Shown piece after piece: positions 1 through 64,000 of a DNA stretch of 64,000 nt. A model generated the notes under the pieces. It saw only the letters and a list, made by a program, of their open reading frames with translations, was not told where the DNA came from and searched no databases. Source of the DNA: Falsiroseomonas frigidaquae (lineage in GTDB: Bacteria > Pseudomonadota > Alphaproteobacteria > Acetobacterales > Acetobacteraceae); the NCBI RefSeq assembly GCF_012163145.1, contig NZ_JAAVTX010000003.1:558001-622000 (forward strand), given 5' to 3'. Made by a program: the position numbers and the translations under genes. Positions within the stretch are counted from its first letter, which is position 1. Every line of letters starts with the position of its first letter.

Positions 1-1
1 G

Positions 2-1582
2 CCCGCCGGCCTTTGGCAATCCGGGCCGCTGGCGGTGCAGGCGCGGCTGATGCAGCCGGTCGAGATCGGCCGCGTCACCTCGCTGCGCGTGGTCGCCGAC
101 GTGGCCCTGCTGGCGGATGGCGAGATGGCGGTGGAGCTGTGGCTGCGCAACGACGGCGCCATGCGTCCGGGCGGCGGCGCCGAGGCCTATACCGCGCGCC
201 TGCTGCTGGATGGGCGGGAGGCGCTGGTGGCGGAAATTCCGCGCCACCACCACTACACCGGCTGGGGCCGCCTGCTCCACACCGGGCCGCCGCCGCCGCT
301 GCCGCGGCACGATGCCGCCTACCTGGCGGATGCCGGCGCCGCGCCGCGCTACGACCTGTCCACCGGCGTCGCGGCTTCGCTGCTGGCCAGCATGGGCAAC
401 CGGGTGCAGGAGCCCGCCTGGCAGCAGGCGCTCGGCCCGCGCCATGTCACGCAGCAGATGGGCCGCGCCGGCGGGCGGGCGGATATCGGGCCGATGACCA
501 TGCCGCAGGCGGTCTGGCTGCAGACCGGCGATCCGCGCGCGGCCGCCTTCGCCATCGGCCAGGCGGAAGCCGCCGGCAGCATCCCCTGGCATTTCTGGGA
601 CAGCGCGGCGGATCGCTGGATGGATACGCGGCGCTGGCCGCAGCTATGGACCGATGGCCGCGGCGGCGCGCCGCCGGGCGGGCTGGCGCAGCCGATCGCG
701 GGCGATACCGGCTGGCAGCTCGCATCATCCCACCAGCCGGACCTGGCGACGCTGCCCTGGCTGCTGACCGGCCGCCGCGCCTTCCTCGACGAGATGCAGG
801 CGCAGGCCTGCTGGTGCGTGCTCGGCCAATGGCCACGGCAGCGCGGCACGCCTGGCCGGCCCGGCGTGGCGGAGGGCGTGAACGTGGTTCGCGGCAACCA
901 GGTGCGCGGCGCGGCCTGGTCGCTGCGCCAGCTCGACAACGCTGCCTGGGCGACCCCGGAGGAGGAGCCCAACGCGCCGTGGCTGCAGGAGGCGGCGGCG
1001 GCGAACTGGGCATGGCTGCGCCAGCAGACCCCGCGCTGGACGCGCAGCCAGGGCGAGGCGCATGGCTGGGTGCCCGGCGAATACGGCACCGCCGGCATGC
1101 TGCCGCCCTGGCAGCAGGACTACCTGGCTTCCTCCGTCGCCGCCGCGGCGCGGCGCGGCAATGCGGATGCGCGGGCGGTGCTGGGGTGGATGACGAACTT
1201 CCTCGCCGGGCGGTTCCTGATGGGATCGGCGGGATTCACGCCGCATGACGGCGTCGCCTATCTGCTGGCGATCCGCGCCGATGCCGATGCCGGCAACCCG
1301 ATCCGCGACTGGGGTGAGCTCGGTACGGCGATGCGCGCGCAGTCGATGACGAATGGCGATGGCTGGCGCAAGACCGAAGGCGCCTCCGCCCAGCTTGCCC
1401 TGCAGGCACTGGCGCAGGTGATGGACGTGACCGAGGCCGGGGCGGCGCGCGTCGCCTATGAATGGCTGCGGAAGGCGGATGCGCCCTTCACCAGCGTGGC
1501 GGATTACCGGCGCGACCCGATGCTGAACATCGTGCCGCGCGACATGCCGCTGGTTCCCGGCAGCGTGCCGCGCTGCCGGTAG
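2..1582 (+). CDS. EPS-locus matrix/surface protein, CBM-less paralogue (5' end outside window)
   Basis: The reading frame is open to the left edge. Its first visible residues align with the interior of the large protein at 18945-22157 (LWQSGPLAVQAR here, FWQQGALTSEAR there), so I read it as a 3' fragment lacking roughly 140 N-terminal residues. An internal GTG at 35 is unlikely to be the true start. The shared core includes a PWHFWD motif, HQPDL, QVR(G/A)AAWSLRQ, HGWVPG(E/D)YGT and PPWQQDY, and looks largely helical. Unlike its paralogue it stops right after the core (YRRDP...) and has neither proline-rich linkers nor CBM60-like modules. I do not recognise an enzymatic family for the core; the paralogue's N-terminus resembles the YetA/PcRGLX-type N-terminal barrel, so a polysaccharide-acting role is possible but unproven. 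It lies tail to tail with the next gene, 16 bases apart. Confidence 0.72.
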   Translation, partial: PAGLWQSGPLAVQARLMQPVEIGRVTSLRVVADVALLADGEMAVELWLRNDGAMRPGGGAEAYTARLLLDGREALVAEIPRHHHYTGWGRLLHTGPPPPLPRHDAAYLADAGAAPRYDLSTGVAASLLASMGNRVQEPAWQQALGPRHVTQQMGRAGGRADIGPMTMPQAVWLQTGDPRAAAFAIGQAEAAGSIPWHFWDSAADRWMDTRRWPQLWTDGRGGAPPGGLAQPIAGDTGWQLASSHQPDLATLPWLLTGRRAFLDEMQAQACWCVLGQWPRQRGTPGRPGVAEGVNVVRGNQVRGAAWSLRQLDNAAWATPEEEPNAPWLQEAAAANWAWLRQQTPRWTRSQGEAHGWVPGEYGTAGMLPPWQQDYLASSVAAAARRGNADARAVLGWMTNFLAGRFLMGSAGFTPHDGVAYLLAIRADADAGNPIRDWGELGTAMRAQSMTNGDGWRKTEGASAQLALQALAQVMDVTEAGAARVAYEWLRKADAPFTSVADYRRDPMLNIVPRDMPLVPGSVPRCR

Positions 1583-1598
1583 CGCGGGGCGGGGCGGC

Positions 1599-2591
1599 TC
1601 AGCCCCGCGCCACGCCGCGCAGCGAACCCAGGCGCAGCAGCGCGGCACCGGCCACCTGGCCGACCGGCCGCGGCAGCGAGGCGACCGCATGCTTCACGCG
1701 CCGCAAGGCGCCGTGATGCGAGGCGGGCAGCAGCCGGTAGATGGCCCGCACCGCCGCATAATCCCGCCGCGCGAAGGCGGTATCCAGCGCCGCGGCGCGG
1801 CGTGCGGCGATGCTGGCGGTGATCTGCGCGGCAAGCGGGCGCAGCGTGGGCCGCGTGGCCAGCACATGTTCCAGCACCTGGGCATCGCCCAGGTTCATCT
1901 TCTGCACATCGCCTGAATAATTGTCGCCATGCTTGCGGATGCCGACCAGCGGCCGGCGCACCACGCCGAAGGGCGGATATTCGCCGAGCAGCAGGATGGT
2001 GACGAAATCCGTGCTGACGATCCGCCCGAGGCTGGCATCCCAACCGCCCAGCCCTTGCAGGAAGCCGCGCTCCGCCACGAAGCAGGAAGGGAAGAAGGGC
2101 TGGAACTGTACCAACCGGTCCACGATCGGCGCCTCGAACACGGCCAGGTCGTCGCCGAGGTCGCGCATTCCGTCCCAGTAGCCGGGCGGCGCGTCGGCGA
2201 ATTTATCGCGCGGCAGCAGCACGCCATCGCGCAGGATGCGGAAATTGGCGAAGGCGGTCCGCAGCGCCGGTGTGCGCGCCCACAGCGCCTGCATCGTCGC
2301 GATGAAATCCGGCTGCCAGATGTCGTCGCTGTCGCAGAAGGCGACGAGATCGCCGCGCGCCACCGCCAGCGCGGAGTTGCGCGCCGCCAGCTCCCCGCCA
2401 TTGGGGATGCGCATATAGGTGACGCGCGGCGCGTAGCGCGCCACGACCTCCGCCGTGTCGTCGGTGGAGCCGTCATCCACCACGATCACCTCCAGCGCCG
2501 GGCTGGTCTGCGCCAGCACGGCGTCCAGCGTCTCGGGCAGCAGATGGGCGCGGTTGTAGGTCGGGATGATGACGCTGACGGATCGCATCAT
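1599..2591 (-). CDS. Family 2 glycosyltransferase
   Basis: 330-residue cytoplasmic GT-A enzyme. It starts with the family opening VIIPTYNR (residues 7-14), followed by VVDDGSTDD (38-45) and the metal-binding DSDD motif at 87-90, which is the GT2 DxD equivalent. It should transfer a sugar from an NDP-sugar during assembly of the surface glycan. It is the last gene of a three-gene minus-strand operon with the FkbM methyltransferase and another GT2; its ATG overlaps the end of the methyltransferase gene by 4 bases, indicating translational coupling. There is no membrane segment. Donor and acceptor cannot be told from sequence. Confidence 0.9.
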   Translation of the reverse strand: MMRSVSVIIPTYNRAHLLPETLDAVLAQTSPALEVIVVDDGSTDDTAEVVARYAPRVTYMRIPNGGELAARNSALAVARGDLVAFCDSDDIWQPDFIATMQALWARTPALRTAFANFRILRDGVLLPRDKFADAPPGYWDGMRDLGDDLAVFEAPIVDRLVQFQPFFPSCFVAERGFLQGLGGWDASLGRIVSTDFVTILLLGEYPPFGVVRRPLVGIRKHGDNYSGDVQKMNLGDAQVLEHVLATRPTLRPLAAQITASIAARRAAALDTAFARRDYAAVRAIYRLLPASHHGALRRVKHAVASLPRPVGQVAGAALLRLGSLRGVARG

Positions 2592-3613
2592 GCGGCCCTC
2601 CGGAACACCAGGTCCGCCACCTCGAAATCGCGCCGCGCCAGCGGCACCACCTGCAGGGGCGGCGTGTCGATGTAGAATTGCGCGCGGTAGGGGTTCATCA
2701 CCTCGAAGGCCTGGAAGCCGGCGCCGGCGAACAGCGCCAGCAGCTCATCCAGCGAACCGCCGAGCTGGCGCAACGCCGCCGGATTCACCTCGCACAGGAT
2801 CTCGGCATCCGCCCGCAGCAGCGGCAGCACATCGCGCATGCCCTGCACCACCAGCCATTCGGCGCCCTCCACATCCATCTTGATGAGGCGTGCGGCGCGC
2901 AGTTCCTCCAGCGGCACGATCTGCGAAAGCGGGCGTCCTTCCACCACCGCCTCCTGCGCCGCGCCGAGCCGCTCGGCCTCCGTCGCCACGATGGTGGTGC
3001 CGCCGAGGTTGCGGTCGTCATGCAGGTAGACGCTGACGGTGCCGGGCACATCCGTCGCCGCCAGGTTGTAGGTCTGCACGTTGGTGACGCCATTCGTCGC
3101 CAGGTTCTGCCGCAGCCGCGCATGGATCCAGGGCGAGGCCTCCACCGCATGCACGCGGCCCGTGGGCCCCACCAGATGCGCGGCGAGCAGCGCATGGGTG
3201 CCGACATTGGCGCCGATATCCACCACCACGTCGCCGGGCTTCAGCGCGGCGCGGTAGATGGCGGTGATCGCCGGTTCCCACACGCCGAAGAAATACATGT
3301 AGCCATGCACCGCATCCGGCAGCGCGCCGGCGAAGCGCGCGCCGAAGCGGGAACGCGCCTCGATCTCCAGCCGCCGCCACAGGATACGGCGTTCCACCAC
3401 ATGCCGCCACAGCCAGGCCTTGCCCAGGCTGCCCGGCATGCTCTGGAAATAGTGCCGCAGGCCGGCGCAGGCGGCTTGCAGCGCCGCGGTCTTCAGGCGT
3501 TCGCGCAGCGTATTGTTGCGATCAGGTCCATCGGAATGGTGCGGCCCGGCCTGGTGCGGCCCAGCCTGGTGCGGCCCAGCCTGGTGCGGCACTGAGATAT
3601 TGATGGCGTTCAT
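2588..3613 (-). CDS. FkbM-family SAM-dependent methyltransferase
   Basis: 341 residues when started at the ATG at 3613, which overlaps the stop of the upstream glycosyltransferase in an ATGA junction; an in-frame start further upstream would lie inside that gene. The SAM-binding segment is VVVDIGANVGTH (129-140), followed by the acidic VEAS, and a second FkbM signature KMDVEGAEW lies further on. FkbM enzymes usually O-methylate sugars or polyketides, so methylation of a glycan residue is likely here. The N-terminus is odd: residues 9-25 hold three near-identical HQAGP units encoded by a 15-base tandem repeat, probably a disordered tail. Confidence 0.88.
   Translation of the reverse strand: MNAINISVPHQAGPHQAGPHQAGPHHSDGPDRNNTLRERLKTAALQAACAGLRHYFQSMPGSLGKAWLWRHVVERRILWRRLEIEARSRFGARFAGALPDAVHGYMYFFGVWEPAITAIYRAALKPGDVVVDIGANVGTHALLAAHLVGPTGRVHAVEASPWIHARLRQNLATNGVTNVQTYNLAATDVPGTVSVYLHDDRNLGGTTIVATEAERLGAAQEAVVEGRPLSQIVPLEELRAARLIKMDVEGAEWLVVQGMRDVLPLLRADAEILCEVNPAALRQLGGSLDELLALFAGAGFQAFEVMNPYRAQFYIDTPPLQVVPLARRDFEVADLVFRRAA
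3541..3592. repeat. 15-bp coding tandem repeat (about 3.5 units)
   Basis: Three consecutive 15-base units (3541-3555, 3556-3570, 3571-3585; consensus gcggcccagcctggt) followed by a 7-base partial unit. The first unit differs from the next two by one base. The repeat is in frame and encodes the HQAGP units near the N-terminus of the FkbM methyltransferase, so copy number can change without breaking the gene. Confidence 0.9.
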
Positions 3614-4614
3614 GTCGCGCTCCGCACGGTGAATTGTTCTGCCTGGCTGTAGTGCCGCAGGTCGCGGCCTTCGGTTCCGCCCAGCCACAGGCTCAGGAAG
3701 CGGGCGAGGTCGCCGACCTCCCGCGGGTCCACCAGCCAGGCCGCGACGGCGGCGCGCAGCGCCGTGAAGCGGTTGCCGGCCAGCAGGTTGTTCAGTGCAA
3801 GGCCCTTGGTGGCCTTGTAGCGTGCCCAGCGCCGCTCCCGCGCGAAGCCGTGCAGCAGCGGGTCCCGTGCCGCCGCCACATGCACCTTCAGCGCCGAGAA
3901 GCGCAGCCGCGCCGCGTTGGAGGTGAGGCTCGGCCGGCCGCGGCGCCAGGCGTAGCCCTGGGCATCCAGGTAATGCAGCGGCGCCAGCACCGACAGCCGC
4001 GCCATCAGGTGGATATCCTCGCCATAGGTCACGCCCTCGGCGAAGCCGCCGGCGCGCAGCAGCACGTCCCGGCGCACCAGCATGGCGCCCAGATGCATCC
4101 AGAAATTGCTGAGCATCAGCGCCGTCAGCCTGGCGCCGCCATGCCGGGTCAGGCCCGGGGCCAGCGGCTCCGCGCCCTCGGTGGGCAGGCCGGCGGCCGG
4201 CTCCGTACCGTCATCCGGGTTGAGCAGGCAGTGGCGGGAGCCGATCCAGGCCGCGTCCGGCCAGGCCGCCGCCACCGCGCACAGCCGTTCCAGATGGCCC
4301 GGCAGCCACAGGTCATCGGCATCCAGGAAGCCGACCCAGTCGCCGATCGCGACCTGCATGCCGAGGTTGCGCGCGCTGGCGGGCCCGGCATTGCGCGGGT
4401 TCCGCAGCACCAGCACGCGGCTATCCGCTTCGGCCAGTTCGGCCAGCGCCGCGCAGGTTGCCGCGTTGCGCGACGCATCGTCGACGAGAATGAGCTGCGC
4501 GATTCCATCCGGCACGCCGTCCGCCTGCTGCGCCGCGCCCAGCACGGATCGCGCTGCGGCGCGCAGCAGGTCGGGCGGTGTGTCGTAGACCGGGCAGATG
4601 AGGCTGATCCGCAC
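3610..4614 (-). CDS. Family 2 glycosyltransferase
   Basis: 334 residues with a GT2 fold: LICPVYDTPP at 5-14, LVDDASRN at 43-50, RNAGPASARN at 74-83 and the metal-binding DADD at 98-101, followed by LWLPGHL. It is the first gene of the minus-strand trio with FkbM and the second GT2, and its promoter should lie in the AT-rich gap 4615-4849 that it shares with the divergent epimerase. It probably adds a sugar to the exopolysaccharide repeat unit. Its specificity cannot be inferred, and sequence similarity to the neighbouring GT2 is limited to the catalytic motifs. Confidence 0.9.
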   Translation of the reverse strand: MRISLICPVYDTPPDLLRAAARSVLGAAQQADGVPDGIAQLILVDDASRNAATCAALAELAEADSRVLVLRNPRNAGPASARNLGMQVAIGDWVGFLDADDLWLPGHLERLCAVAAAWPDAAWIGSRHCLLNPDDGTEPAAGLPTEGAEPLAPGLTRHGGARLTALMLSNFWMHLGAMLVRRDVLLRAGGFAEGVTYGEDIHLMARLSVLAPLHYLDAQGYAWRRGRPSLTSNAARLRFSALKVHVAAARDPLLHGFARERRWARYKATKGLALNNLLAGNRFTALRAAVAAWLVDPREVGDLARFLSLWLGGTEGRDLRHYSQAEQFTVRSAT

Positions 4615-4849
4615 CCTGGGGATCCTTTATGCGAGGTGATGACGCGGAACATCCTCCAAATTCCCGGATACGACAGCATAAAAATGATCAATTTTCTCTC
4701 ATGATAAAACATCGAATATAATTCAATCATAATGCAATTTAGGTGATCTTCGCGTGTTTTATCAAGAACATGCGAACCAATAATTCGAACAGTCTATTTT
4801 CCATGGGATCAGGGTAAGCATGTAGGCATGGAAACAGCACGGTAGTCCG
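4615..4849. promoter_or_regulatory. AT-rich divergent promoter region
   Basis: This 235-base gap separates a minus-strand glycosyltransferase operon from a plus-strand epimerase and is strikingly AT-rich compared with its flanks. It contains a perfect TATAAT at 4717-4722; no convincing -35 element sits at the right distance on the plus strand (ttctct at 4694-4699). Both genes most likely take their promoters from here. Nothing that looks like a coding gene was seen. Confidence 0.5.
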
Positions 4850-5941
4850 GTGGCATTACTTCTCGTGACAGGCGGTTGCGGCTTCATCGGATCGCATCTC
4901 TGCGCCGCCCTGGTGGCGCGTGGCGACCAGGTGAGGGTGCTCGATGACCTCTCAACCGGCTCCCGCGCCAATCTGGCGCGCGGAGCCACGCTCATTGTCG
5001 GCAAGGTCGAGGACCCAGCCACGGTGCAGGCGGCGATGCAGGGGGTGGACGGGGTGTACCACCTCGCCGCCATCGCCTCCGTCGCGCGCTGCACGGAGGC
5101 GTGGCAGGAGACGCACCGCATCAACCTTTCCGCCACCATCTCCGTGCTCGACGCAGCGCGCGATGTCGGGCACGGCCTCGCGGTGCCGGTGGTCTACGCC
5201 TCCTCCGCCGCCATCTACGGCGTGCCGGACATCTGCCCGCTGGACGAGGATGCGCCGGCGCGGCCGCTCTCGGCCTATGGCGCGGACAAGCTGGGCTGCG
5301 AACTGCACGCCCGCGTCGCCGGCGTGGTGCATGGCGTGCCAAGCGTCGGGCTGCGCTTCTTCAACGTGTATGGGCCACGGCAGGACCCGCGCTCACCTTA
5401 TTCAGGCGTCATCTCGATCTTCTGCGAGCGCCTGGCCCGCAACCAGCCGGTCTTCGTGCATGGCGATGGCCGGCAGACGCGGGATTTCGTCTTCGTCGCG
5501 GATGTGGTGGCCGCGCTGCTTGCGGCGCTGCCCGCCGCATCCACCGACGCGCCCGTGTTCAATGTCTGCACCGGCCAGCCCACCTCGCTGCTCGAACTGA
5601 TCGACACCATCGGCCGCGTCTGCGGCACGGCGCCACAGGTCGAACACCAGGCGCCGCGGCTGGGTGACATCCGCCATTCGGTCGGCTCCGTCCTGCGCGC
5701 GCGCCAAGCGCTGCGGCTGCGGCCGCCGATCGCGTTGCAGGATGGTCTTTCCGCCGTGATCGGCTGGCTGCGGGATGGCAGCCCGGCGCTGTCCGATGTG
5801 CGGCCCGTGGCGCTGCGGGCGCCGCGCGCGTCTCAGGCGAACAGCCAGCGCAGGATCGCCACGACCAGGAACCAGGACGCGATGGAAAGACTGAGGATGA
5901 CGGCGATGGAAAGGCGCCAGGACCAGCGACCGCGCACCTAG
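4850..5941 (+). CDS. NAD-dependent epimerase/dehydratase (UDP-glucose 4-epimerase-like SDR)
   Basis: 363-residue extended SDR starting at GTG. The Rossmann motif TGGCGFIGSH lies at 6-15, YHLAA follows, and the catalytic set is SSAAIYG with YGADK about 25 residues later, which supplies the Tyr and Lys. RFFNVYGPRQDP and GDGRQTRDFVFV are typical of UDP-hexose epimerases and related NDP-sugar enzymes. It should produce an activated sugar for the adjacent transferases. The last 40 or so residues (rich in Arg and Gln) go beyond the usual family end and may be a disordered tail. It stands alone on its strand, about 130 bases before the amidotransferase gene. Confidence 0.85.
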   Translation: MALLLVTGGCGFIGSHLCAALVARGDQVRVLDDLSTGSRANLARGATLIVGKVEDPATVQAAMQGVDGVYHLAAIASVARCTEAWQETHRINLSATISVLDAARDVGHGLAVPVVYASSAAIYGVPDICPLDEDAPARPLSAYGADKLGCELHARVAGVVHGVPSVGLRFFNVYGPRQDPRSPYSGVISIFCERLARNQPVFVHGDGRQTRDFVFVADVVAALLAALPAASTDAPVFNVCTGQPTSLLELIDTIGRVCGTAPQVEHQAPRLGDIRHSVGSVLRARQALRLRPPIALQDGLSAVIGWLRDGSPALSDVRPVALRAPRASQANSQRRIATTRNQDAMERLRMTAMERRQDQRPRT

Positions 5942-6072
5942 CGCACCCCGCCTGCGGACACGCCTCGCCGACACTCCACCCCGCAGACCCCCGCATCTTC
6001 GATGCGTTTCAGAATGACCGCGGCCCCCAGGGGCCGCAAGCGCCTTCGCCCGCGCGCCAGGAGACACCGCCC

Positions 6073-7983
6073 ATGTGTGGACTCGTCGGTCTGTTCCACC
6101 CGCTTGATCCGGCAACGCCGGATCGTCGCACGCTGCACGGCATGGCCGAATTGCTGCGCCACCGCGGCCCGGATGGCGAAGGCGTCCATGCCGAGGCGCA
6201 TCTGGGCCTCGGCCACCGGCGCCTCGCCATCGTCGACCTCGCCGGCGGTGCGCAGCCGATGGCGACGGAGGATGGTCGCGTCGTGATCTCCTTCAACGGC
6301 GAGATCTACAACCACACGGAACTGCGGCAGGCGCTGGAAGCGCTCGGCCATGTGTTCCGCACGCGTTCGGACACGGAGTCGATCCTGCTCGGCTGGAAGG
6401 CCTGGGGCCTGGCGGTGCTGGACCGGCTGGATGGCATGTTCGCCTTCGCGCTGTGGGACCGCGACCGTGGCGAATTGCTGCTGGCGCGCGACCGGCTGGG
6501 CGAGAAGCCGCTGCACTACGCGCGCACCCCCGGCGGCGGCTGGGCCTTCGCCTCCGAGTTGCAGCCGCTGCTGTCCCTGCCTGGGGTTTCGCGCGGGATG
6601 AACGCGGCGGCGGTGGAGGATTTCCTCGCCCTTGGCTACGTGCCGGACCCGCACAGCATCCATCTCGGCATCCAGCGCCTGCCACCGGCGCATGCGCTGC
6701 TGCTGCAGCGCGGGCGGCCGGAACCGGCGGCGCTGTACCGTTACTGGCAGCCGCCGACGCGCGCCGCCGCCGCCCCCGCCGATGCGCCGGCGGAGCTGGC
6801 AAGGCGGCTGGATGCCGCGGTGCGGGCGCGGCTGATGGCCGATGTGCCGCTCGGCGCCTTCCTCTCCGGTGGCCTCGATTCCGGCGCCGTCACGGCGCTC
6901 GCCGCGCGCGCCCATGCGGGCATCGACAGCTTCACCATCGGCTTTCCCGGGCCGGAGGATGAAAGCACCATCGCGGCGGAGGTCGCCGCCCGCACCGGCA
7001 CGCGCCACCACACCCAGGCGGCGGAGACGGATTACCTGGCCGCCGCGCGCGGCCAGGCCGCGCTGTTCGGCGAGCCCTTCGGCGACCATTCCGCGGTGCC
7101 GACGCTGGCGGTCTGCACGCTGGCGCGGCGGCATGTGACGGTGGCGCTGTCCGGCGATGGTGGCGACGAGGTCTTCGCCGGCTATCGCCGGTACCGCTTC
7201 CACAAGCTGTCCGAAGGCGTGCGGCGGATGCTGCCGCCCGGCGTGCGCCGCCAGGTGATCGGCCGCCTCGCCGCCGCCTATCCGGTGCTGGCCAGCGCGC
7301 CGCGCTGGCTGCGCGCGCGCAACACGCTGACAGAACTCAGCCTGGACAGCGCGCTGGGCTATTATCGCACCGTCTGCAAGCTGCATGATTCACGTCGCCG
7401 CGCGCTGTTCTCGCCGGCGATGCGCGCGCAGCTCGATGGCCACGACCCGGCCGCGCGCTTCCCCGCGCTGATGGCGGAATGCGATCCGGAGGATGCGCTG
7501 CTGCAGGCGCAATACGCGGACCTGCATACCTACCTGCCCGGGGACATCCTGACCAAGCTCGACCGCACCAGCATGGCGGTGTCGCTGGAGGTGCGGCCGC
7601 CGCTGCTGGCGCATGGGCTGGTGGAATGGGGCATGTCGCTGCCCGCCCATCTCAAGCTGCAGGGCGGCCGCGGCAAGCAGGTGCTGCGCCGCGCCATGGC
7701 GCCGCTGCTGCCCGATTCCGTGCTGCACGGCGCCAAGCGCGGCTTCGCGCAGGGCATCGCCGGGCAGTTCCGCGAACGCGCGGAGACGGTGCGTGCGCGC
7801 CTGACCGGGGAGGCGATGCTGGATAGCGGCCTGTTCGAGGCCACGGCGCTGCAGCGCCTGGTGGATGAACATGCCAGCGGCCGCGCCGACCATTCGCAGC
7901 CGATCTGGCAGATGCTGGTGATGGAAGGCTTCCTGCGCGGCGGCACGCAGCCGGCGGAGGCCGAGTTGACGCATGCCGTCTGA
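6073..7983 (+). CDS. asnB: Asparagine synthase-type glutamine amidotransferase
   Basis: 636 residues. Cys2 directly after the initiator Met is the N-terminal nucleophile of the class II glutaminase domain, with RHRGPDGEG and SFNGEIYNH following. The synthetase domain carries the ATP pyrophosphatase loop SGGLDS (265-270) and LSGDGGDEVFAGY (359-371). It either makes asparagine or, as with the amidotransferases found in exosortase-linked EPS clusters, amidates a sugar or precursor. A good ribosome site (aggaga, 8 bases before the ATG) supports the start. It opens the plus-strand EPS operon and overlaps the flippase gene by 11 bases, which favours the glycan role over general asparagine supply. 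Confidence 0.88.
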   Translation: MCGLVGLFHPLDPATPDRRTLHGMAELLRHRGPDGEGVHAEAHLGLGHRRLAIVDLAGGAQPMATEDGRVVISFNGEIYNHTELRQALEALGHVFRTRSDTESILLGWKAWGLAVLDRLDGMFAFALWDRDRGELLLARDRLGEKPLHYARTPGGGWAFASELQPLLSLPGVSRGMNAAAVEDFLALGYVPDPHSIHLGIQRLPPAHALLLQRGRPEPAALYRYWQPPTRAAAAPADAPAELARRLDAAVRARLMADVPLGAFLSGGLDSGAVTALAARAHAGIDSFTIGFPGPEDESTIAAEVAARTGTRHHTQAAETDYLAAARGQAALFGEPFGDHSAVPTLAVCTLARRHVTVALSGDGGDEVFAGYRRYRFHKLSEGVRRMLPPGVRRQVIGRLAAAYPVLASAPRWLRARNTLTELSLDSALGYYRTVCKLHDSRRRALFSPAMRAQLDGHDPAARFPALMAECDPEDALLQAQYADLHTYLPGDILTKLDRTSMAVSLEVRPPLLAHGLVEWGMSLPAHLKLQGGRGKQVLRRAMAPLLPDSVLHGAKRGFAQGIAGQFRERAETVRARLTGEAMLDSGLFEATALQRLVDEHASGRADHSQPIWQMLVMEGFLRGGTQPAEAELTHAV

Positions 7984-9517
7984 GTCCGAAGCACACACGC
8001 CGAAGGGCAGCATCCTCGCCCGCACCGCGCTCGGCGCCTTCTGGATGGTGGCCTGGCGCATGGCGACGCGGCTGCTCGGCCTGGTCAGCACGCTGATCCT
8101 GGTGCGGCTGCTGGTGCCGGAGGATTTCGGCCTGATCGCCCTCGCCGCCTCCTTCGCCACCGCGCTGAATGTCGCGCTGACGCTGGGGGTGGAGGAACAG
8201 ATCATCCGCGCCCGCGCGCCGGACCGCGCGATGTACGACACCGGCTTCACGCTGAACCTGCTGCGCGGCGTGCTGGTCGGTGCGCTGGTCTGGGCCGCTG
8301 CCGCCCCCGCCGCGGATTTCTTCGACGAGGCGCGGCTGGAGCCGGTGCTGCTGGCGCTGGCACTGTCCGCCGCGCTCAGCGGGCTGGCGAATATCGCCGT
8401 GGTGGATTTCCGCCGCGACCTGCGCTTCGACCGTGAATTCACGCTGAACCTGTATCCGCGCCTGGCCGGCATCGCCGTCACCATCGGCCTCGCCTTCCTG
8501 GTCCGCAGCCATTGGGCGCTGGTCGCAGGCATCTTCGTCAACCGCTTCGGCATGGTGGTGATGAGCTACACCATGCACGCCTACCGCCCCCGGCTGACTC
8601 TGGTGGCCTGGCGCAGCCTCGCCGGAATTTCCGCCTGGACCTGGGCGCTCAGCATGGCGACCATGGTGAAGGACCGTTCCGAGAGCCTGGTGATCGGCCG
8701 GCTGCTCGGCACCACCTCGGTCGGCCACTACGCCGTGGGCGTGGAGATCGCGACGCTGCCGGCGACGGAGGTGGTGGAGCCGATCTGCCGCGCCTGCATG
8801 CCGGGCTTCGCCGCCAGCCATCGCGCGGAAGCCGATGCCGGGCGCGACAATTTCCTGCGCATCTCGGCGCTGCTGGCGCTGCTGACGCTGCCGGCCGGCG
8901 TCGGCATTTCGGCCGTCGCCGGGCCGGTCGTGGCGCTCGGCTTCGGCCAGCCCTGGCTGGAGGCGGTGCCGGTGGTCGCCATCCTCGGCATCGCCGGCAT
9001 GCTGACGCTGTTCGGCAATGTCAGCACGGCGCTGCTGCTGGCGCATGCGCGGCTGGCGCTGCTGATGGTCATCACGATCGGCGCCGGCGCGCTGCGGCTG
9101 GCGCTGCTGCTGCTGCTGACGCCGACGCTCGGGCTGACCGGCGCCGCGCTTGCCGTCGGCGCCTCGGTGCTGGCGGAGCATGTGGTGCTGGTGCAGCGGG
9201 CGCTGGTGCTGCTGCGGCTGCCGCCACCGGCGCTGCTGGCGCGGCTGTGGCGCCCCACCCTGGCGGCCGGGCTGATGGCGGTGCTGCTGTGGGGCACCGG
9301 CCTCGGCTGGGCGCCGCCGCCGGGCACCGCCGGCAGCGCGGCGCTACTGCTGGCACAGGGCGCGGCGCTGGGTGCGCTGGCCTATGCGCTGGCGCTGTTC
9401 GCGCTGTGGGCGCTGTCCGGGCGTCCGCCGGGGGCGGAGACGGATCTGCTTGGCCTGCTGCACCGCCTGCTCGGCCGCCTCACCATGCTGCGGCCGGCGC
9501 AGCGCCGCAGCGCATGA
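7973..9517 (+). CDS. Wzx/PST-family lipopolysaccharide or EPS flippase
   Basis: 514-residue inner-membrane protein with around a dozen hydrophobic segments. The opening RMATRLLGLVSTLILVRLL followed by PEDFGLIALA is typical of polysaccharide transporters of the PST/MOP superfamily. It should flip undecaprenyl-linked repeat units to the periplasm, or a related exporter substrate. The start overlaps the end of the amidotransferase gene by 11 bases, and the stop overlaps the next gene start by 4 bases, so the three are co-transcribed. The last roughly 70 residues include two further hydrophobic stretches and a basic tail. Confidence 0.88.
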   Translation: MPSESEAHTPKGSILARTALGAFWMVAWRMATRLLGLVSTLILVRLLVPEDFGLIALAASFATALNVALTLGVEEQIIRARAPDRAMYDTGFTLNLLRGVLVGALVWAAAAPAADFFDEARLEPVLLALALSAALSGLANIAVVDFRRDLRFDREFTLNLYPRLAGIAVTIGLAFLVRSHWALVAGIFVNRFGMVVMSYTMHAYRPRLTLVAWRSLAGISAWTWALSMATMVKDRSESLVIGRLLGTTSVGHYAVGVEIATLPATEVVEPICRACMPGFAASHRAEADAGRDNFLRISALLALLTLPAGVGISAVAGPVVALGFGQPWLEAVPVVAILGIAGMLTLFGNVSTALLLAHARLALLMVITIGAGALRLALLLLLTPTLGLTGAALAVGASVLAEHVVLVQRALVLLRLPPPALLARLWRPTLAAGLMAVLLWGTGLGWAPPPGTAGSAALLLAQGAALGALAYALALFALWALSGRPPGAETDLLGLLHRLLGRLTMLRPAQRRSA

Positions 9518-10452
9518 CGGAGCTGTGGTCGATCGGCGTGTTCGGCCGCAACGAGGCGGCGCGGATCGGCGCCTGCCTGCGCGCCATCGCGCGCGCCGGG
9601 CAGCAGGCGGCGCCGCGTGCCCGCCTGCATGTCACGGTGCTGCTGAACGGCACCACCGATGATTCGCCCGCGCTGGCCGCCACGGCGCTGCGCGAGCTGG
9701 GCCTGGCGGGCGCCGTGTACCAGGTGCCGCATGGCTGCAAGTCGCACGCGCTGAACCTGTTCCTGCACGAGCTGCGGCCGCCGGCGGCGATGTATGTCTG
9801 CATCGATGCCTATGCGGAGATCCAGCCGGATGCGCTGGTGCGGCTGGCGGCGCGGCTGGATGCGTCGCCGCAGGCGCTCGCCGCCGCCGCGGTGCCCAGC
9901 AGCGGCCGCAGCGCCGCCGCTCTGCGGCAGGGCATGCTGCAATATCCCGGCCTGCACGGCTCGCTGTTCGCGCTGCGCGGCAGCGTGGTGGCGCGGCTCG
10001 CGGAGGCCGGGCTGCGCCTGCCGGTCGGGCTGTATCGCGGCGACGGGCTGCTCGGCGCCTTCCTGATGCACGATCTGGACGCCGCCCGGCATGATTGGGA
10101 ATGGGCCCGCGTGGCGGTGGAGCCGGAGGCGAGCTGGACCACGCCGCAATGGCAGCCCTGGCGCCTGCGGGATCTGCGCCGGCATCTGCACCGGCTGGTG
10201 CGGCAGGGCCGCGGGCGGCTGGAATCCGCGGCGCTGCGGCAGGCGATCTACCAGGGCGGCGGCTTCGCCGCGCTGCCCGTGGATGCGGACCGGCTGGTGC
10301 GCGACTGGGTGGCCGCCGACCCCGCCGCCCGCCGGCCGCGCCCCTGGCGCGACCCCTTCGCCTGGCTGGCCTTTGCCGGGCTGCGTCAGGCCTCCGCGCC
10401 ATCGCCCGCCGCGCTGCGGCCTTCCCTGGTGCTGCGGAACGACGCGGCATGA
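9514..10452 (+). CDS. Glycosyltransferase, GT2-like
   Basis: 312 residues starting at an ATG that overlaps the flippase stop. The N-terminus reads SIGVFGRNEAARI, then VTVLLNGTTDDSPALA and YVCIDAYAEIQPDAL, matching the layout of GT-A family 2 enzymes, with DAYAE in the place of the usual DxD, so metal binding may be altered. No membrane segment is clear. The gene is part of the plus-strand EPS operon. Its 3' end overlaps by 67 bases the 3' end of a convergent acyltransferase gene. Assignment rests on the N-terminal half; the C-terminal half is not diagnostic. Confidence 0.7.
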   Translation: MTELWSIGVFGRNEAARIGACLRAIARAGQQAAPRARLHVTVLLNGTTDDSPALAATALRELGLAGAVYQVPHGCKSHALNLFLHELRPPAAMYVCIDAYAEIQPDALVRLAARLDASPQALAAAAVPSSGRSAAALRQGMLQYPGLHGSLFALRGSVVARLAEAGLRLPVGLYRGDGLLGAFLMHDLDAARHDWEWARVAVEPEASWTTPQWQPWRLRDLRRHLHRLVRQGRGRLESAALRQAIYQGGGFAALPVDADRLVRDWVAADPAARRPRPWRDPFAWLAFAGLRQASAPSPAALRPSLVLRNDAA

Positions 10453-11474
10453 GGACGCAGCGCATGCCAGGCGCGCAGCGCCACGCCGGTGGGCGACCAA
10501 CGCGGCACCAGCTCCGCCCAGGCCAGCGTCGCTTCCTGCTTTGCCAGGCTGCGTTTGTAGCGGTCGGCGCCGCCGAGGAAGTCATACACGCGGTCGCCAC
10601 GCGCCAGGCTGTCGGCGATCGCCAGCGCGTGACAGGTCAGGCCCGGCTTGGCATGGTTGCCCTCCGCCGGCGCGAAGCCGCTCTGGTAGGCGGAGACGCG
10701 GCCGCGCAGGCGGAAATTGTACAGAATGCCGAGGGTACCGGCACCGGCGCGGAATTCCAGCAGCTCCACCTCCCCGCGTGGCAGCGCGCGCGCCAGCAGC
10801 GCGTCGTGGAAGCGGCGCAGATAGGCGGTGGCGAAGGCGCCCGGCCGGCCGCGCGCCTGCCAGGTCGCCTCATGCAGCCGGACCATGCGCGCCAGCATCG
10901 CCTGCGCGTCCTGCAGCGTCGCGGCGCGGTGCAGCTGCACCTCGCCGTAGTGCCGCAGGGACCGGCGGATCTGCTGTCGCGCATTGGCGCTCAGCATCGC
11001 CAGATGGTCGCCGCCGGCGGCACGGATGGCATCCAGATCGACGAAGGGCGCCTGCCGTTCCTGGCAGCGCAGCCGCACGCCCGGCGCGGCGGCCAGTATC
11101 CCGGGCGCGACGCCGCCCAGCACCAGCCGGCGCACGCCGCGCGCCGCGGCGGCCTGCCGCAGCAGCGCGGCGAGAAGGCCCGGTTCATCCAGCATCAGGG
11201 GGCCGTTATGCTCGACGAAGGGCGCATCCCGCGCCGGATCGCCGCTTTCGCCGAGACACAGGCGGCCACCGCGGCGGTTGCACAGCGCCAGCGCCACCAC
11301 CTGCCCCGCGCGTTCGGCGCGCAGCAGCAGCGCATCGTCGAAGCGTTCCGCGGCCAGGCAGCCGACCCAGCTCCAGCTCCGGAAGAAGGACAGCTCCGGC
11401 ACGCGGGCCTCCAGCGCACGCCATTCCGCGCCGAGCGTCTGCAGGTCCGGGCGCGGGATCAGGTCGATCTTCAT
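10386..11474 (-). CDS. CelD/BcsL (FemAB-like) acyltransferase, antisense within the EPS operon
   Basis: 362 residues from the ATG at 11474 (an ATG three codons upstream is also possible). The protein has the two-lobed GNAT arrangement of the CelD/BcsL family: FFRSWSWVGCL near the N-terminus, ANARQQIRRSLR in the middle and VYDFLGGADRYKRSLAK near the C-terminus. Relatives are proposed to acylate exopolysaccharides or transfer amino-acyl groups. It is the only minus-strand gene inside this operon, convergent with the GT2-like gene (67-base overlap) and divergent from the transferase/deacetylase fusion with 47 bases between starts. A second member of the same family is encoded at 14559-15950. Confidence 0.8.
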   Translation of the reverse strand: MKIDLIPRPDLQTLGAEWRALEARVPELSFFRSWSWVGCLAAERFDDALLLRAERAGQVVALALCNRRGGRLCLGESGDPARDAPFVEHNGPLMLDEPGLLAALLRQAAAARGVRRLVLGGVAPGILAAAPGVRLRCQERQAPFVDLDAIRAAGGDHLAMLSANARQQIRRSLRHYGEVQLHRAATLQDAQAMLARMVRLHEATWQARGRPGAFATAYLRRFHDALLARALPRGEVELLEFRAGAGTLGILYNFRLRGRVSAYQSGFAPAEGNHAKPGLTCHALAIADSLARGDRVYDFLGGADRYKRSLAKQEATLAWAELVPRWSPTGVALRAWHALRPHAASFRSTREGRSAAGDGAEA

Positions 11475-11521
11475 TGCCGCCATGCAGCGCGATGCGCGCC
11501 CGCTCCGCAAGGGGCCGGCGC

Positions 11522-13777
11522 ATGAGCACGACCGAAAAGCAGCCGGCTGCGCCGCGGCGCCCGCGCCGGGTGCTGCATGTGCTGAAATACTACCGCCCCG
11601 CCTTCACCGGCGAAGGCGTCTTCCTGGAACGCTCCAGCGCGGTGATGCAGGAAATCGCGCCGGAGGTCGGGCACGACCTGCTGGTGACGCATACGCCGCG
11701 CCCGGCGGAGGATCCGGCCGCCTGTTCCACCCTCGGCCGCATCATCTACCTGGCGGATCGCCCGCTCGGCACGCTGCAGCGGGAGTTGCGGATGGTGGCG
11801 TGGTTCCTGACGAACCTGCACCGCTACGACACGGTGCATGTCCGCACCCATGCGGACTGGTATTTCCTCACCTACCTGCTGGCCCGCCTGGCCCGGCGCC
11901 GGCTGGTGATCTCCGCCACGCTGGATGACAGCGTACCGGTGCTGGTCGGCCAGTACCGCCCCAGCCTGCGTCCATGGGCGATGCGCGGCTTCCGGCTGTT
12001 CGACGGCTTCATCAGCATCAGCCCGAAGCTGGATGCGGAAACCCGCAGCGTCGCGGACCCCGCGCGCTGTCACCTGATTCCCTGCGGCGTCAGCATCCCC
12101 GTGGTGCCGCCGGATGGCCGAGCCCGGCTGCGCGCCGAGCTCGGCATCGGGGCGGAGGAGCTGGTGCTGCTGTTCGTCGGCGGCCTCGGCGCGCGCAAGG
12201 ACCCGCTGTTCCTGGTGCGCGCCCTGCCGCGCATCCTGGCGGCGCGGCCGGATGTGCGGCTGCTGCTGGTCGGCCCGGTGCTGGAGGAAGCGCATCTCTG
12301 GGCGATCGAGGATGAGATGGCGCGCCTCGGGCTGCAGGACCGCGTCATCCTGGCCGGCGAGCAGCGCGACCCGCACCCCTATTTCACCGCGTCCGACGTG
12401 CTGGTCTTTGGCTCCCACCTCGAAGGCTTCGGCACGGTGGTGCCGGAGGCGATGGCGCATGGCCTGCCCGTGGTGGTGCGCCACCTGCCCGGTGTGAATG
12501 ACAGCTTCGTGCGGCCGGACGAGACCGGCTACCTGTTCACCGACGAGGATGGCTACGTGGCCGCCGTCAATCGCCTTGCCGCCGATGCGGAACTGCGCGC
12601 GCGGATCGGCGCGGAGGGCCGCAAGCTGGCACGGGCGCGCTTCGGCATGCGCGGCGTGGCGCAGCGCTACCTGTCCGTCTACGGCGTCAAGGCGCCGCCG
12701 CTGCCACCGGAGGAAACCCGGCTCGGCGCCAACGCTTCCGTGCTCGACCGCCGCTTCCACCTGCCGGTGCCGGCGCCAGCGGAAGCCCAGCCGCTGCTGA
12801 TCACGATGGTGGATGCGGAGGAGGCCTTCGACTGGTCCGGCCCGTTCCGCCGGGATGCGCCGGATGTCACCTCCATGGCGGCGCAGGCGCTGGCTCACCG
12901 GGTGTTCGAACGGCACGGCGTGGTGCCGCTGTACCTGGTGGACTACCCGGTGGCGACGCAGGATGCCGGCCGCGCGCCGCTGCGCGAATTGCTCGCCTCC
13001 GGCGCCTGCGAGATCGGCGCGCAGATGCACCCCTGGGTGACACCGCCCTTCGCCGAGGAGGTGAATGAGCGCAACAGCTATGCCGGCAACCTGCCGGTGG
13101 ACCTGGAACTGGCCAAGGCGCGCTGCCTGACGGACACGCTGGCGGAGGCCTTCGGCACGGTGCCGCGCATCTACCGCACCGGGCGCTTCGGCGCCGGGCC
13201 GCGCACCGCGGATATCCTGAAGTCGCTGGGCTACATGGCCGACAGCAGCGTCACCCCGCATTGGCCGCCGGGCGGCGTGGCGGGCGGGCCGGCCGGCAAC
13301 TGGGCCTTCTCGGCGCGGCCCTACTGGGCGGACCGCGACCGCACGCTGGTCGAGATCCCGGTCTCCGCCGCGCTGGTCGGCCGGCTGGCCGGCACGCGGG
13401 CGGAACGGCTTGCGCCGCTGCTGTTCGGGCCGACCGGGCAGCGCCTGCACATGGGCGGTGCGCTGGCCCGGCTCGGGCTGCTGGAACGCATCCGGCTGAG
13501 CCCGGAGGGCATGACGCTGGAGGAAGCCAAGCGGCTGACCCGGCACATGCTGGCGCATGGCCATCGGGTGTTCGTGCTGACCTACCACTCGCCCTCCCTC
13601 GCTCCCGGCAACACCCCCTATGTGCGGGATGCGGCACAGCTCGAACGCTTCCTGGGCTGGCTGGATGCCTTCTACGCCTTCTTCCGGGAGGAAGCCGGCG
13701 GCCGCTTCGGCAGTTGGCGGGAAGTGCGCGGCAGCCAGCCGGCGCCGCCGCGCCCGGCCACGCTGACCAGGGCATGA
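11522..13777 (+). CDS. GT4 glycosyltransferase fused to WalW-type polysaccharide deacetylase
   Basis: 751-residue two-domain protein. Residues 15-400 form a GT4 enzyme: GGLGARKDPLFLVRAL (220-235) and the nucleotide-sugar motif HLEGFGTVVPEA (299-310) with the usual E-x7-E pair. Residues 422-735 resemble WalW-type polysaccharide deacetylases: MVDAEEAFDW (429-438) replaces the classic TFDD motif, MHPW supplies a likely metal-binding His, and YRTGRFGAG and YHSPSL occur in the expected order. The chain could add a sugar and deacylate the product, coupling two steps. The domains are usually separate genes. The ATG at 11522 follows the divergent acyltransferase start; the stop overlaps the next start by 4 bases. 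Confidence 0.82.
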   Translation: MSTTEKQPAAPRRPRRVLHVLKYYRPAFTGEGVFLERSSAVMQEIAPEVGHDLLVTHTPRPAEDPAACSTLGRIIYLADRPLGTLQRELRMVAWFLTNLHRYDTVHVRTHADWYFLTYLLARLARRRLVISATLDDSVPVLVGQYRPSLRPWAMRGFRLFDGFISISPKLDAETRSVADPARCHLIPCGVSIPVVPPDGRARLRAELGIGAEELVLLFVGGLGARKDPLFLVRALPRILAARPDVRLLLVGPVLEEAHLWAIEDEMARLGLQDRVILAGEQRDPHPYFTASDVLVFGSHLEGFGTVVPEAMAHGLPVVVRHLPGVNDSFVRPDETGYLFTDEDGYVAAVNRLAADAELRARIGAEGRKLARARFGMRGVAQRYLSVYGVKAPPLPPEETRLGANASVLDRRFHLPVPAPAEAQPLLITMVDAEEAFDWSGPFRRDAPDVTSMAAQALAHRVFERHGVVPLYLVDYPVATQDAGRAPLRELLASGACEIGAQMHPWVTPPFAEEVNERNSYAGNLPVDLELAKARCLTDTLAEAFGTVPRIYRTGRFGAGPRTADILKSLGYMADSSVTPHWPPGGVAGGPAGNWAFSARPYWADRDRTLVEIPVSAALVGRLAGTRAERLAPLLFGPTGQRLHMGGALARLGLLERIRLSPEGMTLEEAKRLTRHMLAHGHRVFVLTYHSPSLAPGNTPYVRDAAQLERFLGWLDAFYAFFREEAGGRFGSWREVRGSQPAPPRPATLTRA

Positions 13778-14562
13778 ACCAGCTTCAGAACGCACTCGCG
13801 CCGCTGCTGCTGCCGCCCCTGGCGCTGGTGCTGCTGGCGCTGCTGGCTGGGCTGCTGGCGGCGAACCGGGCGCGGCGACAGGCGGGGCCGCACAGCGGCT
13901 GGGCAGCGTCGCGGAGCGGTTGGGCGGGTCTGCTGGCGGCCGCCTGCAGCTTCGGCGTGCTGCTGCTGGCGACGCCGCTGGTCGCCGGGCTGCTGATCCA
14001 TTCGCTGGATGCGGCGCCCGGTGAAGCGTCGGGTGAAGAGCCCGGCGCCATCATCATCCTCGGCGGGGACATGGCGCAGGGCCTCCAGGGTGCGGAGGTC
14101 GGGCTGCTGACGCTGGAACGCCTGCGTGCCGGTGCCGCGCTGCACCGGGAAAGCGGGCTGCCGATCCTGGTTACCGGCGGCACGCTTTCCGCCGGCCAGC
14201 CGCCGCTCGCGCGGTTGATGGCGCGCAGCCTGGAGGCGGATTTCGGCGTCCCGGCGCGCTGGGTGGAGGCGCGCGCCGCCGATACGCGGGAGAATGCGGC
14301 CTTCGCGACCGCGCTGCTGCGGGCGGATGGCGTCGCCGCAGCCTGGCTGGTGACGCAGGGCTGGCACATGCCCCGGGCCCAGGGCGCCTTCGCGCGGCAG
14401 CACTTCCCCGTGCGCCCGGCGCCGGTACGGCGCAGCCACGCACCGGTGCTGGAGCCGGCGGCACTGCTGCCGCGTGCCGACCACCTGACGGAAAGCTGGT
14501 TCGCCCTGCACGAATGGGCCGGGCGCGCGTTCTACGCGCTGCGCGACGGGTGGGCGCCATGA
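13774..14562 (+). CDS. YdcF-family (DUF218) membrane protein
   Basis: 262 residues. Two hydrophobic segments (about 8-28 and 50-75) place the N-terminus in the inner membrane; the DUF218 domain follows, with AIIILGGD, LVTGG, the conserved TRENAAFA and LVTQGWHMPRA. Family members such as ElyC/SanA/YdcF act in envelope biogenesis, and genes of this kind recur in EPS clusters, but the reaction is unknown. Both ends overlap neighbouring genes by 4 bases, so it belongs to the operon. An in-frame upstream extension would be buried in the preceding gene. Confidence 0.82.
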   Translation: MNQLQNALAPLLLPPLALVLLALLAGLLAANRARRQAGPHSGWAASRSGWAGLLAAACSFGVLLLATPLVAGLLIHSLDAAPGEASGEEPGAIIILGGDMAQGLQGAEVGLLTLERLRAGAALHRESGLPILVTGGTLSAGQPPLARLMARSLEADFGVPARWVEARAADTRENAAFATALLRADGVAAAWLVTQGWHMPRAQGAFARQHFPVRPAPVRRSHAPVLEPAALLPRADHLTESWFALHEWAGRAFYALRDGWAP

Positions 14563-15950
14563 CCAGGGCTGTCGAAGCGCCTTACAGCACCATCCCCTGC
14601 TGCCGGAAGCTACGGACAGCGCACTGTTCTGAAATGAAAAATTCCATGGCAAGCGGCTTGCATCCCGGTCACGTGAACCTGCCACCCGCCGGCCGCGCCG
14701 ATGGTGCCCCGGCGGTCGCCACGCCCTATCCGGCACCTGCACCGTTACCGACCGAGGATCTGCTTGCCCATGCGCCCCCACCTGCGGCATCGCCGTCCCG
14801 CGCCAGGTCAGGCCACCCCTTGAGCCCAGACGGGGCACATGGCGGCGCCACGCGGCCGTACCGCAACGGGCCCCTCCATGACGGGCCCCTCAGCCCCGGC
14901 CCGAGGCCGCGGCCGGCACCGCTGCGCCTGTTGCCGTTGACGGAAGCTCGCCTGCCGGATTGGTGCGACCGCTTCCTGCAGCCGGTCGATGCCGGGGACA
15001 TCTTCGCCACCCGCCTGTGGTACGACACGACGCTGGCGCACGCCCTGCCGCCGGGCGCCAGCCCGCTGCTCGGCCTGTGCGCGGAGGAGTTGGCGTTGCT
15101 GCCGTTGCAGCGCGGCGCCGGCGGCAGCCTCCGCAGCCTCACCACCCCCTATTCCCTGGCCTGGCGCCCGCTTGTGGCGCCGGATGCGCCCGCTGCCATG
15201 CTCGCCACTTCCGGCGCCAGCTTCGGTGCCGCGCTGCGCTTCCGCGCTCCGGCCCGGCTGGAGGCACTGGCAGAGGATGCGCCGGGGCTGGAGGATTGGC
15301 TGGAGGGGCTGCAGTCGGCTGGCATCGCCGTGCAGCGCTACCGGCATTTCGGCAATTGGCATGAGGCGCTGGCACCGGGCGCCGGCTGGGCCGGCTACCT
15401 GGCCGCGCGCCCGCCCGCGCTGCGGACCACGGTGCGCCGCAAGCTGGACCGGGCGCGCCGCGATTTCCGCTTCGAGATGCTGCGCGAGCCAGGCCCGGCT
15501 CTGGAGGCCGGGATCGCCGGCTACCTCGACGTGCATGCGCGAAGCTGGAAGCCGGCGGAGCCCTTCCCGGCCTTCGACCCGGCTTTGATGCGCGGCGCCG
15601 CCGCGCAGGGCGCGCTGCGCCTGGCGCTGCTGCGGGATGCGGCGGGGCAGGCGGTCGCGGCGCAGTACTGGCTGGTCTCCGGCGGTCGCGCCTGGCTGCT
15701 GAAGCTGGCGCATGTCGAGGCCAGCCGCGCCGCATCCCCCGGTACCGCGTTGACCGCAATGATGATCCGCCACCTGATCGAGGAGGAAGCCGTGCAGCAT
15801 CTGGATTTCGGGCGCGGCGACGATGCCTACAAAAGCCTGTGGGTGGCGGCGCGGCGGCAGCGCATCGGCCTGGTGCTGGCGCATCCGGGCCATCCGCTCG
15901 GATTGCTGGCCGTGGCGCGCAATGGATTGGCGGGATGGTTCGGCCGATGA
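14559..15950 (+). CDS. CelD/BcsL (FemAB-like) acyltransferase
   Basis: 463 residues from an ATG overlapping the previous stop. The first 125 or so residues are Pro/Ala/Gly-rich and look disordered. The catalytic part follows (DAGDIFATRLWYDTT, TTVRRKLDRARRDF, VQHLDFGRGDDAYKSLW); the last motif is the usual end of the family's GNAT domain. It is probably cytoplasmic and modifies a glycan precursor or exported polysaccharide with an acyl group. A second family member is encoded antisense at 10386-11474; the two share motif order but are clearly diverged, so this is not a recent duplication. Confidence 0.8.
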   Translation: MTRAVEAPYSTIPCCRKLRTAHCSEMKNSMASGLHPGHVNLPPAGRADGAPAVATPYPAPAPLPTEDLLAHAPPPAASPSRARSGHPLSPDGAHGGATRPYRNGPLHDGPLSPGPRPRPAPLRLLPLTEARLPDWCDRFLQPVDAGDIFATRLWYDTTLAHALPPGASPLLGLCAEELALLPLQRGAGGSLRSLTTPYSLAWRPLVAPDAPAAMLATSGASFGAALRFRAPARLEALAEDAPGLEDWLEGLQSAGIAVQRYRHFGNWHEALAPGAGWAGYLAARPPALRTTVRRKLDRARRDFRFEMLREPGPALEAGIAGYLDVHARSWKPAEPFPAFDPALMRGAAAQGALRLALLRDAAGQAVAAQYWLVSGGRAWLLKLAHVEASRAASPGTALTAMMIRHLIEEEAVQHLDFGRGDDAYKSLWVAARRQRIGLVLAHPGHPLGLLAVARNGLAGWFGR

Positions 15951-17140
15951 GGATTCTCTACAGCCACCGCATCCGGTCCCGCGACGGGCAGGGCGTGCAT
16001 CTGGACGCCATGGTGGCCGCGCTGCGTGCCGACGGGCATGTGGTGCAGGTCACCGGCCCGGCCGGCTATGACAAGGCCGAACTGGGCGGCGAAAGCGCCG
16101 GCCTAGCGCGGCTGCGCCGCCTGCTGCCGGCCTGGGCGCAGGCGCTGGCGGAGATTGCCTATGCGGTGCCCGCCACCTGGCGGCTGCACCGCGCCGCGGC
16201 CGCCTTCAAGCCGGACGTGATCTACGAACGCGCCAATCTGTACCACGTGGCCGGCCGCATCGTGGCCCGCACCCGCGGCGTGCCGCTGCTGCTGGAGGTG
16301 AATGCGCCGCTGGCGGAGGAACGCGCCCGCTTCGGCGGCCTCGGCCTGCCCCGGCTCTCCGCCTGGATCGAACGCTTCGCCTGGCGCGGCGCGCATCGCG
16401 TGCTGCCGGTGACGGAGGTGCTGGCCGGCCGCGTCGCGGATGCCGGCGTGCCACCCGGCCGCATCACCGTGGTGCCGAACGGCATCGACCTGGCGGATTT
16501 CCCCGAACCCGCGGCGCGCCGGGAGGGTGCTCCGGACTCGGGCGCGCTGGTGCTCGGCTTCGTCGGCTTCGTGCGGGACTGGCACGGGCTGGACAAGGCG
16601 CTGCATGGCATTGCCGCCTGGCGCGGCGACCGGCCCCTGTCGCTGGTGGTGGTGGGCGATGGCCCGGCCCGGCCGGGGCTGGAAAAGCTCGCGGCCGAAC
16701 TTGGTATCGCCGACCGCGTGCGCTTCACCGGCCTGGCGGCACGGCATGCGGTGCCGGCCCTGGTCGCCGGCTTCGACATCGCCCTGCAACCGGCCGCGGT
16801 GCCCTATGCCTCTCCTCTGAAGGTCTTTGAATACATGGCCGCTGCCCGCGCGATCGTCGCCCCCGACCAGCCCAACCTGCGGGAGGTGCTGCGCGATGGC
16901 GAAACCGCGCTGCTGTTCGATCCCGCCGCGCCGGGCGCCTTCTGGGGCGCCGTGGCGCGGCTGGCGCAGGATGCCACGCTGCGGCAGCGGCTGGGCGACG
17001 CGGCCCGGGCGCAGATCCTGGCGCGCGACCTGACCTGGGCCGGCAATGCCCGCCGCGTCGTGGCGATTGCGGAGGCGGAGCGTACGGCGCTGCGGCCGCG
17101 CGGCGCGGCCGGTGAAATCGCGCGGGGGTCGCTGGCATGA
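15947..17140 (+). CDS. GT4 glycosyltransferase
   Basis: 397 residues, GT-B fold. YSHRIRSRDGQGVHLDAM is the N-terminal acceptor loop, IYERANLYH and VPNGIDLADF mark the interdomain region, and PLKVFEYMAAARAIVAPDQP is the donor-binding segment, with the usual second Glu of the E-x7-E motif apparently replaced (the family standard is E-x7-E). It is likely to elongate the EPS repeat unit from an NDP-sugar. It overlaps both neighbours by 4 bases within the operon. There is no signal peptide or membrane segment. Confidence 0.88.
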   Translation: MRILYSHRIRSRDGQGVHLDAMVAALRADGHVVQVTGPAGYDKAELGGESAGLARLRRLLPAWAQALAEIAYAVPATWRLHRAAAAFKPDVIYERANLYHVAGRIVARTRGVPLLLEVNAPLAEERARFGGLGLPRLSAWIERFAWRGAHRVLPVTEVLAGRVADAGVPPGRITVVPNGIDLADFPEPAARREGAPDSGALVLGFVGFVRDWHGLDKALHGIAAWRGDRPLSLVVVGDGPARPGLEKLAAELGIADRVRFTGLAARHAVPALVAGFDIALQPAAVPYASPLKVFEYMAAARAIVAPDQPNLREVLRDGETALLFDPAAPGAFWGAVARLAQDATLRQRLGDAARAQILARDLTWAGNARRVVAIAEAERTALRPRGAAGEIARGSLA

Positions 17141-18351
17141 GGATGCCTGCCTTCTCCCAGCCCCGGCTGGCCGAGCAGTTCCCCGATGCCGTGGCGCGGG
17201 CCGGCTCCAGCCAGGCGGGCCAGGCCGGGCAGGCCAGCACCGGCAGCCCGCTGGTGATGCATGTCTTCCCGAGCTTCGCCGTGGGTGGCGCTCAGGTGCG
17301 CTTCGCGGCGCTGGCGAACCGCTTCCGCGCCCGCTGGCGGCACGTGGTGGTGCCGCTGGATGGCAATGGCGCCTGCGCCGCGCGAATCGGCCCGCAGGTG
17401 CCCTTCACGCTGCTGGACCCCCCCGCGTCCCGCGGTACCGGCGCGGCCGGGCTGGCGCGCAAGCTGTGGGACATCCAGGCGCTGCTGCGGCGGCTGCGGC
17501 CGGATGTGCTGGTGACCGGCAATTGGGGCAGCATGGACTGGGCCATCGCCCGCCACGCCGTGCCCGGGCTGCGCCACATCCACATCGAGGACGGCTTCGG
17601 GCCGGAGGAGGCGGAGCGCCAGTTCCGCCGCCGCGTGCTGGCCCGGCGCTGGGCGCTGCGCGGCAGCACCGTGGTGCTGCCCTCCCTGACCCTGCAGCGG
17701 CTGGCGCAGCACGAGTGGAAGCTGCCGGAGGCCGCGCTGCGCTACATCCCGAACGGGCTGGACCTGAACCGCTTCCGGCCGGACGGACCGGTGGCCTGCC
17801 CGGTTCCGGGGCACGGACAGGGCGCGGTACCGCTGATCGGCACCGTGGCCGCGCTGCGGCCGGAGAAGGCGCTGGACCGCCTGCTGCGTGCCTGCGCGCT
17901 GCTGGCGCGGCGGCGCACCGCCTTCCACCTGGCGATCATCGGCGACGGCCCGGACCGCGCCCGGCTGCAGGCGCTGACGGCCTCGCTGGGGCTGGAGCAA
18001 CGGGTGACCTTCGCCGGCCATGTGCCGGACCCGGCAGCCGCCTACCGGTCCTTCGACGTCTTCGCCCTGACCTCGGACACCGAGCAGATGCCGTTCTCGG
18101 TGCTGGAGGCGATGGGCACCGGCCTGGCCGTGGCGGCCACCGATGTGGGTGACGTGGCGGAGATGGTGGCCGCGCAGAACCGCCCCTTCGTGACCCCGCG
18201 CGACGATGCGGATTTCGCCATCGCCCTGGCGACGCTGCTGGAGGAGCCGGCCCGGCGGCGCAACATCGGCGCCGCCAACCGGTCCCGCGCCGTGCTGGAT
18301 TTCAGCGAGGAAGCGATGTTCCAGGCCTACGCGGCCCTGATCGAAGGCTGA
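17137..18351 (+). CDS. GT4 glycosyltransferase, last gene of the EPS operon
   Basis: 404 residues. After a 35-residue Gln/Gly-rich lead come HVFPSFAVGGAQVRF, typical of GT4 enzymes of PEP-CTERM/exosortase-linked clusters, YIPNGLDLNRFRPDG, GTVAALRPEKALDRLLRA and TSDTEQMPFSVLEAMGTG with the E-x7-E pair. It should transfer a sugar in EPS assembly. It starts in a 4-base overlap with the previous transferase and is followed by a 593-base non-coding gap, so it ends the operon. Confidence 0.88.
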   Translation: MRMPAFSQPRLAEQFPDAVARAGSSQAGQAGQASTGSPLVMHVFPSFAVGGAQVRFAALANRFRARWRHVVVPLDGNGACAARIGPQVPFTLLDPPASRGTGAAGLARKLWDIQALLRRLRPDVLVTGNWGSMDWAIARHAVPGLRHIHIEDGFGPEEAERQFRRRVLARRWALRGSTVVLPSLTLQRLAQHEWKLPEAALRYIPNGLDLNRFRPDGPVACPVPGHGQGAVPLIGTVAALRPEKALDRLLRACALLARRRTAFHLAIIGDGPDRARLQALTASLGLEQRVTFAGHVPDPAAAYRSFDVFALTSDTEQMPFSVLEAMGTGLAVAATDVGDVAEMVAAQNRPFVTPRDDADFAIALATLLEEPARRRNIGAANRSRAVLDFSEEAMFQAYAALIEG

Positions 18352-18944
18352 TCCCCGCAGCCTCGGCCGCGCCCGGTCCTGTGGCACCGGGTCGCTGCCG
18401 GCTGCGCCGCATGGTTGTACCCGGCGTGGTTCGCGCGCTGCCAGATCGGGCAGCTTGACGCCGCAACCCCATCCCGTTCCTGCAGCAGCCACGGCGAATT
18501 CGCCCCTTAAGCGCACAGGTTGTGCGGTGAGGCCGCTTGGGCGGCCCCGGCCTGCCCCTGCAGCCGGCCACGTCGCGCACGCCACCCCCCTGCTTCGTGT
18601 TCAGGAACGATGGGATTTCAGGGAACCGGCGCGCAGCCATCACCTCGCCACAAACACGGTCAGAATGCGGCCGGAGCGGAGCGTCGTAACTATTCATGTA
18701 TCATACTACAGCGGGGGTACTTCCAAATATGCGCAATTCTGGTGTTCATTCTGTTGCTGAACCGGTATGGATCCATACATAAGCTTACACCTCCCGGCTT
18801 TCAAATTACCGAGATCGATCTTGGACGACTTTATCTTACTGCATACCGGCCCTTCCTTTCGTAATTTTAATCAATCTTCGCGCAGATATGATGCAACTTC
18901 CGGTGGTGGATGCGTCGGTTTTCTCGGCGCCGAGGGAGTTGCGT
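18352..18944. promoter_or_regulatory. 593-bp non-coding leader of the CBM60 protein gene
   Basis: No convincing gene. The first 300 bases are GC-rich and contain a 6-bp hairpin at 18372-18391 (CCCGGT, 8-base loop, ACCGGG) just past the EPS operon, a weak terminator candidate. From about 18670 the composition becomes AT-rich. Here a plausible sigma-70-like pair occurs: ttgctg (18754-18759), 16-base spacer, tacata (18776-18781). The spacer holds a 14-base perfect palindrome, gtatggatccatac (18765-18778), a possible operator. The ribosome site gagggag lies 6 bases before the ATG at 18945. Confidence 0.45.
18765..18778. promoter_or_regulatory. 14-bp perfect palindrome in putative promoter spacer
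   Basis: The sequence gtatggatccatac equals its own reverse complement and overlaps the spacer and first bases of the proposed -10 element for the downstream surface-protein gene. Such placement fits a repressor operator. The cognate regulator is unknown; the XRE-type regulator encoded downstream at 22439 is one candidate by proximity only. Confidence 0.3.
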
Positions 18945-21900
18945 ATGTCTGATTCAACCCACGGTCTCGTCCTTCAGAATGCGGGCGGCGGCCCGCTGGC
19001 GGCCGGTATCGCCACCTTCGGCCAGGTGTTCCAGCAGGGCGAGGTGCCCGCCGGCGCCAGTCTCGTGGCTCAGCAGGGAGGGACCGCCCTGCCCGTCCAG
19101 ATGGACGTGAAGACCCGCTATGAGGACGGTTCGGTGAAGATGGCCGTGCTGGCCGTGCAGCGCCCCGCGCTGGCCGCCGGCGAGTCGGTCGATCTCGTCC
19201 TGGCCGCCGTCTCCACAGCCTCCGCGCCTCCGGCGCTCGACCTGGCGCAGGGCCTGACGGGCCACAGCTTCACGGTGGACATCGCCATCCAGGGCGGCGC
19301 CACGCTGCAGGTGGACGTGCTGGCCGAACTGCGCGCCGCGCTGGCCGATGGCAGCGCCAGCTTCTGGCAGCAGGGCGCCCTGACCAGCGAGGCGCGGGTC
19401 GAGATCGACCTGCCCGGCTCGCAGCGGATGGTCTTCGACGTGGCCGTCTTCAAGGGCGGCGGCTTCGCGGTGGAAGCCCAGTTCAACAACGACCAGGCGA
19501 TGCAGGCCAGCGGCGGCCGCGTCCAGTACGACGTCACCGTCACCATGGACGGCAAGGTCGCGGCGCAGGAAACGCTGGACCAGGGCCAGTACCAGAACTG
19601 GCACCAGGGCTTCGCCAGCAACACGCATGATGGCGGCCAGGGCATCGGCAGCCCGGCGCAGGGCTGGCTCAACATTCAGCACGACATCGCCTGGCTGCAG
19701 GATGCCGGCGCCGTCGCGCGCTACGACCTGGACCAGTCGGTCAATCCCAGCCTGCTGAACGGCTATGCCAACGCGATCAAGGCGGCGGGCTGGGACGAGC
19801 CGCTCGATGCCAACGGCGTCACCACCTACATGCCGGGCACCGGCGGGCGCCCGGACATCGGCTTCACCACGCTGCCCAACACCGTCTGGCTGCTGACGCA
19901 GGATGCCCGCGCCGCGGCCTATGCGATGGGCCAGGCCGAAGCCGCCAGCGCCGTGCCGTGGCACTTCTGGGACGCCGAGAACGGCACCTGGCTGAACACC
20001 GACGCCTATCCGAAGCTGTGGCTGGACGCCCGCGGCGGCACCGGCACGCCGGGCGATGCCAACTCCACCGGCCTGACCCAGCAGGTGGATGGCCAGACCG
20101 GCTGGCATACCGACGCGGCGCACCAGCCCGACCTGTCCTACGTGCCCTACCTGATGACCGGCGAGCGCTGGATGCTGGACAACCTCCAGGCCCAGGCGGT
20201 GTGGTCGATCCTGTCCTACTGGCCCGATCCGCGCGGCGATGGCAACGACAACGTCATCGACGGCAGCCAGGTCCGCGCCGCCGCCTGGTCGCTCCGCCAG
20301 GTGGATGAGGCCGCCCGCGTCAGCCCGGACGGCAGCGCCGAGCAGGCCTTCTTCCAGGAGGCCTCGGACGCCAACTACGCGTGGCTCGTCTCCAAGATTC
20401 CCGAATGGACCGCGATGCAGGGGGAATCGCATGGCTGGGTGCCGGGCGATTACGGCACCCCCGGCGCGATGCCGCCCTGGCAGCAGGACTACTTCGCCTC
20501 CACCGTCATCGCCGCCACCCGCAACGGCAACGCGGACGCCAGGACGTTCCTGGAATGGCAGACCAACTTCCTGGTCGGCCGCTTCATGTCGGAGGATCAG
20601 GGCTTCGAGGCCCGCGACGGCGCCGCCTACCTGATCGCCACCAGCGATCCGCAGAGCGGCCGCATCTACACCAGCTGGGCGGAGATCGGCGCGCAGACCG
20701 AGGCACTCGGCTGGAGCAACGGCGACTCGGGCTGGGCGCGCAGCGAGGGCGACTACGCGCAGCTCGCCCTGGCGACGCTGGCCGGGATCTATGAGATCAC
20801 CGGCTCGGCCGAGGCCAAGCAGGCCTATGAGCTGCTGATCGCCGAGAAGGCGCCCTTCTCCACCCCCGCCGACTACACCCGCGACCCGACCTATGCCATC
20901 GCCGCGCCTGGCAAGGTGACGGTCGAATTGCCGCCGGTGGAGCTTCCCCCGGTGGAGCTTCCCCCGGTGGAACTGCCATCGGTGGAACTGCCGGGGACGC
21001 CGGCACCGGCGCCGGAGCCTGCGCTGGTCGCGCTCGCGGTGGTGCTCGGCGCGGAAAGCTGGTCCGGCGATCCCATGGCGGTCGTAAAGGTGGATGGCGT
21101 CGAGGTTTTCCGCGGCAGCGTTTCCGCGCAGCACAGCCAGGGCGGCGCACGCTACGAACTCGGCGAGTTCGCGGCGGGCCAGCCCCATGTGGTGCAGGTC
21201 GCCTTCCTGAACGACGCTTGGGGTGGCTCGGCGGAAACCGACCGCAACCTGCATGTCGAAGCCGTACTGGTGGACGGCGTCGAGACCGGCCATTCGCGCG
21301 GGCTGTTCAACAAGGGCGAGGTCGCCTTCGACCTCGATGCGGCCGCAACCACGGCGCAGACGCCGCCGGTCGCGACGCCGCCGGTCGTAACGCCGCCGGT
21401 CGTAACACCGCCGGTCGTAACGCCGCCACCCGCCACACCCGCACCGGTCGCGCCGCAGCAGGATGTGCTGACCATCGGCATCTCCGGCGACGCCTGGCAG
21501 GGCAATGCACAATACGTGCTGACGCTGGATGGCGAACGGATCGGCGGCATCCGCGTGGCGGATGCGGTCCACGCGCAGGGTGAGACGGAGCAGGTCACGA
21601 TCACCGGTGACTTCACCGGCGGGTTGCACAAGCTCGGCATCACATTCATCAACGATGCGTGGGGTGGCCATGCGGCGGCCGACCGGAACCTCCACGTCGA
21701 CTTCCTGTCGATCAACGGCACCGATCTCGACCAATCCGTGTCCCTGACCAACAACGGTTCGGCGAGCTTCGACTTCACCGCGGATACGGCGGCCGCCTCG
21801 CCGTCGCTCACGCCGGTGCAGACGCTGGGCGCAGGCGAAGACAAGCTGCGCCTCGCGGTCTCGCAGGACGCGTGGCAGGGGGATGCGCAGTTCATCCTGT

Positions 21901-22157
21901 TCCTGAACGGCGAGCAGCTCGGCGGTACGCGGACCGTGCAGGCCTCGCATGCCGAAGGCGCCGTCGAGATCTATGAGATCCTCGGAACCTTCGGCGATGG
22001 CAACGACGTGCTGGGCGTGCGCTTCCTTAACGATGCATGGGGCGGCAACGCCGCGGCAGACCGGAATCTGTACGTCGATCACCTGTCGTTGAACGGCACC
22101 GAGTTGCACGGCGTGACGCCGCTGCTCTCGAGCGGCGATGTCTTTCTGCAGTTCTAG
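18945..22157 (+). CDS. Large modular carbohydrate-binding matrix/surface protein with three CBM60-like modules
   Basis: 1070 residues from the ATG at 18945, chosen for its gagggag ribosome site; an in-frame ATG at 18888 would add 19 residues but has no such site. Residues about 10-140 (FGQVFQQGEVPAG, then EDGSVKMAVL) resemble the N-terminal barrel of YetA/PcRGLX rhamnogalacturonan lyase-like proteins. Residues 140-655 are the core shared with the protein at the left edge of the window. A VELPP linker (660-684) leads to module 1 (about 694-795), a TPPVV linker (806-830) to module 2 (840-945), then module 3 (966-1070). Each module ends in FLNDAWGG or FINDAWGG plus DRNL, the calcium/xylan-binding signature of CBM60-like domains. 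There is no classical signal peptide, so export, if any, would be by a type I or unknown route. It probably binds the locus's own polysaccharide. Confidence 0.8.
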   Translation: MSDSTHGLVLQNAGGGPLAAGIATFGQVFQQGEVPAGASLVAQQGGTALPVQMDVKTRYEDGSVKMAVLAVQRPALAAGESVDLVLAAVSTASAPPALDLAQGLTGHSFTVDIAIQGGATLQVDVLAELRAALADGSASFWQQGALTSEARVEIDLPGSQRMVFDVAVFKGGGFAVEAQFNNDQAMQASGGRVQYDVTVTMDGKVAAQETLDQGQYQNWHQGFASNTHDGGQGIGSPAQGWLNIQHDIAWLQDAGAVARYDLDQSVNPSLLNGYANAIKAAGWDEPLDANGVTTYMPGTGGRPDIGFTTLPNTVWLLTQDARAAAYAMGQAEAASAVPWHFWDAENGTWLNTDAYPKLWLDARGGTGTPGDANSTGLTQQVDGQTGWHTDAAHQPDLSYVPYLMTGERWMLDNLQAQAVWSILSYWPDPRGDGNDNVIDGSQVRAAAWSLRQVDEAARVSPDGSAEQAFFQEASDANYAWLVSKIPEWTAMQGESHGWVPGDYGTPGAMPPWQQDYFASTVIAATRNGNADARTFLEWQTNFLVGRFMSEDQGFEARDGAAYLIATSDPQSGRIYTSWAEIGAQTEALGWSNGDSGWARSEGDYAQLALATLAGIYEITGSAEAKQAYELLIAEKAPFSTPADYTRDPTYAIAAPGKVTVELPPVELPPVELPPVELPSVELPGTPAPAPEPALVALAVVLGAESWSGDPMAVVKVDGVEVFRGSVSAQHSQGGARYELGEFAAGQPHVVQVAFLNDAWGGSAETDRNLHVEAVLVDGVETGHSRGLFNKGEVAFDLDAAATTAQTPPVATPPVVTPPVVTPPVVTPPPATPAPVAPQQDVLTIGISGDAWQGNAQYVLTLDGERIGGIRVADAVHAQGETEQVTITGDFTGGLHKLGITFINDAWGGHAAADRNLHVDFLSINGTDLDQSVSLTNNGSASFDFTADTAAASPSLTPVQTLGAGEDKLRLAVSQDAWQGDAQFILFLNGEQLGGTRTVQASHAEGAVEIYEILGTFGDGNDVLGVRFLNDAWGGNAAADRNLYVDHLSLNGTELHGVTPLLSSGDVFLQF
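20922..20996. repeat. 15-bp coding repeat, VELPP linker (5 units)
   Basis: Five in-frame 15-base units encode VELPP, VELPP, VELPP, VELPS and VELPG. Units two and three are identical at the base level (gtggagcttcccccg). The repeat forms the extended linker between the core and the first CBM60-like module. Confidence 0.9.
21360..21434. repeat. 15-bp coding repeat, TPPVV linker (5 units)
   Basis: Five in-frame 15-base units (acgccgccggtcgta and variants) encode TPPVA, TPPVV, TPPVV, TPPVV and TPPPA. They form the linker between CBM60-like modules 1 and 2. Modules 2 and 3 are joined by a different, non-repetitive linker. Confidence 0.9.
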
Positions 22158-22438
22158 GCCAGGAGAACGAGACAAAATGCAGCGTGCCGCGCACAATCTT
22201 CCCGTGCGTGGCACCTGCCGCTGTTCTTTACGTGAGTATTTTCCGGTCCTGCCACAAGGGTGCAAACGGCTGTAGGCGGATGCAAGCGCGGGGCTGATCG
22301 CGGTCCGGTCCGAGAAGGGCAGGCGGCATCAGCAGGTGCGAACCGGCTTGTCCGGCGAGACATCCCGCAATTGAGTGCCCCCGCGGCCCCCGTCGCCTCC
22401 CCATGCGGCCACGCCGCCTTGTCCAAGGACCCAAGAAG

Positions 22439-22954
22439 ATGCACGGCATGGCAAAATCCCCCACCCCGCCTTCCCGGATCGTCGCTATCGAGGGCCGCCC
22501 GCAAGGTCTGTCCGATCTCGATACGGCGGAGTCCGAGCCGGTTGTCGCGACGCCGGGCAATCGTTCGCCGACCTCCGCCGATGCGAGCGTCGGCAGCCGC
22601 ATCAAGGAACTTCGTCGCGCAGCCGGACGGACCCAGAAGGAGATCGCCGATATCGTCGGCGTGACGGGTGCGCAATTCCATCGCTATGAGACCGGTGCGA
22701 CGCGCATCGCAACGAGCCGGCTGCTGGGCATCGCCACGGCACTCGGCGTGCGGCCGGAGGCGCTGGTCGGCAGCGCCTCCCCGCGTCCGGAGCCGATGGT
22801 CGATTTCATCGAAGGCGCGACTGATGAGCTGGTCGAGCTGGTGCAGGTGTTCTCCACCATCAGCGATCCGCGCCGCCGCAGCGCCCTGATGGCATTCGCC
22901 CGCGCCGTCGCCCGTGGCCAGCCGCTGCAATCGGCCGGCGGATCGGTCGAGTAA
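22439..22954 (+). CDS. XRE-family helix-turn-helix transcriptional regulator
   Basis: 171 residues from the ATG at 22439 (agga 9 bases upstream); starts at 22403 and 22448 are also possible. The first 50 residues look disordered. Residues 52-111 are a Cro/CI-type HTH: SRIKELRRAAGRTQKEIAD, then VTGAQFHRYETG and a final LGIATALGVRPEAL. This resembles short HTH regulators of alphaproteobacteria such as SinR-like or quorum-related XRE proteins. The C-terminal 60 residues have no recognised domain. It sits just downstream of the CBM60 protein gene and convergent with the hybrid kinase, so it may control the EPS locus; this is context only. Confidence 0.82.
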   Translation: MHGMAKSPTPPSRIVAIEGRPQGLSDLDTAESEPVVATPGNRSPTSADASVGSRIKELRRAAGRTQKEIADIVGVTGAQFHRYETGATRIATSRLLGIATALGVRPEALVGSASPRPEPMVDFIEGATDELVELVQVFSTISDPRRRSALMAFARAVARGQPLQSAGGSVE

Positions 22955-22964
22955 GGCACCACGC

Positions 22965-22984
22965 GTCAGGCGGTAACGCCTGAC
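22965..22984. terminator. Hairpin after the XRE regulator
   Basis: Perfect 8-bp stem GTCAGGCG/CGCCTGAC with a GTAA loop, 10 bases after the stop of the XRE gene. There is no long T run, which is common for hairpins in such GC-rich DNA. It most likely ends plus-strand transcription. Confidence 0.6.
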
Positions 22985-23017
22985 AAACTGGCGCGGCACG
23001 GGAGACCGATCTGGAAG

Positions 23018-23047
23018 CGTTTCGCCGTGCCGCAGCACGGCGAAACG
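23018..23047. terminator. Strong bidirectional hairpin between convergent genes
   Basis: A perfect 13-bp stem (CGTTTCGCCGTGC with GCACGGCGAAACG) closes on a CGCA loop. It lies between the convergent XRE regulator and hybrid kinase genes and can act in both directions. Confidence 0.65.
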
Positions 23048-23156
23048 AGGCTGACCACCCAGGCCATCGGCAGCGGTGCCTCACTGATCCCGCACGGCGA
23101 GATCAGCCGGATGCGCGGGCCTCGCGCGGATCGCTGGCGCAACATTTGCTGCAGTA

Positions 23157-26066
23157 TCAGCCCTGCTGATTGCCTGCGGAGACCACCTTGCGGATCAGCT
23201 CCGGCAAGGACCGCGCGCCGATCTTCGCCATGATCGCGGCGCGGTGATTTTCCACCGTGCGCTGGTTCAGCCGCAGCTCCGCCGCGATGATCTTGCTGGG
23301 AGAACCGGCGATCACGCGATCCAGGATCTGGCGCTGCCGCGGCGTCAGCTTTTCCAGCCGCGCTGCCACTTCCGCCCGGATCGCCGCTTCCCCGATCGAC
23401 TGCGAGATGCGCGCACTGGCGGTGGCGATGCTGCGCAGAAGGTCGGATCGCACGATCGGCTTCTCGATGAAGTCCATCGCTCCCGCCGTCATCGCGCGCA
23501 CCGCCATGCGGACATCGCCATGGCCGGTCACCATGATGGCCGGCAGGCGCTGCGCATGCGGCCGCAGCGCGGCGAGCAGCGCGACACCATCCATCCCCGG
23601 CATCACGGCATCCACCAGCACGCAGCCACGGCGGGCCGGATGGTCCGCCTGCAGGAAGGCTTCCGCGGTTGCGAAGCTCTCCACCGCAAGCCCGTTCGCC
23701 GCCAGCCACTCCGCCGTGTCGCGGCGCAGGGTCGCGTCATCATCCACGATGAAGACCTGGCCCGTCACCCGCGGGCCGTTGATCTGGGTATCGGCAACCT
23801 GGCTGCCGGTCGCTTCCGGCTGGGCCGCGGCGCCCCTGGCAAACCCGTTGCCACCCGCCGTGCCGGCTCCATTCGCTGGCGCCGCAACAGGCTCATCAGC
23901 GGATGCGGCATCGGGCGCGGGCTCATCCGCATCCTCATCCGCGACATCGAAGGCGTCCGCGTCTGGCCCGACCGCCTCGCCGACATCCGGCGCCGGCGTG
24001 CGCGCCGCCAGAAGCCGGCGCACGCGCGCCAGAAGGTCGTCCGCGCGGATCGGCTTCGGTGAATGCTCGACATCGAGCAGGCCGATCTCCTGCCGGGTGC
24101 GGGCGGAGGTATCGCCGCTCAGGATGATGGCCGCCGGCGGCGCCGCCAGCACCTGGCGCAACTGCAGGGTCAGATCGACCCCGCTGAAATTACCCGGAAG
24201 GTTGTAGTCGGTGATGACGAGCGCCGGAGGATTCTCGACGGCGAGCGCGATGGCGCGGGACCCTTCGAAGGCCACCGAGACCAGGTACCCCTGCTCCTGC
24301 AGCAGCATGCGCAGCGCGTCGGCCACCGCCCGGTCATCCTCGATCACCAGGATGCGCGCCGCCTCGCTCGGTGGCGGCGGCATGTCCTGCGGCAGCAGCG
24401 CCGCCCCCTGCGCCAGCGGCAGGTCGACATGGAAGCATGACCCGGCATGTTCCCGCGACCGGACGCCGATAGGGTGGCCCAGCAGGTTGGCGAGGCGCCG
24501 CGCGATGGCCAAGCCAAGTCCCAGCCCCTGGCTGCGTGCCCGCGCGGTGTTGCTGATCTGGTGGAATTCCTCGAACACCGCCTGCATCTGCGCCTGCGGA
24601 ATGCCGATGCCGGTGTCCCAGACCTCGATCCGCAGATGCCCGCCGATCCGCCGGCAACCAACCAGGATGCGCCCCTGCCGGGTGTATTTCAGGGCGTTGG
24701 ACAGCAGGTTCCGCAGGATCTGCCGCAGCAGCCGCGCGTCGCTCAGCACCACCGCATCGCTCGGCACCATGCGCCAGTCGAGACCCGCGGCGCGCGCCGC
24801 ATCGGCGAATTCCCGATCCAGGCTGGACAGCAGCGAACCCACCGGCACGGGCGCGATATCCGCATGCACCCGCCCGACTTCCATGCGGTTGATGTCGAGC
24901 AGCGCATCAAGGATGCCGGACATGGCGTCTATGGTTTCGTCCAGCCGCCCGATCAGGCGCAGCAGCGTCGGGTCCGCCGCCTTCGCCGCCAGCAGGCCGT
25001 GCAGCATGCTCATGCTCTGCAGTGGCTGGCGCAGATCGTGGCTTGCCGCCGCCAGGAAGCGCGATTTCTCGCGATCCGCCCGTTCGGCCACCGCCTTGGC
25101 CAGTTCCAGCCGCCCCGCCAGCCGCGTGCGCTCCGTCAGATCCTCGATCGTCAGCACGCTGCGCGGCGGGTCGGCGCTCAGGCGCCGGGCGGAAACCCTC
25201 AGAAGCCGGGTTTCGCCGTCCTGCTGGGCCACTTCCAGGATGGAATCCTCGACCTCGCCCGGCAGGCCGTGCGCGGCGGTCAGGAAGGCGTCCAGCCGTG
25301 GCGCCGCCAGCAGGGCCGCCTCCAGCCGTTCCGGCGTGACGCCCAGCGCCATGCGGAAGCCGGCATTCGCGGCGACGATCCGGCGCCGGCCATCCAGCAC
25401 CGCGACCGGAAGCGGAATCGCCTGCAGCATGTCCTCCGGCAGCGCACGCCGGGCGCCGGCGGCCCAGGCCGCCAGCGCGCCGCCGATGACAGCCAGGGGC
25501 AGGGCCTGGTCGGCATCGCCGCGCGCCGGGTCCTGGTCGGCCTGATCGGCCGGGTCCATCGGCGGATCGCCTTCCGGCAGCTGGGCCATGACCCAGCCGC
25601 CGGCCTGCCGCAATGCGTCCAGCCGGCCGCCGATGCGGGCGGCATCGGCCGATAGCAGCACGGCGATGCCGCGCGCGCCCTCGGTCTCCGCCAGGCTCCG
25701 CATGAGCAGTTCCAGCGCGTCGCCGGCCGGCTCCGCAACGGCGTTAAGCCGGCGGTCGCGCAGCACCATCGGCGCTTCCCAGGGCACCACGAGCACGGCA
25801 TCCGCCTGTACCGCCATGCCATCCTCGGCCGGCAGCACCGGCATGGCGACCTGCCCGGCCAGCGCCGCGCAGCATTCCTCGACCAGGGCCGGTTCCGTCT
25901 GCAGCAACAGCACGATGGCGAGGCCGGTGCGCGCCGGCAACCCGTGCAGCAGGGTCAGGCAGGCCTCGAGACCGCCGACGGAGGCATCGACAACCACCAC
26001 CGCAACCGCCCGTTCGGCGTGTTGCAGGCGCGCAGCATCGACATCGCCGCAGCCGGCACCAGACAT
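23157..26066 (-). CDS. Hybrid sensor kinase with degenerate CheB-like, PAS, HisKA, HATPase, two receiver and LuxR-type domains
   Basis: 969 residues. VVVDASVGGLEA (24-35) with the following stretch resembles the CheB methylesterase core but lacks the conserved catalytic His context, so this domain is probably sensory or scaffold. A PAS-like domain spans about 212-312. The kinase core has phospho-acceptor His343 in ASHDLRQPLQ, NLLSNALKY (453-461), DTGIGIP (484-490) and GLGLGLAI (514-521). Receiver 1 has Asp620 in TDYNLPG; after an acidic/Ala-rich linker, receiver 2 (about 770-885) has Asp819 in VDAVMPGMDG and continues as a FixJ-like protein to a C-terminal LuxR HTH (LTPRQRQILD, QRTVENHRAAIM). 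One chain therefore holds sensor, relay and DNA-binding output. No transmembrane segment is evident, so the signal is probably cytoplasmic. Confidence 0.88.
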   Translation of the reverse strand: MSGAGCGDVDAARLQHAERAVAVVVVDASVGGLEACLTLLHGLPARTGLAIVLLLQTEPALVEECCAALAGQVAMPVLPAEDGMAVQADAVLVVPWEAPMVLRDRRLNAVAEPAGDALELLMRSLAETEGARGIAVLLSADAARIGGRLDALRQAGGWVMAQLPEGDPPMDPADQADQDPARGDADQALPLAVIGGALAAWAAGARRALPEDMLQAIPLPVAVLDGRRRIVAANAGFRMALGVTPERLEAALLAAPRLDAFLTAAHGLPGEVEDSILEVAQQDGETRLLRVSARRLSADPPRSVLTIEDLTERTRLAGRLELAKAVAERADREKSRFLAAASHDLRQPLQSMSMLHGLLAAKAADPTLLRLIGRLDETIDAMSGILDALLDINRMEVGRVHADIAPVPVGSLLSSLDREFADAARAAGLDWRMVPSDAVVLSDARLLRQILRNLLSNALKYTRQGRILVGCRRIGGHLRIEVWDTGIGIPQAQMQAVFEEFHQISNTARARSQGLGLGLAIARRLANLLGHPIGVRSREHAGSCFHVDLPLAQGAALLPQDMPPPPSEAARILVIEDDRAVADALRMLLQEQGYLVSVAFEGSRAIALAVENPPALVITDYNLPGNFSGVDLTLQLRQVLAAPPAAIILSGDTSARTRQEIGLLDVEHSPKPIRADDLLARVRRLLAARTPAPDVGEAVGPDADAFDVADEDADEPAPDAASADEPVAAPANGAGTAGGNGFARGAAAQPEATGSQVADTQINGPRVTGQVFIVDDDATLRRDTAEWLAANGLAVESFATAEAFLQADHPARRGCVLVDAVMPGMDGVALLAALRPHAQRLPAIMVTGHGDVRMAVRAMTAGAMDFIEKPIVRSDLLRSIATASARISQSIGEAAIRAEVAARLEKLTPRQRQILDRVIAGSPSKIIAAELRLNQRTVENHRAAIMAKIGARSLPELIRKVVSAGNQQG

Positions 26067-26350
26067 TCAGGCCACCCTGGTTTTTTGGGACGAAGATCAC
26101 GCAACATATAGCCGGCTTCGGAAATCCAAGCCGCCCAAAATCAGCAAACCTGTTCAACTAATTGAGCGAGCGGGGCGGGATATAGAACAACCACCCTGGA
26201 TGGCATCTTGGCGCAAGTGCACCGACGCTTGATACAAGCATTGCAGAGCTTGGGGTAGCTTATGGCCGAAGTCGATACGAACCGGGCATGGCGCGCACGT
26301 CTGGACGCACAGCGCAGGCGGGCGTTACCGGTGCGGCACGGCGCGCCGGA
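26067..26350. promoter_or_regulatory. 284-bp gap upstream of the hybrid kinase gene
   Basis: The half nearest the kinase start is AT-richer than its flanks (ttgaac and tatat-like stretches on the minus strand) and should hold the kinase promoter. The other half is the 3' flank of the UDP-glucuronate decarboxylase gene. I saw neither a clear terminator nor a convincing small gene here. Confidence 0.35.
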
Positions 26351-27388
26351 TCAGATGGCGGAGGACGGAACCTGCGGGGCCGCGACCTGCGGCGGATGCG
26401 CCGCGAACCATTCGATGGTTGGCCGCAGGCCCTGCTCCAGCCCCACCACCGGATGCCACCCCAGCAGGTCCTGTGCGCGGCCGATATCCGGGCAGCGGCG
26501 ACGCGGATCATCCACCGGCAGCGGTCGGAAACCGATGCGGGACCGCGATTCCGTCAGCGCCAGCACCCGCTCCGCGATCTGGCTGATGCTCTGTTCATTC
26601 GGGTTGCCGAGGTTGACCGGGCCGTCCGGATTGGACCGCACGGCCATCAGTGCCATCAATCCCCGGATCAGGTCGGTGGCGTAGCAGAAGGAGCGGGTCT
26701 GCGTGCCATCGCCATAGATCGTCAGGTCCTCCCCCGCCAGGGCCTGGCAGATCAGGTTGGAGACGATGCGGCCATCATCGGCGCGCATGCGCGGACCATA
26801 GGTGTTGAAGATGCGCGCCACCCGCACATCGGCACGGCCCAGCCGCAGATAGTCGAAGCAGAGCGATTCCGCCGCCCGCTTGCCCTCGTCATAGCAGGCG
26901 CGCGGGCCGGTGCTGCTGACATGGCCGCGGTAATCCTCGCGCTGCGGATGCTGCTCGGGGTCGCCATAGACCTCGCTGGTGGAGGCCTGCAGGAAACGGG
27001 CGCCGCAGCGCGCCGCAAGGGCGAGCAGATGCTGCGTACCGAGGACATTGGTCAGCATCGTGTGCACCGGATCCGCCTGATACTGCGGCGGCGATGCCGG
27101 GCAGGCCAGGTTGTACACCTCATCCACCAATAGCGGTTCCGGCAGCGCCTGGCAGACATCGTGCCGGATGAAGCGGAAGCGCGGCCCCTCAAGATGGGCG
27201 AGGTTCGCCTCCACACCGGTCAGCAGGTTGTCCAGGCAGGTCACCTCATGCCCCTGCGCCAGCAGCGCGGCACAGAGATGCGAGCCGAGGAAGCCGGCAC
27301 CGCCCGCCACCAGCACGCGCTTGCGGCGCGCCGGCGCCGGCCCGCCGCCCTCATCCTGCCGCCAGCGCGCCGCGCCCTGCCTGTGCAT
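26351..27388 (-). CDS. uxs: UDP-glucuronate decarboxylase (UDP-xylose synthase)
   Basis: 345-residue extended SDR that converts UDP-glucuronate to UDP-xylose. GGAGFLGSHL is the NAD site; YNLACPASPPQYQ, ASTSEVYGDP and the catalytic CYDEGKR (Tyr and Lys) are the signature of UXS rather than of general epimerases. RIFNTYGPRM and GDGTQTRSFCY follow. The start at 27388 lies 4 bases after the upstream gene's stop; further upstream codons belong to that gene. It is the last gene of the minus-strand glycan operon and indicates that xylose, or a pentose derived from it, enters the product. Confidence 0.92.
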   Translation of the reverse strand: MHRQGAARWRQDEGGGPAPARRKRVLVAGGAGFLGSHLCAALLAQGHEVTCLDNLLTGVEANLAHLEGPRFRFIRHDVCQALPEPLLVDEVYNLACPASPPQYQADPVHTMLTNVLGTQHLLALAARCGARFLQASTSEVYGDPEQHPQREDYRGHVSSTGPRACYDEGKRAAESLCFDYLRLGRADVRVARIFNTYGPRMRADDGRIVSNLICQALAGEDLTIYGDGTQTRSFCYATDLIRGLMALMAVRSNPDGPVNLGNPNEQSISQIAERVLALTESRSRIGFRPLPVDDPRRRCPDIGRAQDLLGWHPVVGLEQGLRPTIEWFAAHPPQVAAPQVPSSAI

Positions 27389-27392
27389 GCGC

Positions 27393-28487
27393 CTATTCCC
27401 CCACCGCGGCGGTGTGCCGCGCGGCAGCCTGCCGCAACGACGCCGCCAGTTCCCCAGCCCGCGCCTGGCCAGTATGTTGCCGCAGCACGATGTCCCGCGC
27501 CCGCCGCGCCATCGCCTGATGCGAGGCGTCCTCCGGCGCATCCAGCAGCGCCACGACCTCCTCCGTCGTCCGGGCGATGGCGATGCCGCCGGGCAGCAAA
27601 GCCTCCAGCCCTTCCCATGCATCGCTGATGATCGGCGTGCCGATGGCCGCCGCCTCGAACAGTCGCACGCTGGGCGACCAGCCGGCGGCGATCATGTCGG
27701 CGCGGGTGACGTTCAGCGTGAAGCGCTGCGCGCTGTAGAAATCCGGATGCTCGGCCGGCGGCAGATGCGCGATGCGCTGCACATTCGCCGGCCAGTCGAT
27801 GTCGTCCGGATATTGCGCGCCGGCCACCACGAAGCGGCGCTGCGGAAGGCGGCGGGCCGGGGCCAACAGCAGCCGCTCCAGCGTCGGCTGGCGATCCACG
27901 CTGTAGGTGCCGAGATAGCCGAGGTCCCAGCGCGGCGCCGCGCCGGTGTGCCGGTAGTGCTCCGGCTCCACCGAGCAATACAGCGCCGCCGCCCGGCGCG
28001 CGCCGTACTGGTCCTGCAGGCGGTCCAGCGTCGGCCCGCCGGTGAAGGAGAAGTAGGTGGCAAGCACCGGGATCTGGCGCGGCGCGATATACGCGCAATC
28101 CCCGCGCGCCAGCCGCGCCAGCGTCACCGGCGTGTCGATGTCGTAGAAGCTGACACGCCCGGGGGCGAGCGCCTGCACCGCATCGATGACCGCCACGCCA
28201 TCCGGCACATAGGAGCCGACGATCACGGCATCCGCCGCCCGGATGGCGTGGGCATGCTGCGCCGCCAGATCCACGACGCTGTCGTAGAATTCCAGCGCAC
28301 AGAAATCCGGCGCGCCGAGGTCGCGGTTGGCCGCGTACCAGGGCTGCTCGCGTTCCAGGAACAGCACGCGGTGCCCCAGCGCATGCAGCCCGCGCAGCAG
28401 CGCCCGGAAGGTCGTGGCGTGGCCATTGCCCCAGGAGGAGGACAGCGACAGGCCCAGCACCACCAGATCGAGTCGTGGCGCCCTCAT
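27393..28487 (-). CDS. CgeB-like glycosyltransferase (third in a row)
   Basis: 364 residues, GT-B type related to the CgeB/Glyco_trans_1_2 family. The N-terminus is LGLSLSSSWGNGHATTFRAL; the donor half has LGYLGTYSVDRQPTLERLL, FTLNVTRADMIAAGWSPSVR and LFEAAAIGTPIISDAWEGLE, the last being the conserved core of this family. It should act on an NDP-sugar in the cytoplasm. Its ATG overlaps the preceding CgeB-like gene by 4 bases, and it is a diverged tandem copy of that gene. Confidence 0.83.
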   Translation of the reverse strand: MRAPRLDLVVLGLSLSSSWGNGHATTFRALLRGLHALGHRVLFLEREQPWYAANRDLGAPDFCALEFYDSVVDLAAQHAHAIRAADAVIVGSYVPDGVAVIDAVQALAPGRVSFYDIDTPVTLARLARGDCAYIAPRQIPVLATYFSFTGGPTLDRLQDQYGARRAAALYCSVEPEHYRHTGAAPRWDLGYLGTYSVDRQPTLERLLLAPARRLPQRRFVVAGAQYPDDIDWPANVQRIAHLPPAEHPDFYSAQRFTLNVTRADMIAAGWSPSVRLFEAAAIGTPIISDAWEGLEALLPGGIAIARTTEEVVALLDAPEDASHQAMARRARDIVLRQHTGQARAGELAASLRQAAARHTAAVGE

Positions 28488-29578
28488 GCCGCAGCCCCCG
28501 CCGCCTTGTCCGCAACCAGCCGTCGCAGCAGCGTATCCACCAGCACGGCGCGGCTTTCATAGGTGTGTTCGGCCAGCACCCGCCGCAGCGCCGCCTGGCC
28601 GATCCGCCCGGCATCCTCGCGCGTCAGCCCCGCCACATGCTCCGCCACGTCGCGGCCATCCCGCGCCACCAGGATTTCCTCGCCCGGCTTCAGGAACAGG
28701 TCGATGCCCGGCCAGTCATCCGTGATCAGGCAGGCACCGGCGCCCGCCGCCTCGAAGACGCGAGTGGGCGGGGAGAAGCCGGTGGCCGCCATGCTGGCGC
28801 GGTTGATGTTCAGCACCGCCATCGGCGTCACGTTGAAGGCATTGTGGTCGCGGGTCGGCACATGGCCGATGTCGCGCACATTCGGTGGCAGATCGCGGTC
28901 GCCCCAGCCGGAACCGCCGAGCAGGAAGTCGCGCTGCGGCAGGGCCTCCGCCGCGGCGAGGAAGAAATCCTCGACCCGCGCCTCGCGGTCCGGCAGGCGG
29001 TTGCCGAGGAAGCCGAGCGTGGCGTCGAAGCGCGCATCGGGCGCCACCGGATGATGCGTGGACGGATCCAGCGCGTTGTAGATGGGCACGCAATCCGCGG
29101 CCCCCAGCGCGCGATACGCATCCACCACCGCATCGCCGCCGCCATAGGTCAGCACCAGGTCCAGGCGCTTCAGCGCGGCGTGGCTCGGATGCTCGGGCGC
29201 CGCGTGCAGCTCGGCCAGCGTCGCCGGCGCATCCACGTCCCAAAAGATGCGGATGGCGTGCGGCGCCGCGGCTTCCAGCAGCCCGGCCAGCAGCGCATCA
29301 TCGGCATAGCCGACGCCGCTGGCCTTCACCACCACATCGGCCTGCCGCGCTTCCACCGCCGCCCGGGCCAGCGCCTCCGGATTCGCCTCATACACCACCA
29401 CGCGGCACCATTCGGGCGGCTCGATGTCCCGGTGCTGTTGCCGGCCGAAGGCATCCGGTTCGTAGAAGGTGATCTCGTGGCCATGCGCGGCCAGTGCGCG
29501 CAACAGGCCCCGGTAGTAGGTCGCGGCACCATTCCAGTAGGAGGACAGCAGGCTGGACCCGTAGAATGCGATCTTCAT
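28484..29578 (-). CDS. CgeB-like glycosyltransferase (second in a row)
   Basis: 364 residues, the same length as the following gene. MKIAFYGSSLLSSYWNGAAT opens the protein; FLGNRLPDREARVEDFFL, LNINRASMAATGFSPPTRVF and EAAGAGACLITDDWPGID match the CgeB-like donor domain. It keeps family motifs such as the R-F-E-A-A block. Equal length and co-linear motifs with the next gene suggest an old tandem duplication with later specialisation. It overlaps both neighbours by 4 bases. The acceptor is unknown. Confidence 0.83.
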   Translation of the reverse strand: MKIAFYGSSLLSSYWNGAATYYRGLLRALAAHGHEITFYEPDAFGRQQHRDIEPPEWCRVVVYEANPEALARAAVEARQADVVVKASGVGYADDALLAGLLEAAAPHAIRIFWDVDAPATLAELHAAPEHPSHAALKRLDLVLTYGGGDAVVDAYRALGAADCVPIYNALDPSTHHPVAPDARFDATLGFLGNRLPDREARVEDFFLAAAEALPQRDFLLGGSGWGDRDLPPNVRDIGHVPTRDHNAFNVTPMAVLNINRASMAATGFSPPTRVFEAAGAGACLITDDWPGIDLFLKPGEEILVARDGRDVAEHVAGLTREDAGRIGQAALRRVLAEHTYESRAVLVDTLLRRLVADKAAGAAA

Positions 29579-30681
29579 GCCGCCAGCTCCGTCCCTGCGA
29601 TGCCCAGCCGCCGCAGGATGTCCATCAGCTCCGCCACACGGTGGCGGCAGGTGTGGCGCGCCTGGATCGTCTCCAGCCCCGCCGCGGCCAGGGAACGGGC
29701 GCAGTCGCGGTCATGCAGCACGTCGCGCAGCCGCGCCTGCATCTGCGCGGAATCGCGCGCCTGCAGGTAGTCCATGCCGGCGCGGAACAGGCCCTCCGCA
29801 TCCTCCCACGGCGCGCAGATCAGCGGGATGCCGCAAGCCAGCGCCTCGAAGACGCGAATGGTGGGAATGCCCGGCAGGGCCTCCACATAGGGGCGGCGCG
29901 GGATGTGCAGGGTCACGCGATGCCGCGCGAAGGCGGTGGGCACCGCGGCATTGGCGATCCAGCCCCGATATTCCAGCCCCGATTCCCGCAGCGCCGCCAG
30001 CGCCGTGTCCGGGTAGCGCACGCCATGCACATTGCCGGTCAGCGACAACGCCTTCACCGGCTCCATCAGGAAGTGGTGCAGTTCCTCCGTCCGTTCGCCA
30101 TCGCCCCAATTGCCGATCCAGACCAGGTCGGCGGCCTTCGCAGCCGTCACCGGTCGGAACAGCGAATCATCCGCCGCCTCATGCCAGGTGAAGACCCGCG
30201 CGCCCCAGCCATATTCCAGGTAGCGCTGGCGCAGCGTCTCGCCGAAGGCCAGGATGCCGTCGTAATCCTGCAGCATCATGCCGGCGATGGCCTCGCGCTC
30301 CGACACCGCGCGATGATGCGTGTCGTGGAACAGCAGGCGGAAGCCGCCGCCGCGGCGACGGAGCCGGCCGAGCTGCGCCACCAAGGCGGGTTCGGTCCAT
30401 TCGTGCACGATGACGACATCCGCATCGGCGGTCGCCCGCTCATGGTCGAAGCCGTCGCCATAGGCCTGGCTTTCAAGGTCGGGAAAGCTGTGGGCGAAGG
30501 CCTCCACCGCCGCCGGCCCGGCTTCGCGGATCAGGTTCTGCCGGCTCCAGCCATCCTCCGGCTCCAGCGCCAGCGCCGAATGCCCGCGTGCCACCAGGTC
30601 CCGCATCACGCCGCGCAGGAAATGGGCATTGCCGTGGTTCCAGTCGGAGACCAGGGAGTGCGTGTAGAAGACGAAGCGCAT
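29575..30681 (-). CDS. CgeB-like glycosyltransferase (first in a row)
   Basis: 368 residues from the ATG at 30681; sequence upstream in frame belongs to the neighbouring GT4 gene. MRFVFYTHSLVSDWNHGNAH matches the loop seen in the other two CgeB-like proteins (SSxWNG). LVWIGNWGDGERTEEL and TIRVFEALACGIPLICAPWE are the donor-domain motifs. It is the most diverged of the three. Start and stop are tightly spaced against neighbours (2-base gap upstream, 4-base overlap downstream), so all are made from one transcript. Confidence 0.82.
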   Translation of the reverse strand: MRFVFYTHSLVSDWNHGNAHFLRGVMRDLVARGHSALALEPEDGWSRQNLIREAGPAAVEAFAHSFPDLESQAYGDGFDHERATADADVVIVHEWTEPALVAQLGRLRRRGGGFRLLFHDTHHRAVSEREAIAGMMLQDYDGILAFGETLRQRYLEYGWGARVFTWHEAADDSLFRPVTAAKAADLVWIGNWGDGERTEELHHFLMEPVKALSLTGNVHGVRYPDTALAALRESGLEYRGWIANAAVPTAFARHRVTLHIPRRPYVEALPGIPTIRVFEALACGIPLICAPWEDAEGLFRAGMDYLQARDSAQMQARLRDVLHDRDCARSLAAAGLETIQARHTCRHRVAELMDILRRLGIAGTELAA

Positions 30682-30683
30682 GG

Positions 30684-31775
30684 CTAGTCCACGAGGGATG
30701 ATGATGATGAGGCCGCTGCAGATGATGCATAAGCGGCCAGCAGGGCGCAGAGTTGCCGTCCGGAGGTGTAACGCTCCGCCCGCGCCCGCGCCTGGGCGCC
30801 CAGCGCCGCGCGAAGCGGTGCATCGGCGAAAAGCGCGTCGATCGTCGCGGCGAAGCCCGGCGCGTCCCTGGCGAACAACGCCGCGCCGTCCCATATCTCG
30901 CGATAGGTCGGAATCTCGGCGAGCAGCAGCGGCGCCCCGCCCTGCGCTGCCTCCAGCGCCGCCAGTCCGAACGGCTCATACTGCGATGGCGAGGCGAAGA
31001 TGGCGCAGCGCTGCATCAGCCCGCGCAAGGCCGTATGCGTCAGCGGGCCGAGCGTGCGCGCATGGCGGAATTCGAATCCGGGCCCGCCCGGGCCGTCGCA
31101 ATCGCCGGCCGCCAGCACGGGCAATGTGCTGCGCGCCGCCGCCGCATCCAGCAGCGCGGCTCCCTTGCCCTCATCCCACCAGCGCCCGGCCGCGAGGACG
31201 AAGCTTTCCCGTAATCCTGCAGCTTGCGGCGCCGCTTCCACCGCATTCGGCACCACATGCACCGGGCAGGCCAGCGCATAGGCCTCCCGCAGCGCCGCGG
31301 CATGGGACATGCTCGGCGCCACCACCGCATCCGCCCGCGCCAGTCCGCGCGCATTCAGCGCCTTCTGCCAGGCCCAGCCCTTCGGCAGAGGGGTGCCGCG
31401 CATCATGGCCCACCAGGTCACCACGCAGGAATGCGAGACGGCCACCACCGGACGCCGGCCGCCAAGCCCCGCCGCCTGGGTCGGCAGGTTCAGGTGCAGC
31501 AGGTCGCAACCTGCCGCCAGATCCTCCAGCTGCCCGGGCAGCGCGGCCAGTGCCGCCGGGTCCTCCACCATCCAGTCCAACGGGGCATCCAGCAGCTGCA
31601 GATGCGTGGCGCGCAGCGCCGCCACCTCCGCCCGCTGGCCCGCATTCGGCGCCGGGCCGAGGCAGACCAGCAGCACCTCGACACCCGCCCCGTTCAATGC
31701 ACGGCAAAGATCCACGCCGTAGCGCCACACGCCGCCGACGGCATCGACCGTCATCAGCACGCGGCGCGGTGTCAT
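30684..31775 (-). CDS. GT4 glycosyltransferase
   Basis: 363 residues. TVDAVGGVWRYGVDLCRAL is the N-terminal glycine-rich loop, VVPNAVEAAP the hinge and SPSQYEPFGLAALEAAQGG the donor motif with the E-x7-E pair (EPFGLAALE). The C-terminus ends in a run of serines encoded by a stretch of repeated Ser codons (about 30690-30720), likely a flexible tail. It overlaps the glycosidase/SDR fusion gene by 4 bases upstream. Confidence 0.87.
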   Translation of the reverse strand: MTPRRVLMTVDAVGGVWRYGVDLCRALNGAGVEVLLVCLGPAPNAGQRAEVAALRATHLQLLDAPLDWMVEDPAALAALPGQLEDLAAGCDLLHLNLPTQAAGLGGRRPVVAVSHSCVVTWWAMMRGTPLPKGWAWQKALNARGLARADAVVAPSMSHAAALREAYALACPVHVVPNAVEAAPQAAGLRESFVLAAGRWWDEGKGAALLDAAAARSTLPVLAAGDCDGPGGPGFEFRHARTLGPLTHTALRGLMQRCAIFASPSQYEPFGLAALEAAQGGAPLLLAEIPTYREIWDGAALFARDAPGFAATIDALFADAPLRAALGAQARARAERYTSGRQLCALLAAYASSAAASSSSSLVD

Positions 31776-33772
31776 GCGATCAGCCGCGCCTTCGCCCGCG
31801 GCGCCTCGTGCCGAGCGGCCAGCCAGCGATGCAGTTCGGCCAGGCCCTGCCGCCAGCCGATCCGTGGCGCCCAGCCGCAGGCCTGCGCCAGCTTCGTGCT
31901 ATCCGCGACGAAATAGGCCTGGTCGCCCTGCCGCGTAGCACCGTGGCGCAGATCCACGTCCCGGCCGGTCAACCGGCCGATCTCGCGCAGCACCATCCGC
32001 AGGCTGACGCAGTTCGCGGGCCCGCCGCCGAGGTTGTAGGCCTGCCCGCCCAGCATGCCGATGTCATCCAGCAGCATCCGATAGGCTGCCACGGCATCCT
32101 GCACATGCAGGATGTCGCGCACCTGCTTGCCGTCGCCATAGATGGTGATGGGCTCGCCCCGCAGCGCCCGGATCAGGAAATGCGCCACCCAGCCCTGGTC
32201 TTCCGTGCCGAACTGGCGCGGGCCGTAGATGCAGGACATGCGCAGCACCGCCGTCGGCAGGCCGTAGGATTTCGCGTAGTCCAGCACATACTGATCCGCC
32301 ACGCCCTTGGAGCAGCCATAGGGCGTGCAGAAGTCCAGCGGCCGATCCTCGGCGATGCCCTGCGCCGCGATGGCGTTGTCCGCCGGCACGTAGCGGTCCT
32401 CATGCTCGATCATCGCGAGGTCATCGAGGTTGCCGTACACCTTGTTGGTCGAGGCAAAGATCACCGGCGTGCGGCGGCCGGATTGCCGCACCGCCTCCAG
32501 CAGGTTCAGTGTGCCGCGCGCATTCACCTCGAAATCCGCGACCGGTGATTCGAGGCTGGTGGTCACCGCCGTCTGCGCCGCCAGGTGGAACACCGCCTCC
32601 GCATCGCGCAGAACGTCGCGCATCAGCGGCGCGTCGCGCAGATCCGTCGCCTGCCAGGTCACACGATCCCCATGCGCCTGCTTCAGCCAGGCCAGGTTCT
32701 CCTCCACCCCCGGCCGGCTCAGATTGTCCAGCAACACCACGTCGCGCCCTTCCCGCAGGAAGCTGTCCGCCAGGTTGCAGCCGATGAAGCCGGCGCCGCC
32801 GGCGACGACGATGGGCCGTGCGGCCGGGCGCAGCGAGGGTGCGCCCAGGCGCAGCGTATCCGCCAGCGACTTCGGCCCGCCCTGCGTCAGCAGCCGCGCC
32901 AGCAGCTTCGGCCGGCCCTCCGCATCCACCGCGCCCATGTGGTAGTGGCGCTGGTCGAAGCGCAGACCCTCCTGCACGCTCACCGTGTCGGGGATATCCT
33001 GCCAGCCGTACCAGTACAGGCGCTCCGCCGGCGCGGCCAGCGCATCGAGGAAGCTGCGCGCCTGCTCGCCCTCGTCGTGCCGCCAGGTGGCATAGCCGGC
33101 CTCCGTCAGCCAGAAGCGCATCGCCGGATTGAACGGCGCGACGATGTCGCGCGCTCGTTCCAGCAGCGCCGCCCAGCCATCCCAGCTGCCGAACTCGCTG
33201 TCCCAGGTGCCGGGGAAGCCATGCAGGCCGAGCACGTCGATCTCCGCCAGCACGCCGCGTTCACCCATCAGCCGCAGCCAATGCGCATCGAAGGGGCAGG
33301 GGCCGCCGAGTACCGTGGTGAAGCCGCGCTGCCGCGCCCAATAGGCGGCGGCGCCCACCATCTCGCAGAACAGCGCCCAGTCAGGGTCCTCGCGCCAATC
33401 CCAGTCGAGCAGGTTGTTCGGCTCGTTCCACAGCTCCACGGCGCGGAAGTGCCGGCCATAGCGGGTCAGGCAGTGATCGACGAAGTCCGCATAGTCCAGC
33501 AGGCGCCGCGGTGCGCCGGATGCGGTGCCGGTGCGGGACAGGGATGGCGGCGTGTAGTGGATGCAGGGCAGCAGCTCGAACCGCGCCGCCAGCTTCGGCA
33601 GCAGCCAGTCATACCAGGCGGGGCCGTCCGCGGTGTGATATTCGGCCCAGGACAGGTGCGTGCGGAGATGCGTCGCGCCGCTCGCCGCCATGGCCTCGAT
33701 CGCCTGCTCGGTGCGGCCGTATTCCCCCGGGCGAAACCATTCCGCGAAGCCGAAGGCGGGCGGGCTGTTCAT
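31772..33772 (-). CDS. Glycoside hydrolase-like TIM barrel fused to CDP-paratose-2-epimerase-like SDR
   Basis: 666 residues from the ATG at 33772. Residues 1-305 look like a clan GH-A (GH5/GH39-type) barrel: ELWNEPNN at 113-120 offers acid/base Glu117 and WLTEAGY at 221-227 offers nucleophile Glu224, both in the expected places and order. Residues 320-650 are an extended SDR: VVAGGAGFIG (322-331), FASTNKVYG (439-447), YGCSK (485-489, catalytic Tyr485 and Lys489), RMSCIYGPRQFG and DILHVQD. FASTNKVYG is typical of CDP-paratose/tyvelose 2-epimerases. There is no signal peptide, so the barrel probably sits in the cytoplasm and may act on, or only bind, a nucleotide- or lipid-linked sugar. The two halves belong to unrelated folds and the fusion is intact. 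Confidence 0.82.
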   Translation of the reverse strand: MNSPPAFGFAEWFRPGEYGRTEQAIEAMAASGATHLRTHLSWAEYHTADGPAWYDWLLPKLAARFELLPCIHYTPPSLSRTGTASGAPRRLLDYADFVDHCLTRYGRHFRAVELWNEPNNLLDWDWREDPDWALFCEMVGAAAYWARQRGFTTVLGGPCPFDAHWLRLMGERGVLAEIDVLGLHGFPGTWDSEFGSWDGWAALLERARDIVAPFNPAMRFWLTEAGYATWRHDEGEQARSFLDALAAPAERLYWYGWQDIPDTVSVQEGLRFDQRHYHMGAVDAEGRPKLLARLLTQGGPKSLADTLRLGAPSLRPAARPIVVAGGAGFIGCNLADSFLREGRDVVLLDNLSRPGVEENLAWLKQAHGDRVTWQATDLRDAPLMRDVLRDAEAVFHLAAQTAVTTSLESPVADFEVNARGTLNLLEAVRQSGRRTPVIFASTNKVYGNLDDLAMIEHEDRYVPADNAIAAQGIAEDRPLDFCTPYGCSKGVADQYVLDYAKSYGLPTAVLRMSCIYGPRQFGTEDQGWVAHFLIRALRGEPITIYGDGKQVRDILHVQDAVAAYRMLLDDIGMLGGQAYNLGGGPANCVSLRMVLREIGRLTGRDVDLRHGATRQGDQAYFVADSTKLAQACGWAPRIGWRQGLAELHRWLAARHEAPRAKARLIA

Positions 33773-34872
33773 GCGACCAGGCCCCGCATCTCCAGCTGGC
33801 GCCGCATCTCCGCATTGCGGTCCACCACCTTCTGCGCCGCCACCCAATCCGCCAGTTCGCGCAGCGAATCCTGCAGCGCCTCGCGCGGCTCGAAGCCCAG
33901 CAGACTGCGCGCCCGGCCGATATCGGCAAAGCAGTTGCGGATGTCGCCGATGCGCGCCTTGTGCATGATCTCGGGCTCCAGGTCCCGGTCCATGGCGCGC
34001 GCCACCATCCGCGCCACCTGCGTGATGGTGTAAGCCTGGCCGCTGCCGATATTGATCGTGGTGTCCTGAAGCTGCGGCGTTTCCAGCGCCAGGCGGAAGG
34101 CGCGCGCCACATCGCGCACATGCACGAAGTCCCGCCGCTGCTCGCCATCCTCGAAGATCGTCGGCGACTGCCCCGCCGCAACGCGGGAGGAGAAATTGGC
34201 CAGCACGCCGGTATAGGGGTTGGACAGCGCCTGGCCCGGGCCGAACACGTTGAACAGCCGCAGCGCCACCGCCTCCCGCCGATAGGCCCGGCCGAAGATC
34301 AGCACCGCCTGTTCCTGGAAATACTTCGTCAGCGCGTAGATCGAGGCGAGGTCCACCGGCTTGCTCTCGTCCGTCGCCACCGGCGTCAGCGCCTCCCCCT
34401 GCGGCGTCGTCAGGCCCCAGCGGCCCTCGGCGATCTGCTGCGGGCTGCGGCGCGCGTCATCCACCGCACGGCCATCCGGCGTGCGGTAGCGGCCCTCGCC
34501 ATAGACGCTCATGGAGGAGGCGACGACGATGCGCCGCACCGGCCGGTCGATCATCGCCTGCAGCAGCACGGCGGTGCCGACATCATTGGTGCTGACGTAG
34601 CGCTCGATCTCATACATGCTCTGGCCGACACCGACCTCGGCCGCCAGATGCACCACGCCCTCCACGCCCTCCAGCGCGGAGTCCACGGCGGCCGGGTCGC
34701 GCACATCGCCGCGACGCAGCTCCACGCCCTGCATGTCCACCGGCTGGTCGGCGCCATGCACCTGGTCGATCAGCGAATCCAGCACGCGCACCTGATGACC
34801 CTGCGACACCAGCTCGCGGCAGACTTCCCGCCCGATGAAGCCGGCGCCGCCGGTGACGAGATAGAGGGTCAA
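33769..34872 (-). CDS. NAD-dependent epimerase, dTDP-L-rhamnose 4-epimerase-like
   Basis: 367 residues starting at TTG 34872, chosen because agggag lies 9 bases upstream and the Rossmann motif TGGAGFIGREV follows directly. VHLAAEVGVGQSMYEIERYV, ASSMSVYGEG, SIYALTKYFQE (catalytic YxxxK) and PGQALSNPYTGV are characteristic of the dTDP-6-deoxy-L-talose/rhamnose 4-epimerase group. It would supply a deoxyhexose donor. The gene overlaps the fusion gene by 4 bases and sits 25 bases after the Gfo/Idh gene. The exact substrate is inferred from family motifs. Confidence 0.83.
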   Translation of the reverse strand: MTLYLVTGGAGFIGREVCRELVSQGHQVRVLDSLIDQVHGADQPVDMQGVELRRGDVRDPAAVDSALEGVEGVVHLAAEVGVGQSMYEIERYVSTNDVGTAVLLQAMIDRPVRRIVVASSMSVYGEGRYRTPDGRAVDDARRSPQQIAEGRWGLTTPQGEALTPVATDESKPVDLASIYALTKYFQEQAVLIFGRAYRREAVALRLFNVFGPGQALSNPYTGVLANFSSRVAAGQSPTIFEDGEQRRDFVHVRDVARAFRLALETPQLQDTTINIGSGQAYTITQVARMVARAMDRDLEPEIMHKARIGDIRNCFADIGRARSLLGFEPREALQDSLRELADWVAAQKVVDRNAEMRRQLEMRGLVA

Positions 34873-34897
34873 TGTCGCTGTCTCCCTGATGCGGCCG

Positions 34898-35893
34898 TCA
34901 GCGCCCGTAGATGCGGTCCAGCGCGGCGGCGGTGTCGATGAAGCGCAACGCGGTGGAATCGAAGCGGTTCTGTTGCGCCAGTTGCCACGCCCACTGCACG
35001 GCCATGCGGCCGCCCCAGGCATCGGGCGGCGTCGCCAGCACCTCCCGCGCCGTGCCGCGGAAGCGCTCGGCGCTGAAATCGTAGAAGGACCCGTCCACAT
35101 TGTGCAGCGCCGCGCCGCCCTGCGTGCCGTGAAAGGCGGCGGAGATCACCGCGTCGCGCCCGGCATGCAGCCACCAGGAACAGGCCAGCCGCACCACCGT
35201 GCGATCCGCCAGCACCAGCGTGGCCAGCGCGAAATCCTCCACCTCCGCCGCATCGCGCGGCAGCGGCGCGCCCTTGGCGAAGAGCTGCGCCGAAACCTCC
35301 GCCACCTCCGGGAAATCCAGCGCCCACAACGCCAGATCCACCAGATGCACGCCGAGATCCATCACGCAGCCGCCGCCCGACTGAGCCTTGTCCTTGAACC
35401 ACGGCTTGTCCGGCCCGTAGGCATTGTGGAACACCAGATCCACGGCCTGCACGCGGCCCAGCTCGCCGCCCTGCACCAGCGCGCGGATGCGCTGCATGGC
35501 ATCGGTGGCGCGATAGGACAGGTCCAGCCCCAACAGCCGGTCGGCCTGCTGCGCCGCCTGCACCACGCCGCGCACCTCCGCCGCATCCCGCCCGAGCGGC
35601 TTCTGGCAGAACACCGCCACGCCCTGCCGCAGCGCCTGCACCGATTGCGCCGCGTGCTGCGCGCTCGGCGTCGCGATCACGATGCCGTCGAGGCCCAGCG
35701 CCAGCAGCTCCTCCATCCCGGCCACGCGGTGCGCATGTGGCGCCGCCTGCTGCGCGGCCAGCGCCATCTCCTCCACCGGATCGGCAAAGGCGACGATTTC
35801 CGCGACATCCGCCTCCGCGATCGCCTGCATCCGGTGCCGGCCGATCCAGCCTGTGCCGAGGAAGCCCAGCCGTGGCCTCATGGTGGGCCTCAT
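34898..35893 (-). CDS. Gfo/Idh/MocA-family oxidoreductase
   Basis: 331 residues. LGFLGTGWIGRHRM is the NAD(P) site, IATPSAQHAAQ and CQKPLGRDAAE (with the conserved Lys of the EKP-like motif) complete the cofactor domain, and GGGCVMDLGVHLVDLALW carries the Asp and His typically used for catalysis. It probably oxidises or reduces a sugar or cyclitol, possibly with the alcohol dehydrogenase encoded just before it (4-base overlap). Its role in the glycan operon may be to make an unusual keto- or amino-sugar precursor. Confidence 0.86.
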   Translation of the reverse strand: MRPTMRPRLGFLGTGWIGRHRMQAIAEADVAEIVAFADPVEEMALAAQQAAPHAHRVAGMEELLALGLDGIVIATPSAQHAAQSVQALRQGVAVFCQKPLGRDAAEVRGVVQAAQQADRLLGLDLSYRATDAMQRIRALVQGGELGRVQAVDLVFHNAYGPDKPWFKDKAQSGGGCVMDLGVHLVDLALWALDFPEVAEVSAQLFAKGAPLPRDAAEVEDFALATLVLADRTVVRLACSWWLHAGRDAVISAAFHGTQGGAALHNVDGSFYDFSAERFRGTAREVLATPPDAWGGRMAVQWAWQLAQQNRFDSTALRFIDTAAALDRIYGR

Positions 35894-36879
35894 GGCACCA
35901 CCAGCGCCTTCATGAATCCGTCGGGCCGGTCCCGCGTCGCGTCCAGCGCCGCATCCAGCGCCGAGAGAGGGAAGCGGTGCGTATAGAGCGGCGAGGGGTC
36001 CAGCCGGCCGCTGGCCACCGCCTCCACCGCCTCCCGCATCCCGCGCATGTATTCGGCCGGGTCGCGCTCATGCGCGTTCACCACATCCAGCCCGCGCCAG
36101 TTCCAGAGCTGCATGTTGACCTGGCGCGGCCCGTCCTGGTGGTAGCCCGCGATCACCAGCCGCCCGCGCACCCGCGTCAGCTCCGCCGCCAGGTCCAGCG
36201 GCCATTGCTGGCCCACCGCCTCGATCACCCGGTCGCAGAACGCACCGCCGGTCAGTGCCTTCACTTGTTCGATGATCGCCCAATGATCGTCCATCGGGAT
36301 GATCTCCGCCGCGCCCATGCGCCTTGCCATGTCGAGCGAGGTTGGGCGGCGGGAGATGGCGAGGACGCGCGCGCCGGCCTGGCTGGCCAGCCGGGTCAGG
36401 ATGGCGCCGAGGAAGCCGATGCCGATGATGGCGACGCTCTGCCCCGCCTCGATGCCCGCACGGCGGAAGATGTTCATGGCGCAACCCAGCGGCTCGCCCG
36501 GGAAGGGCTGGCCTGCCAGGCTGTCGGGCAGCCGGATCACCTGGCTGGCCGGGCCGGTGTCGAAGGCGGCGTAGCTGCGCTGGAACAGGGTGGCGACGCG
36601 GTCGCCTGGCGCCAGGTCCCGCACCTGGGCGCCGACCGCATCGACGACCCCCCAGGCCTCATGCCCCAGCGCGCCGGGCTCGGTCGGAAAGCGCATCCAA
36701 TCCGGCCCCGCCCAGGGCGTGAGGTTGGAGGCACAGACGCCGCAACCTTCGATCCGCACCCGCACCTCGTCCGGCCCCGGTGCGTCGTGTTGGAGCCGGA
36801 CCAGTTCGATCCGCCCCGGCGCGGTCAGGATCGCGGCCGGCGCGGCGGTGGATCCGGCCGGTGCTGGAGCAGGTGGCAA
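35890..36879 (-). CDS. Zinc-type alcohol dehydrogenase (MDR family), first gene of the minus-strand glycan operon
   Basis: 329 residues. GCGVCASNLTPW and GALGHEAWG supply the catalytic zinc ligands (Cys, then the GHE motif), and IIGIGFLGAILTRLASQAGA is the cofactor-binding loop. The four-Cys structural zinc lobe seems to be absent, as in some short MDR members. It overlaps the Gfo/Idh gene by 4 bases; the pair may oxidise and reduce the same intermediate, as with inositol- and sugar-type pathways. The operon promoter should lie in 36880-37129. Confidence 0.85.
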   Translation of the reverse strand: MPPAPAPAGSTAAPAAILTAPGRIELVRLQHDAPGPDEVRVRIEGCGVCASNLTPWAGPDWMRFPTEPGALGHEAWGVVDAVGAQVRDLAPGDRVATLFQRSYAAFDTGPASQVIRLPDSLAGQPFPGEPLGCAMNIFRRAGIEAGQSVAIIGIGFLGAILTRLASQAGARVLAISRRPTSLDMARRMGAAEIIPMDDHWAIIEQVKALTGGAFCDRVIEAVGQQWPLDLAAELTRVRGRLVIAGYHQDGPRQVNMQLWNWRGLDVVNAHERDPAEYMRGMREAVEAVASGRLDPSPLYTHRFPLSALDAALDATRDRPDGFMKALVVP

Positions 36880-37129
36880 GTGGCGGCATCCTTGAGCGTC
36901 GCGCCGCGCGCGTCGGCGACGCGGCAGTCTGTGTCAGGCGGCGTGACAACGGGGCTGTCCCGCGAAAGTTGCAACGCGCCCTTCACCCCTGTTGACCTAG
37001 GATGTTCACGCATCAGGACGCTGCTGCACCTTGGAAGCAGCATCGGCAGCCACTATTTCTGTACTGCTGTCCTTTCCACATCGGGTCGCCGGAGCGCCCC
37101 GTCTCACGGAATCCGGCCTCGAACCTCGC
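36880..37129. promoter_or_regulatory. Divergent intergenic region
   Basis: This 250-base region separates the start of the minus-strand glycan operon from the plus-strand phosphatase-like gene. It must hold promoters for both; ttgacctagg near 36996 resembles a plus-strand -35 region, but I cannot place a matching -10 confidently. No small gene is supported. Confidence 0.35.
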
Positions 37130-38038
37130 ATGACGAAGAGCCAGCACGCCGACGGCCCGCAGGGGTCCGGACCCACTCGCCTCAAGGTCGCCGCCCGCCT
37201 GCGCCGCACCGGCGCGGCGGTGCAGGGACTTATGGTTGAGCTGCGAAGTCCGGTCCGGCCGGAACCCGTGCCCGGGGTGGCGCCGCGACCGCGGCCCGGG
37301 CTGATTCGGGTGGCATCCTACAACATCCACAAATGCGTCGGCATCGACCGCCGCTTTGACCCGGCCCGCACCGCTGCCGTCATCGCGGAACTCGGCGCCG
37401 ACCTGGTGGCGGTGCAGGAGGCGGATCGCCGCTTCGGCCGCCGCGTCGGCCTGATGGACGCCAAGGCACTGGAGCGGGAGACCGGGCTGGCGCCGTTGCC
37501 GGTTTCCGACCTGGCGGATGGCCATGGCTGGCACGGCAACGCCATCCTGGTGCGCCCCGGCACGCCCGCCCGTATCCGGCGGCTGGCCCTGCCGGGCGCG
37601 GAACCCCGTGGCGCCCTGGTGGCGGAGCTGGACCTGCCCGGCGGTCGGCTGCGCGTGGTGGCGGCGCATCTCGGCCTGCTGCGCCGCTGCCGCGCCCGGC
37701 AGGCGGCCGCGATCCTGCGCGCCCTGGCGGAACAGCCGGAAGATGAGGCGCCACTGCCAACCCTGCTGCTGGGCGACCTGAACGAATGGCGGCCCGGCGC
37801 CCGGTCCTCGCTCCGCGTCTTCGAGCCGTTCTTCGGCCCGCTGGCGCACGCCCCGGCCAGCTTCCCGACCCGCCTGCCGGTGCTGGCGCTGGACCGCATC
37901 CTGGGCTGGCCGCGTGGCGTGGTCAGCGATGTCGCGGTGCATGACAGCGCCCTGGCGCGTATCGCCTCGGACCACCTGCCGCTGACCGCGGCGGTCCGGC
38001 TGGGCGCGCAGGATGGGGTGGTGAGCGAAGCCGCCTGA
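37130..38038 (+). CDS. Endonuclease/exonuclease/phosphatase family protein (YbhP-like)
   Basis: 302 residues from the ATG at 37130; the start is uncertain (TTG 37031 or ATG 37232 are possible) and the first 60 residues are poorly conserved in type. The catalytic domain is clear: RVASYNIHKCVGID, AVQEADRRFG with the metal-binding Glu, LLGDLNEW and SDHLPLTA. The next gene encodes a cardiolipin synthase-like enzyme, the same pairing as ybhP with clsB in Escherichia coli, so a lipid-related phosphodiesterase or phosphatase role is likelier than DNA repair. Confidence 0.82.
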   Translation: MTKSQHADGPQGSGPTRLKVAARLRRTGAAVQGLMVELRSPVRPEPVPGVAPRPRPGLIRVASYNIHKCVGIDRRFDPARTAAVIAELGADLVAVQEADRRFGRRVGLMDAKALERETGLAPLPVSDLADGHGWHGNAILVRPGTPARIRRLALPGAEPRGALVAELDLPGGRLRVVAAHLGLLRRCRARQAAAILRALAEQPEDEAPLPTLLLGDLNEWRPGARSSLRVFEPFFGPLAHAPASFPTRLPVLALDRILGWPRGVVSDVAVHDSALARIASDHLPLTAAVRLGAQDGVVSEAA

Positions 38039-38134
38039 TGCAGCCGGCGTTGCAACCGTAACGCTGCTGCCCCGTTCGCTTGAGGCCGGCGGCACGCATC
38101 GCCAGATCACCCCGGCAGACGGGAAGGGAGCGGC

Positions 38135-39673
38135 ATGCGACAGATTTCGGCCAGCGTGCCCGCACAGCGCCCCGCAGCGCAGGCCGCCGCGGCCCGGAAG
38201 GTGGCCGCCCCCGCGCCGGCCACGACTCTGGAGGAGGCGGTACGCCAGGTGCTGGGTGGCCTCGGCAACGCGTCCGGCGGCGCGGCCCTGGTGCCGGAAG
38301 GGCTGGATGCCTTCGCCGTGCGTGTCGCCACGGCTCGCGCCGCCGGCCGCAGCCTCGACCTGCAATATTACATGTGGCACGGCGACGTGACCGGCAAGCT
38401 GCTGGCCTGCGAGGTGCTGGCCGCCGCCGATCGCGGCGTGAAGGTCCGGCTGCTGCTGGATGATGCCTATGCGCTGGGTCGCGAACGGGTTCTCTCCGCG
38501 CTGGATTCCCATCCGACAATCGAGGTGCGGCTGTTCAACGGCACGCGCTGGCGCATGTTTGGGCGCGCCGGCTTCCTGCTGGAGATGCTGTTCGGCGGCT
38601 GGCACCTGAACCGCCGCATGCACAACAAGGCCTGGATCGCCGATGGTGCGGTGGCCATCGCCGGCGGCCGCAACCTGGGTGACGAGTATTTCGGCGCCGA
38701 GGCGGATGAGTTCAACTTCCGCGACCTGGACCTGGTGCTGGCCGGCGATGCCGCCGCCGGCACCAGCCGCGTCTTCGAACGCTACTGGCGCAGCAGCCTG
38801 GCCCGCCCCGCCGCCGTGGTCTGCCCGCCAAGCGACAAGCGCGGCCTGCCGAAGCTGCGCCACGCGCTGGCCGATGCGGCGGCGGAGCCGGAGGCGATGC
38901 GCTATCTGGAGCACCTCGGCGCCTTTCACGGCGCGGCCGGCCCGCTCGCCCGTGGCATGGTGGCGCTGGCGCCCGGTTCCGTGCAGGTGGTGGCTGACCC
39001 GCCGGAGAAGGCCCGCCGCGGCCTGGCCGCGCGCCGGCTGGCCCGCGCCGCCGGGGGCATCGCGCCAGAGATCGCCGATGCGCTGCGCAAGGCGCAGCGG
39101 GAAGCGCTGCTGATCTCGCCCTATTTCGTGCCCGGCGAGGCCGGACTGGCGCTGCTGCTGGGGCTCGTCGCACGCGGCGTGCGGGTTTCCGTGGTGACCA
39201 ATTCGCTTGCCGCCACCGATGTGGTGGCCGTGCATGGCGGCTACGCCAAGTACCGCGAACCGTTGCTGCGCGCCGGCGTGCCGCTGTTCGAGCTGAAGCC
39301 GAGCGGCGAGGATGAGGATACCAGCGTCTTCGGGTCCCGCGGCGCCAGCCTGCACACCAAGGCCTTCGTGGTGGATGACGGGCCGGTCTTCGTCGGGTCC
39401 TTCAACCTCGATCCGCGCTCCGCCGCGCTGAACACGGAAATGGGCGCCTTCGTCGATCACCCGACTCTGGCGCGGGAGCTGCGCGCGGAGCATGACCGGC
39501 TGGCAGACCCGGCACGAAGCTGGCGGCTGGGGCTGGAGGAAGGGCGGCTGACCTGGACCGGAAGCGGCCCGGATGGCCGGTTGCGCACGCTGCGGCGGGA
39601 ACCGGACGCCTCGCTGCGCCGCCGGGTGCTGGCGCGGGTGCTGCGCTGGCTGCCGATCGAATCGCAGCTATGA
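38135..39673 (+). CDS. Cardiolipin synthase-like phospholipase D family protein (ClsB type)
   Basis: 512 residues with two HKD motifs: HNKAWIADGAVAIAGGRN and HTKAFVVDDGPVFVGSFN. LQYYMWHGDVTG and the ISPYFVPG stretch are typical of cardiolipin synthases. It should join phosphatidyl units to make cardiolipin or related phospholipids at the inner face of the membrane. The gaagggag ribosome site just before the ATG supports the start. No N-terminal membrane helices are present, matching the ClsB class rather than ClsA. Its 3' end overlaps the convergent phosphopantetheinyl transferase gene by 6 bases. Confidence 0.87.
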   Translation: MRQISASVPAQRPAAQAAAARKVAAPAPATTLEEAVRQVLGGLGNASGGAALVPEGLDAFAVRVATARAAGRSLDLQYYMWHGDVTGKLLACEVLAAADRGVKVRLLLDDAYALGRERVLSALDSHPTIEVRLFNGTRWRMFGRAGFLLEMLFGGWHLNRRMHNKAWIADGAVAIAGGRNLGDEYFGAEADEFNFRDLDLVLAGDAAAGTSRVFERYWRSSLARPAAVVCPPSDKRGLPKLRHALADAAAEPEAMRYLEHLGAFHGAAGPLARGMVALAPGSVQVVADPPEKARRGLAARRLARAAGGIAPEIADALRKAQREALLISPYFVPGEAGLALLLGLVARGVRVSVVTNSLAATDVVAVHGGYAKYREPLLRAGVPLFELKPSGEDEDTSVFGSRGASLHTKAFVVDDGPVFVGSFNLDPRSAALNTEMGAFVDHPTLARELRAEHDRLADPARSWRLGLEEGRLTWTGSGPDGRLRTLRREPDASLRRRVLARVLRWLPIESQL

Positions 39674-40333
39674 TTTTCGCCGCAGCGCCACGGCCAGGAT
39701 GTGGCCCGGCGTCGGCTGCCATTGCAGGAAGCGCCAGCGCGCGGTGCCGCCGGGGGCGAAGGACAGGCGCGGCGGGTCCAGGGTGAAGGCGAAGCTGTCC
39801 AGCCCGGCGGAAATCCCCTGCCCGGTCGCCTTCACATAAGCCTCCTTCAGCGTCCAGATGCGCAGGAAGGTCGCATGGCGGTCCGCCGGTGGCGTGGCTT
39901 CCAGCAGGGCGGCCTCGGCGGGGGCGAAGTAGCGTTCGGCAAGGCCGGGGCCGGCCTCGCGCCGGGACAGGTCCTCGACATCCAGGCCGATATCGTCCTC
40001 GGCGGCCAGGGCGCAGGCGACCAGGCTGCGCGTGTGGGACAGGTTGAAGCGCAGCCAGGGCAGGCCATGGGTGGGGTCCAGCTCCGGCTTGCCCTGCGGG
40101 CCGCGCAGGAAGCGGAGGGCGGGCGCGGGCAGGCCGGCCGCCTCCGCCAGCATCAGGCGCGCCAGGGCATGGGCGGCGATATAGGCGCGGCGATCGGCCT
40201 CGAAGCGGAAGCGTGCGGCGGCGTCCTGCTCCGCCGCATCCAGCGTGGCGTGCCAGGCGGCCAGCGTCGGCGCATCGACGGCATCTGGATGCACCCAGCG
40301 CAGCCGCACCGCGCCTCGGGTCAGGCGGGCCAT
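39668..40333 (-). CDS. Sfp-type 4'-phosphopantetheinyl transferase
   Basis: 221 residues. FNLSHTRS, DIGLDVEDL (magnesium-binding Asp and Glu) and WTLKEAYVKATGQG are the three Sfp/AcpT motifs. It converts apo-carrier proteins to the holo form using coenzyme A. It begins inside soxG (13-base overlap), so it is the last gene of the sarcosine oxidase operon, an unusual partner because no polyketide or peptide synthetase is in view. Its carrier protein is probably encoded elsewhere. Confidence 0.9.
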   Translation of the reverse strand: MARLTRGAVRLRWVHPDAVDAPTLAAWHATLDAAEQDAAARFRFEADRRAYIAAHALARLMLAEAAGLPAPALRFLRGPQGKPELDPTHGLPWLRFNLSHTRSLVACALAAEDDIGLDVEDLSRREAGPGLAERYFAPAEAALLEATPPADRHATFLRIWTLKEAYVKATGQGISAGLDSFAFTLDPPRLSFAPGGTARWRFLQWQPTPGHILAVALRRKS

Positions 40334-40794
40334 GGCACGGGGTCACGCTCCACCAGGCCGCGGCCACGCCCGGCGGCCAGCAGCGCGGCGCGCAGGGAGG
40401 CGCCATAGGACCGGGCGCAGGCCAGGCGGAAGGCCGCGCCATCGCGCCAGAGCAGCAGCGGGATCTGCGCGGCGAGCGTCGCCGCCGCAGCGCCGTCGGG
40501 GAAGGCGCGCGGATGCAGGTCCAGCGGCAGGATAGTGGCCAGCGCCTCCCGCGCCAGCGGGCCGGACAGTTCGAAGACGGCGCGGGAGCCATCCATGGGC
40601 GTGCGCTGCGCCTCCGCCACCGGCGGCGGAGCGCCGGGCGCGTGCAGGCACAGCCAGGTGCCGGGCGCGGTCCAGATCGCCGTGGCGCCCGCCACCGGCG
40701 CCCAGCCGGGGCGCGGCGGCAGGCCGGGCAGCATCGCCGCCGGGCCGTGCAGCGCGGTGGCGCCGATGGCGGTGAAGGGGCGGAGTTCCAGCAT
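40321..40794 (-). CDS. soxG: Sarcosine oxidase gamma subunit
   Basis: 157 residues from the ATG at 40794. The protein has the layout of SoxG, a GcvT-like small subunit: a TAIWTAPGTWLCL segment and ELSGPLAREALATILPLDL, close to GcvT-type folate-domain motifs. It stabilises the heterotetrameric sarcosine oxidase. It follows soxA with a 7-base gap and overlaps the phosphopantetheinyl transferase gene. Sequence alone is weakly diagnostic; the operon position is the main argument. Confidence 0.85.
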   Translation of the reverse strand: MLELRPFTAIGATALHGPAAMLPGLPPRPGWAPVAGATAIWTAPGTWLCLHAPGAPPPVAEAQRTPMDGSRAVFELSGPLAREALATILPLDLHPRAFPDGAAAATLAAQIPLLLWRDGAAFRLACARSYGASLRAALLAAGRGRGLVERDPVPWPA

Positions 40795-40801
40795 AGTCTC
40801 C

Positions 40802-43696
40802 TCAGGCACGGGTGCGGGTGCCTTCCGGGTCGATGAAGACGGGCGCCACCACCTCGGCCTCCCCATCTTGCCCGCGCAGGGCGTCATAGACCCGGATGCG
40901 GGTCCCGATGCGCGCCTGGCCGCCGGAGAGCAAGGCCAGGCCGATCTGCGCCTGCAGATGCGGCGACCAGCAGCTGGCGGTAACATGGCCGAGGTCGTTC
41001 GCCGTGTTCGCCGCCGCGCCAGGCTCCAGCAGATGCGCGCCGGTCCGCAGCCCATCGCCGCGCAGCCCGACCAGCACGGGCCGCGCGGGATCGACCAGCG
41101 CCGGCCGCTGCGCCATGACCCGGCCGATGAATTCCTTGCGGCGCGAGAGCATCCGGCCGAGGCCGAGATTGCCCGCGGTCGTCTGGCCGTTGATCTCGCC
41201 GCCGCCGGCATGGCCCTTCTCGATCCGCAGCACGCCCAGCGCCTCCGTCCCATAGGGCTCGGCGCCGGCCGCGCGCAGCCGATCCGCGAGCGCCTCCGCA
41301 TCATCCGGCGGCACGCCGAGTTCGAAGGCCAGCTCGCCGGAGAAGGACAGGCGGTACAGCCGGCCGCGCAGCCCGCCGGCGAAGACCGCTTCCGTGCAGG
41401 CCATGTGCGGCAGGGCGGCGTTGGAGACATCCTGCGCCGTGACCTGCGCCAGCACGTCGCGCGCCCGTGGACCCGCGAGGGCGATCTGCGCCCAGGCATC
41501 CGTGACGGAGAGGATGCTCACGTCCAGCTCCGGCCGCAGCACCTGATGCGCGTATTCCAGATGCTGCATCACCCGCGCCGCATTCGCCGTGGTGGTGGTG
41601 ACGAAGAAGCGGTTTTCCGACAGCCGCGCACAGGTGCCGTCATCGAGCACGAAGCCGTCCTCGCGCAGCATCAGGCCGTAGCGGATGCGGCCGGGCTTCA
41701 GGGTGGAAATGTCGTTGGCATAGACGAAATCCAGCAGCGCCGCGGCGCCCGGCCCCACCACCTCGATTTTTCCAAGCGTCGAGACATCGCAGAAGCCGGC
41801 GGCGCGGCGCACATGCAGCACCTCCCGGTCCACGCTGTCGCGCCAGCCGGCCTCGCCGGGGCGGGCATACCATTCGGGGCGCAGCCAGGCGCCGGTGGTG
41901 ACGAAGCTGGCGCCGTGGCGGGCGGACCAGGCGTGCAGCGGCGTCAGGCGGGTCGGCCGGAAATCCGGGCCGGTCTGCGCGCCGGCCAGGGCGCCGATGG
42001 CCACCGGCGTATAGGGCGGGCGGAAGATGGTGGTGCCGGTCTCCGCGATGCCGCGGCCGGTGGCCTCCGCCAGGATGGCAAGGCCGACGACATTCGCGGT
42101 GCGGCCCTGGTCCGTCGCCATGCCGAGGGTGGTGTAGCGCTTGGCGTGCTCGACGCTGCGAAACCCCTCCCGCGCCGCGAGTGCGATGTCGTCGGCGGTG
42201 ACGTCGTGCTGGAAATCCACGAAGGCCTTGCGGCCGGGCACATGGTACAGCGCGCGCAGCCCGGCGGGTTCGTCATCCGCCCGCGGCAGCGCCAAAGGCT
42301 GGCCCTCATGCCCCGCATCCCGCGCGGCCTGCAGCCCGGCGGCGGCACCGTCGGCGAGGCAGGCGGCCAGGGTGAAGCGGCCCGCGGCGGCGCCGGCCAC
42401 CGCCATGCCGGGCGGCGGCGTGCCGGGCAGGAAGGCGGCCAGCGCCTCATCCCAATGCGGGCGGCCGCCCTGATGGCTGGCCAGGTGCAGCGTCGGGTTC
42501 CAGCCGCCCGAGACGGCCAGCAGATCCGCCGCGATGGCCTCGCCCGTGTCCAGCCGCACGGAGATCAGGCAGAGCCGCCCGCCGGTGCCCACCACCCGCG
42601 CACCCGCCACCACACGCAGGCCCGGGCAGGCGGGCCTGTCGCGCGGGTCCACCACCGTCACCTCCGCCCCCGCATCGCGCAGCGCGAGAGCGGTGCGCCA
42701 GCCATCATCGCCGGCGGTGAACACCACGGCGCGGCGGCCGGGCAGCACGGCGTAGCGGTGCAGGTAGCCGCGCGCGGCGGCGGCGGACATCACGCCGGGA
42801 CGGTCATTGCCCGGGAAGGCGATCGGCCGTTCCACCGCGCCGGCCGCCAGCACCACGCGCTTCGCCACGATGGTCCAAGCCCGCTGACGCGGCTGGCCTG
42901 GCGCGGGTTCGGCCAGGTGGTCCGCCACGCGCTGCACCGCGCCATAGGTGCCGTGGTCGAAGGCGCCGAAGATGGTGGTGCGCGGCAGCAGCGTAACATC
43001 CGGCAGGTTCTGGAGCTCCGCCAGCACCCGCGCGACCCAGCCCGTGGCCGGCGCGCCGTCGATCTCCTGCCGCTCCGCCAAAAGCCGGCCGCCGAGTGCG
43101 AAATCCTCATCTGCCAGGATCACGCGCGCACCCGTCCGCGCCGCGGCCAGCGCGGCGGCGAGGCCCGTGGGGCCGGCGCCCACCACCAGCACGTCGCAAT
43201 GCGCATGCATGCGTTCATAGCGGTCAGGATCAGGCGCCGTCGCGGCGCGGCCGAGGCCGGCGGCACGGCGGATCAGCGGCTCATACACCTTCTCCCAGAA
43301 GGCGGCGGGCCACATGAAGGTCTTGTAGTAGAAGCCGGCCGAGAGGAGCGGGCCGAGGAGCCCGTTCAGCGCCATCACGTCGAAGCGCAGGCTGGGCCAA
43401 CGGTTCTGGCTGCGCGCGGACAGCCCCTCGAACAATTCGGCGGTAGTGGCGCGGGTGTTCGGTTCCTGGCGTGCGCCGTCGCGCAGCTCGACCAGCACGT
43501 TCGGCTCCTCGCTGCCCAGGCCCCAGATGCCGCGCGGGCGATGGTATTTGAAGGATCGGCCGACCAGCCGCACGCCATTGGCAAGCAGCGCGGAGGCGAG
43601 CGTGTCGCCCGCATGGCCCTGGTATGCGCGGCCGTCAAAGGTGAAGCGCAGCGTCTGCGCGCGGTCGATCAGGCCGCAGGTGGCGAGGCGCGTCAT
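40802..43696 (-). CDS. soxA: Sarcosine oxidase alpha subunit
   Basis: 964 residues. The N-terminus has the [2Fe-2S]-ferredoxin-like SoxA domain (FDGRAYQGHAGDTLASALL, RSFKYHRPRGI), then an NAD-binding domain (VVGAGPTGLAAALAAARTGA) and a C-terminal GcvT/aminomethyltransferase domain (STLGKIEVVGPGA, LSFSGELAFELGV, GGGEINGQTTAGN) that passes the one-carbon unit to tetrahydrofolate. The enzyme oxidises sarcosine to glycine. The ATG at 43696 overlaps the soxD stop by 4 bases. Confidence 0.93.
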   Translation of the reverse strand: MTRLATCGLIDRAQTLRFTFDGRAYQGHAGDTLASALLANGVRLVGRSFKYHRPRGIWGLGSEEPNVLVELRDGARQEPNTRATTAELFEGLSARSQNRWPSLRFDVMALNGLLGPLLSAGFYYKTFMWPAAFWEKVYEPLIRRAAGLGRAATAPDPDRYERMHAHCDVLVVGAGPTGLAAALAAARTGARVILADEDFALGGRLLAERQEIDGAPATGWVARVLAELQNLPDVTLLPRTTIFGAFDHGTYGAVQRVADHLAEPAPGQPRQRAWTIVAKRVVLAAGAVERPIAFPGNDRPGVMSAAAARGYLHRYAVLPGRRAVVFTAGDDGWRTALALRDAGAEVTVVDPRDRPACPGLRVVAGARVVGTGGRLCLISVRLDTGEAIAADLLAVSGGWNPTLHLASHQGGRPHWDEALAAFLPGTPPPGMAVAGAAAGRFTLAACLADGAAAGLQAARDAGHEGQPLALPRADDEPAGLRALYHVPGRKAFVDFQHDVTADDIALAAREGFRSVEHAKRYTTLGMATDQGRTANVVGLAILAEATGRGIAETGTTIFRPPYTPVAIGALAGAQTGPDFRPTRLTPLHAWSARHGASFVTTGAWLRPEWYARPGEAGWRDSVDREVLHVRRAAGFCDVSTLGKIEVVGPGAAALLDFVYANDISTLKPGRIRYGLMLREDGFVLDDGTCARLSENRFFVTTTTANAARVMQHLEYAHQVLRPELDVSILSVTDAWAQIALAGPRARDVLAQVTAQDVSNAALPHMACTEAVFAGGLRGRLYRLSFSGELAFELGVPPDDAEALADRLRAAGAEPYGTEALGVLRIEKGHAGGGEINGQTTAGNLGLGRMLSRRKEFIGRVMAQRPALVDPARPVLVGLRGDGLRTGAHLLEPGAAANTANDLGHVTASCWSPHLQAQIGLALLSGGQARIGTRIRVYDALRGQDGEAEVVAPVFIDPEGTRTRA

Positions 43697-43944
43697 GGCC
43701 GGCACGCCTCGGCGCTGGCCACCGCATGGCTGCGCGTATCGCGCATCACCCGCAGCCATTGCCGGCAGCCATGGATGTGCTGCCACAGCTCCGCATGCAG
43801 GCCGGCGGGGTTGTCGCGCAGATGCAGATACGCGTGCCAGTCTTCCATCGGCGCATCGGCGGACGGGCGCGGCGGGGGCGCGCTGCCAATGGTCGAAAAT
43901 TCGGCAGCGTCGCGTTCGCCGCAGAGGGGGCAGGGGATGCGCAT
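43693..43944 (-). CDS. soxD: Sarcosine oxidase delta subunit
   Basis: 83 residues, the usual SoxD size. The zinc-type motif CPLCGERDAAEF at the N-terminus and HIHGCRQWL near the C-terminus provide the Cys/Cys/His/Cys ligands of this family; YLHLRDNPAG is the conserved centre. Its position between soxB and soxA with overlapping ends on both sides is canonical. Confidence 0.93.
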   Translation of the reverse strand: MRIPCPLCGERDAAEFSTIGSAPPPRPSADAPMEDWHAYLHLRDNPAGLHAELWQHIHGCRQWLRVMRDTRSHAVASAEACRP

Positions 43945-45194
43945 CAGTGCAGGTTCGCCTGGGCGCCGGCGCCCTTCTCATCGATCACATGGCCGCTCGC
44001 AAGACGGTCCAGCCGGAAGGCCGCGTTCAGCGCATGCGGCTGCCCCGTCGCGATGGTATGCGCAAAGCACCAGCCAGAGGCCGGCGTCGCCTTGAAGCCG
44101 CCATAGCACCAGCCGCAGTTGAGAAAGAGGCCCTCCACCGGCGTGCGGTCGATGATCGGCGAGCCATCCATCGACATGTCCATGATGCCGCCCCATTGCC
44201 GCAGGTAGCGCAGCCGCGACATGGAAGGGAAAAGCTGCACCGCGCATTCCATCACGTCGTGGACCACCGGCAGGTTGCCGCGCTGGGCGTAGGAGTTGTA
44301 GCCGTCGATATCGCCGCCGAAGACCAGCCCGCCCTTGTCGGACTGGCTGACATACAGATGCCCCGCGCCATAGGTGATGACCGTGTCGATCATCGGCTTC
44401 ACCGCCTCCGACACGAAGGCCTGCAGCACATGGCTTTCGATCGGCAGGCGCAGCCCCGCCATGGAAGCGACGCGGGAGGTGTTGCCCGCCACCGCCAGCC
44501 CCACCCGTTTCGCACCGATGAAGCCGCGCGTCGTCTCCACCCCCAGCACGCGGCCGGACTGCACGCGAATGCCCGTCACCTCCGTATTCTGCAGCAGGTC
44601 CACGCCGCGGGAATCGGCGGCGCGGGCATAGCCCCAGGCGACGGCATCATGCCGCACCGTGCCGCCGCGCCGCTGCAGCAGCCCGCCCTTCACCGGGAAG
44701 CGCACACTGTCCAGGTTCAGCCCCGGCACCATCGCCCGCACCTGCGCCGCATCCAGCAGCTCCGCATCCACGCCCGCCAGGCGCATCGCATTGCCGCGCC
44801 GTGCATAGGCGTCCCGCTGGCTGTCGGAGTGGCACAGATTCAGCACGCCGCGCTGGCTGACCATGGCGTTGTAGTTGATGTCCTGCTCCAGCCCTTCCCA
44901 CAGCTTCATGGAATGCTCGTAGAAGGGCGTGTTGCCGGGCAGCAGGTAGTTCGACCGGATGATGGTGGTGTTCCGGCCGACATTGCCGGAGCCGAGATAC
45001 CCCTTCTCCACCACCGCCACATCCGTGATGCCGTGCCGCTTCGCCAGGTAATGCGCGGTGGCCAGCCCATGCCCGCCGCCGCCGACGATGATGGTGTCAT
45101 AGGCCGGCTTCGGCGCCGGATCGCGCCAGGCGGGGGTCCAGGACCGGTTGCCGGTCAGGGCATGGCGCAGCAGGGCCAGGGCGGAATAGCGCAT
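43944..45194 (-). CDS. soxB: Sarcosine oxidase beta subunit
   Basis: 416 residues from the ATG at 45194. IIVGGGGHGLATAHYLAKRHG binds FAD; GYLGSGNVGRNTTIIRSNYL and the C-terminal GWCYGGFKATPASGW are typical of SoxB, which carries the flavin that oxidises sarcosine. It is the first gene of the operon soxB-soxD-soxA-soxG, which fits the usual order, and shares the 67-base gap to the putA 3' end. Confidence 0.94.
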   Translation of the reverse strand: MRYSALALLRHALTGNRSWTPAWRDPAPKPAYDTIIVGGGGHGLATAHYLAKRHGITDVAVVEKGYLGSGNVGRNTTIIRSNYLLPGNTPFYEHSMKLWEGLEQDINYNAMVSQRGVLNLCHSDSQRDAYARRGNAMRLAGVDAELLDAAQVRAMVPGLNLDSVRFPVKGGLLQRRGGTVRHDAVAWGYARAADSRGVDLLQNTEVTGIRVQSGRVLGVETTRGFIGAKRVGLAVAGNTSRVASMAGLRLPIESHVLQAFVSEAVKPMIDTVITYGAGHLYVSQSDKGGLVFGGDIDGYNSYAQRGNLPVVHDVMECAVQLFPSMSRLRYLRQWGGIMDMSMDGSPIIDRTPVEGLFLNCGWCYGGFKATPASGWCFAHTIATGQPHALNAAFRLDRLASGHVIDEKGAGAQANLH

Positions 45195-45261
45195 GGCCGC
45201 AGCATGGCAGGCGGCGTCCGGACCACTTGCCTCAGAACGACATCGGCTGGTCGTTGCGCGA

Positions 45262-48219
45262 CTATTCTCCCTCCGCCAGCAGGGCTGCGTCACCGCCGGC
45301 GGCGGCAGTGTTCACCGTCACCACCCGCTCGGTCATGAAGCGCGGCAGGTAATGCGGCCCGCCGGCCTTGGGCCCGGTGCCGGACAGCCCCTGCCCGCCG
45401 AAGGGCTGGCTGCCGACCACGGCGCCGACCATGTTGCGGTTCACATAGACATTCCCCGCCGGCACCGCCTGCGCCACCCGCACGGCAAAGCCCGCGCGGC
45501 GGCTCTGCACGCCGAGCGTCAGCCCATAGCCGGTGCCGCCGAGCGCGCGCAGCAGCGCGGCCTCCGTCGCCCCGCGCCAGCGCACCACATGCAGCACGGG
45601 GCCGAAGACCTCCTGCGTCAGATCCTCCACCCGGCGCAATTCGACGATGCGCGGCGCCAGGAGATTGCCCTCCTCGGCGGCGGGATGGCGAAACACCTCC
45701 CGCGCCCCCTCCGGCAGCCTCGCCAGCCAGTCCTGGATGCGCGCCTTGGCCTGCGCGTCGATCAGCGGCCCGACATGGGTGGCCGGGTCGCGCGGGTCGC
45801 CCAGCTTCAATTCGCGTGCCGCGCCGGCGATCATCGCCAGCATCCGGTCCGCCGCTTCCTCCTGCACGCAGAGCAGCCGCAGCGCGGAGCAGCGCTGGCC
45901 GGCGGAGCGGAAGGCGCTGGTCAGCACGTCGTCCGTTACCTGTTCCGGCAGCGCCGTGGCGTCCACCACCATGGCGTTCAGCCCGCCCGTCTCCGCGATC
46001 AGCGGGATGATCGGCCCGTCCTTCGCCGCAATGGCGCGGTTGATGGCGCGCGCCGTCGCCGTGCTGCCGGTGAAGGCGATGCCCGCCACCGCCGGATGCG
46101 CCACCAGCGCCGCCCCCAGATCCGGCCCGCCCGGCACCACCACCAGCGCCTCCGCCGGCAGCCCCGACTGGCGCAGCGCCTGGGCGGCGAGCCCGGCGAT
46201 GCGCGGCGTCTGCGGCGCCGGCTTCGCCACCACGGCATTGCCCGCGACCAGCGCCGCCGCCACCTGGCCGAGGAAGATCGCCAGCGGGAAATTCCAGGGC
46301 GAGATGCACAGGACCACGCCGCGCCCGGACAGGCTCAGCACATTGCTTTCGCCGACCGGGCCGGGCAGCGCCGTGGGCGTGGCCAGGCGTTCGGCCTCAT
46401 TGGCGTAGAAGCGGCAGAAATCGACGGCCTCCCGCAGTTCGGACAACGCGTCATCCAGCGTGCGGAACCCTTCCTCCTGGATCGCCGCGATGAACTTTTC
46501 CGAGTTCGCCTCCAACGCATCGGCCGCACGGCGCAGCACCGCGGCGCGCTGGCTGACGGGCGTGGCGTTCCAGGCGGGAAAGGCGGCCTGCGCACGCGCC
46601 ATGGCGGCGGCGGGGTCCAGGGCCGGCACTGCCTCCAGCGGCGGCGCCGCATCGCGCGCGGCGATCAGCGCGGCGAGTGCCCGGCGGTCGCCGAATTCCA
46701 CGCCGCGGCTGTTCGGGCGGTCGCCGAACAACGCCGCCGGGCGCTTCACGCGCGGATGCCGCGGCGGGCCCTCCGCAAGCACGACGGAGGGATGCCGCAG
46801 CAGCCGTTCCAGCGGCACCGAGTCATCCGCCACCGCGGCGACGAAGCCGCCATTCGCGCCATTCTCCAGCAGTCGGCGCACCAGATAGGCCAGCAGATCC
46901 TCATGCACGCCGACCGGCGCATAGATCCGCAGCGCCGCATCCGGCCGCTGCTCCGCCAGCTTCGCATAGAGCGCGCCGCCCATGCCGTGCAGCCGCTGGA
47001 ATTCAAACTTTCCCGAGTCCACGCCCTTGGCCGCGGCCAGCGCCAGCACCTCCGCGATGCTGGCGGCATTATGGGTCGCGAGCTGCGGAAAGATGCGGCC
47101 CTGCTTCGCCACATCCAGCAGCGCGGCCGCCTGGGTCAGCCAGGCCAAGTCGGTCGCCGCCTTCCGCGTCCAGACCGGGAAATCATCGAGACCGCGTTCC
47201 TGCGCGCGCTTGATCTCCGCATCCCAATAGGCGCCCTTCACCAGCCGCACCATCAGCCGCCGCCCGGTGGAGGCGGCGCGATCCGCGAGCCAGCCCACCA
47301 CCGCCCCGGCACGCTTCTGATAGGCCTGCACGGCCAGCCCCAGCCCTTCCCACCCGGCCAGGGACGGCTCCGTCAGCAGCCGGTCGAAGATCTCGAGCGA
47401 CAGCTCCAGCCGGTCCGCCTCCTCGGCATCCAGCGTCAGGTTCAGGTCGTGGGCGCGCGCCGCCTGGGCCAGCTCGATCAGGTCCGGCACCAGCTCCGCC
47501 ATCACCCGGTCACGCGACACCGCCTCATACCGCGGATGGATCGCCGAGAGTTTCACCGACAGCCCCGGCCGGTCCGGCAGCGAACCGCGCGCCGCGCGAC
47601 CGATCGCGGCACAGGCCGCGTGATAGGCCCCCAGGTATTTTCGCGAATCTGCCGCGGTGCGCGCGCCCTCCCCCAGCATGTCGTAGGAATAGCGCGCACC
47701 CTTCGCGGATCGGCCGAGCGCATCCTCGATCGTCTCGCCCAGCACGAATTGCCCGCCCATCAGCCGCACCGCCTGCCGCGCCGCCTGGCGCACCGCCGGC
47801 ACGCCCAGCCGCCTGGCCATCGGCGCCAGCACGCCGCCCGGCGTCTCCCCGCGGCCGACCAGCCGCGCCCCCATCGCCAGCGCCCAGCCGGAGGCGGCGG
47901 AGGCAAAACCCTCCGCATGCTGGCGCCAGTCGCCCTCGGCCAGCTTTTCCGCGATCAGCGCATCGGCCGTCGCGTCATCCGGCACGCGCAGCAGCGCCTC
48001 CGCCAGCGCCATCAGCGCCAGGCCCTCGCGGGTGGAGAGCGGCCAGCCGCGCAGGATCTCCTCCACCGCCAGCGGGCCGCCGCCCTCGCGGGCGGCCTGG
48101 GCCAGGGACAGCGCCAGGGGCGCGGCCTCCGGGCGGGGGGTGGGGGCGGCGGCGAGCAGCGCGGCGCGCGCGGCTTCCTCGGGCGGGGCGTAGGGGGCCT
48201 GGAACATGGCATGCAGCAT
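45262..48219 (-). CDS. putA: Bifunctional proline dehydrogenase / P5C dehydrogenase (PutA, short form)
   Basis: 985 residues from the ATG at 48219 (48207 also possible). The proline dehydrogenase half has YSYDMLGEGARTAADSRKYL, LVKGAYWD, THNAASIAEVL and RIYAPVGVHEDLLAYLVRRL with flavin- and substrate-binding residues; the P5C dehydrogenase half has CISPWNFPLAIFLGQV and the catalytic cysteine in SAGQRCSALRL. Proline is oxidised to glutamate in two steps. The ribbon-helix-helix DNA-binding domain of the long enteric form is absent; the Lrp-type gene on the other side of a 71-base divergent gap supplies the regulator instead. Confidence 0.95.
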   Translation of the reverse strand: MLHAMFQAPYAPPEEAARAALLAAAPTPRPEAAPLALSLAQAAREGGGPLAVEEILRGWPLSTREGLALMALAEALLRVPDDATADALIAEKLAEGDWRQHAEGFASAASGWALAMGARLVGRGETPGGVLAPMARRLGVPAVRQAARQAVRLMGGQFVLGETIEDALGRSAKGARYSYDMLGEGARTAADSRKYLGAYHAACAAIGRAARGSLPDRPGLSVKLSAIHPRYEAVSRDRVMAELVPDLIELAQAARAHDLNLTLDAEEADRLELSLEIFDRLLTEPSLAGWEGLGLAVQAYQKRAGAVVGWLADRAASTGRRLMVRLVKGAYWDAEIKRAQERGLDDFPVWTRKAATDLAWLTQAAALLDVAKQGRIFPQLATHNAASIAEVLALAAAKGVDSGKFEFQRLHGMGGALYAKLAEQRPDAALRIYAPVGVHEDLLAYLVRRLLENGANGGFVAAVADDSVPLERLLRHPSVVLAEGPPRHPRVKRPAALFGDRPNSRGVEFGDRRALAALIAARDAAPPLEAVPALDPAAAMARAQAAFPAWNATPVSQRAAVLRRAADALEANSEKFIAAIQEEGFRTLDDALSELREAVDFCRFYANEAERLATPTALPGPVGESNVLSLSGRGVVLCISPWNFPLAIFLGQVAAALVAGNAVVAKPAPQTPRIAGLAAQALRQSGLPAEALVVVPGGPDLGAALVAHPAVAGIAFTGSTATARAINRAIAAKDGPIIPLIAETGGLNAMVVDATALPEQVTDDVLTSAFRSAGQRCSALRLLCVQEEAADRMLAMIAGAARELKLGDPRDPATHVGPLIDAQAKARIQDWLARLPEGAREVFRHPAAEEGNLLAPRIVELRRVEDLTQEVFGPVLHVVRWRGATEAALLRALGGTGYGLTLGVQSRRAGFAVRVAQAVPAGNVYVNRNMVGAVVGSQPFGGQGLSGTGPKAGGPHYLPRFMTERVVTVNTAAAGGDAALLAEGE

Positions 48220-48290
48220 GCCGCGCCGCCGGCCGTGGATGCAGCGGGATTTTCGGCGGTATAACCGCAGGATCAACGGCGGATGGCCGC
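48220..48290. promoter_or_regulatory. putA/Lrp divergent promoter gap
   Basis: The 71 bases between the divergent starts of putA and the Lrp/AsnC-type regulator should carry both promoters and the regulator's binding site; the gap is too short for anything else. No exact operator could be read. Confidence 0.5.
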
Positions 48291-48755
48291 ATGGACCACG
48301 AAATCGACCGCATCGACCGCCGCATGCTGGCGCTGCTGCAACGGGATGGCCGGGCCACGGTGGCGGAACTGGCCGCGCGCATCGGCCTGTCCCCCTCCGC
48401 CGCCTCCGAACGCCTCCGCCGGCTGCAGGCCCAGAACATCATCACCGGCTGGGGCGCCCGGCTGGATGCGGCGCGGATCGGGCTGGGCCTGCTGGTCTTC
48501 GTCGAGATCAGCCTGGACCACACCACGCCCGACGCCTTCGACCGCTTCGCCACCGCGGTGAAACGGGTGCCGGAGGTGCTGGAATGCCACATGGTCGCCG
48601 GCGGCTTCGACTACCTGGTGAAGGCGCGCGTCGCCGACATGGCGGCGTATCGCCGCTTCCTGGGCGATGTGCTGCTCAGCCTGCCCGGGGTGAAGGCCAG
48701 CCATACCTACGCCGTGATCGAGGAAGTGATCGCGGAGGCGCCACTGCCCGTGTGA
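48291..48755 (+). CDS. putR: Lrp/AsnC-family regulator of putA (PutR-like)
   Basis: 154 residues. The N-terminal HTH is ALLQRDGRATVAELAARIG with SPSAASERLRRLQ as the recognition helix; the C-terminal AsnC/RAM effector domain follows, with VPEVLECHMVAGGFDYLVK and HTYAVIEEV. Its divergent placement next to putA matches the proline-responsive activators (PutR-type) of alphaproteobacteria, which switch on putA when proline is bound. The regulatory target is inferred from position. Confidence 0.88.
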   Translation: MDHEIDRIDRRMLALLQRDGRATVAELAARIGLSPSAASERLRRLQAQNIITGWGARLDAARIGLGLLVFVEISLDHTTPDAFDRFATAVKRVPEVLECHMVAGGFDYLVKARVADMAAYRRFLGDVLLSLPGVKASHTYAVIEEVIAEAPLPV

Positions 48756-48786
48756 CACCGCGAAGCGGCGAATGGGGGACGAAGGC

Positions 48787-49371
48787 ATGTCGCATGCGAT
48801 GGTGGCGGGGCGCTTCGCGGAGGTGCGGGCGCTGGCGCAGGGCTGGTGGCTGTTCCTGCTGCGCGGCGTGGTGGGCATCCTGTTCGGGCTGGTCGCGCTG
48901 CTGCTGCCGGGCATCGGGCTGGCGCTGATCCTCGGCTTCCTGGCGGCCTTCCTGACGATCGATGGCGTCTCCTCCATCACCCAGGCGGTGCGCGGCGGGG
49001 CGGGGCGGTCCAGGACCTGGCTGTGGGTTGATGGCATCGCCTCCCTCGCCGCCACGGTGGCGCTGCTGCTGCTGCCGGCGGTCTCCGCCGTGCTGCTGGT
49101 GGTGATGGTCGGCGCCTGGTCGCTGGTGGTGGGCGTGATGCGCCTGGTGCTGGCCTTCCGGTCGGGCAGCATCATGCTGGGCCTGCTCGGCGCGCTGGCG
49201 GTGCTGGTGGGGGCCTGGATGATCGTCTCGCCCGGGCTCGGCCTGCTGGCGCTGATCTGGGTGGTCGCGGCGCAGGCGATCATCGCCGGCGCGCTGTTCC
49301 TGGCGCTCGGCTGGCGGCTGCGGCGGGTCGCGCACGACCCGCATGGGCCGGAGGTTCAGCCGGGCGGCTGA
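48787..49371 (+). CDS. HdeD-family membrane protein (DUF308)
   Basis: 194 residues from the ATG at 48787 (ggggga 7 bases upstream; an ATG at 48772 has no such site). Six hydrophobic segments form three hairpins, e.g. WWLFLLRGVVGILFGLVALL, with the repeated LLPG and GAWMIVSPGLGLL signatures of HdeD/DUF308 proteins. Members are linked with acid or general stress resistance, but the mechanism is not known. It overlaps the 3' end of tctA (convergent) by 16 bases. Confidence 0.85.
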   Translation: MSHAMVAGRFAEVRALAQGWWLFLLRGVVGILFGLVALLLPGIGLALILGFLAAFLTIDGVSSITQAVRGGAGRSRTWLWVDGIASLAATVALLLLPAVSAVLLVVMVGAWSLVVGVMRLVLAFRSGSIMLGLLGALAVLVGAWMIVSPGLGLLALIWVVAAQAIIAGALFLALGWRLRRVAHDPHGPEVQPGG

Positions 49372-50864
49372 CCGCGCAGCCGCCGCCACAGCGCGCCGAA
49401 CGGCACCTGGCTCAGCAGCAGGAAGGACATGAAGGCCAGCAGCACCAGGGTCAGCGGGCTGGCGAAGGCTTCCTCGACGAAAAAGCCGAGGTCATCGCCC
49501 ACGGAGATCACCGCGCGGCGCCAGGACACGTCGATCATCGGGCCAAGGATCATCCCCAGCACCACCGGCCCCACCTGGAAGCCGTACATCTTCAGCAGGT
49601 AGCCGAAGATGCCGAAGCCGAGCATGAAATACACATCCACCACGCTGTTCTGGATGGCGTAGGTGCCGACCACGGACAGCACCAGGATCAGCGGGATCAG
49701 CACGGAAGGCGGGCATTCCACCAGCTTCGCGAAGGCGCGGATGCCGGTCAGGCCGAAGACCAGCAGGAAGATATTGGCCAGCGTCAGGTTGCCGACGGTG
49801 AACCAGAACAGATGCGGCGTCTCGATCATCAGCATCGGGCCGGGCTTCAGCCCGTGGATGAACAGCGCGCCAATGATCACGGCGGTGACCGCATCGCCCG
49901 GAATGCCCAGCGTCAGCATCGGCACATAGGCGCCGCCGACCGCCGCGTTGTTCGCCGATTCCGGCGCGATCAGCCCCTCATAGGCGCCCTCGCCGAAAGG
50001 CCGCGACGGGTTCTTCACGGTGCGCTTCGCCTGGTCATAGGCCATCAGCGCCGCGATATCGCCGCCGGTGCCGGGCAGCGCGCCGATCACCACGCCGATC
50101 AGCGAACTGCGCAGCGACAGCGGCAGGTATTTCCGCACCAGGTGCCAGGGCGGGACGATGCGGGAGACATCCTGCTTCACCGGCTTCACGCGCAGATTGT
50201 GCAGCTGCACCAGCGCCTCCGACACGCCGAAGAAGCCGATCATGGCGGCGACATAGGGGATGCCGGCCATCAGCTGCACGGTGCCGAGGGTGAAGCGCCC
50301 CTCCGCCGTCATCGGGTCCAGCCCCACCATGCCCAGCGCCACGCCAAGCGCGCCCGCGAACAGCCCCTTGGCGAGGCTCTCGCCGGACATGGTGCCCACC
50401 AGCAGCAGCCCCATCACGGCCAGCAGCAGATAGTCCCGCGGCGCGAACAACAGCGCGAAGTCGGAGATCACGGGCGCCGCCACGGCCAACGCGATGATGC
50501 CGACGAAGCCGCCGATCACCGACATCACCGTGGACAGGCCGATCGCCACCCCGGCCTCGCCGCGCCGGGCCAGCGGGTAGCCATCCAGCGCCGTGGCAAT
50601 GGCCGCCGGCGCGCCCGGGATGTTCAGCAGGATGGCGGAGCGTGAGCCGCCATAGACACCGCCCGTGAAGACGCCCGCGATCAGCGCCAGCGCCGCATTC
50701 ACCTCCCATGTGAAGGTGAAGGAGATCAGGATCGAGGCCGCCATGGTGACGGACAGGCCCGGGATGGCACCGATATAGATGCCCGCCAGCGTCCCCGCCG
50801 CGGTCAGCGCCAGCAGCGAGGGATCCAGCCAGGACAGCAGGAAGAAGCCAATCTGCTCCGTCAC
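49356..50864 (-). CDS. tctA: Tripartite tricarboxylate transporter permease, large subunit
   Basis: 502 residues when started at the GTG at 50864, whose GTGA overlaps the tctB stop (GTG 50873 would add three residues). About 12 hydrophobic segments. The family signature GAIPGLSVTMAASILISFTF near the N-terminus, TGGVYGGSRSAILLNIPGAP and the second GALPGTGGDIAA motif are typical of TctA. It forms the main transport channel for a carboxylate delivered by TctC, powered by a cation gradient. Confidence 0.93.
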   Translation of the reverse strand: MTEQIGFFLLSWLDPSLLALTAAGTLAGIYIGAIPGLSVTMAASILISFTFTWEVNAALALIAGVFTGGVYGGSRSAILLNIPGAPAAIATALDGYPLARRGEAGVAIGLSTVMSVIGGFVGIIALAVAAPVISDFALLFAPRDYLLLAVMGLLLVGTMSGESLAKGLFAGALGVALGMVGLDPMTAEGRFTLGTVQLMAGIPYVAAMIGFFGVSEALVQLHNLRVKPVKQDVSRIVPPWHLVRKYLPLSLRSSLIGVVIGALPGTGGDIAALMAYDQAKRTVKNPSRPFGEGAYEGLIAPESANNAAVGGAYVPMLTLGIPGDAVTAVIIGALFIHGLKPGPMLMIETPHLFWFTVGNLTLANIFLLVFGLTGIRAFAKLVECPPSVLIPLILVLSVVGTYAIQNSVVDVYFMLGFGIFGYLLKMYGFQVGPVVLGMILGPMIDVSWRRAVISVGDDLGFFVEEAFASPLTLVLLAFMSFLLLSQVPFGALWRRLRGQPPG

Positions 50865-51358
50865 AGCAGCCACCCGGGCGGCAGCAGGCCGCGCAGCAGC
50901 CAGCCCTGCGGCAGCACCACGGTGAAGACCATGCGGAACACCACATGCACGACGATGACGGAGACCAGTGCGACCAGCAGCGCGAAGCCCGGCCCGCCCC
51001 GGCGCAGATACAGGACCAGTGCGGACAGGAAGGCGAAGGTGGCGATGTGGAAGCCCACCGGCTCCAGCAGCGCCATGTAGAGCGCGATCATCAGCACGGA
51101 GAGCGCGACATCGCGCGGCGCGATGCGCGTGGCGAAGCCGGCCTCCGTCGGCACCACCCGCCGCGTGCGCAGGATGATGGCCAGGGAGGACATCGCCATC
51201 ACCACGCCCGCCGCCAGCGGCGCGATGCCCGGCGCGCTGACGGAATCGAACCCCTGGAGGCGGCTGCCCTCGGCCATCACCGCCAGGCTCATCAGCAGCA
51301 GCAGGTAGCCGAACAAAGTCTCGCCCGGCTCCCGCCGCCGGCGCTGGTCATGCATCAC
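50861..51358 (-). CDS. tctB: Tripartite tricarboxylate transporter small subunit
   Basis: 165 residues, four predicted membrane segments (about 15-33, 40-60, 80-105, 115-150). TctB proteins are poorly conserved, and the assignment rests mainly on size, topology and the overlap with tctA. It is needed for the TctABC complex in the inner membrane. Confidence 0.85.
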   Translation of the reverse strand: MMHDQRRRREPGETLFGYLLLLMSLAVMAEGSRLQGFDSVSAPGIAPLAAGVVMAMSSLAIILRTRRVVPTEAGFATRIAPRDVALSVLMIALYMALLEPVGFHIATFAFLSALVLYLRRGGPGFALLVALVSVIVVHVVFRMVFTVVLPQGWLLRGLLPPGWLL

Positions 51359-51369
51359 GGAAATCCTCG

Positions 51370-51393
51370 GTGGCGGGGGCGCGGCCCCGCCAC
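51370..51393. terminator. Hairpin between tctC and tctB
   Basis: Perfect 9-bp stem GTGGCGGGG/CCCCGCCAC with a 6-base loop, directly after the tctC stop on the minus strand. Such a structure can limit read-through or protect the tctC message, giving more binding protein than membrane subunits. Confidence 0.5.
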
Positions 51394-51414
51394 TGGGACC
51401 GCGCCAGGGTCAGC

Positions 51415-52422
51415 TCAGGACGGGCGCGGAATGTTCAGCGTCGCCGGGTCGGTGCGCGCGGCGCCGGCCTCCTGCAGGATCCAGGCGGTGACGGATTGCC
51501 AGCGGGCGAGGAAGGCCTCGGCCTCGGCGCCCGAGGTGTTCATCACGACATTGCCGTTGCCGGTCATCAGCTGGGTGAATTGCGGGTTCGCCGTGCCGGT
51601 GCGGAAGGCGGCCACCAGCTTCTCCCGCGCCTCGGCCGGAATGTCCTTCTTGGCCCAGACGCCGTAGAAGGACCCCCAGGGCATCAGCCGCGCCAGTTCC
51701 GGGTAATCCGCCGTCGCGGGCGGCACGTTGGGCAGGCTGGGCAGCGGCGCGTCGTTGAACACGGCCAGCGCCTTCACGCGGCCGGCCCGCACATGTTCCG
51801 CCACGGCGCCGGAGCCCACCGTCATCCAGTCCGCATGCCCGCCCTGCAGCGCGGTCAGGCCCGGACCCTCGCCATCGAAGGGGATCGAGATGTGGCGGAA
51901 CGGCCCGGTGGAGGCGAGCATGGTGGAGACGACATGCGCCTGGCCGCCCGGCCCGGTGCTGGCCATGCGGATGCGGCCCGGATTGCGCCGCATATCCTCC
52001 ACCAGTTCCTTCAGCGAGTTCCAGGGCTTGTCCTTGTTCGCCACGATCACCGGCACGCTGCGCGCCAGCAGGCAGATCGGCGTGAAATCGGTGTAGTCGA
52101 GGCGGGAGATGTTCAGCACCTTGTACAGCAGCGGATTCTCCGCCCCGTAGAGCAGCGTGTAGCCATCCGAGGGCAGGCCATGCACGTAGGTCAGCCCGAT
52201 GGCGCCGGTGCCGCCGGTGCGGTTCTGCAGCACGATCTTCTGGCCGAGCGCCGCTTCCACATGCGGCGTCACCGCGCGCCCCGTCACGTCGGTGGCGCCG
52301 CCGGCGCCCCACTGGATCACGCCGAGCAGGTCGCGCGACGGGAAGGCCTGCGCGCGGGCCGTGGTGGCGCCCAGCAGCGGCGCAGCCGCCAGCCCGCCGA
52401 GCAACATCCTGCGATGCATCAT
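51415..52422 (-). CDS. tctC: Tripartite tricarboxylate transporter substrate-binding protein
   Basis: 335 residues from the ATG at 52422, preceded by a purine-rich site (gggggga). A signal peptide with a basic start and hydrophobic stretch (MLLGGLAAAPLLGATTARA) ends at about residue 26, so it works in the periplasm. QWGAGGATDVTGR and the LQNRTGGTGAIG segment are typical of the Bug/TctC family. It delivers a carboxylate to TctAB. It is the first of the three transporter genes and divergent from the flavoprotein gene at 52589. Confidence 0.92.
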   Translation of the reverse strand: MMHRRMLLGGLAAAPLLGATTARAQAFPSRDLLGVIQWGAGGATDVTGRAVTPHVEAALGQKIVLQNRTGGTGAIGLTYVHGLPSDGYTLLYGAENPLLYKVLNISRLDYTDFTPICLLARSVPVIVANKDKPWNSLKELVEDMRRNPGRIRMASTGPGGQAHVVSTMLASTGPFRHISIPFDGEGPGLTALQGGHADWMTVGSGAVAEHVRAGRVKALAVFNDAPLPSLPNVPPATADYPELARLMPWGSFYGVWAKKDIPAEAREKLVAAFRTGTANPQFTQLMTGNGNVVMNTSGAEAEAFLARWQSVTAWILQEAGAARTDPATLNIPRPS

Positions 52423-52588
52423 GGTTCTTTTCCCCCCGTTTGGTGGCGTCTTCGTTTCCGGGACGCAGGCTGGCACGGCTGGCCGCGGCTTTCCAGACGG
52501 GGAAGCCACGCGCCGCGCCGCACGGTAGTGGAATTGCATTCCAGAATGAAAGCCCCTTACGCTGGCGCCAATCGGGTGGACACGGCGC
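52423..52588. promoter_or_regulatory. Divergent gap between tctC and flavoprotein gene
   Basis: 166 bases with the promoters for the transporter operon (minus) and the flavoprotein gene (plus). A cttttccccccg stretch next to tctC is its ribosome site on the other strand. No clear operator was found. Confidence 0.35.
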
Positions 52589-54289
52589 ATGCACCAGGCT
52601 CTCCGCGACCTGCGGGCGGATTACGACCTCATCGTGCTCGGCGCCGGCGGGGCCGGCATGGCGGCGGCGCTGTTTGCCGCACTGGATGGGCTGCGCGTGC
52701 TGCTGGTGGAGCGCACCGAATATCTCGGCGGCACCACCGCCTTCTCCGCAGCCACCACCTGGATTCCGAACACCCTGCATGCGGGGGAAGGCGACAGCCC
52801 CGCCCAGGCAGCTGAATTCCTCGACCATGCCGTGGGCAACCATGCCAGCCGGGCGCTGCGCCAGGCCTTCCTGGAGGCCGGCCCACAGGCCATCGCGCGG
52901 CTGGAGGCGGAGACGGAGGTCAAATTCCGCGCCCGCCCGCTGCACCCGGACTACATCCAGGAGATCCCCGGCGCCACGCTACGCGGAAGGGCGCTGGAGC
53001 CGCTGCCCTTCGACGGCCGCAGGCTGGGCGCGCTGTTCCCGCTGCTGCGGCCGCCGATCCCGGAATTCACCATCCTGGGCGGGATGATGGTGGACCGCGA
53101 CGATATCGGCCATCTGCTCGGCCTGCGGAAATCCTGGCGCTCCGCCCGCCATGCGCTCGGCCTGCTGGCGCGCCATGCGGCGGACCGGCTGCGCCACCCG
53201 CGCGGCACGCGGCTGGTGATGGGCAATGCGCTGGTCGGGCGGCTGCTGCACGAATTGGCGCGGCGTGGCGTCACCATCCTGACCGAGACGAAGACGGAGG
53301 CGCTGATCCGTGAGGGTGGCCGCGTCACCGGCCTGCAGCTGCGCCAGCATGCGACGCAGCAGCAGGTCGGGACGCGGCGCGGCGTGGTGCTGGCCACCGG
53401 CGGCTTCGGCCGGCACCCGGCGCGGCGGGCGGCGATGCTGCACGCGCCGACCCCCGCCCACAGCCCCGCCGCCCCCGGCCATACCGGGGAGATGCACGAC
53501 CTGGCGCTCGCCATCGGCGCCCGCTACGGCGAGGGTGGGATGGACAACGCCTTCTGGGCGCCCGTCTCCACCCGCATCCGCGCCGATGGCAGCACCGCGG
53601 TCTTCCCGCATTTCGTGCTGGATCGCGGCAAGCCCGGCACCGTCGCCGTCAATGCTGCCGGCCGGCGCTTCGTGAATGAGGCGACCAGCTACCACCTGTT
53701 CGCCCGCGCGATGTTCGCCAGCCACGCGACAGTGCCGACCATCCCGTGTTTCCTGATCGCGGATGCGGCGGCGCTGCGGAAATACGGGTTGGGCATGGTG
53801 CGCCCCGGCGGGCGCGGCCTGGCGCCCTACCTCGCCGATGGCTACCTGGTGGAGGCGCCGAGCGTGCCGGCGCTGGCGGCGAAGCTCGGCGTGGATGCGG
53901 AGGGGCTGGCGCAGACGGTGGCGGCGATGAACCGCTATGCCGAGACCGGGGAGGACCCGGAATTCGGCCGCGGCAGCACCGCCTATCACCGCGCCAATGG
54001 CGATGCGGCGCAGCGGCCGAACCCCAATCTCGGCCCGATCGCGACGCCGCCCTTCTACGCGCTGCGCCTGCTGCCCGGCGATATCGGCGCAGCGACGGGG
54101 CTGGTGACCGATGCGGATGCGCAGGTGCTGGACGAGGCGAACCGGCCGATCGGCGGCCTCTATGCGGTGGGCAACGACATGCATTCGATCATGGGCGGCG
54201 CCTATCCCGGGCCTGGCATCACCATCGGGCCCGGGATCACCTTCGGCTTCCTCGCCGCGCGGCATGCGGCGCGGGGCGGTCAGGCGTGA
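52589..54289 (+). CDS. FAD-dependent oxidoreductase (fumarate reductase/ketosteroid dehydrogenase type)
   Basis: 566 residues. LIVLGAGGAGMAAALFAALDG binds FAD, GGTTAFSAATTWIPN and VLATGGFGRHP are family motifs, and the C-terminal YAVGNDMHSIMGGAYPGPG is the second FAD contact. Members oxidise or reduce C-C bonds alpha to a keto or carboxyl group (e.g. 3-ketosteroid 1-dehydrogenase, flavocytochrome c, tricarballylate dehydrogenase). Next to TctABC, oxidation of an imported organic acid is plausible. A paralogue with near-identical motif order is encoded at 55898. Its 3' end overlaps the convergent AroE-like gene by 10 bases. Confidence 0.87.
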   Translation: MHQALRDLRADYDLIVLGAGGAGMAAALFAALDGLRVLLVERTEYLGGTTAFSAATTWIPNTLHAGEGDSPAQAAEFLDHAVGNHASRALRQAFLEAGPQAIARLEAETEVKFRARPLHPDYIQEIPGATLRGRALEPLPFDGRRLGALFPLLRPPIPEFTILGGMMVDRDDIGHLLGLRKSWRSARHALGLLARHAADRLRHPRGTRLVMGNALVGRLLHELARRGVTILTETKTEALIREGGRVTGLQLRQHATQQQVGTRRGVVLATGGFGRHPARRAAMLHAPTPAHSPAAPGHTGEMHDLALAIGARYGEGGMDNAFWAPVSTRIRADGSTAVFPHFVLDRGKPGTVAVNAAGRRFVNEATSYHLFARAMFASHATVPTIPCFLIADAAALRKYGLGMVRPGGRGLAPYLADGYLVEAPSVPALAAKLGVDAEGLAQTVAAMNRYAETGEDPEFGRGSTAYHRANGDAAQRPNPNLGPIATPPFYALRLLPGDIGAATGLVTDADAQVLDEANRPIGGLYAVGNDMHSIMGGAYPGPGITIGPGITFGFLAARHAARGGQA

Positions 54290-55074
54290 AGCAGGAAATC
54301 CACCATCATGGCGCGGCCGGCGGCGAACATGCCGATGCCGGTCTGCGTGCCGCAGCCTTTGGCGCGGGCGGCGGCGAGCAGCGGCGTGACCTCCGGGCTG
54401 GTGATCACCTCGCCCACGAACATGCCGGGGGTCAGGCGATCCGCCTGCACCGGCAGCGCATCGCCGGGCTTCATGCCGGCGGGGGTGGCGTTGCAGATCA
54501 GCTCATAGCCGGTGGGGTCGTCGCTGCCCGCGCTGAGCTTCGCCGCGCCGCGCCCGGCCAGCCGCGCCAGCAACCGGTCGCGACGCGCCGCATCGGCATC
54601 ATGGATGGCGAGTTCCGAAACCCCCGCCTCCAGCAGCGCCAGCGCGATGGCGGTGCCGGCGCCGCCCGCGCCCACCATCAGCGCGCGCTTGCCCTGCGGC
54701 AGGCAGCCCGCCTGGCGGATGCCGCCGACGAAGGCCACGCCATCCGTCATGTCGCCATGCCAGCTGCCATCCGCGTTGCGGCGCATGATGTTCACCGATT
54801 GCAGGAAGCCCGCGCGGTCCGTGGTGCTGGCGCAATGGGCGAAGGCGCCGAACTTGTGCGGCACGGTCACGACGATGCCATCCAGGTTGCCGGCCAGCGA
54901 CACGCCCCGCACGAAGTCATCCAGCGCCGCGACGGAAACCTGCGCCGGAACCAGCACCGCATCGCGCCCCCGCGCCGCGAATTCCCTCGTGATGCCGCCG
55001 GGCGACTGCACCTGCGCGATGGGATCGCCGATGATGACGAAGACGCGCGTGGCGCCGCTGAGGGCTTCGAGCAT
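54280..55074 (-). CDS. AroE-like (shikimate/quinate dehydrogenase family) oxidoreductase
   Basis: 264 residues. The N-terminal FVIIGDPIAQVQSPGGI corresponds to the shikimate-site opening, but the S-x-S serines are replaced; VVTVPHK keeps the catalytic Lys and MTDGVAFVGG the Asp. The NADP loop is VGAGGAGTAIALALLEAG. Altered substrate-site residues suggest a shikimate- or quinate-like compound rather than biosynthetic AroE. It lies between the flavoproteins, divergent from the IclR gene, which also points to catabolism. Confidence 0.84.
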   Translation of the reverse strand: MLEALSGATRVFVIIGDPIAQVQSPGGITREFAARGRDAVLVPAQVSVAALDDFVRGVSLAGNLDGIVVTVPHKFGAFAHCASTTDRAGFLQSVNIMRRNADGSWHGDMTDGVAFVGGIRQAGCLPQGKRALMVGAGGAGTAIALALLEAGVSELAIHDADAARRDRLLARLAGRGAAKLSAGSDDPTGYELICNATPAGMKPGDALPVQADRLTPGMFVGEVITSPEVTPLLAAARAKGCGTQTGIGMFAAGRAMMVDFLLHA

Positions 55075-55118
55075 GTTGGTTTCCTCCTGTCCCCGCAGCT
55101 AGCCACGGCGCGCGCCGC

Positions 55119-55901
55119 ATGACCACCGTGCTCGACCGGTCCCTGCGGCTGCTGGAGGCGCTGGCCCGCGCGCCCGAAGGCCTGCCCCTGGCCATGCTGG
55201 CGGACCGCCTGGCAATCCCGCGCAGCGCCGCGCACCGGCTGCTGACGGAGCTGTCGCGCCAGGGCTATGTCCGCCAGGGGCATGATGGCGGGCCCTATGC
55301 GCTGACCCTGAAACTGGCGGGCCTCGGCCTGACCTTCCTGGCGCAGTCGGGCATCCCGGACATCGCCCAGCCGGTGCTGGACCGCCTGGCGACGGCGAGC
55401 GGGGAGCTGGTGCGCCTCGGCGTGGTCCGCGACGAGAGGCTGGTCTGGGTGGCCAAGGCGCAGGGCGCGCGGGCCGGGCTGCGCTACGACCCGGACAATG
55501 GCGCGGAGGCGCATCTGGCCTCCACCGCCAATGGCCAGGCCTGGCTGGCCACGCTGGAGGAGGATGCGGCGCTGGCGCTGGTCGCGGCCCAGGGCTTCGG
55601 GGATGCCGCGCAGCTCGGCCCGCAGGCACCGCGGGACCTGCCGGCGCTGCTGGCGCGGCTGCAGGCGGCGCGGCTGCGGGGCTTTGCCTGCGTCACCGAA
55701 AGCAGCGCCCCCGGCACCGCCGCCATGGCCGCGGTGGTGCGCGCGCCGCAGGGCCAGGCGATCGGCGTGGTCAGCATCGCCGGCCCGGCCTTCCGGCTCG
55801 ACGCCGCGCGGATGGAGGCGCTGGCGCCGGCGCTGCTGGCGGCGGCGGCGGAGCTGGCGGAGGCCAGCGCGGCCTCCCCACTGCTGCGGGCCGTGCCATG
55901 A
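55119..55901 (+). CDS. IclR-family transcriptional regulator
   Basis: 260 residues. The N-terminal winged HTH (LLEALARAPEGLPLAMLADR, IPRSAAHRLLTELS) is followed by the IclR effector-binding domain with AHLASTANGQAWLATL and VTESSAPGTAAMAAVV. IclR members respond to aromatic or carboxylic acids and control catabolic operons. It overlaps the second flavoprotein gene by 4 bases and is divergent from the AroE-like gene, so both are probable targets. Confidence 0.9.
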   Translation: MTTVLDRSLRLLEALARAPEGLPLAMLADRLAIPRSAAHRLLTELSRQGYVRQGHDGGPYALTLKLAGLGLTFLAQSGIPDIAQPVLDRLATASGELVRLGVVRDERLVWVAKAQGARAGLRYDPDNGAEAHLASTANGQAWLATLEEDAALALVAAQGFGDAAQLGPQAPRDLPALLARLQAARLRGFACVTESSAPGTAAMAAVVRAPQGQAIGVVSIAGPAFRLDAARMEALAPALLAAAAELAEASAASPLLRAVP

Positions 55902-57574
55902 GCCAGGATTGCGACGTGCTGGTGATCGGCTCCGGCGCCGGCGGGCTGGCCACCGCGGTGACCGCGGCCTTCCACGGGCTGCGCGTGGTGGTGGCGGAGA
56001 AGGCCGATCTGTTCGGCGGCACCACTGCCTGGTCCGGCGGCTGGATGTGGGTGCCGCGCAACCCCCTCGCCGTGGCCGCCGGCATCGTCGAGGATGTGGA
56101 GGCACCGCGCAGCTACCTGCGGCACGAGCTGGGCAACCAGTACGACGCGGCGAAGGTGGAGGCCTTCCTGCACGCCGCGCCGCGCATGGTGGATTTCTTC
56201 GCGGGCCATACGGCGGTTCAGTTCATCGCCGGCAACGCCATTCCGGATTTCCATGGCGACACGCCCGGCGCGGCCAAAGGCGGGCGTTCCGTCTGCGCCG
56301 CGCCCTTCGACGGCCGCGTGCTGGGGCCGCTGCTGCACCGGCTGCGGCCGCCGCTGGCGGAGCTGACCCTGGCCGGCATGGGCATCGCCTCGGGCGAGGA
56401 TCTGCGGCGCTTCATGACCGCGACGCGTTCGCCGCGATCCGCCCTGCACGCGGCACGGCGCCTGGCGCGGCATGGCTGGGACCGGTTGCGGCATGGGCGC
56501 GGCATGCATCTGGTGAACGGCAATGCGCTGGCCGCGCGGCTGCTCAAATCAGCCGATGATCTCGGCGTGGCGCTGTGGGAGTCGGCGCCCGCCGCACGCC
56601 TGCTGATGCAGGATGGCGCGGTGCACGGCGCGGTGCTGCGGCGGGGCGGGACGGAGGTGCAGGTGGTGGCGCGGCGCGGCGTGGTGCTGGCCTGTGGCGG
56701 CTTCCCGCATGAGGGGAACCGGATCCGCGCCCTGTTCCCGCACGCCCCGGATGGCGCGCATTTCTCCGCCGCCCCGCGCGGCAATACCGGCGACGGGCTG
56801 CGTCTGGGGGAGGATGCGGGCGGCGCCGTGGTGCGGGATTTTCCCGATGCGGGCGCCTGGGCGCCGGTCTCCCGCGTGCCGCATGCGGATGGCAGCGCGG
56901 GCCACTTCCCGCATCTGGTGGAGCGCGGCAAGCCGGGCGTCATCGGCGTGACCGCGCGCGGGCTTCGCTTCACCAATGAGGCGCGCGCCTATCACGACAT
57001 GATGCGCGGGCTCTTCGCCGCGGTGCAGCCGCCGGAGGAGGTGTGCTGCTGGCTGGTCTGCGACCATCGCTTCCTGCGGCGCTACGGCCTCGGCTTCGTC
57101 AAGCCGGCGCCGCTGCCGATCTTCCCGCATCTGCGCTCCGGCTATCTGCATCGCGGTACCACGCTGGCGGCGCTGGCCGCCGCCTGCGGCATCGATGGCG
57201 CGGCGCTGGAGGCCACCATCGCGCGCTACAACGGCCCGGCGCGGCAGGGCGCGGACCCGGAATTCGGCCGCGGCAGCACCCCCTATGAACGCATGCAGGG
57301 CGATGCCGGGCGCTGCAACGCGCCGATCGAGCGCGCGCCCTTCTACGCGGTGAAGATCGTGCCCGGCAGCCTCGGCACCTTCGCCGGGCTGCGGACCGAT
57401 GCGGCGGCGCGGGTGCTGGATGCGGCGGGCGCGCCGATCCCGGGCCTCACCGCCGTGGGCAATGACATGGCGAGCATGATGGGCGGGCACTATCCCTCCG
57501 GCGGCATCACCCTCGGCCCCGCCATGACCTTCGGCTGGATCGCCGGCCGCCGGCTTGCGGGGATCGAGACATGA
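55898..57574 (+). CDS. FAD-dependent oxidoreductase, paralogue of the 52589 gene
   Basis: 558 residues. VLVIGSGAGGLATAVTAAFHG, GGTTAWSGGWMWVP, VVLACGGFPHEGNR and VGNDMASMMGGHYPSGG match the first flavoprotein in order and spacing, including the PFDGR and ELTLAGMGI regions. It is presumably a dehydrogenase on a related substrate, perhaps the other step of the same pathway. It sits between the IclR gene and the TIM-barrel gene, with 4-base overlaps at both ends. Confidence 0.87.
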   Translation: MSQDCDVLVIGSGAGGLATAVTAAFHGLRVVVAEKADLFGGTTAWSGGWMWVPRNPLAVAAGIVEDVEAPRSYLRHELGNQYDAAKVEAFLHAAPRMVDFFAGHTAVQFIAGNAIPDFHGDTPGAAKGGRSVCAAPFDGRVLGPLLHRLRPPLAELTLAGMGIASGEDLRRFMTATRSPRSALHAARRLARHGWDRLRHGRGMHLVNGNALAARLLKSADDLGVALWESAPAARLLMQDGAVHGAVLRRGGTEVQVVARRGVVLACGGFPHEGNRIRALFPHAPDGAHFSAAPRGNTGDGLRLGEDAGGAVVRDFPDAGAWAPVSRVPHADGSAGHFPHLVERGKPGVIGVTARGLRFTNEARAYHDMMRGLFAAVQPPEEVCCWLVCDHRFLRRYGLGFVKPAPLPIFPHLRSGYLHRGTTLAALAAACGIDGAALEATIARYNGPARQGADPEFGRGSTPYERMQGDAGRCNAPIERAPFYAVKIVPGSLGTFAGLRTDAAARVLDAAGAPIPGLTAVGNDMASMMGGHYPSGGITLGPAMTFGWIAGRRLAGIET

Positions 57575-58386
57575 CACGCCGCCTCGGCATCGCGCAGCTG
57601 ACCCTGCTGGAGACACCGCCGCCGGAGCTGCTCTCCATCGCTGCGGAAGCGGGCGCCGATTGCGTCGGCATCCGCCTGATCCCGGTGCTGCCCGGCACGC
57701 CCTTCGCCCCGCTGATCACCGACGCACCGCTGATGCGGGAGACGCTGCGGCGCATCGCGGCGACCGGCGTGCAGGTCTTCGATATCGAGATCGTGCGGCT
57801 GGAGCCGGACACCGATGTCGCCCGCTTCACGCCATTCTTCGAGGCCGGTGCCAGGCTGGGCGCCAAGGCCATCCTGGTCGCGGCCTATGACCCGGAACCG
57901 GCACGGCTGGCGGAGAATTATGCGCGGTTCTGCGACGCCGCGGCACCCTATGGGCTGACCGCGGACCTGGAATTCATGCCCTGGACCGCGGTGCCAAATG
58001 TGCGCGCGGCGGTGGCGCTGCTGGCGCAGGTGGACCGGCCGAATGCCGGCATCCTGGTGGACCCGATCCATTTCGACCGCAGCGGCAGCACGCTGGCGGA
58101 CCTCGCCATGATCCGCCCGGACTGGCTGCACTACTGGCAACTCTGCGACGCGCCCGCCGCGCAGCCCGCCGATCTGGAGGAGATGCTGCACCAGGCGCGC
58201 GCCGAACGGCTGCGGCCCGGCCAGGGCGGGCTGGACCTTCCTGCGCTGATCCGCGCCATGCCGCCCGATCTGCCGGTCAGCCTGGAGGTGCCGGAGGTGA
58301 CGCTGGCGCGCAGCGTGGCGGCGCGGGCGCGCGGCGTTTCGATGCTGCGGGAAGCCCGCGCCTTCCTGTCACAGCACGCTGCGTAG
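57571..58386 (+). CDS. TIM-barrel sugar phosphate isomerase/epimerase-like protein (AP endonuclease 2 family)
   Basis: 271 residues with the xylose isomerase-like barrel: LGIAQLTLLETPPPELL, AAEAGADCVGIRL, LTADLEFMPWT (metal Glu) and ILVDPIHFDRSG (metal Asp/His) in the expected order. It may isomerise a keto-sugar or act on a cyclic or aromatic intermediate, as with IolE/dehydroshikimate-type proteins. It is translationally coupled to the flavoprotein gene; its 3' end overlaps the convergent paralogue by 18 bases. Confidence 0.82.
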   Translation: MTRRLGIAQLTLLETPPPELLSIAAEAGADCVGIRLIPVLPGTPFAPLITDAPLMRETLRRIAATGVQVFDIEIVRLEPDTDVARFTPFFEAGARLGAKAILVAAYDPEPARLAENYARFCDAAAPYGLTADLEFMPWTAVPNVRAAVALLAQVDRPNAGILVDPIHFDRSGSTLADLAMIRPDWLHYWQLCDAPAAQPADLEEMLHQARAERLRPGQGGLDLPALIRAMPPDLPVSLEVPEVTLARSVAARARGVSMLREARAFLSQHAA

Positions 58387-59214
58387 CCAGGCCAGGCTGC
58401 GCGCGACCTGCGGTTCCTCCTCCTCGCCATAGGCCGGGTCGAGGTAGTCGATCTCCAGCGCCAGCAGGCCCTTGTAGTCGGCAGCACGCAGATGGCCGAG
58501 CACGGCCACGATATCCACCAGCCCCGCATCCAGCGGCACGCTGGGCCAGAAGGCGAAGCTGCGCGGGTCGCCGCGCACCGCTGAGACGTTCTTCACATGC
58601 GTCGCACGGGTCCAGGGCGCGAGCTTGGCCGCCACCGCCACCGGCTCCTCGAACATCCGCAGGTTGTTCGCGGTGTCGAGGCAGACGCCGAGGCCGGGGC
58701 TGTCCACCGCCTGCATGATCTCCACCATCTCATCCGCCAGCAGGTCGATATGGTTCTCCACCGCCAGCACCACGCCCTGCCGTGCGGCGGCCTCCGCCAG
58801 CGGTTGCAGCATCGGCACCAGCTTCGCCTTGTGCTGCGCCCAATCCGCCGGCCGCGTGCGGCGGCTGCCGGCGCAGATGCGCATCACCGTGGCGCCGACG
58901 CGTTTCGCGATGCCGATATGGCGCAGCAGGTCCTGCGCGGCCGCCTCATCGGTGCCGGAGCGCAGCCCGTCCGGATGGCCCCAGGCCCAGACCGGCTCCA
59001 GGCCCAGCTCCGCCACGCGATCCGCCAGCCTTCCCAGCGTGGCGTCATCCTCCGGGATATAGACCGCCTCCAGCGACACGCCGGCCACGCCATGGCCATG
59101 GGCGATGTCGAGGAAGTCGAAGACGTCGATGCGGCGGCCGGGGTCGCGTTGCAGCCCCTCATACCAATCGCCGAAGAAGCGGTGGTAGCAGTAGCTGTCG
59201 ATGCCGATGCGCAT
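58369..59214 (-). CDS. TIM-barrel sugar phosphate isomerase/epimerase-like protein
   Basis: 281 residues, xylose isomerase-like barrel. IGIDSYCYHRFFGDW, GVSLEAVYIPED, LAVENHIDLLADEM, GVCLDTANNLRMFEEP and LLALEIDYLDP include the metal-binding Glu/Asp/His positions of the AP endonuclease 2 superfamily. It is a distant relative of the previous gene, on the other strand. Transcription from the minus strand is closed off by a strong palindrome on its 5' side that ends the TonB receptor gene. Confidence 0.83.
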   Translation of the reverse strand: MRIGIDSYCYHRFFGDWYEGLQRDPGRRIDVFDFLDIAHGHGVAGVSLEAVYIPEDDATLGRLADRVAELGLEPVWAWGHPDGLRSGTDEAAAQDLLRHIGIAKRVGATVMRICAGSRRTRPADWAQHKAKLVPMLQPLAEAAARQGVVLAVENHIDLLADEMVEIMQAVDSPGLGVCLDTANNLRMFEEPVAVAAKLAPWTRATHVKNVSAVRGDPRSFAFWPSVPLDAGLVDIVAVLGHLRAADYKGLLALEIDYLDPAYGEEEEPQVARSLAWLRSVL

Positions 59215-59224
59215 GCTTTGGTCT

Positions 59225-59259
59225 CCCCAGGGGAGCGTCGCACGGACGCTCCCCTGGGG
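59225..59259. terminator. 15-bp perfect palindrome terminator
   Basis: CCCCAGGGGAGCGTC (59225-59239) pairs fully with GACGCTCCCCTGGGG (59245-59259) around a GCACG loop. It lies between the stop of the TonB-dependent receptor gene and the start of the TIM-barrel gene on the same strand, so it most likely ends receptor transcription. There is no T run. Confidence 0.75.
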
Positions 59260-59265
59260 CGATAC

Positions 59266-61356
59266 TCAGAAGCGCAGCTGCAGCCCGCCATAGACGGAAC
59301 GGCCGAAGCCCGGCTCGAACAGCGCCGCATTCGCCGTCGCACTCGTCGCCACACTGGTCGAGGAAATGTAGCGCACATCGGTCAGGTTGCGGCCCGCCAC
59401 GAAGGCGGTCACGCCATTGCCGAAATTCCAGCCGGCGCGCAGGCCGAACAGCGCGTAGCTGTCGGTGCGTAGGGTATTGGCATTGTCGGCATAGAAGCCG
59501 CTCGGGACCCAATCGACATTCGGCGCCACCCAGCCGCCGGCCGGGTGGGCGTAGCGCAGCTCCGCATGCAGCAGGTGGCGCGGCGCGCCGGGCAGGTCGT
59601 TGTCGCCATAGGTGCTGTCATCGTCGAAGCGGAAATCGCTGAAGGTATAGGCGGCGCGCAGCGTCACGCTGTCCCCGGTCGCCAGCGCGTTGCGCCGCGC
59701 CGTCCAGTCCAGCCCGGCCTCGATGCCCTGGTGGATGGTGCGGTCCACATTCTGCGCCAGGGAGGATCCGGCGGTGGGGCCGGTCAGCAGCTGGATCTCA
59801 TCGCGGATCCAGGCGCGGTACAGCGCCACCTCGAAGCCCAGATCGCCGATCCGCCCGCGCGTGCCGATCTCCGCCGTCACCGCGCGCTGCGCATCGAGTC
59901 CGGAGAAGCCGGCACTTGGCACCAGCGGTGTCAGGTCCGAGAGCGTCGGCGGCTCCGTGCTCCAGGAGACATTGGCGAAGACCTGCGCCTGTGGCGTCGC
60001 ATCCCACAGCAGGCCCAGGCGCGGATTTACCCACTGCCAGCGGCCGCTGCCGCTGTCATCCGCCTTCGGATCCGCCGCCGTCACCGCCTCGCCGAAGAAT
60101 CGGTCACGGCTGGCGCGATAGGCCTCGCCCGCCTGCAGCCCGGCGATAACGCCGACCGTCGGCAGCACCCGCAGCGTGCTTTCGGCATAAAGGTCGTTGG
60201 TGCGCGCGCGGTCGGTGGAGGAGGCAGTCCTCGCCCCCGGCTGGCCGCCAGTGTTCACGTAGCGGTTGCTGTCGGTGACGCCGATCGCCGCGTTGGCGCC
60301 GACCACCAGCCGATGCTCCAGCCCCGCGATCCGCCCCTCCAGCGTCGCGCGGCCGAATGCCGAGAAATCGTCGTTGCGCTGGTCGATATACTGGAAGATC
60401 GGGTGGTCCAGTTCCCGCCGCACCGCGCCGATGCCGGCTTCCAGCAGCACGCCCTCCATCGGCCGGTAGGCGGTGCGGCTGCCGAGGCGCAGGCTTTCGA
60501 TATTGCGCTGGTAGTCCTGCACCAGGTTGGCCGAGGCCGCGCCGCGCGGATTGCGCAGCGCCTGCTCGCGCGTGACGGAGCCCGGGATCTGCTGCCAGAT
60601 GTTGTTGTAGGTCAGGTAGAAGCGCGTCTCCGCCTGCTCCGACCAGCGATAGCCGACATTGCCGGAGATCCGCTGGCTGCGGCCGGCGCTGTGGTTGCGG
60701 AAGCCTTCCTGAGTCAGGGTGGAATAGGCGAGGAAGGCATCCGCCGCGCCGCTCGCCAAGCCATAGGTCAGCAGGCCGCGCGCGAAGCCGTCGCTGCCCA
60801 CCTCGCCGCGGATGGTGCCGCCCGGATTGCTGCGTCCGGTCTGCGACACGCCGTTGATGGCGCCGCCCAGCGTGTTCGATCCTTGCGCGAAGCCCTGCGC
60901 GCCGCGGAACACCTCCAGCCGCTGCAGCGTCTGCGAATCCAGCTCCTGGAAATCGCCGCTGCCATCGGCCTGGTTCAGCGGCACGCCATCCAGCGTCAGT
61001 CGCACGCCGCGCAGATGGAAGTTGCGGGCGAGGCCGGAGCCGCGGATGGAAAGCCGCGAATCCTCGCCCCATTTCGGCCGGGCGAAGACGCCGGGCGTCA
61101 GCTCCAGCATGTCCTGCAGCGTGGTGGTGCCTGGCCGGTCGAGGAAGGTCTCGGCGGGGACGACGGAGGCATTGCCGGGGATCTGCCGCAGCGCGGTCGC
61201 GGCGGCGTCGTTGTCCGGCGTGGCGGCCACGGGCGGCACGCGAGGCGCGGTGACCAGCAGGTCGGGCAGCGTGGTGGGGTTGGGCGTTTGGGCCAAAGCA
61301 AGCCCAGGCAGCATCAGGGCGGCGCCGGCAAGCCGGGCGCGCGTGATCTTGGTCAT
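59266..61356 (-). CDS. TonB-dependent outer-membrane receptor
   Basis: 696 residues from the ATG at 61356 (aagga 10 bases upstream). A signal peptide (RARLAGAALMLPGLALAQ) precedes a plug domain with NASVVPAETFLDRPG, MLELTPGVFARP and RLSIRGSGLARNFHLRG; the barrel ends in GGLQLRF with the terminal Phe needed for outer-membrane assembly. It takes up a scarce nutrient such as a metal chelate. The next gene upstream encodes a DUF2946-like protein; such proteins often accompany TonB receptors linked to copper, so a copper or siderophore substrate is possible. Confidence 0.9.
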   Translation of the reverse strand: MTKITRARLAGAALMLPGLALAQTPNPTTLPDLLVTAPRVPPVAATPDNDAAATALRQIPGNASVVPAETFLDRPGTTTLQDMLELTPGVFARPKWGEDSRLSIRGSGLARNFHLRGVRLTLDGVPLNQADGSGDFQELDSQTLQRLEVFRGAQGFAQGSNTLGGAINGVSQTGRSNPGGTIRGEVGSDGFARGLLTYGLASGAADAFLAYSTLTQEGFRNHSAGRSQRISGNVGYRWSEQAETRFYLTYNNIWQQIPGSVTREQALRNPRGAASANLVQDYQRNIESLRLGSRTAYRPMEGVLLEAGIGAVRRELDHPIFQYIDQRNDDFSAFGRATLEGRIAGLEHRLVVGANAAIGVTDSNRYVNTGGQPGARTASSTDRARTNDLYAESTLRVLPTVGVIAGLQAGEAYRASRDRFFGEAVTAADPKADDSGSGRWQWVNPRLGLLWDATPQAQVFANVSWSTEPPTLSDLTPLVPSAGFSGLDAQRAVTAEIGTRGRIGDLGFEVALYRAWIRDEIQLLTGPTAGSSLAQNVDRTIHQGIEAGLDWTARRNALATGDSVTLRAAYTFSDFRFDDDSTYGDNDLPGAPRHLLHAELRYAHPAGGWVAPNVDWVPSGFYADNANTLRTDSYALFGLRAGWNFGNGVTAFVAGRNLTDVRYISSTSVATSATANAALFEPGFGRSVYGGLQLRF

Positions 61357-61394
61357 CGGGAAACATCCTTGTCTGAGTGCGGAAGCGCGGCGTC

Positions 61395-61766
61395 TCAGAC
61401 GAGGGCGGGTGGGGCCTGCGCACCCAAGGGCGGGCCACGGATCGGCGGGCGCAGCGTGGTGGCGGCAGGCAGGACATGCTGCGGCCCCGCCAGCACCCAG
61501 GCCGGGCGCGGCAGCGCCGGCGGCTCGGGCAGCAGCACCGCCGGCAGGCTGTGGCAGACCGGGCAGAACTCGCCATGCGCGGGCGGGTCCGGCAGCACCT
61601 GGCCATCCGGCCCGATCACCACCCGGCGCATGCCGTCCATGGTGCAGAGCTCGGTCACCAGCCCGCCGGCATGGGCGGACTTCCGCCACAGGCACAGCGC
61701 CGGCGCCAGCGCGGTCTGCGCCAGCAGCACCAGCAGCAGCGCCAGCAGGGCGGGCCGGCAGATCAT
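61395..61766 (-). CDS. DUF2946-like small secreted/membrane protein
   Basis: 123 residues from the ATG at 61766. A hydrophobic N-terminus (ALLALLLVLLAQTALAPALC) may be a signal anchor. ELCTMDGMRRV and CPVCHSLPAV match the Cys-containing pattern of DUF2946 proteins; the C-terminus is Pro/Leu-rich. Function is unknown; some members are associated with metal-linked TonB receptors, as here. It starts just 1 base after the xth gene's stop and ends 38 bases before the receptor gene. Confidence 0.65.
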   Translation of the reverse strand: MICRPALLALLLVLLAQTALAPALCLWRKSAHAGGLVTELCTMDGMRRVVIGPDGQVLPDPPAHGEFCPVCHSLPAVLLPEPPALPRPAWVLAGPQHVLPAATTLRPPIRGPPLGAQAPPALV

Positions 61767-61767
61767 C

Positions 61768-62586
61768 TCAGCCGGCGATTTCCACCAGCACCGGCACATG
61801 GTCCGATGCCTGGGTCCAGCCGCGGGCCTCCTTCAGCACGGTGTGGCTGACCAGCCCGCCCGCGAGGTCCGGCGAGACCCACACATGGTCCAGCCGCCGC
61901 CCGCGATCCGCCGCGCGCCAATCCGCCGCGCGATAGGACCACCACGTATAGAGCTTCTGGTCCGCCGGCACGAAGTGGCGCAGCGCATCGTGCCAAGCGC
62001 CCGCCTGCATCATGGCGGTCAGCGCCTCGGTCTCCACCGGCGTGTGGGAGACGATTTTCAGAAGCTGCTTGTGCGACCAGACATCATGCTCCAGTGGCGC
62101 GATGTTCAGGTCGCCGACCAGCACGGCACGCCGGAAGCCGCCGGCGGCGTGGCGCGCGGCGGACCAGGCGGTGGCCTCCGCGACGAAATCCAGCTTGTGG
62201 GCGAATTTCACGTTCTGGTCCCGGTCGGGAATGTCGCCGCCGGCCGGGATGTAGAAGTCGTGCAGTTCCACCGGGCCGCCGGGGGCGTCGAGCTCCACCG
62301 CGATATGCCGGCAATCGCCCTTGGCGCACCAGTCCGGGTCCACGCCGTCGCGGCGCGTAAAGGGGATTCGCGAAAGAATGGCGACGCCGTTGTAGCCCTT
62401 CATGCCGCGCACCGCGCGATGCTCGAAGCCCAGCGCGGCCACGCCCTCATGCGGGAAATGCTCGTCGGGGCATTTCGTCTCCTGCAGGCAGATCACGTCG
62501 GGCGCCAGCGCGGTGACGAGATCGGCCAGCAGCGGCAGGCGCAGCCGGACGGAGTTGATGTTCCAGGTGACGATGCGAAGGGTCAT
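61768..62586 (-). CDS. xth: Exodeoxyribonuclease III
   Basis: 272 residues, the standard ExoIII length. RIVTWNINSVRLRLPLL, CLQETKCPDEHFP (metal-binding Glu), YNGVAILSR, LVGDLNIAP, DHVWVSPDL and SDHVPVLVEI match in order and supply the catalytic residues. It repairs abasic sites and 3' ends. It is the first gene of the trio with the DUF2946-like and TonB genes, although the functional link is unlikely. Confidence 0.94.
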   Translation of the reverse strand: MTLRIVTWNINSVRLRLPLLADLVTALAPDVICLQETKCPDEHFPHEGVAALGFEHRAVRGMKGYNGVAILSRIPFTRRDGVDPDWCAKGDCRHIAVELDAPGGPVELHDFYIPAGGDIPDRDQNVKFAHKLDFVAEATAWSAARHAAGGFRRAVLVGDLNIAPLEHDVWSHKQLLKIVSHTPVETEALTAMMQAGAWHDALRHFVPADQKLYTWWSYRAADWRAADRGRRLDHVWVSPDLAGGLVSHTVLKEARGWTQASDHVPVLVEIAG

Positions 62587-62631
62587 GCGGCCTGCATTCG
62601 AGGTGGGTCAGGTGGCTTGCCCCCACCCCGA

Positions 62632-62656
62632 CCCTCCCCCGCTTCGCAGGGGAGGG
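62632..62656. terminator. GC-rich hairpin/repeat-like element
   Basis: An 8-bp perfect stem CCCTCCCC/GGGGAGGG with a 9-base loop, between the stop of the FAH-family gene and the start of xth on the minus strand. It is a terminator for the FAH-family gene and resembles the abundant ccctccccc-hairpin intergenic element seen in many alphaproteobacterial genomes. Confidence 0.6.
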
Positions 62657-62667
62657 AGAAGTTGAGA

Positions 62668-63351
62668 CTAGACGATCTTGACGGTGACCGTGCCGACGCC
62701 CTCGACCATGCCTTCCAGCAGGTCGCCCTTGTTCACGGCGGCGACGCCTTCCGGCGTGCCGGTCATGATCAGGTCGCCCGGCTCCAGCCGCACCAGGCCG
62801 GAGAGGTTGGCGATGACTTCCGGCACCGACCAGATCAGTTTTGCAAGATCGGAGGTCTGGGTGACCTTGCCGTTCACCCGCAACTCGATCTTGCCCTTCG
62901 AAGGGTCAAAATCGCCCGCGGGGATCAGCAGGCCCATCGGGGCGGACTTATCAAAACCCTTGCCCATGTCCCACGGGCGGCCGGTCTTCTTCGCCTCGTT
63001 CTGCAGGTCGCGGCGCGTCATATCCAGGCCGCAGCAATAGCCCCAGACATGCTTCAGCGCGTCCGCCTGGCTGATGTCCACGCCGCCGGTGCCGATGGCG
63101 ACCACCAGCTCCATCTCATGGTGCAGCGACTTGCTGGCGGGCGGATATGGCATGTCCGCATCGTTGATGACGACGGCGTCCGCCGGCTTGGTGAAGTAGA
63201 AGGGCGGCTCCCGCGTCGGGTCGCTGCCCATCTCGATGGCGTGTTCCGCGTAGTTGCGGCCGACGCAGAAGATGCGGCGCACGGGGAAGGACCCGCCGCC
63301 CTTCACCGGGATGAAGGCCTGGGCGGGCGGCGGAATCACGTAGTCGGCCAT
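62668..63351 (-). CDS. Fumarylacetoacetate hydrolase-family protein (fumarylpyruvate hydrolase-like)
   Basis: 227 residues from the ATG at 63351 (aaggaa about 9 bases upstream). [36 protein letters not shown] (metal-binding Glu) and [16 protein letters not shown] match the short fumarylpyruvate hydrolase/FAH branch. It cleaves a C-C bond of an oxo-acid from aromatic or similar catabolism, with a divalent cation. It stands alone; no other pathway enzyme is adjacent. Confidence 0.9.
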
Positions 63352-63449
63352 GCTTGAGCTTTCCTTCGGGAACGCGATGCGCGGGACCATACCCCCCCGC
63401 ATACGCCGCGCAAGTGGCGCATGCCGGCAACGACGGGCGCGGGTTCGGA

Positions 63450-64000
63450 TCAGCCCAGGCTGACCCGCCACATGAAGCGCCGGCTCTCGCCCGCGCCCAG
63501 CATCTCCATCCCCGGCTTGGCCCAGATATCGCCCCAGAACTGCGCCGGGTCGGCATGGCCGGCCCAGGGCTCGATGCAGAGGAACTCGGCGCCTGGCTTC
63601 ATCCAGAGGCCGAGTTGCGAAAACCCCTGCCAGGTCACCTCCAGCCCCGGCGTGCCGGGGGCGGCATAGCGCAGGCGGCGGCTGGCCGGGTTCAGCAGGA
63701 TGATGGCGGAGGGGCGGAACAGATCCTCCCGCAGGCCCAGATTGCGGCCATGCACCGGCAGGGGATGCGGCGTCGCGTCGATCAGCCCGTTCTCGTCCAG
63801 CCGCCAGGCGGGGCCGGATTCCGCCTGCTCGAACTCGATCCGGTGCGCGTTCTTGCCGCCGGCGCCGGGCAGCGGCCAGCGGAAGGCGGGATGCGCGCCG
63901 ATCGAGAAGGGCAGCGTGCCCTCGCCAGGGTTGTGCACCGTATGCGTCACGGTCAACGACGCACCATGCAGCGCATAGGCAACCTCCAGCCGGAAGGCGA
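63450..64000 (-). CDS. Aldose 1-epimerase-family protein, 5' end outside window
   Basis: The frame remains open to the right edge; the visible part (about 183 residues) is the C-terminal portion. The first visible residues ([20 protein letters not shown]) match the strand pair before the catalytic His in aldose 1-epimerases, [10 protein letters not shown] carries the His of the family, and [12 protein letters not shown] contains the catalytic Glu. It interconverts the anomers of a hexose or hexose-6-phosphate. The internal TTG at 63956 is not the start. Confidence 0.88.

Follow-up and report, generated by a model that had tools for sequence, protein, structure and literature searches.

What can two paralogous proteins that fall outside the named enzyme families be doing in the exopolysaccharide (EPS) locus of Falsiroseomonas frigidaquae? 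The original prediction, made from the window (the whole stretch of 64,000 nucleotides analysed), was of an undescribed pair sharing a long core and acting on polysaccharide or organising the matrix. Action on polysaccharide is now well supported by a PL26-like predicted fold, by linkage to EPS loci, by co-occurrence with exosortase, and by homologues in phage tail modules. Judging from the sequences and the structure model, it is probable that the core represents a new PL26-like enzyme family cleaving the polysaccharide of XrtA-type loci, with copy A in the envelope, copy B secreted, and the phage copies serving as depolymerases. What is new here is that A and B are sister clades with a predicted export difference, that the core co-occurs with exosortase, and that phages encode it in a tail-gene setting.

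Two copies in an exosortase-type locus

Both open reading frames are real. BLASTP aligns them over 527 positions at 45% identity (E 1e-139), the common core measures about 640 residues (45-46% identity), and all four motifs quoted at the outset are present in A and in B. A search of the whole genome (E ≤0.01) finds two copies, the second with 46% identity, lying 17 kb apart. Copy A consists of the core only, with a signal-like N-terminus MRLTRRGLAATMGGLAISGC; it starts 500 bases to the left of the window and shares 4 bases with the glycosyltransferase ORF upstream of it. The genes from A to the regulator beyond B are as follows.

1..1582, + strand: 3' part of copy A; whole gene G000:C13:557501-559582 (= L003:9501-11582), 693 aa
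1599..2591, - strand: family 2-type glycosyltransferase; matches below cut-offs
2588..3688, - strand: FkbM-type methyltransferase; TIGR01444 above cut-off
3610..4614, - strand: glycosyltransferase; matches below cut-offs
4850..5941, + strand: NAD-dependent sugar epimerase; matches below cut-offs
6073..7983, + strand: XrtA/PEP-CTERM-type AsnB amidotransferase; TIGR03108 725 bits (cut-off 817), TIGR01536 above cut-off
7973..9517, + strand: Wzx-type flippase; PF13440
9520..10452 (start approximate), + strand: probable glycosyltransferase, by inspection; without Pfam match
10386..11510, - strand: FemAB/GNAT-type acetyltransferase; PF13480
11525..13777, + strand: GT4 glycosyltransferase; C-terminal half without assignment
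13774..14562, + strand: DUF218 protein
14514..15950, + strand: FemAB/GNAT-type acetyltransferase; PF13480
15839..17140, + strand: GT4 glycosyltransferase
17137..18351, + strand: GT4 glycosyltransferase
18888..22157, + strand: copy B, 1089 aa; no signal peptide seen
23157..26066, - strand: CheB / histidine kinase / receiver / LuxR-type hybrid regulator

To the left of A lie an EpsB-type sugar transferase, PrsK, PrsR and PrsT, with the exosortase at C13:538429; chain-length, kinase and outer-membrane genes were assigned there by sequence inspection only. The exosortase, PrsK, PrsR, PrsT and EPS genes that mark an XrtA/PEP-CTERM EPS locus are all found here. Since EPS genes extend leftward beyond A, this copy lies inside the locus and B alone is near an edge; the proposed bracketing is loose. 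In several relatives, too, B is followed by a homologue of the hybrid regulator. The idea that PrsR controls A and B through sigma-54 was rejected: in a scan confined to the regions upstream of core genes, 10 or more of 100 shuffles equalled the best -24/-12-like site in every row.

The linkage extends to relatives. At least two of 23 EPS-locus markers occur in 29 of 38 core-bearing stretches from Acetobacteraceae (none in 4) and in 8 of 12 from other families (none in 4), and any marker at all in 0 of 12 CBM60-only control loci; these and the other neighbourhood counts are biased, because the neighbourhoods were fetched mostly from two-copy genomes and include split halves of a single locus as well as repeated stretches from the same genome. 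No EPS marker was found near the copies in L007, L008, L114, L117, L100, L103, L104 and L111. The glycosyltransferase before A is retained in 13 of the 14 A-clade loci. Across 398 genomes that were not hand-picked, exosortase is present in 70 of 78 with the core versus 65 of 320 others, counted without regard to relatedness; in G088, G232 and G062 it is distant from the core copies.

Predicted fold and invariant residues

The N-terminus of B had been likened to PcRGLX, and a PcRGLX_1st match indeed appears, barely over its cut-off (25.0 versus 22.1); the rest of the core is without a significant Pfam or NCBIfam match. Among 30 members, at E ≤10, PcRGLX_1st is matched in 16, and PcRGLX_2nd and PcRGLX_3rd have no Pfam match. 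Searching with an 11-row alignment for a relative of solved structure gave nothing relevant. An initial, weak structure model (pLDDT 64) was superseded once phage relatives had deepened the alignment. The resulting AlphaFold2 model (pLDDT 91, pTM 0.93) predicts a RIFT barrel, a beta-sandwich and an alpha/alpha toroid, placed in B as follows.

18960..19211, + strand: RIFT-barrel domain, residues about 25-108
19269..19616, + strand: beta-sandwich domain, residues about 128-243; named by analogy with PL26
19686..20882, + strand: alpha/alpha toroid, residues about 267-665; holds H412, R463, W467 and R470

In the fold search against the PDB, structures of PL26 PcRGLX take the first seven ranks (E 1.3e-7 to 3e-6, prob 1.00), followed by a GH38 (4e-4) and the GH88 enzyme UGL (8e-3). 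Residues H412, R463, W467 and R470 are identical in 72/72 bacterial and 16/16 phage rows (88/88), and Y214 is found in 69/72 and 16/16, respectively.

Sister clades, export and phage copies

The tree was built from 72 of 79 distinct core hits, those of <480 residues or <300 bits being left out, and its A and B labels are mechanical (C-terminal extension <60 or >60 residues). In this tree A (n=14, SH-aLRT 100) and B (n=34, 98) are sister clades across many Acetobacteraceae, and a second, separate pair holds 4 A and 3 B. A family-wide signal scan from ATG starts is positive in 15 of 20 A rows and in 1 of 39 B rows. Of the five A rows below threshold, four, with an arginine pair or triplet, fall just under it, and L012 has no ATG in range. 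The first in-frame start of B in this genome is at 18888, and its N-terminus is not signal-like in the same scan. A plain hydrophobicity scan upstream of the core was discarded as a separator of A and B, several B rows being equally high. The high B scores in that scan come from the frame upstream of the start or from the core edge.

Beyond the core, B carries the following elements.

21039..21293, + strand: CBM60 module 1
21468..21737, + strand: CBM60 module 2
21849..22109, + strand: CBM60 module 3
22131..22154, + strand: C-terminal tail SGDVFLQF, type-I-secretion-like (acidic residue, then hydrophobics)

The three predicted CBM60 modules are borne out by PF16841, at 130 bits against a Pfam cut-off of 28.2. 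That the copies differ by carbohydrate binding holds in this genome and fails in general: RTX-type repeats take the place of CBM60 in B of many relatives, and because of them CBM60 was rejected as the distinguishing feature. RTX repeats were not found in B of this genome, which has CBM60 instead. Judged by its motif, the SGDVFLQF tail may be a secretion signal; in a count made by eye, 16 of the 21 complete B ORFs from Acetobacteraceae close with an Asp-plus-hydrophobic end. What is kept in Acetobacteraceae is a signal-like N-terminus on A and, on B, none, often with a type-I-secretion-like end. We infer from these termini that an envelope form (A) and a secreted form (B) would be a better contrast than the free and glycan-tethered forms first suggested. 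Type I transporter genes were not found in the window's locus, and the three type I HlyD genes that exceed the cut-off in this genome are all located elsewhere. Among 50 core-bearing stretches HlyD occurs in only 4 (three distinct places), near core genes in L006, L009 and L107.

The core is also encoded by phage genomes, where its neighbours are portal, head protease, baseplate, tail fibre J and endolysin genes. In a phage tree using 16 of 24 viral loci, with four further ones added in a later analysis, one phage group falls in clade A. A scan of nine phage copies and of P0001 against PHROGs found no family that covers the core, and the one weak partial match lies outside the toroid. In the accessible part of a paper on EBPR phages (PMC3097231), glycosyl hydrolase and depolymerase have 0 occurrences; the paper lists its ESV1 with host unknown, under a different accession.

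Role of the core and comparison with known systems

The core would be a three-domain polysaccharide-cleaving enzyme, its likely substrate being the EPS of the surrounding XrtA/PEP-CTERM-type locus. With its Tat/Sec-type, possibly lipoprotein, signal, A would be directed to the periplasm or envelope, where it could trim or clear nascent polymer. B, with its type-I-secretion-like C-terminus and its CBM60 modules (RTX in many relatives), would be secreted and could remodel the finished matrix or anchor to it. The core in phage tail modules is most simply explained as a depolymerase for passage through such polysaccharide.

Cleavage is not the sole possible chemistry, because the alpha/alpha toroid is also found in GH88, GH105 and GH76 hydrolases and in sugar epimerases. 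It is unlikely, though conceivable, that the core is a GH88/GH105-like hydrolase with an otherwise unchanged role. GH88 and GH105 structures are among the fold matches, and GH88 UGL (1vd5) is matched weakly (E 1.1), in three segments that span a DIG and an RGxAW motif, but PL26 is more than 4 orders of magnitude ahead of GH88 in the fold search. Moreover, of the candidates for the catalytic Asp pair of GH88/GH105, D323, mapped through an E 1.1 alignment, is present in 81 of 88 rows and replaced in 7, and D415, placed by inspection, is present in 50 and replaced in 38, whereas the 88/88-conserved set includes His, Arg, Arg and Trp, a lyase-like pattern. Epimerases are known in EPS loci, such as AlgG in alginate loci, and AGE-type and cellobiose 2-epimerases share the toroid fold. 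Epimerases of this kind enter the fold search at rank 10, and a glucuronyl C5-epimerase ranked 43rd (E 0.91) in an earlier search. Over the full chain, nevertheless, PL26 lyases match best and have the identical three-domain order, and the phage tail-module position suits a depolymerase better, so that a non-cleaving modifier, for example an epimerase acting on the polymer, is rather improbable.

The CBM60 and RTX tails, and an analogy with the Rap proteins of Rhizobium in the accessible part of PMC9298526, would fit a non-catalytic core that binds EPS or organises the matrix, with the copies as matrix lectins and the phage copies as adsorption proteins. We give this role little chance, as a toroid whose polar cluster is strictly conserved in bacterial and phage copies alike has the look of an active site. 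Pectin is the target of PL26 enzymes, and a plasmid search returned one remote copy near sugar-uptake genes, on pSR-1 (Skermanella), annotated as a calcium-binding protein, with EPS genes absent from the surrounding gene table, itself incomplete. Even so, the conserved place in XrtA loci, the pairing across genera and the exosortase co-occurrence make it most improbable that A and B degrade foreign (e.g. plant) glycans as food and are in EPS loci by chance.

The preferred reading remains a PL26-like enzyme that would cleave the polymer of its own locus. To our knowledge, no enzyme is known to cut the polymer of exosortase loci. A wider reading, in our judgement nearly as apt to hold as to fail, is that the core is a new polysaccharide-lyase family and their missing processing enzyme, that the tree reflects at least two independent gene duplications into envelope and type-I-secreted matrix-binding forms, and that phages acquired the core for use as a tail depolymerase, in one case from the envelope-form lineage or alongside it. 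The cell's slime-trimming tool would then have been turned into the phage's key to the slime. If true, such a repeated division of one family between envelope and secretion would clearly exemplify EPS processing at two sites. Occurring in a biosynthetic locus and in phage tails, the core family may offer two independent enzyme sources to try on the exosortase-locus polymer, and a means of shortening it. Floc formation of activated-sludge bacteria requires exopolysaccharide genes and PEP-CTERM proteins, according to the accessible parts of PMC9850573 and PMC9012009.

In the model, the nearest solved fold is that of the PL26 exo-rhamnogalacturonan lyase PcRGLX (5XQ3, 5XQG, 5XQJ, 5XQO), with the same domain order and type. 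The core is not filed as PL26, since identity is about 10% (9-10%) and TM reaches only 0.44 (0.30-0.44, query-normalised); it also differs in its bacterial EPS-locus setting and in the CBM60 or RTX tails of its proteins. A search of 9 genomes, among them the window's, gave no PcRGLX_3rd match. The unsaturated uronyl hydrolases of GH88/GH105 (UGL, YteR) have the alpha/alpha toroid in common with the core and a weak colinear match including RGxAW, but this match is not significant, the core has extra N-terminal domains, and the acid residue is not conserved; PF07470 has no match in the core proteins, nor in the 9 genomes searched. Literature searches on PL26/YetA/PcRGLX, and on exosortase with type I secretion or CBM60, found nothing relevant. 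The XrtA/PEP-CTERM EPS locus (Haft 2006, PMC1569441) has PrsK, PrsR, PrsT, exosortase and an AsnB-like gene, as here, and the accessible main text mentions glycosyl hydrolase, lyase and type I secretion 0 times each. Phage tail depolymerases occupy the same position as the phage copies, beside baseplate or tail fibre J and endolysin genes. Enzymes that act on EPS of their own cell are familiar: AlgL and BcsZ are EPS-locus depolymerases and Rhizobium PlyA/PlyB are T1SS-exported glycanases, so that some are periplasmic and some exported. All are self-acting EPS enzymes, as the core would be, with folds that differ from its own. Unlike in those systems, here a single family would fill both places in one locus.

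Two copies of one core in an exosortase EPS locus

The two paralogues of the EPS locus, copies A and B, have in common a core some 640 residues long that is 45–46% identical between them, and a search of the whole genome (E up to 0.01) found no third core copy. B exceeds A by proline-rich linkers and three CBM60 modules, which are the sole CBM60 found in this genome. The locus belongs to the XrtA/PEP-CTERM type of EPS locus that PMC1569441 describes, with A lying inside it and B at its right end.

Copies A and B and their surroundings (window coordinates where given)
Exosortase and PEP-CTERM protein: left of A, beyond the following group
Chain-length, kinase, outer-membrane and ATPase genes (by sequence inspection): further left of A than the Prs genes
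PrsK: left of A, 459 bits (cut-off 300)
PrsR: left of A, 595 bits (cut-off 503)
PrsT: left of A, 435 bits (cut-off 312)
EpsB-type sugar transferase: left of A, TIGR03025 above cut-off, TIGR03013 below
Copy A: 1–1582, starting 500 bases left of the window, 693 aa in all
A–B interval: glycosyltransferases, FkbM methyltransferase, epimerase, AsnB-like protein, flippase, two GNAT/FemAB proteins, DUF218 protein
FemAB/GNAT gene: 10386–11510, minus strand
Copy B: 18888–22157, 1089 aa
CheB/histidine-kinase/receiver/LuxR hybrid regulator: 23157–26066

The A ORF and the glycosyltransferase ORF preceding it overlap by 4 bases, which suggests coupled translation. The minus-strand FemAB/GNAT gene interrupts a plus-strand EPS block and overlaps, at its end, a glycosyltransferase ORF on the opposite strand; its orientation is conserved in several relatives. 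The hybrid regulator comes after B, as does a homologue in several relatives (L005, L006, L009, L082, L087), and it may regulate B.

Predicted fold and conserved residues

From 11 sequences, AlphaFold2 gave a weak core model (pLDDT 64). With phage relatives added, 27 sequences gave a pLDDT of 91 and a pTM of 0.93, and the predicted domains are a RIFT barrel, a beta-sandwich and an alpha/alpha toroid. PL26 exo-rhamnogalacturonan lyases lead the solved structures in both fold searches, at prob 1.00 and E about 1e-7; in the search with the better model they are followed by a GH38 mannosidase (E 4e-4) and then by GH88 unsaturated uronyl hydrolase (UGL) and sugar epimerases (E 8e-3 and above). Identity to the PL26 structures is 9–10% and TM 0.30–0.44, so the match holds at the level of the domains but the full-length chains superpose poorly. 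Pfam matches the core at the RIFT barrel only (16/30 members, E up to 10), and a profile search of the PDB returned a single non-significant match, to a GH88 UGL (E 1.1), whose three colinear segments take in RGxAW. H412, R463, W467, R470 and G325 (numbered as in B) are identical in 88/88 rows, Y214 is kept in 85 and D323 in 81. Metal-free lyases carry a His/Arg/Arg/Tyr set, a pattern that the core's own set appears to resemble.

Link to exosortase loci and the two forms

Among 398 Acetobacteraceae genomes the core is found in 78 and an exosortase in 135; they occur together in 70, and an exosortase is present in 65 of the 320 core-less genomes (Fisher p 8.5e-31, uncorrected for relatedness). 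Completeness is 83–99% in the eight genomes that have the core but gave no exosortase match. Distance was counted in 57 genomes that have both an exosortase and a core match from among the longer ones listed: the two lay at most 50 kb apart in 31, on different contigs in 23, and far apart on one contig in three. At least two of 23 EPS markers were found in 29 of 38 core-bearing Acetobacteraceae neighbourhoods and none in four (L007, L008, L114, L117); in other families the counts were 8/12 and 4/12 (L100, L103, L104, L111), and 0/12 control loci, with CBM60 present and the core absent, held any marker. The same glycosyltransferase precedes A in 13/14 A-clade loci. The place of B varies: near the last glycosyltransferases in close relatives, near the exosortase in others and, in L007 and L008, outside the locus.

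A sample of the class gave core matches in 15/385 genomes, the window's own included and three partial, with homologues of PrsK, PrsR, PrsT or EpsB in several loci (L101, L105, L107, L108, L109); a phylum sample of 398 genomes gave one match besides the window's own. In one group of genera (L115, L116, L117) the two copies are immediate neighbours in head-to-head orientation instead of lying far apart, and EPS markers nearby are few or absent. Another copy, annotated as a calcium-binding protein, is carried by Skermanella rosea plasmid pSR-1 (L132:19839–22445), near partition and sugar-transport genes.

In a tree of 72 cores, a clade of 14 A copies (SH-aLRT 100) is sister to a clade of 34 B copies (98, and 93 when only the toroid is used); a second A/B pair (four A, three B) from another group of genera splits separately, at 100 each. 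In Acetobacteraceae, a scan from ATG detected a signal-like N-terminus in 15/20 A rows versus 1/39 B rows; of the five A rows not detected, four carry an arginine pair or triplet and fall just below threshold, and the fifth, L012, lacks an ATG within range. Outside the family a signal-like stretch was detected in 2/12 long copies and the sole short copy (L064) is below threshold, so the A/B signal rule is confined to Acetobacteraceae.

B copies end in CBM60 or RTX-like repeats. Type I secretion signals have a final Asp followed mostly by hydrophobic residues, and such an end was counted by eye in 16/21 complete Acetobacteraceae B ORFs, the Acidiphilium copy included; the exceptions, five in all, are L013, L113 and the copies of the second pair group. 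In 4/50 core-bearing stretches, one a repeat (L006, L009, L107), an HlyD-type adaptor is encoded within 10 kb of a core gene, and the three HlyD genes above cut-off in the window's genome are all located elsewhere. Tandem CBM60 also follows unrelated N-terminal domains in other Acetobacteraceae proteins (L016–L024), several with C-terminal ends resembling type I secretion (T1SS) substrates; CBM60 may commonly be carried on T1SS cargo in this family.

Phage relatives and a proposed function

Among the viral contigs scanned, 24 loci encode a core relative, some near-identical, with profile scores of 86–535 bits. Neighbouring genes belong to portal, head maturation protease, terminase, baseplate wedge, tail fibre J and endolysin families, so that at least seven loci (L139, L142, L144, L145, L152, L161, L165) are phage structural modules; the genes tested beside L134/L159 matched no family of known function. 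The 16 phage rows of a toroid-only tree fall into three groups: two are deep, and the third (L134, L135) is sister to clade A (support 99). Relatives of the L134 core, at 51–100% identity, turned up on eight contigs in a second viral scan. After L161, L162, L164 and L165 were added, six phage and 14 A rows remained one group (support 99), the six phage rows by themselves grouping weakly (33). The profile match begins only at position 105–140 in the L133–L135 copies, and thus the RIFT barrel is absent. In EBPR siphovirus 1 (L157:8242–12672) the hypothetical protein gp39 is a core homologue. Directly after it comes gp40, annotated as a glycosyl hydrolase, and large ORFs also come after the core in L139 and L142.

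The economical reading is that the core is an enzyme that would cut the EPS of XrtA-type loci: A would act in the envelope, B outside the cell, where its CBM60 modules would tether it to the matrix, and the phage forms would serve as depolymerases. The analysis shows the homology, the predicted fold, the locus linkage, the clades and the phage context; to these the reading adds cleavage, lyase chemistry, the substrate and the two compartments, which we infer. The main doubts about EPS cutting come from the remoteness of the PL26 match and from the variety of reactions that enzymes with this toroid carry out.

EPS-locus depolymerases, T1SS-exported glycanases and phage depolymerases are all known kinds. 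PHROGs holds no family covering the core, the scans made found no Pfam, NCBIfam or PHROGs model for the toroid, and a literature search of open-licence papers found none on the core family, which itself appears to be new. Apparently new as well are its tie to exosortase loci, the repeated split into two forms and the fact that phages share it.
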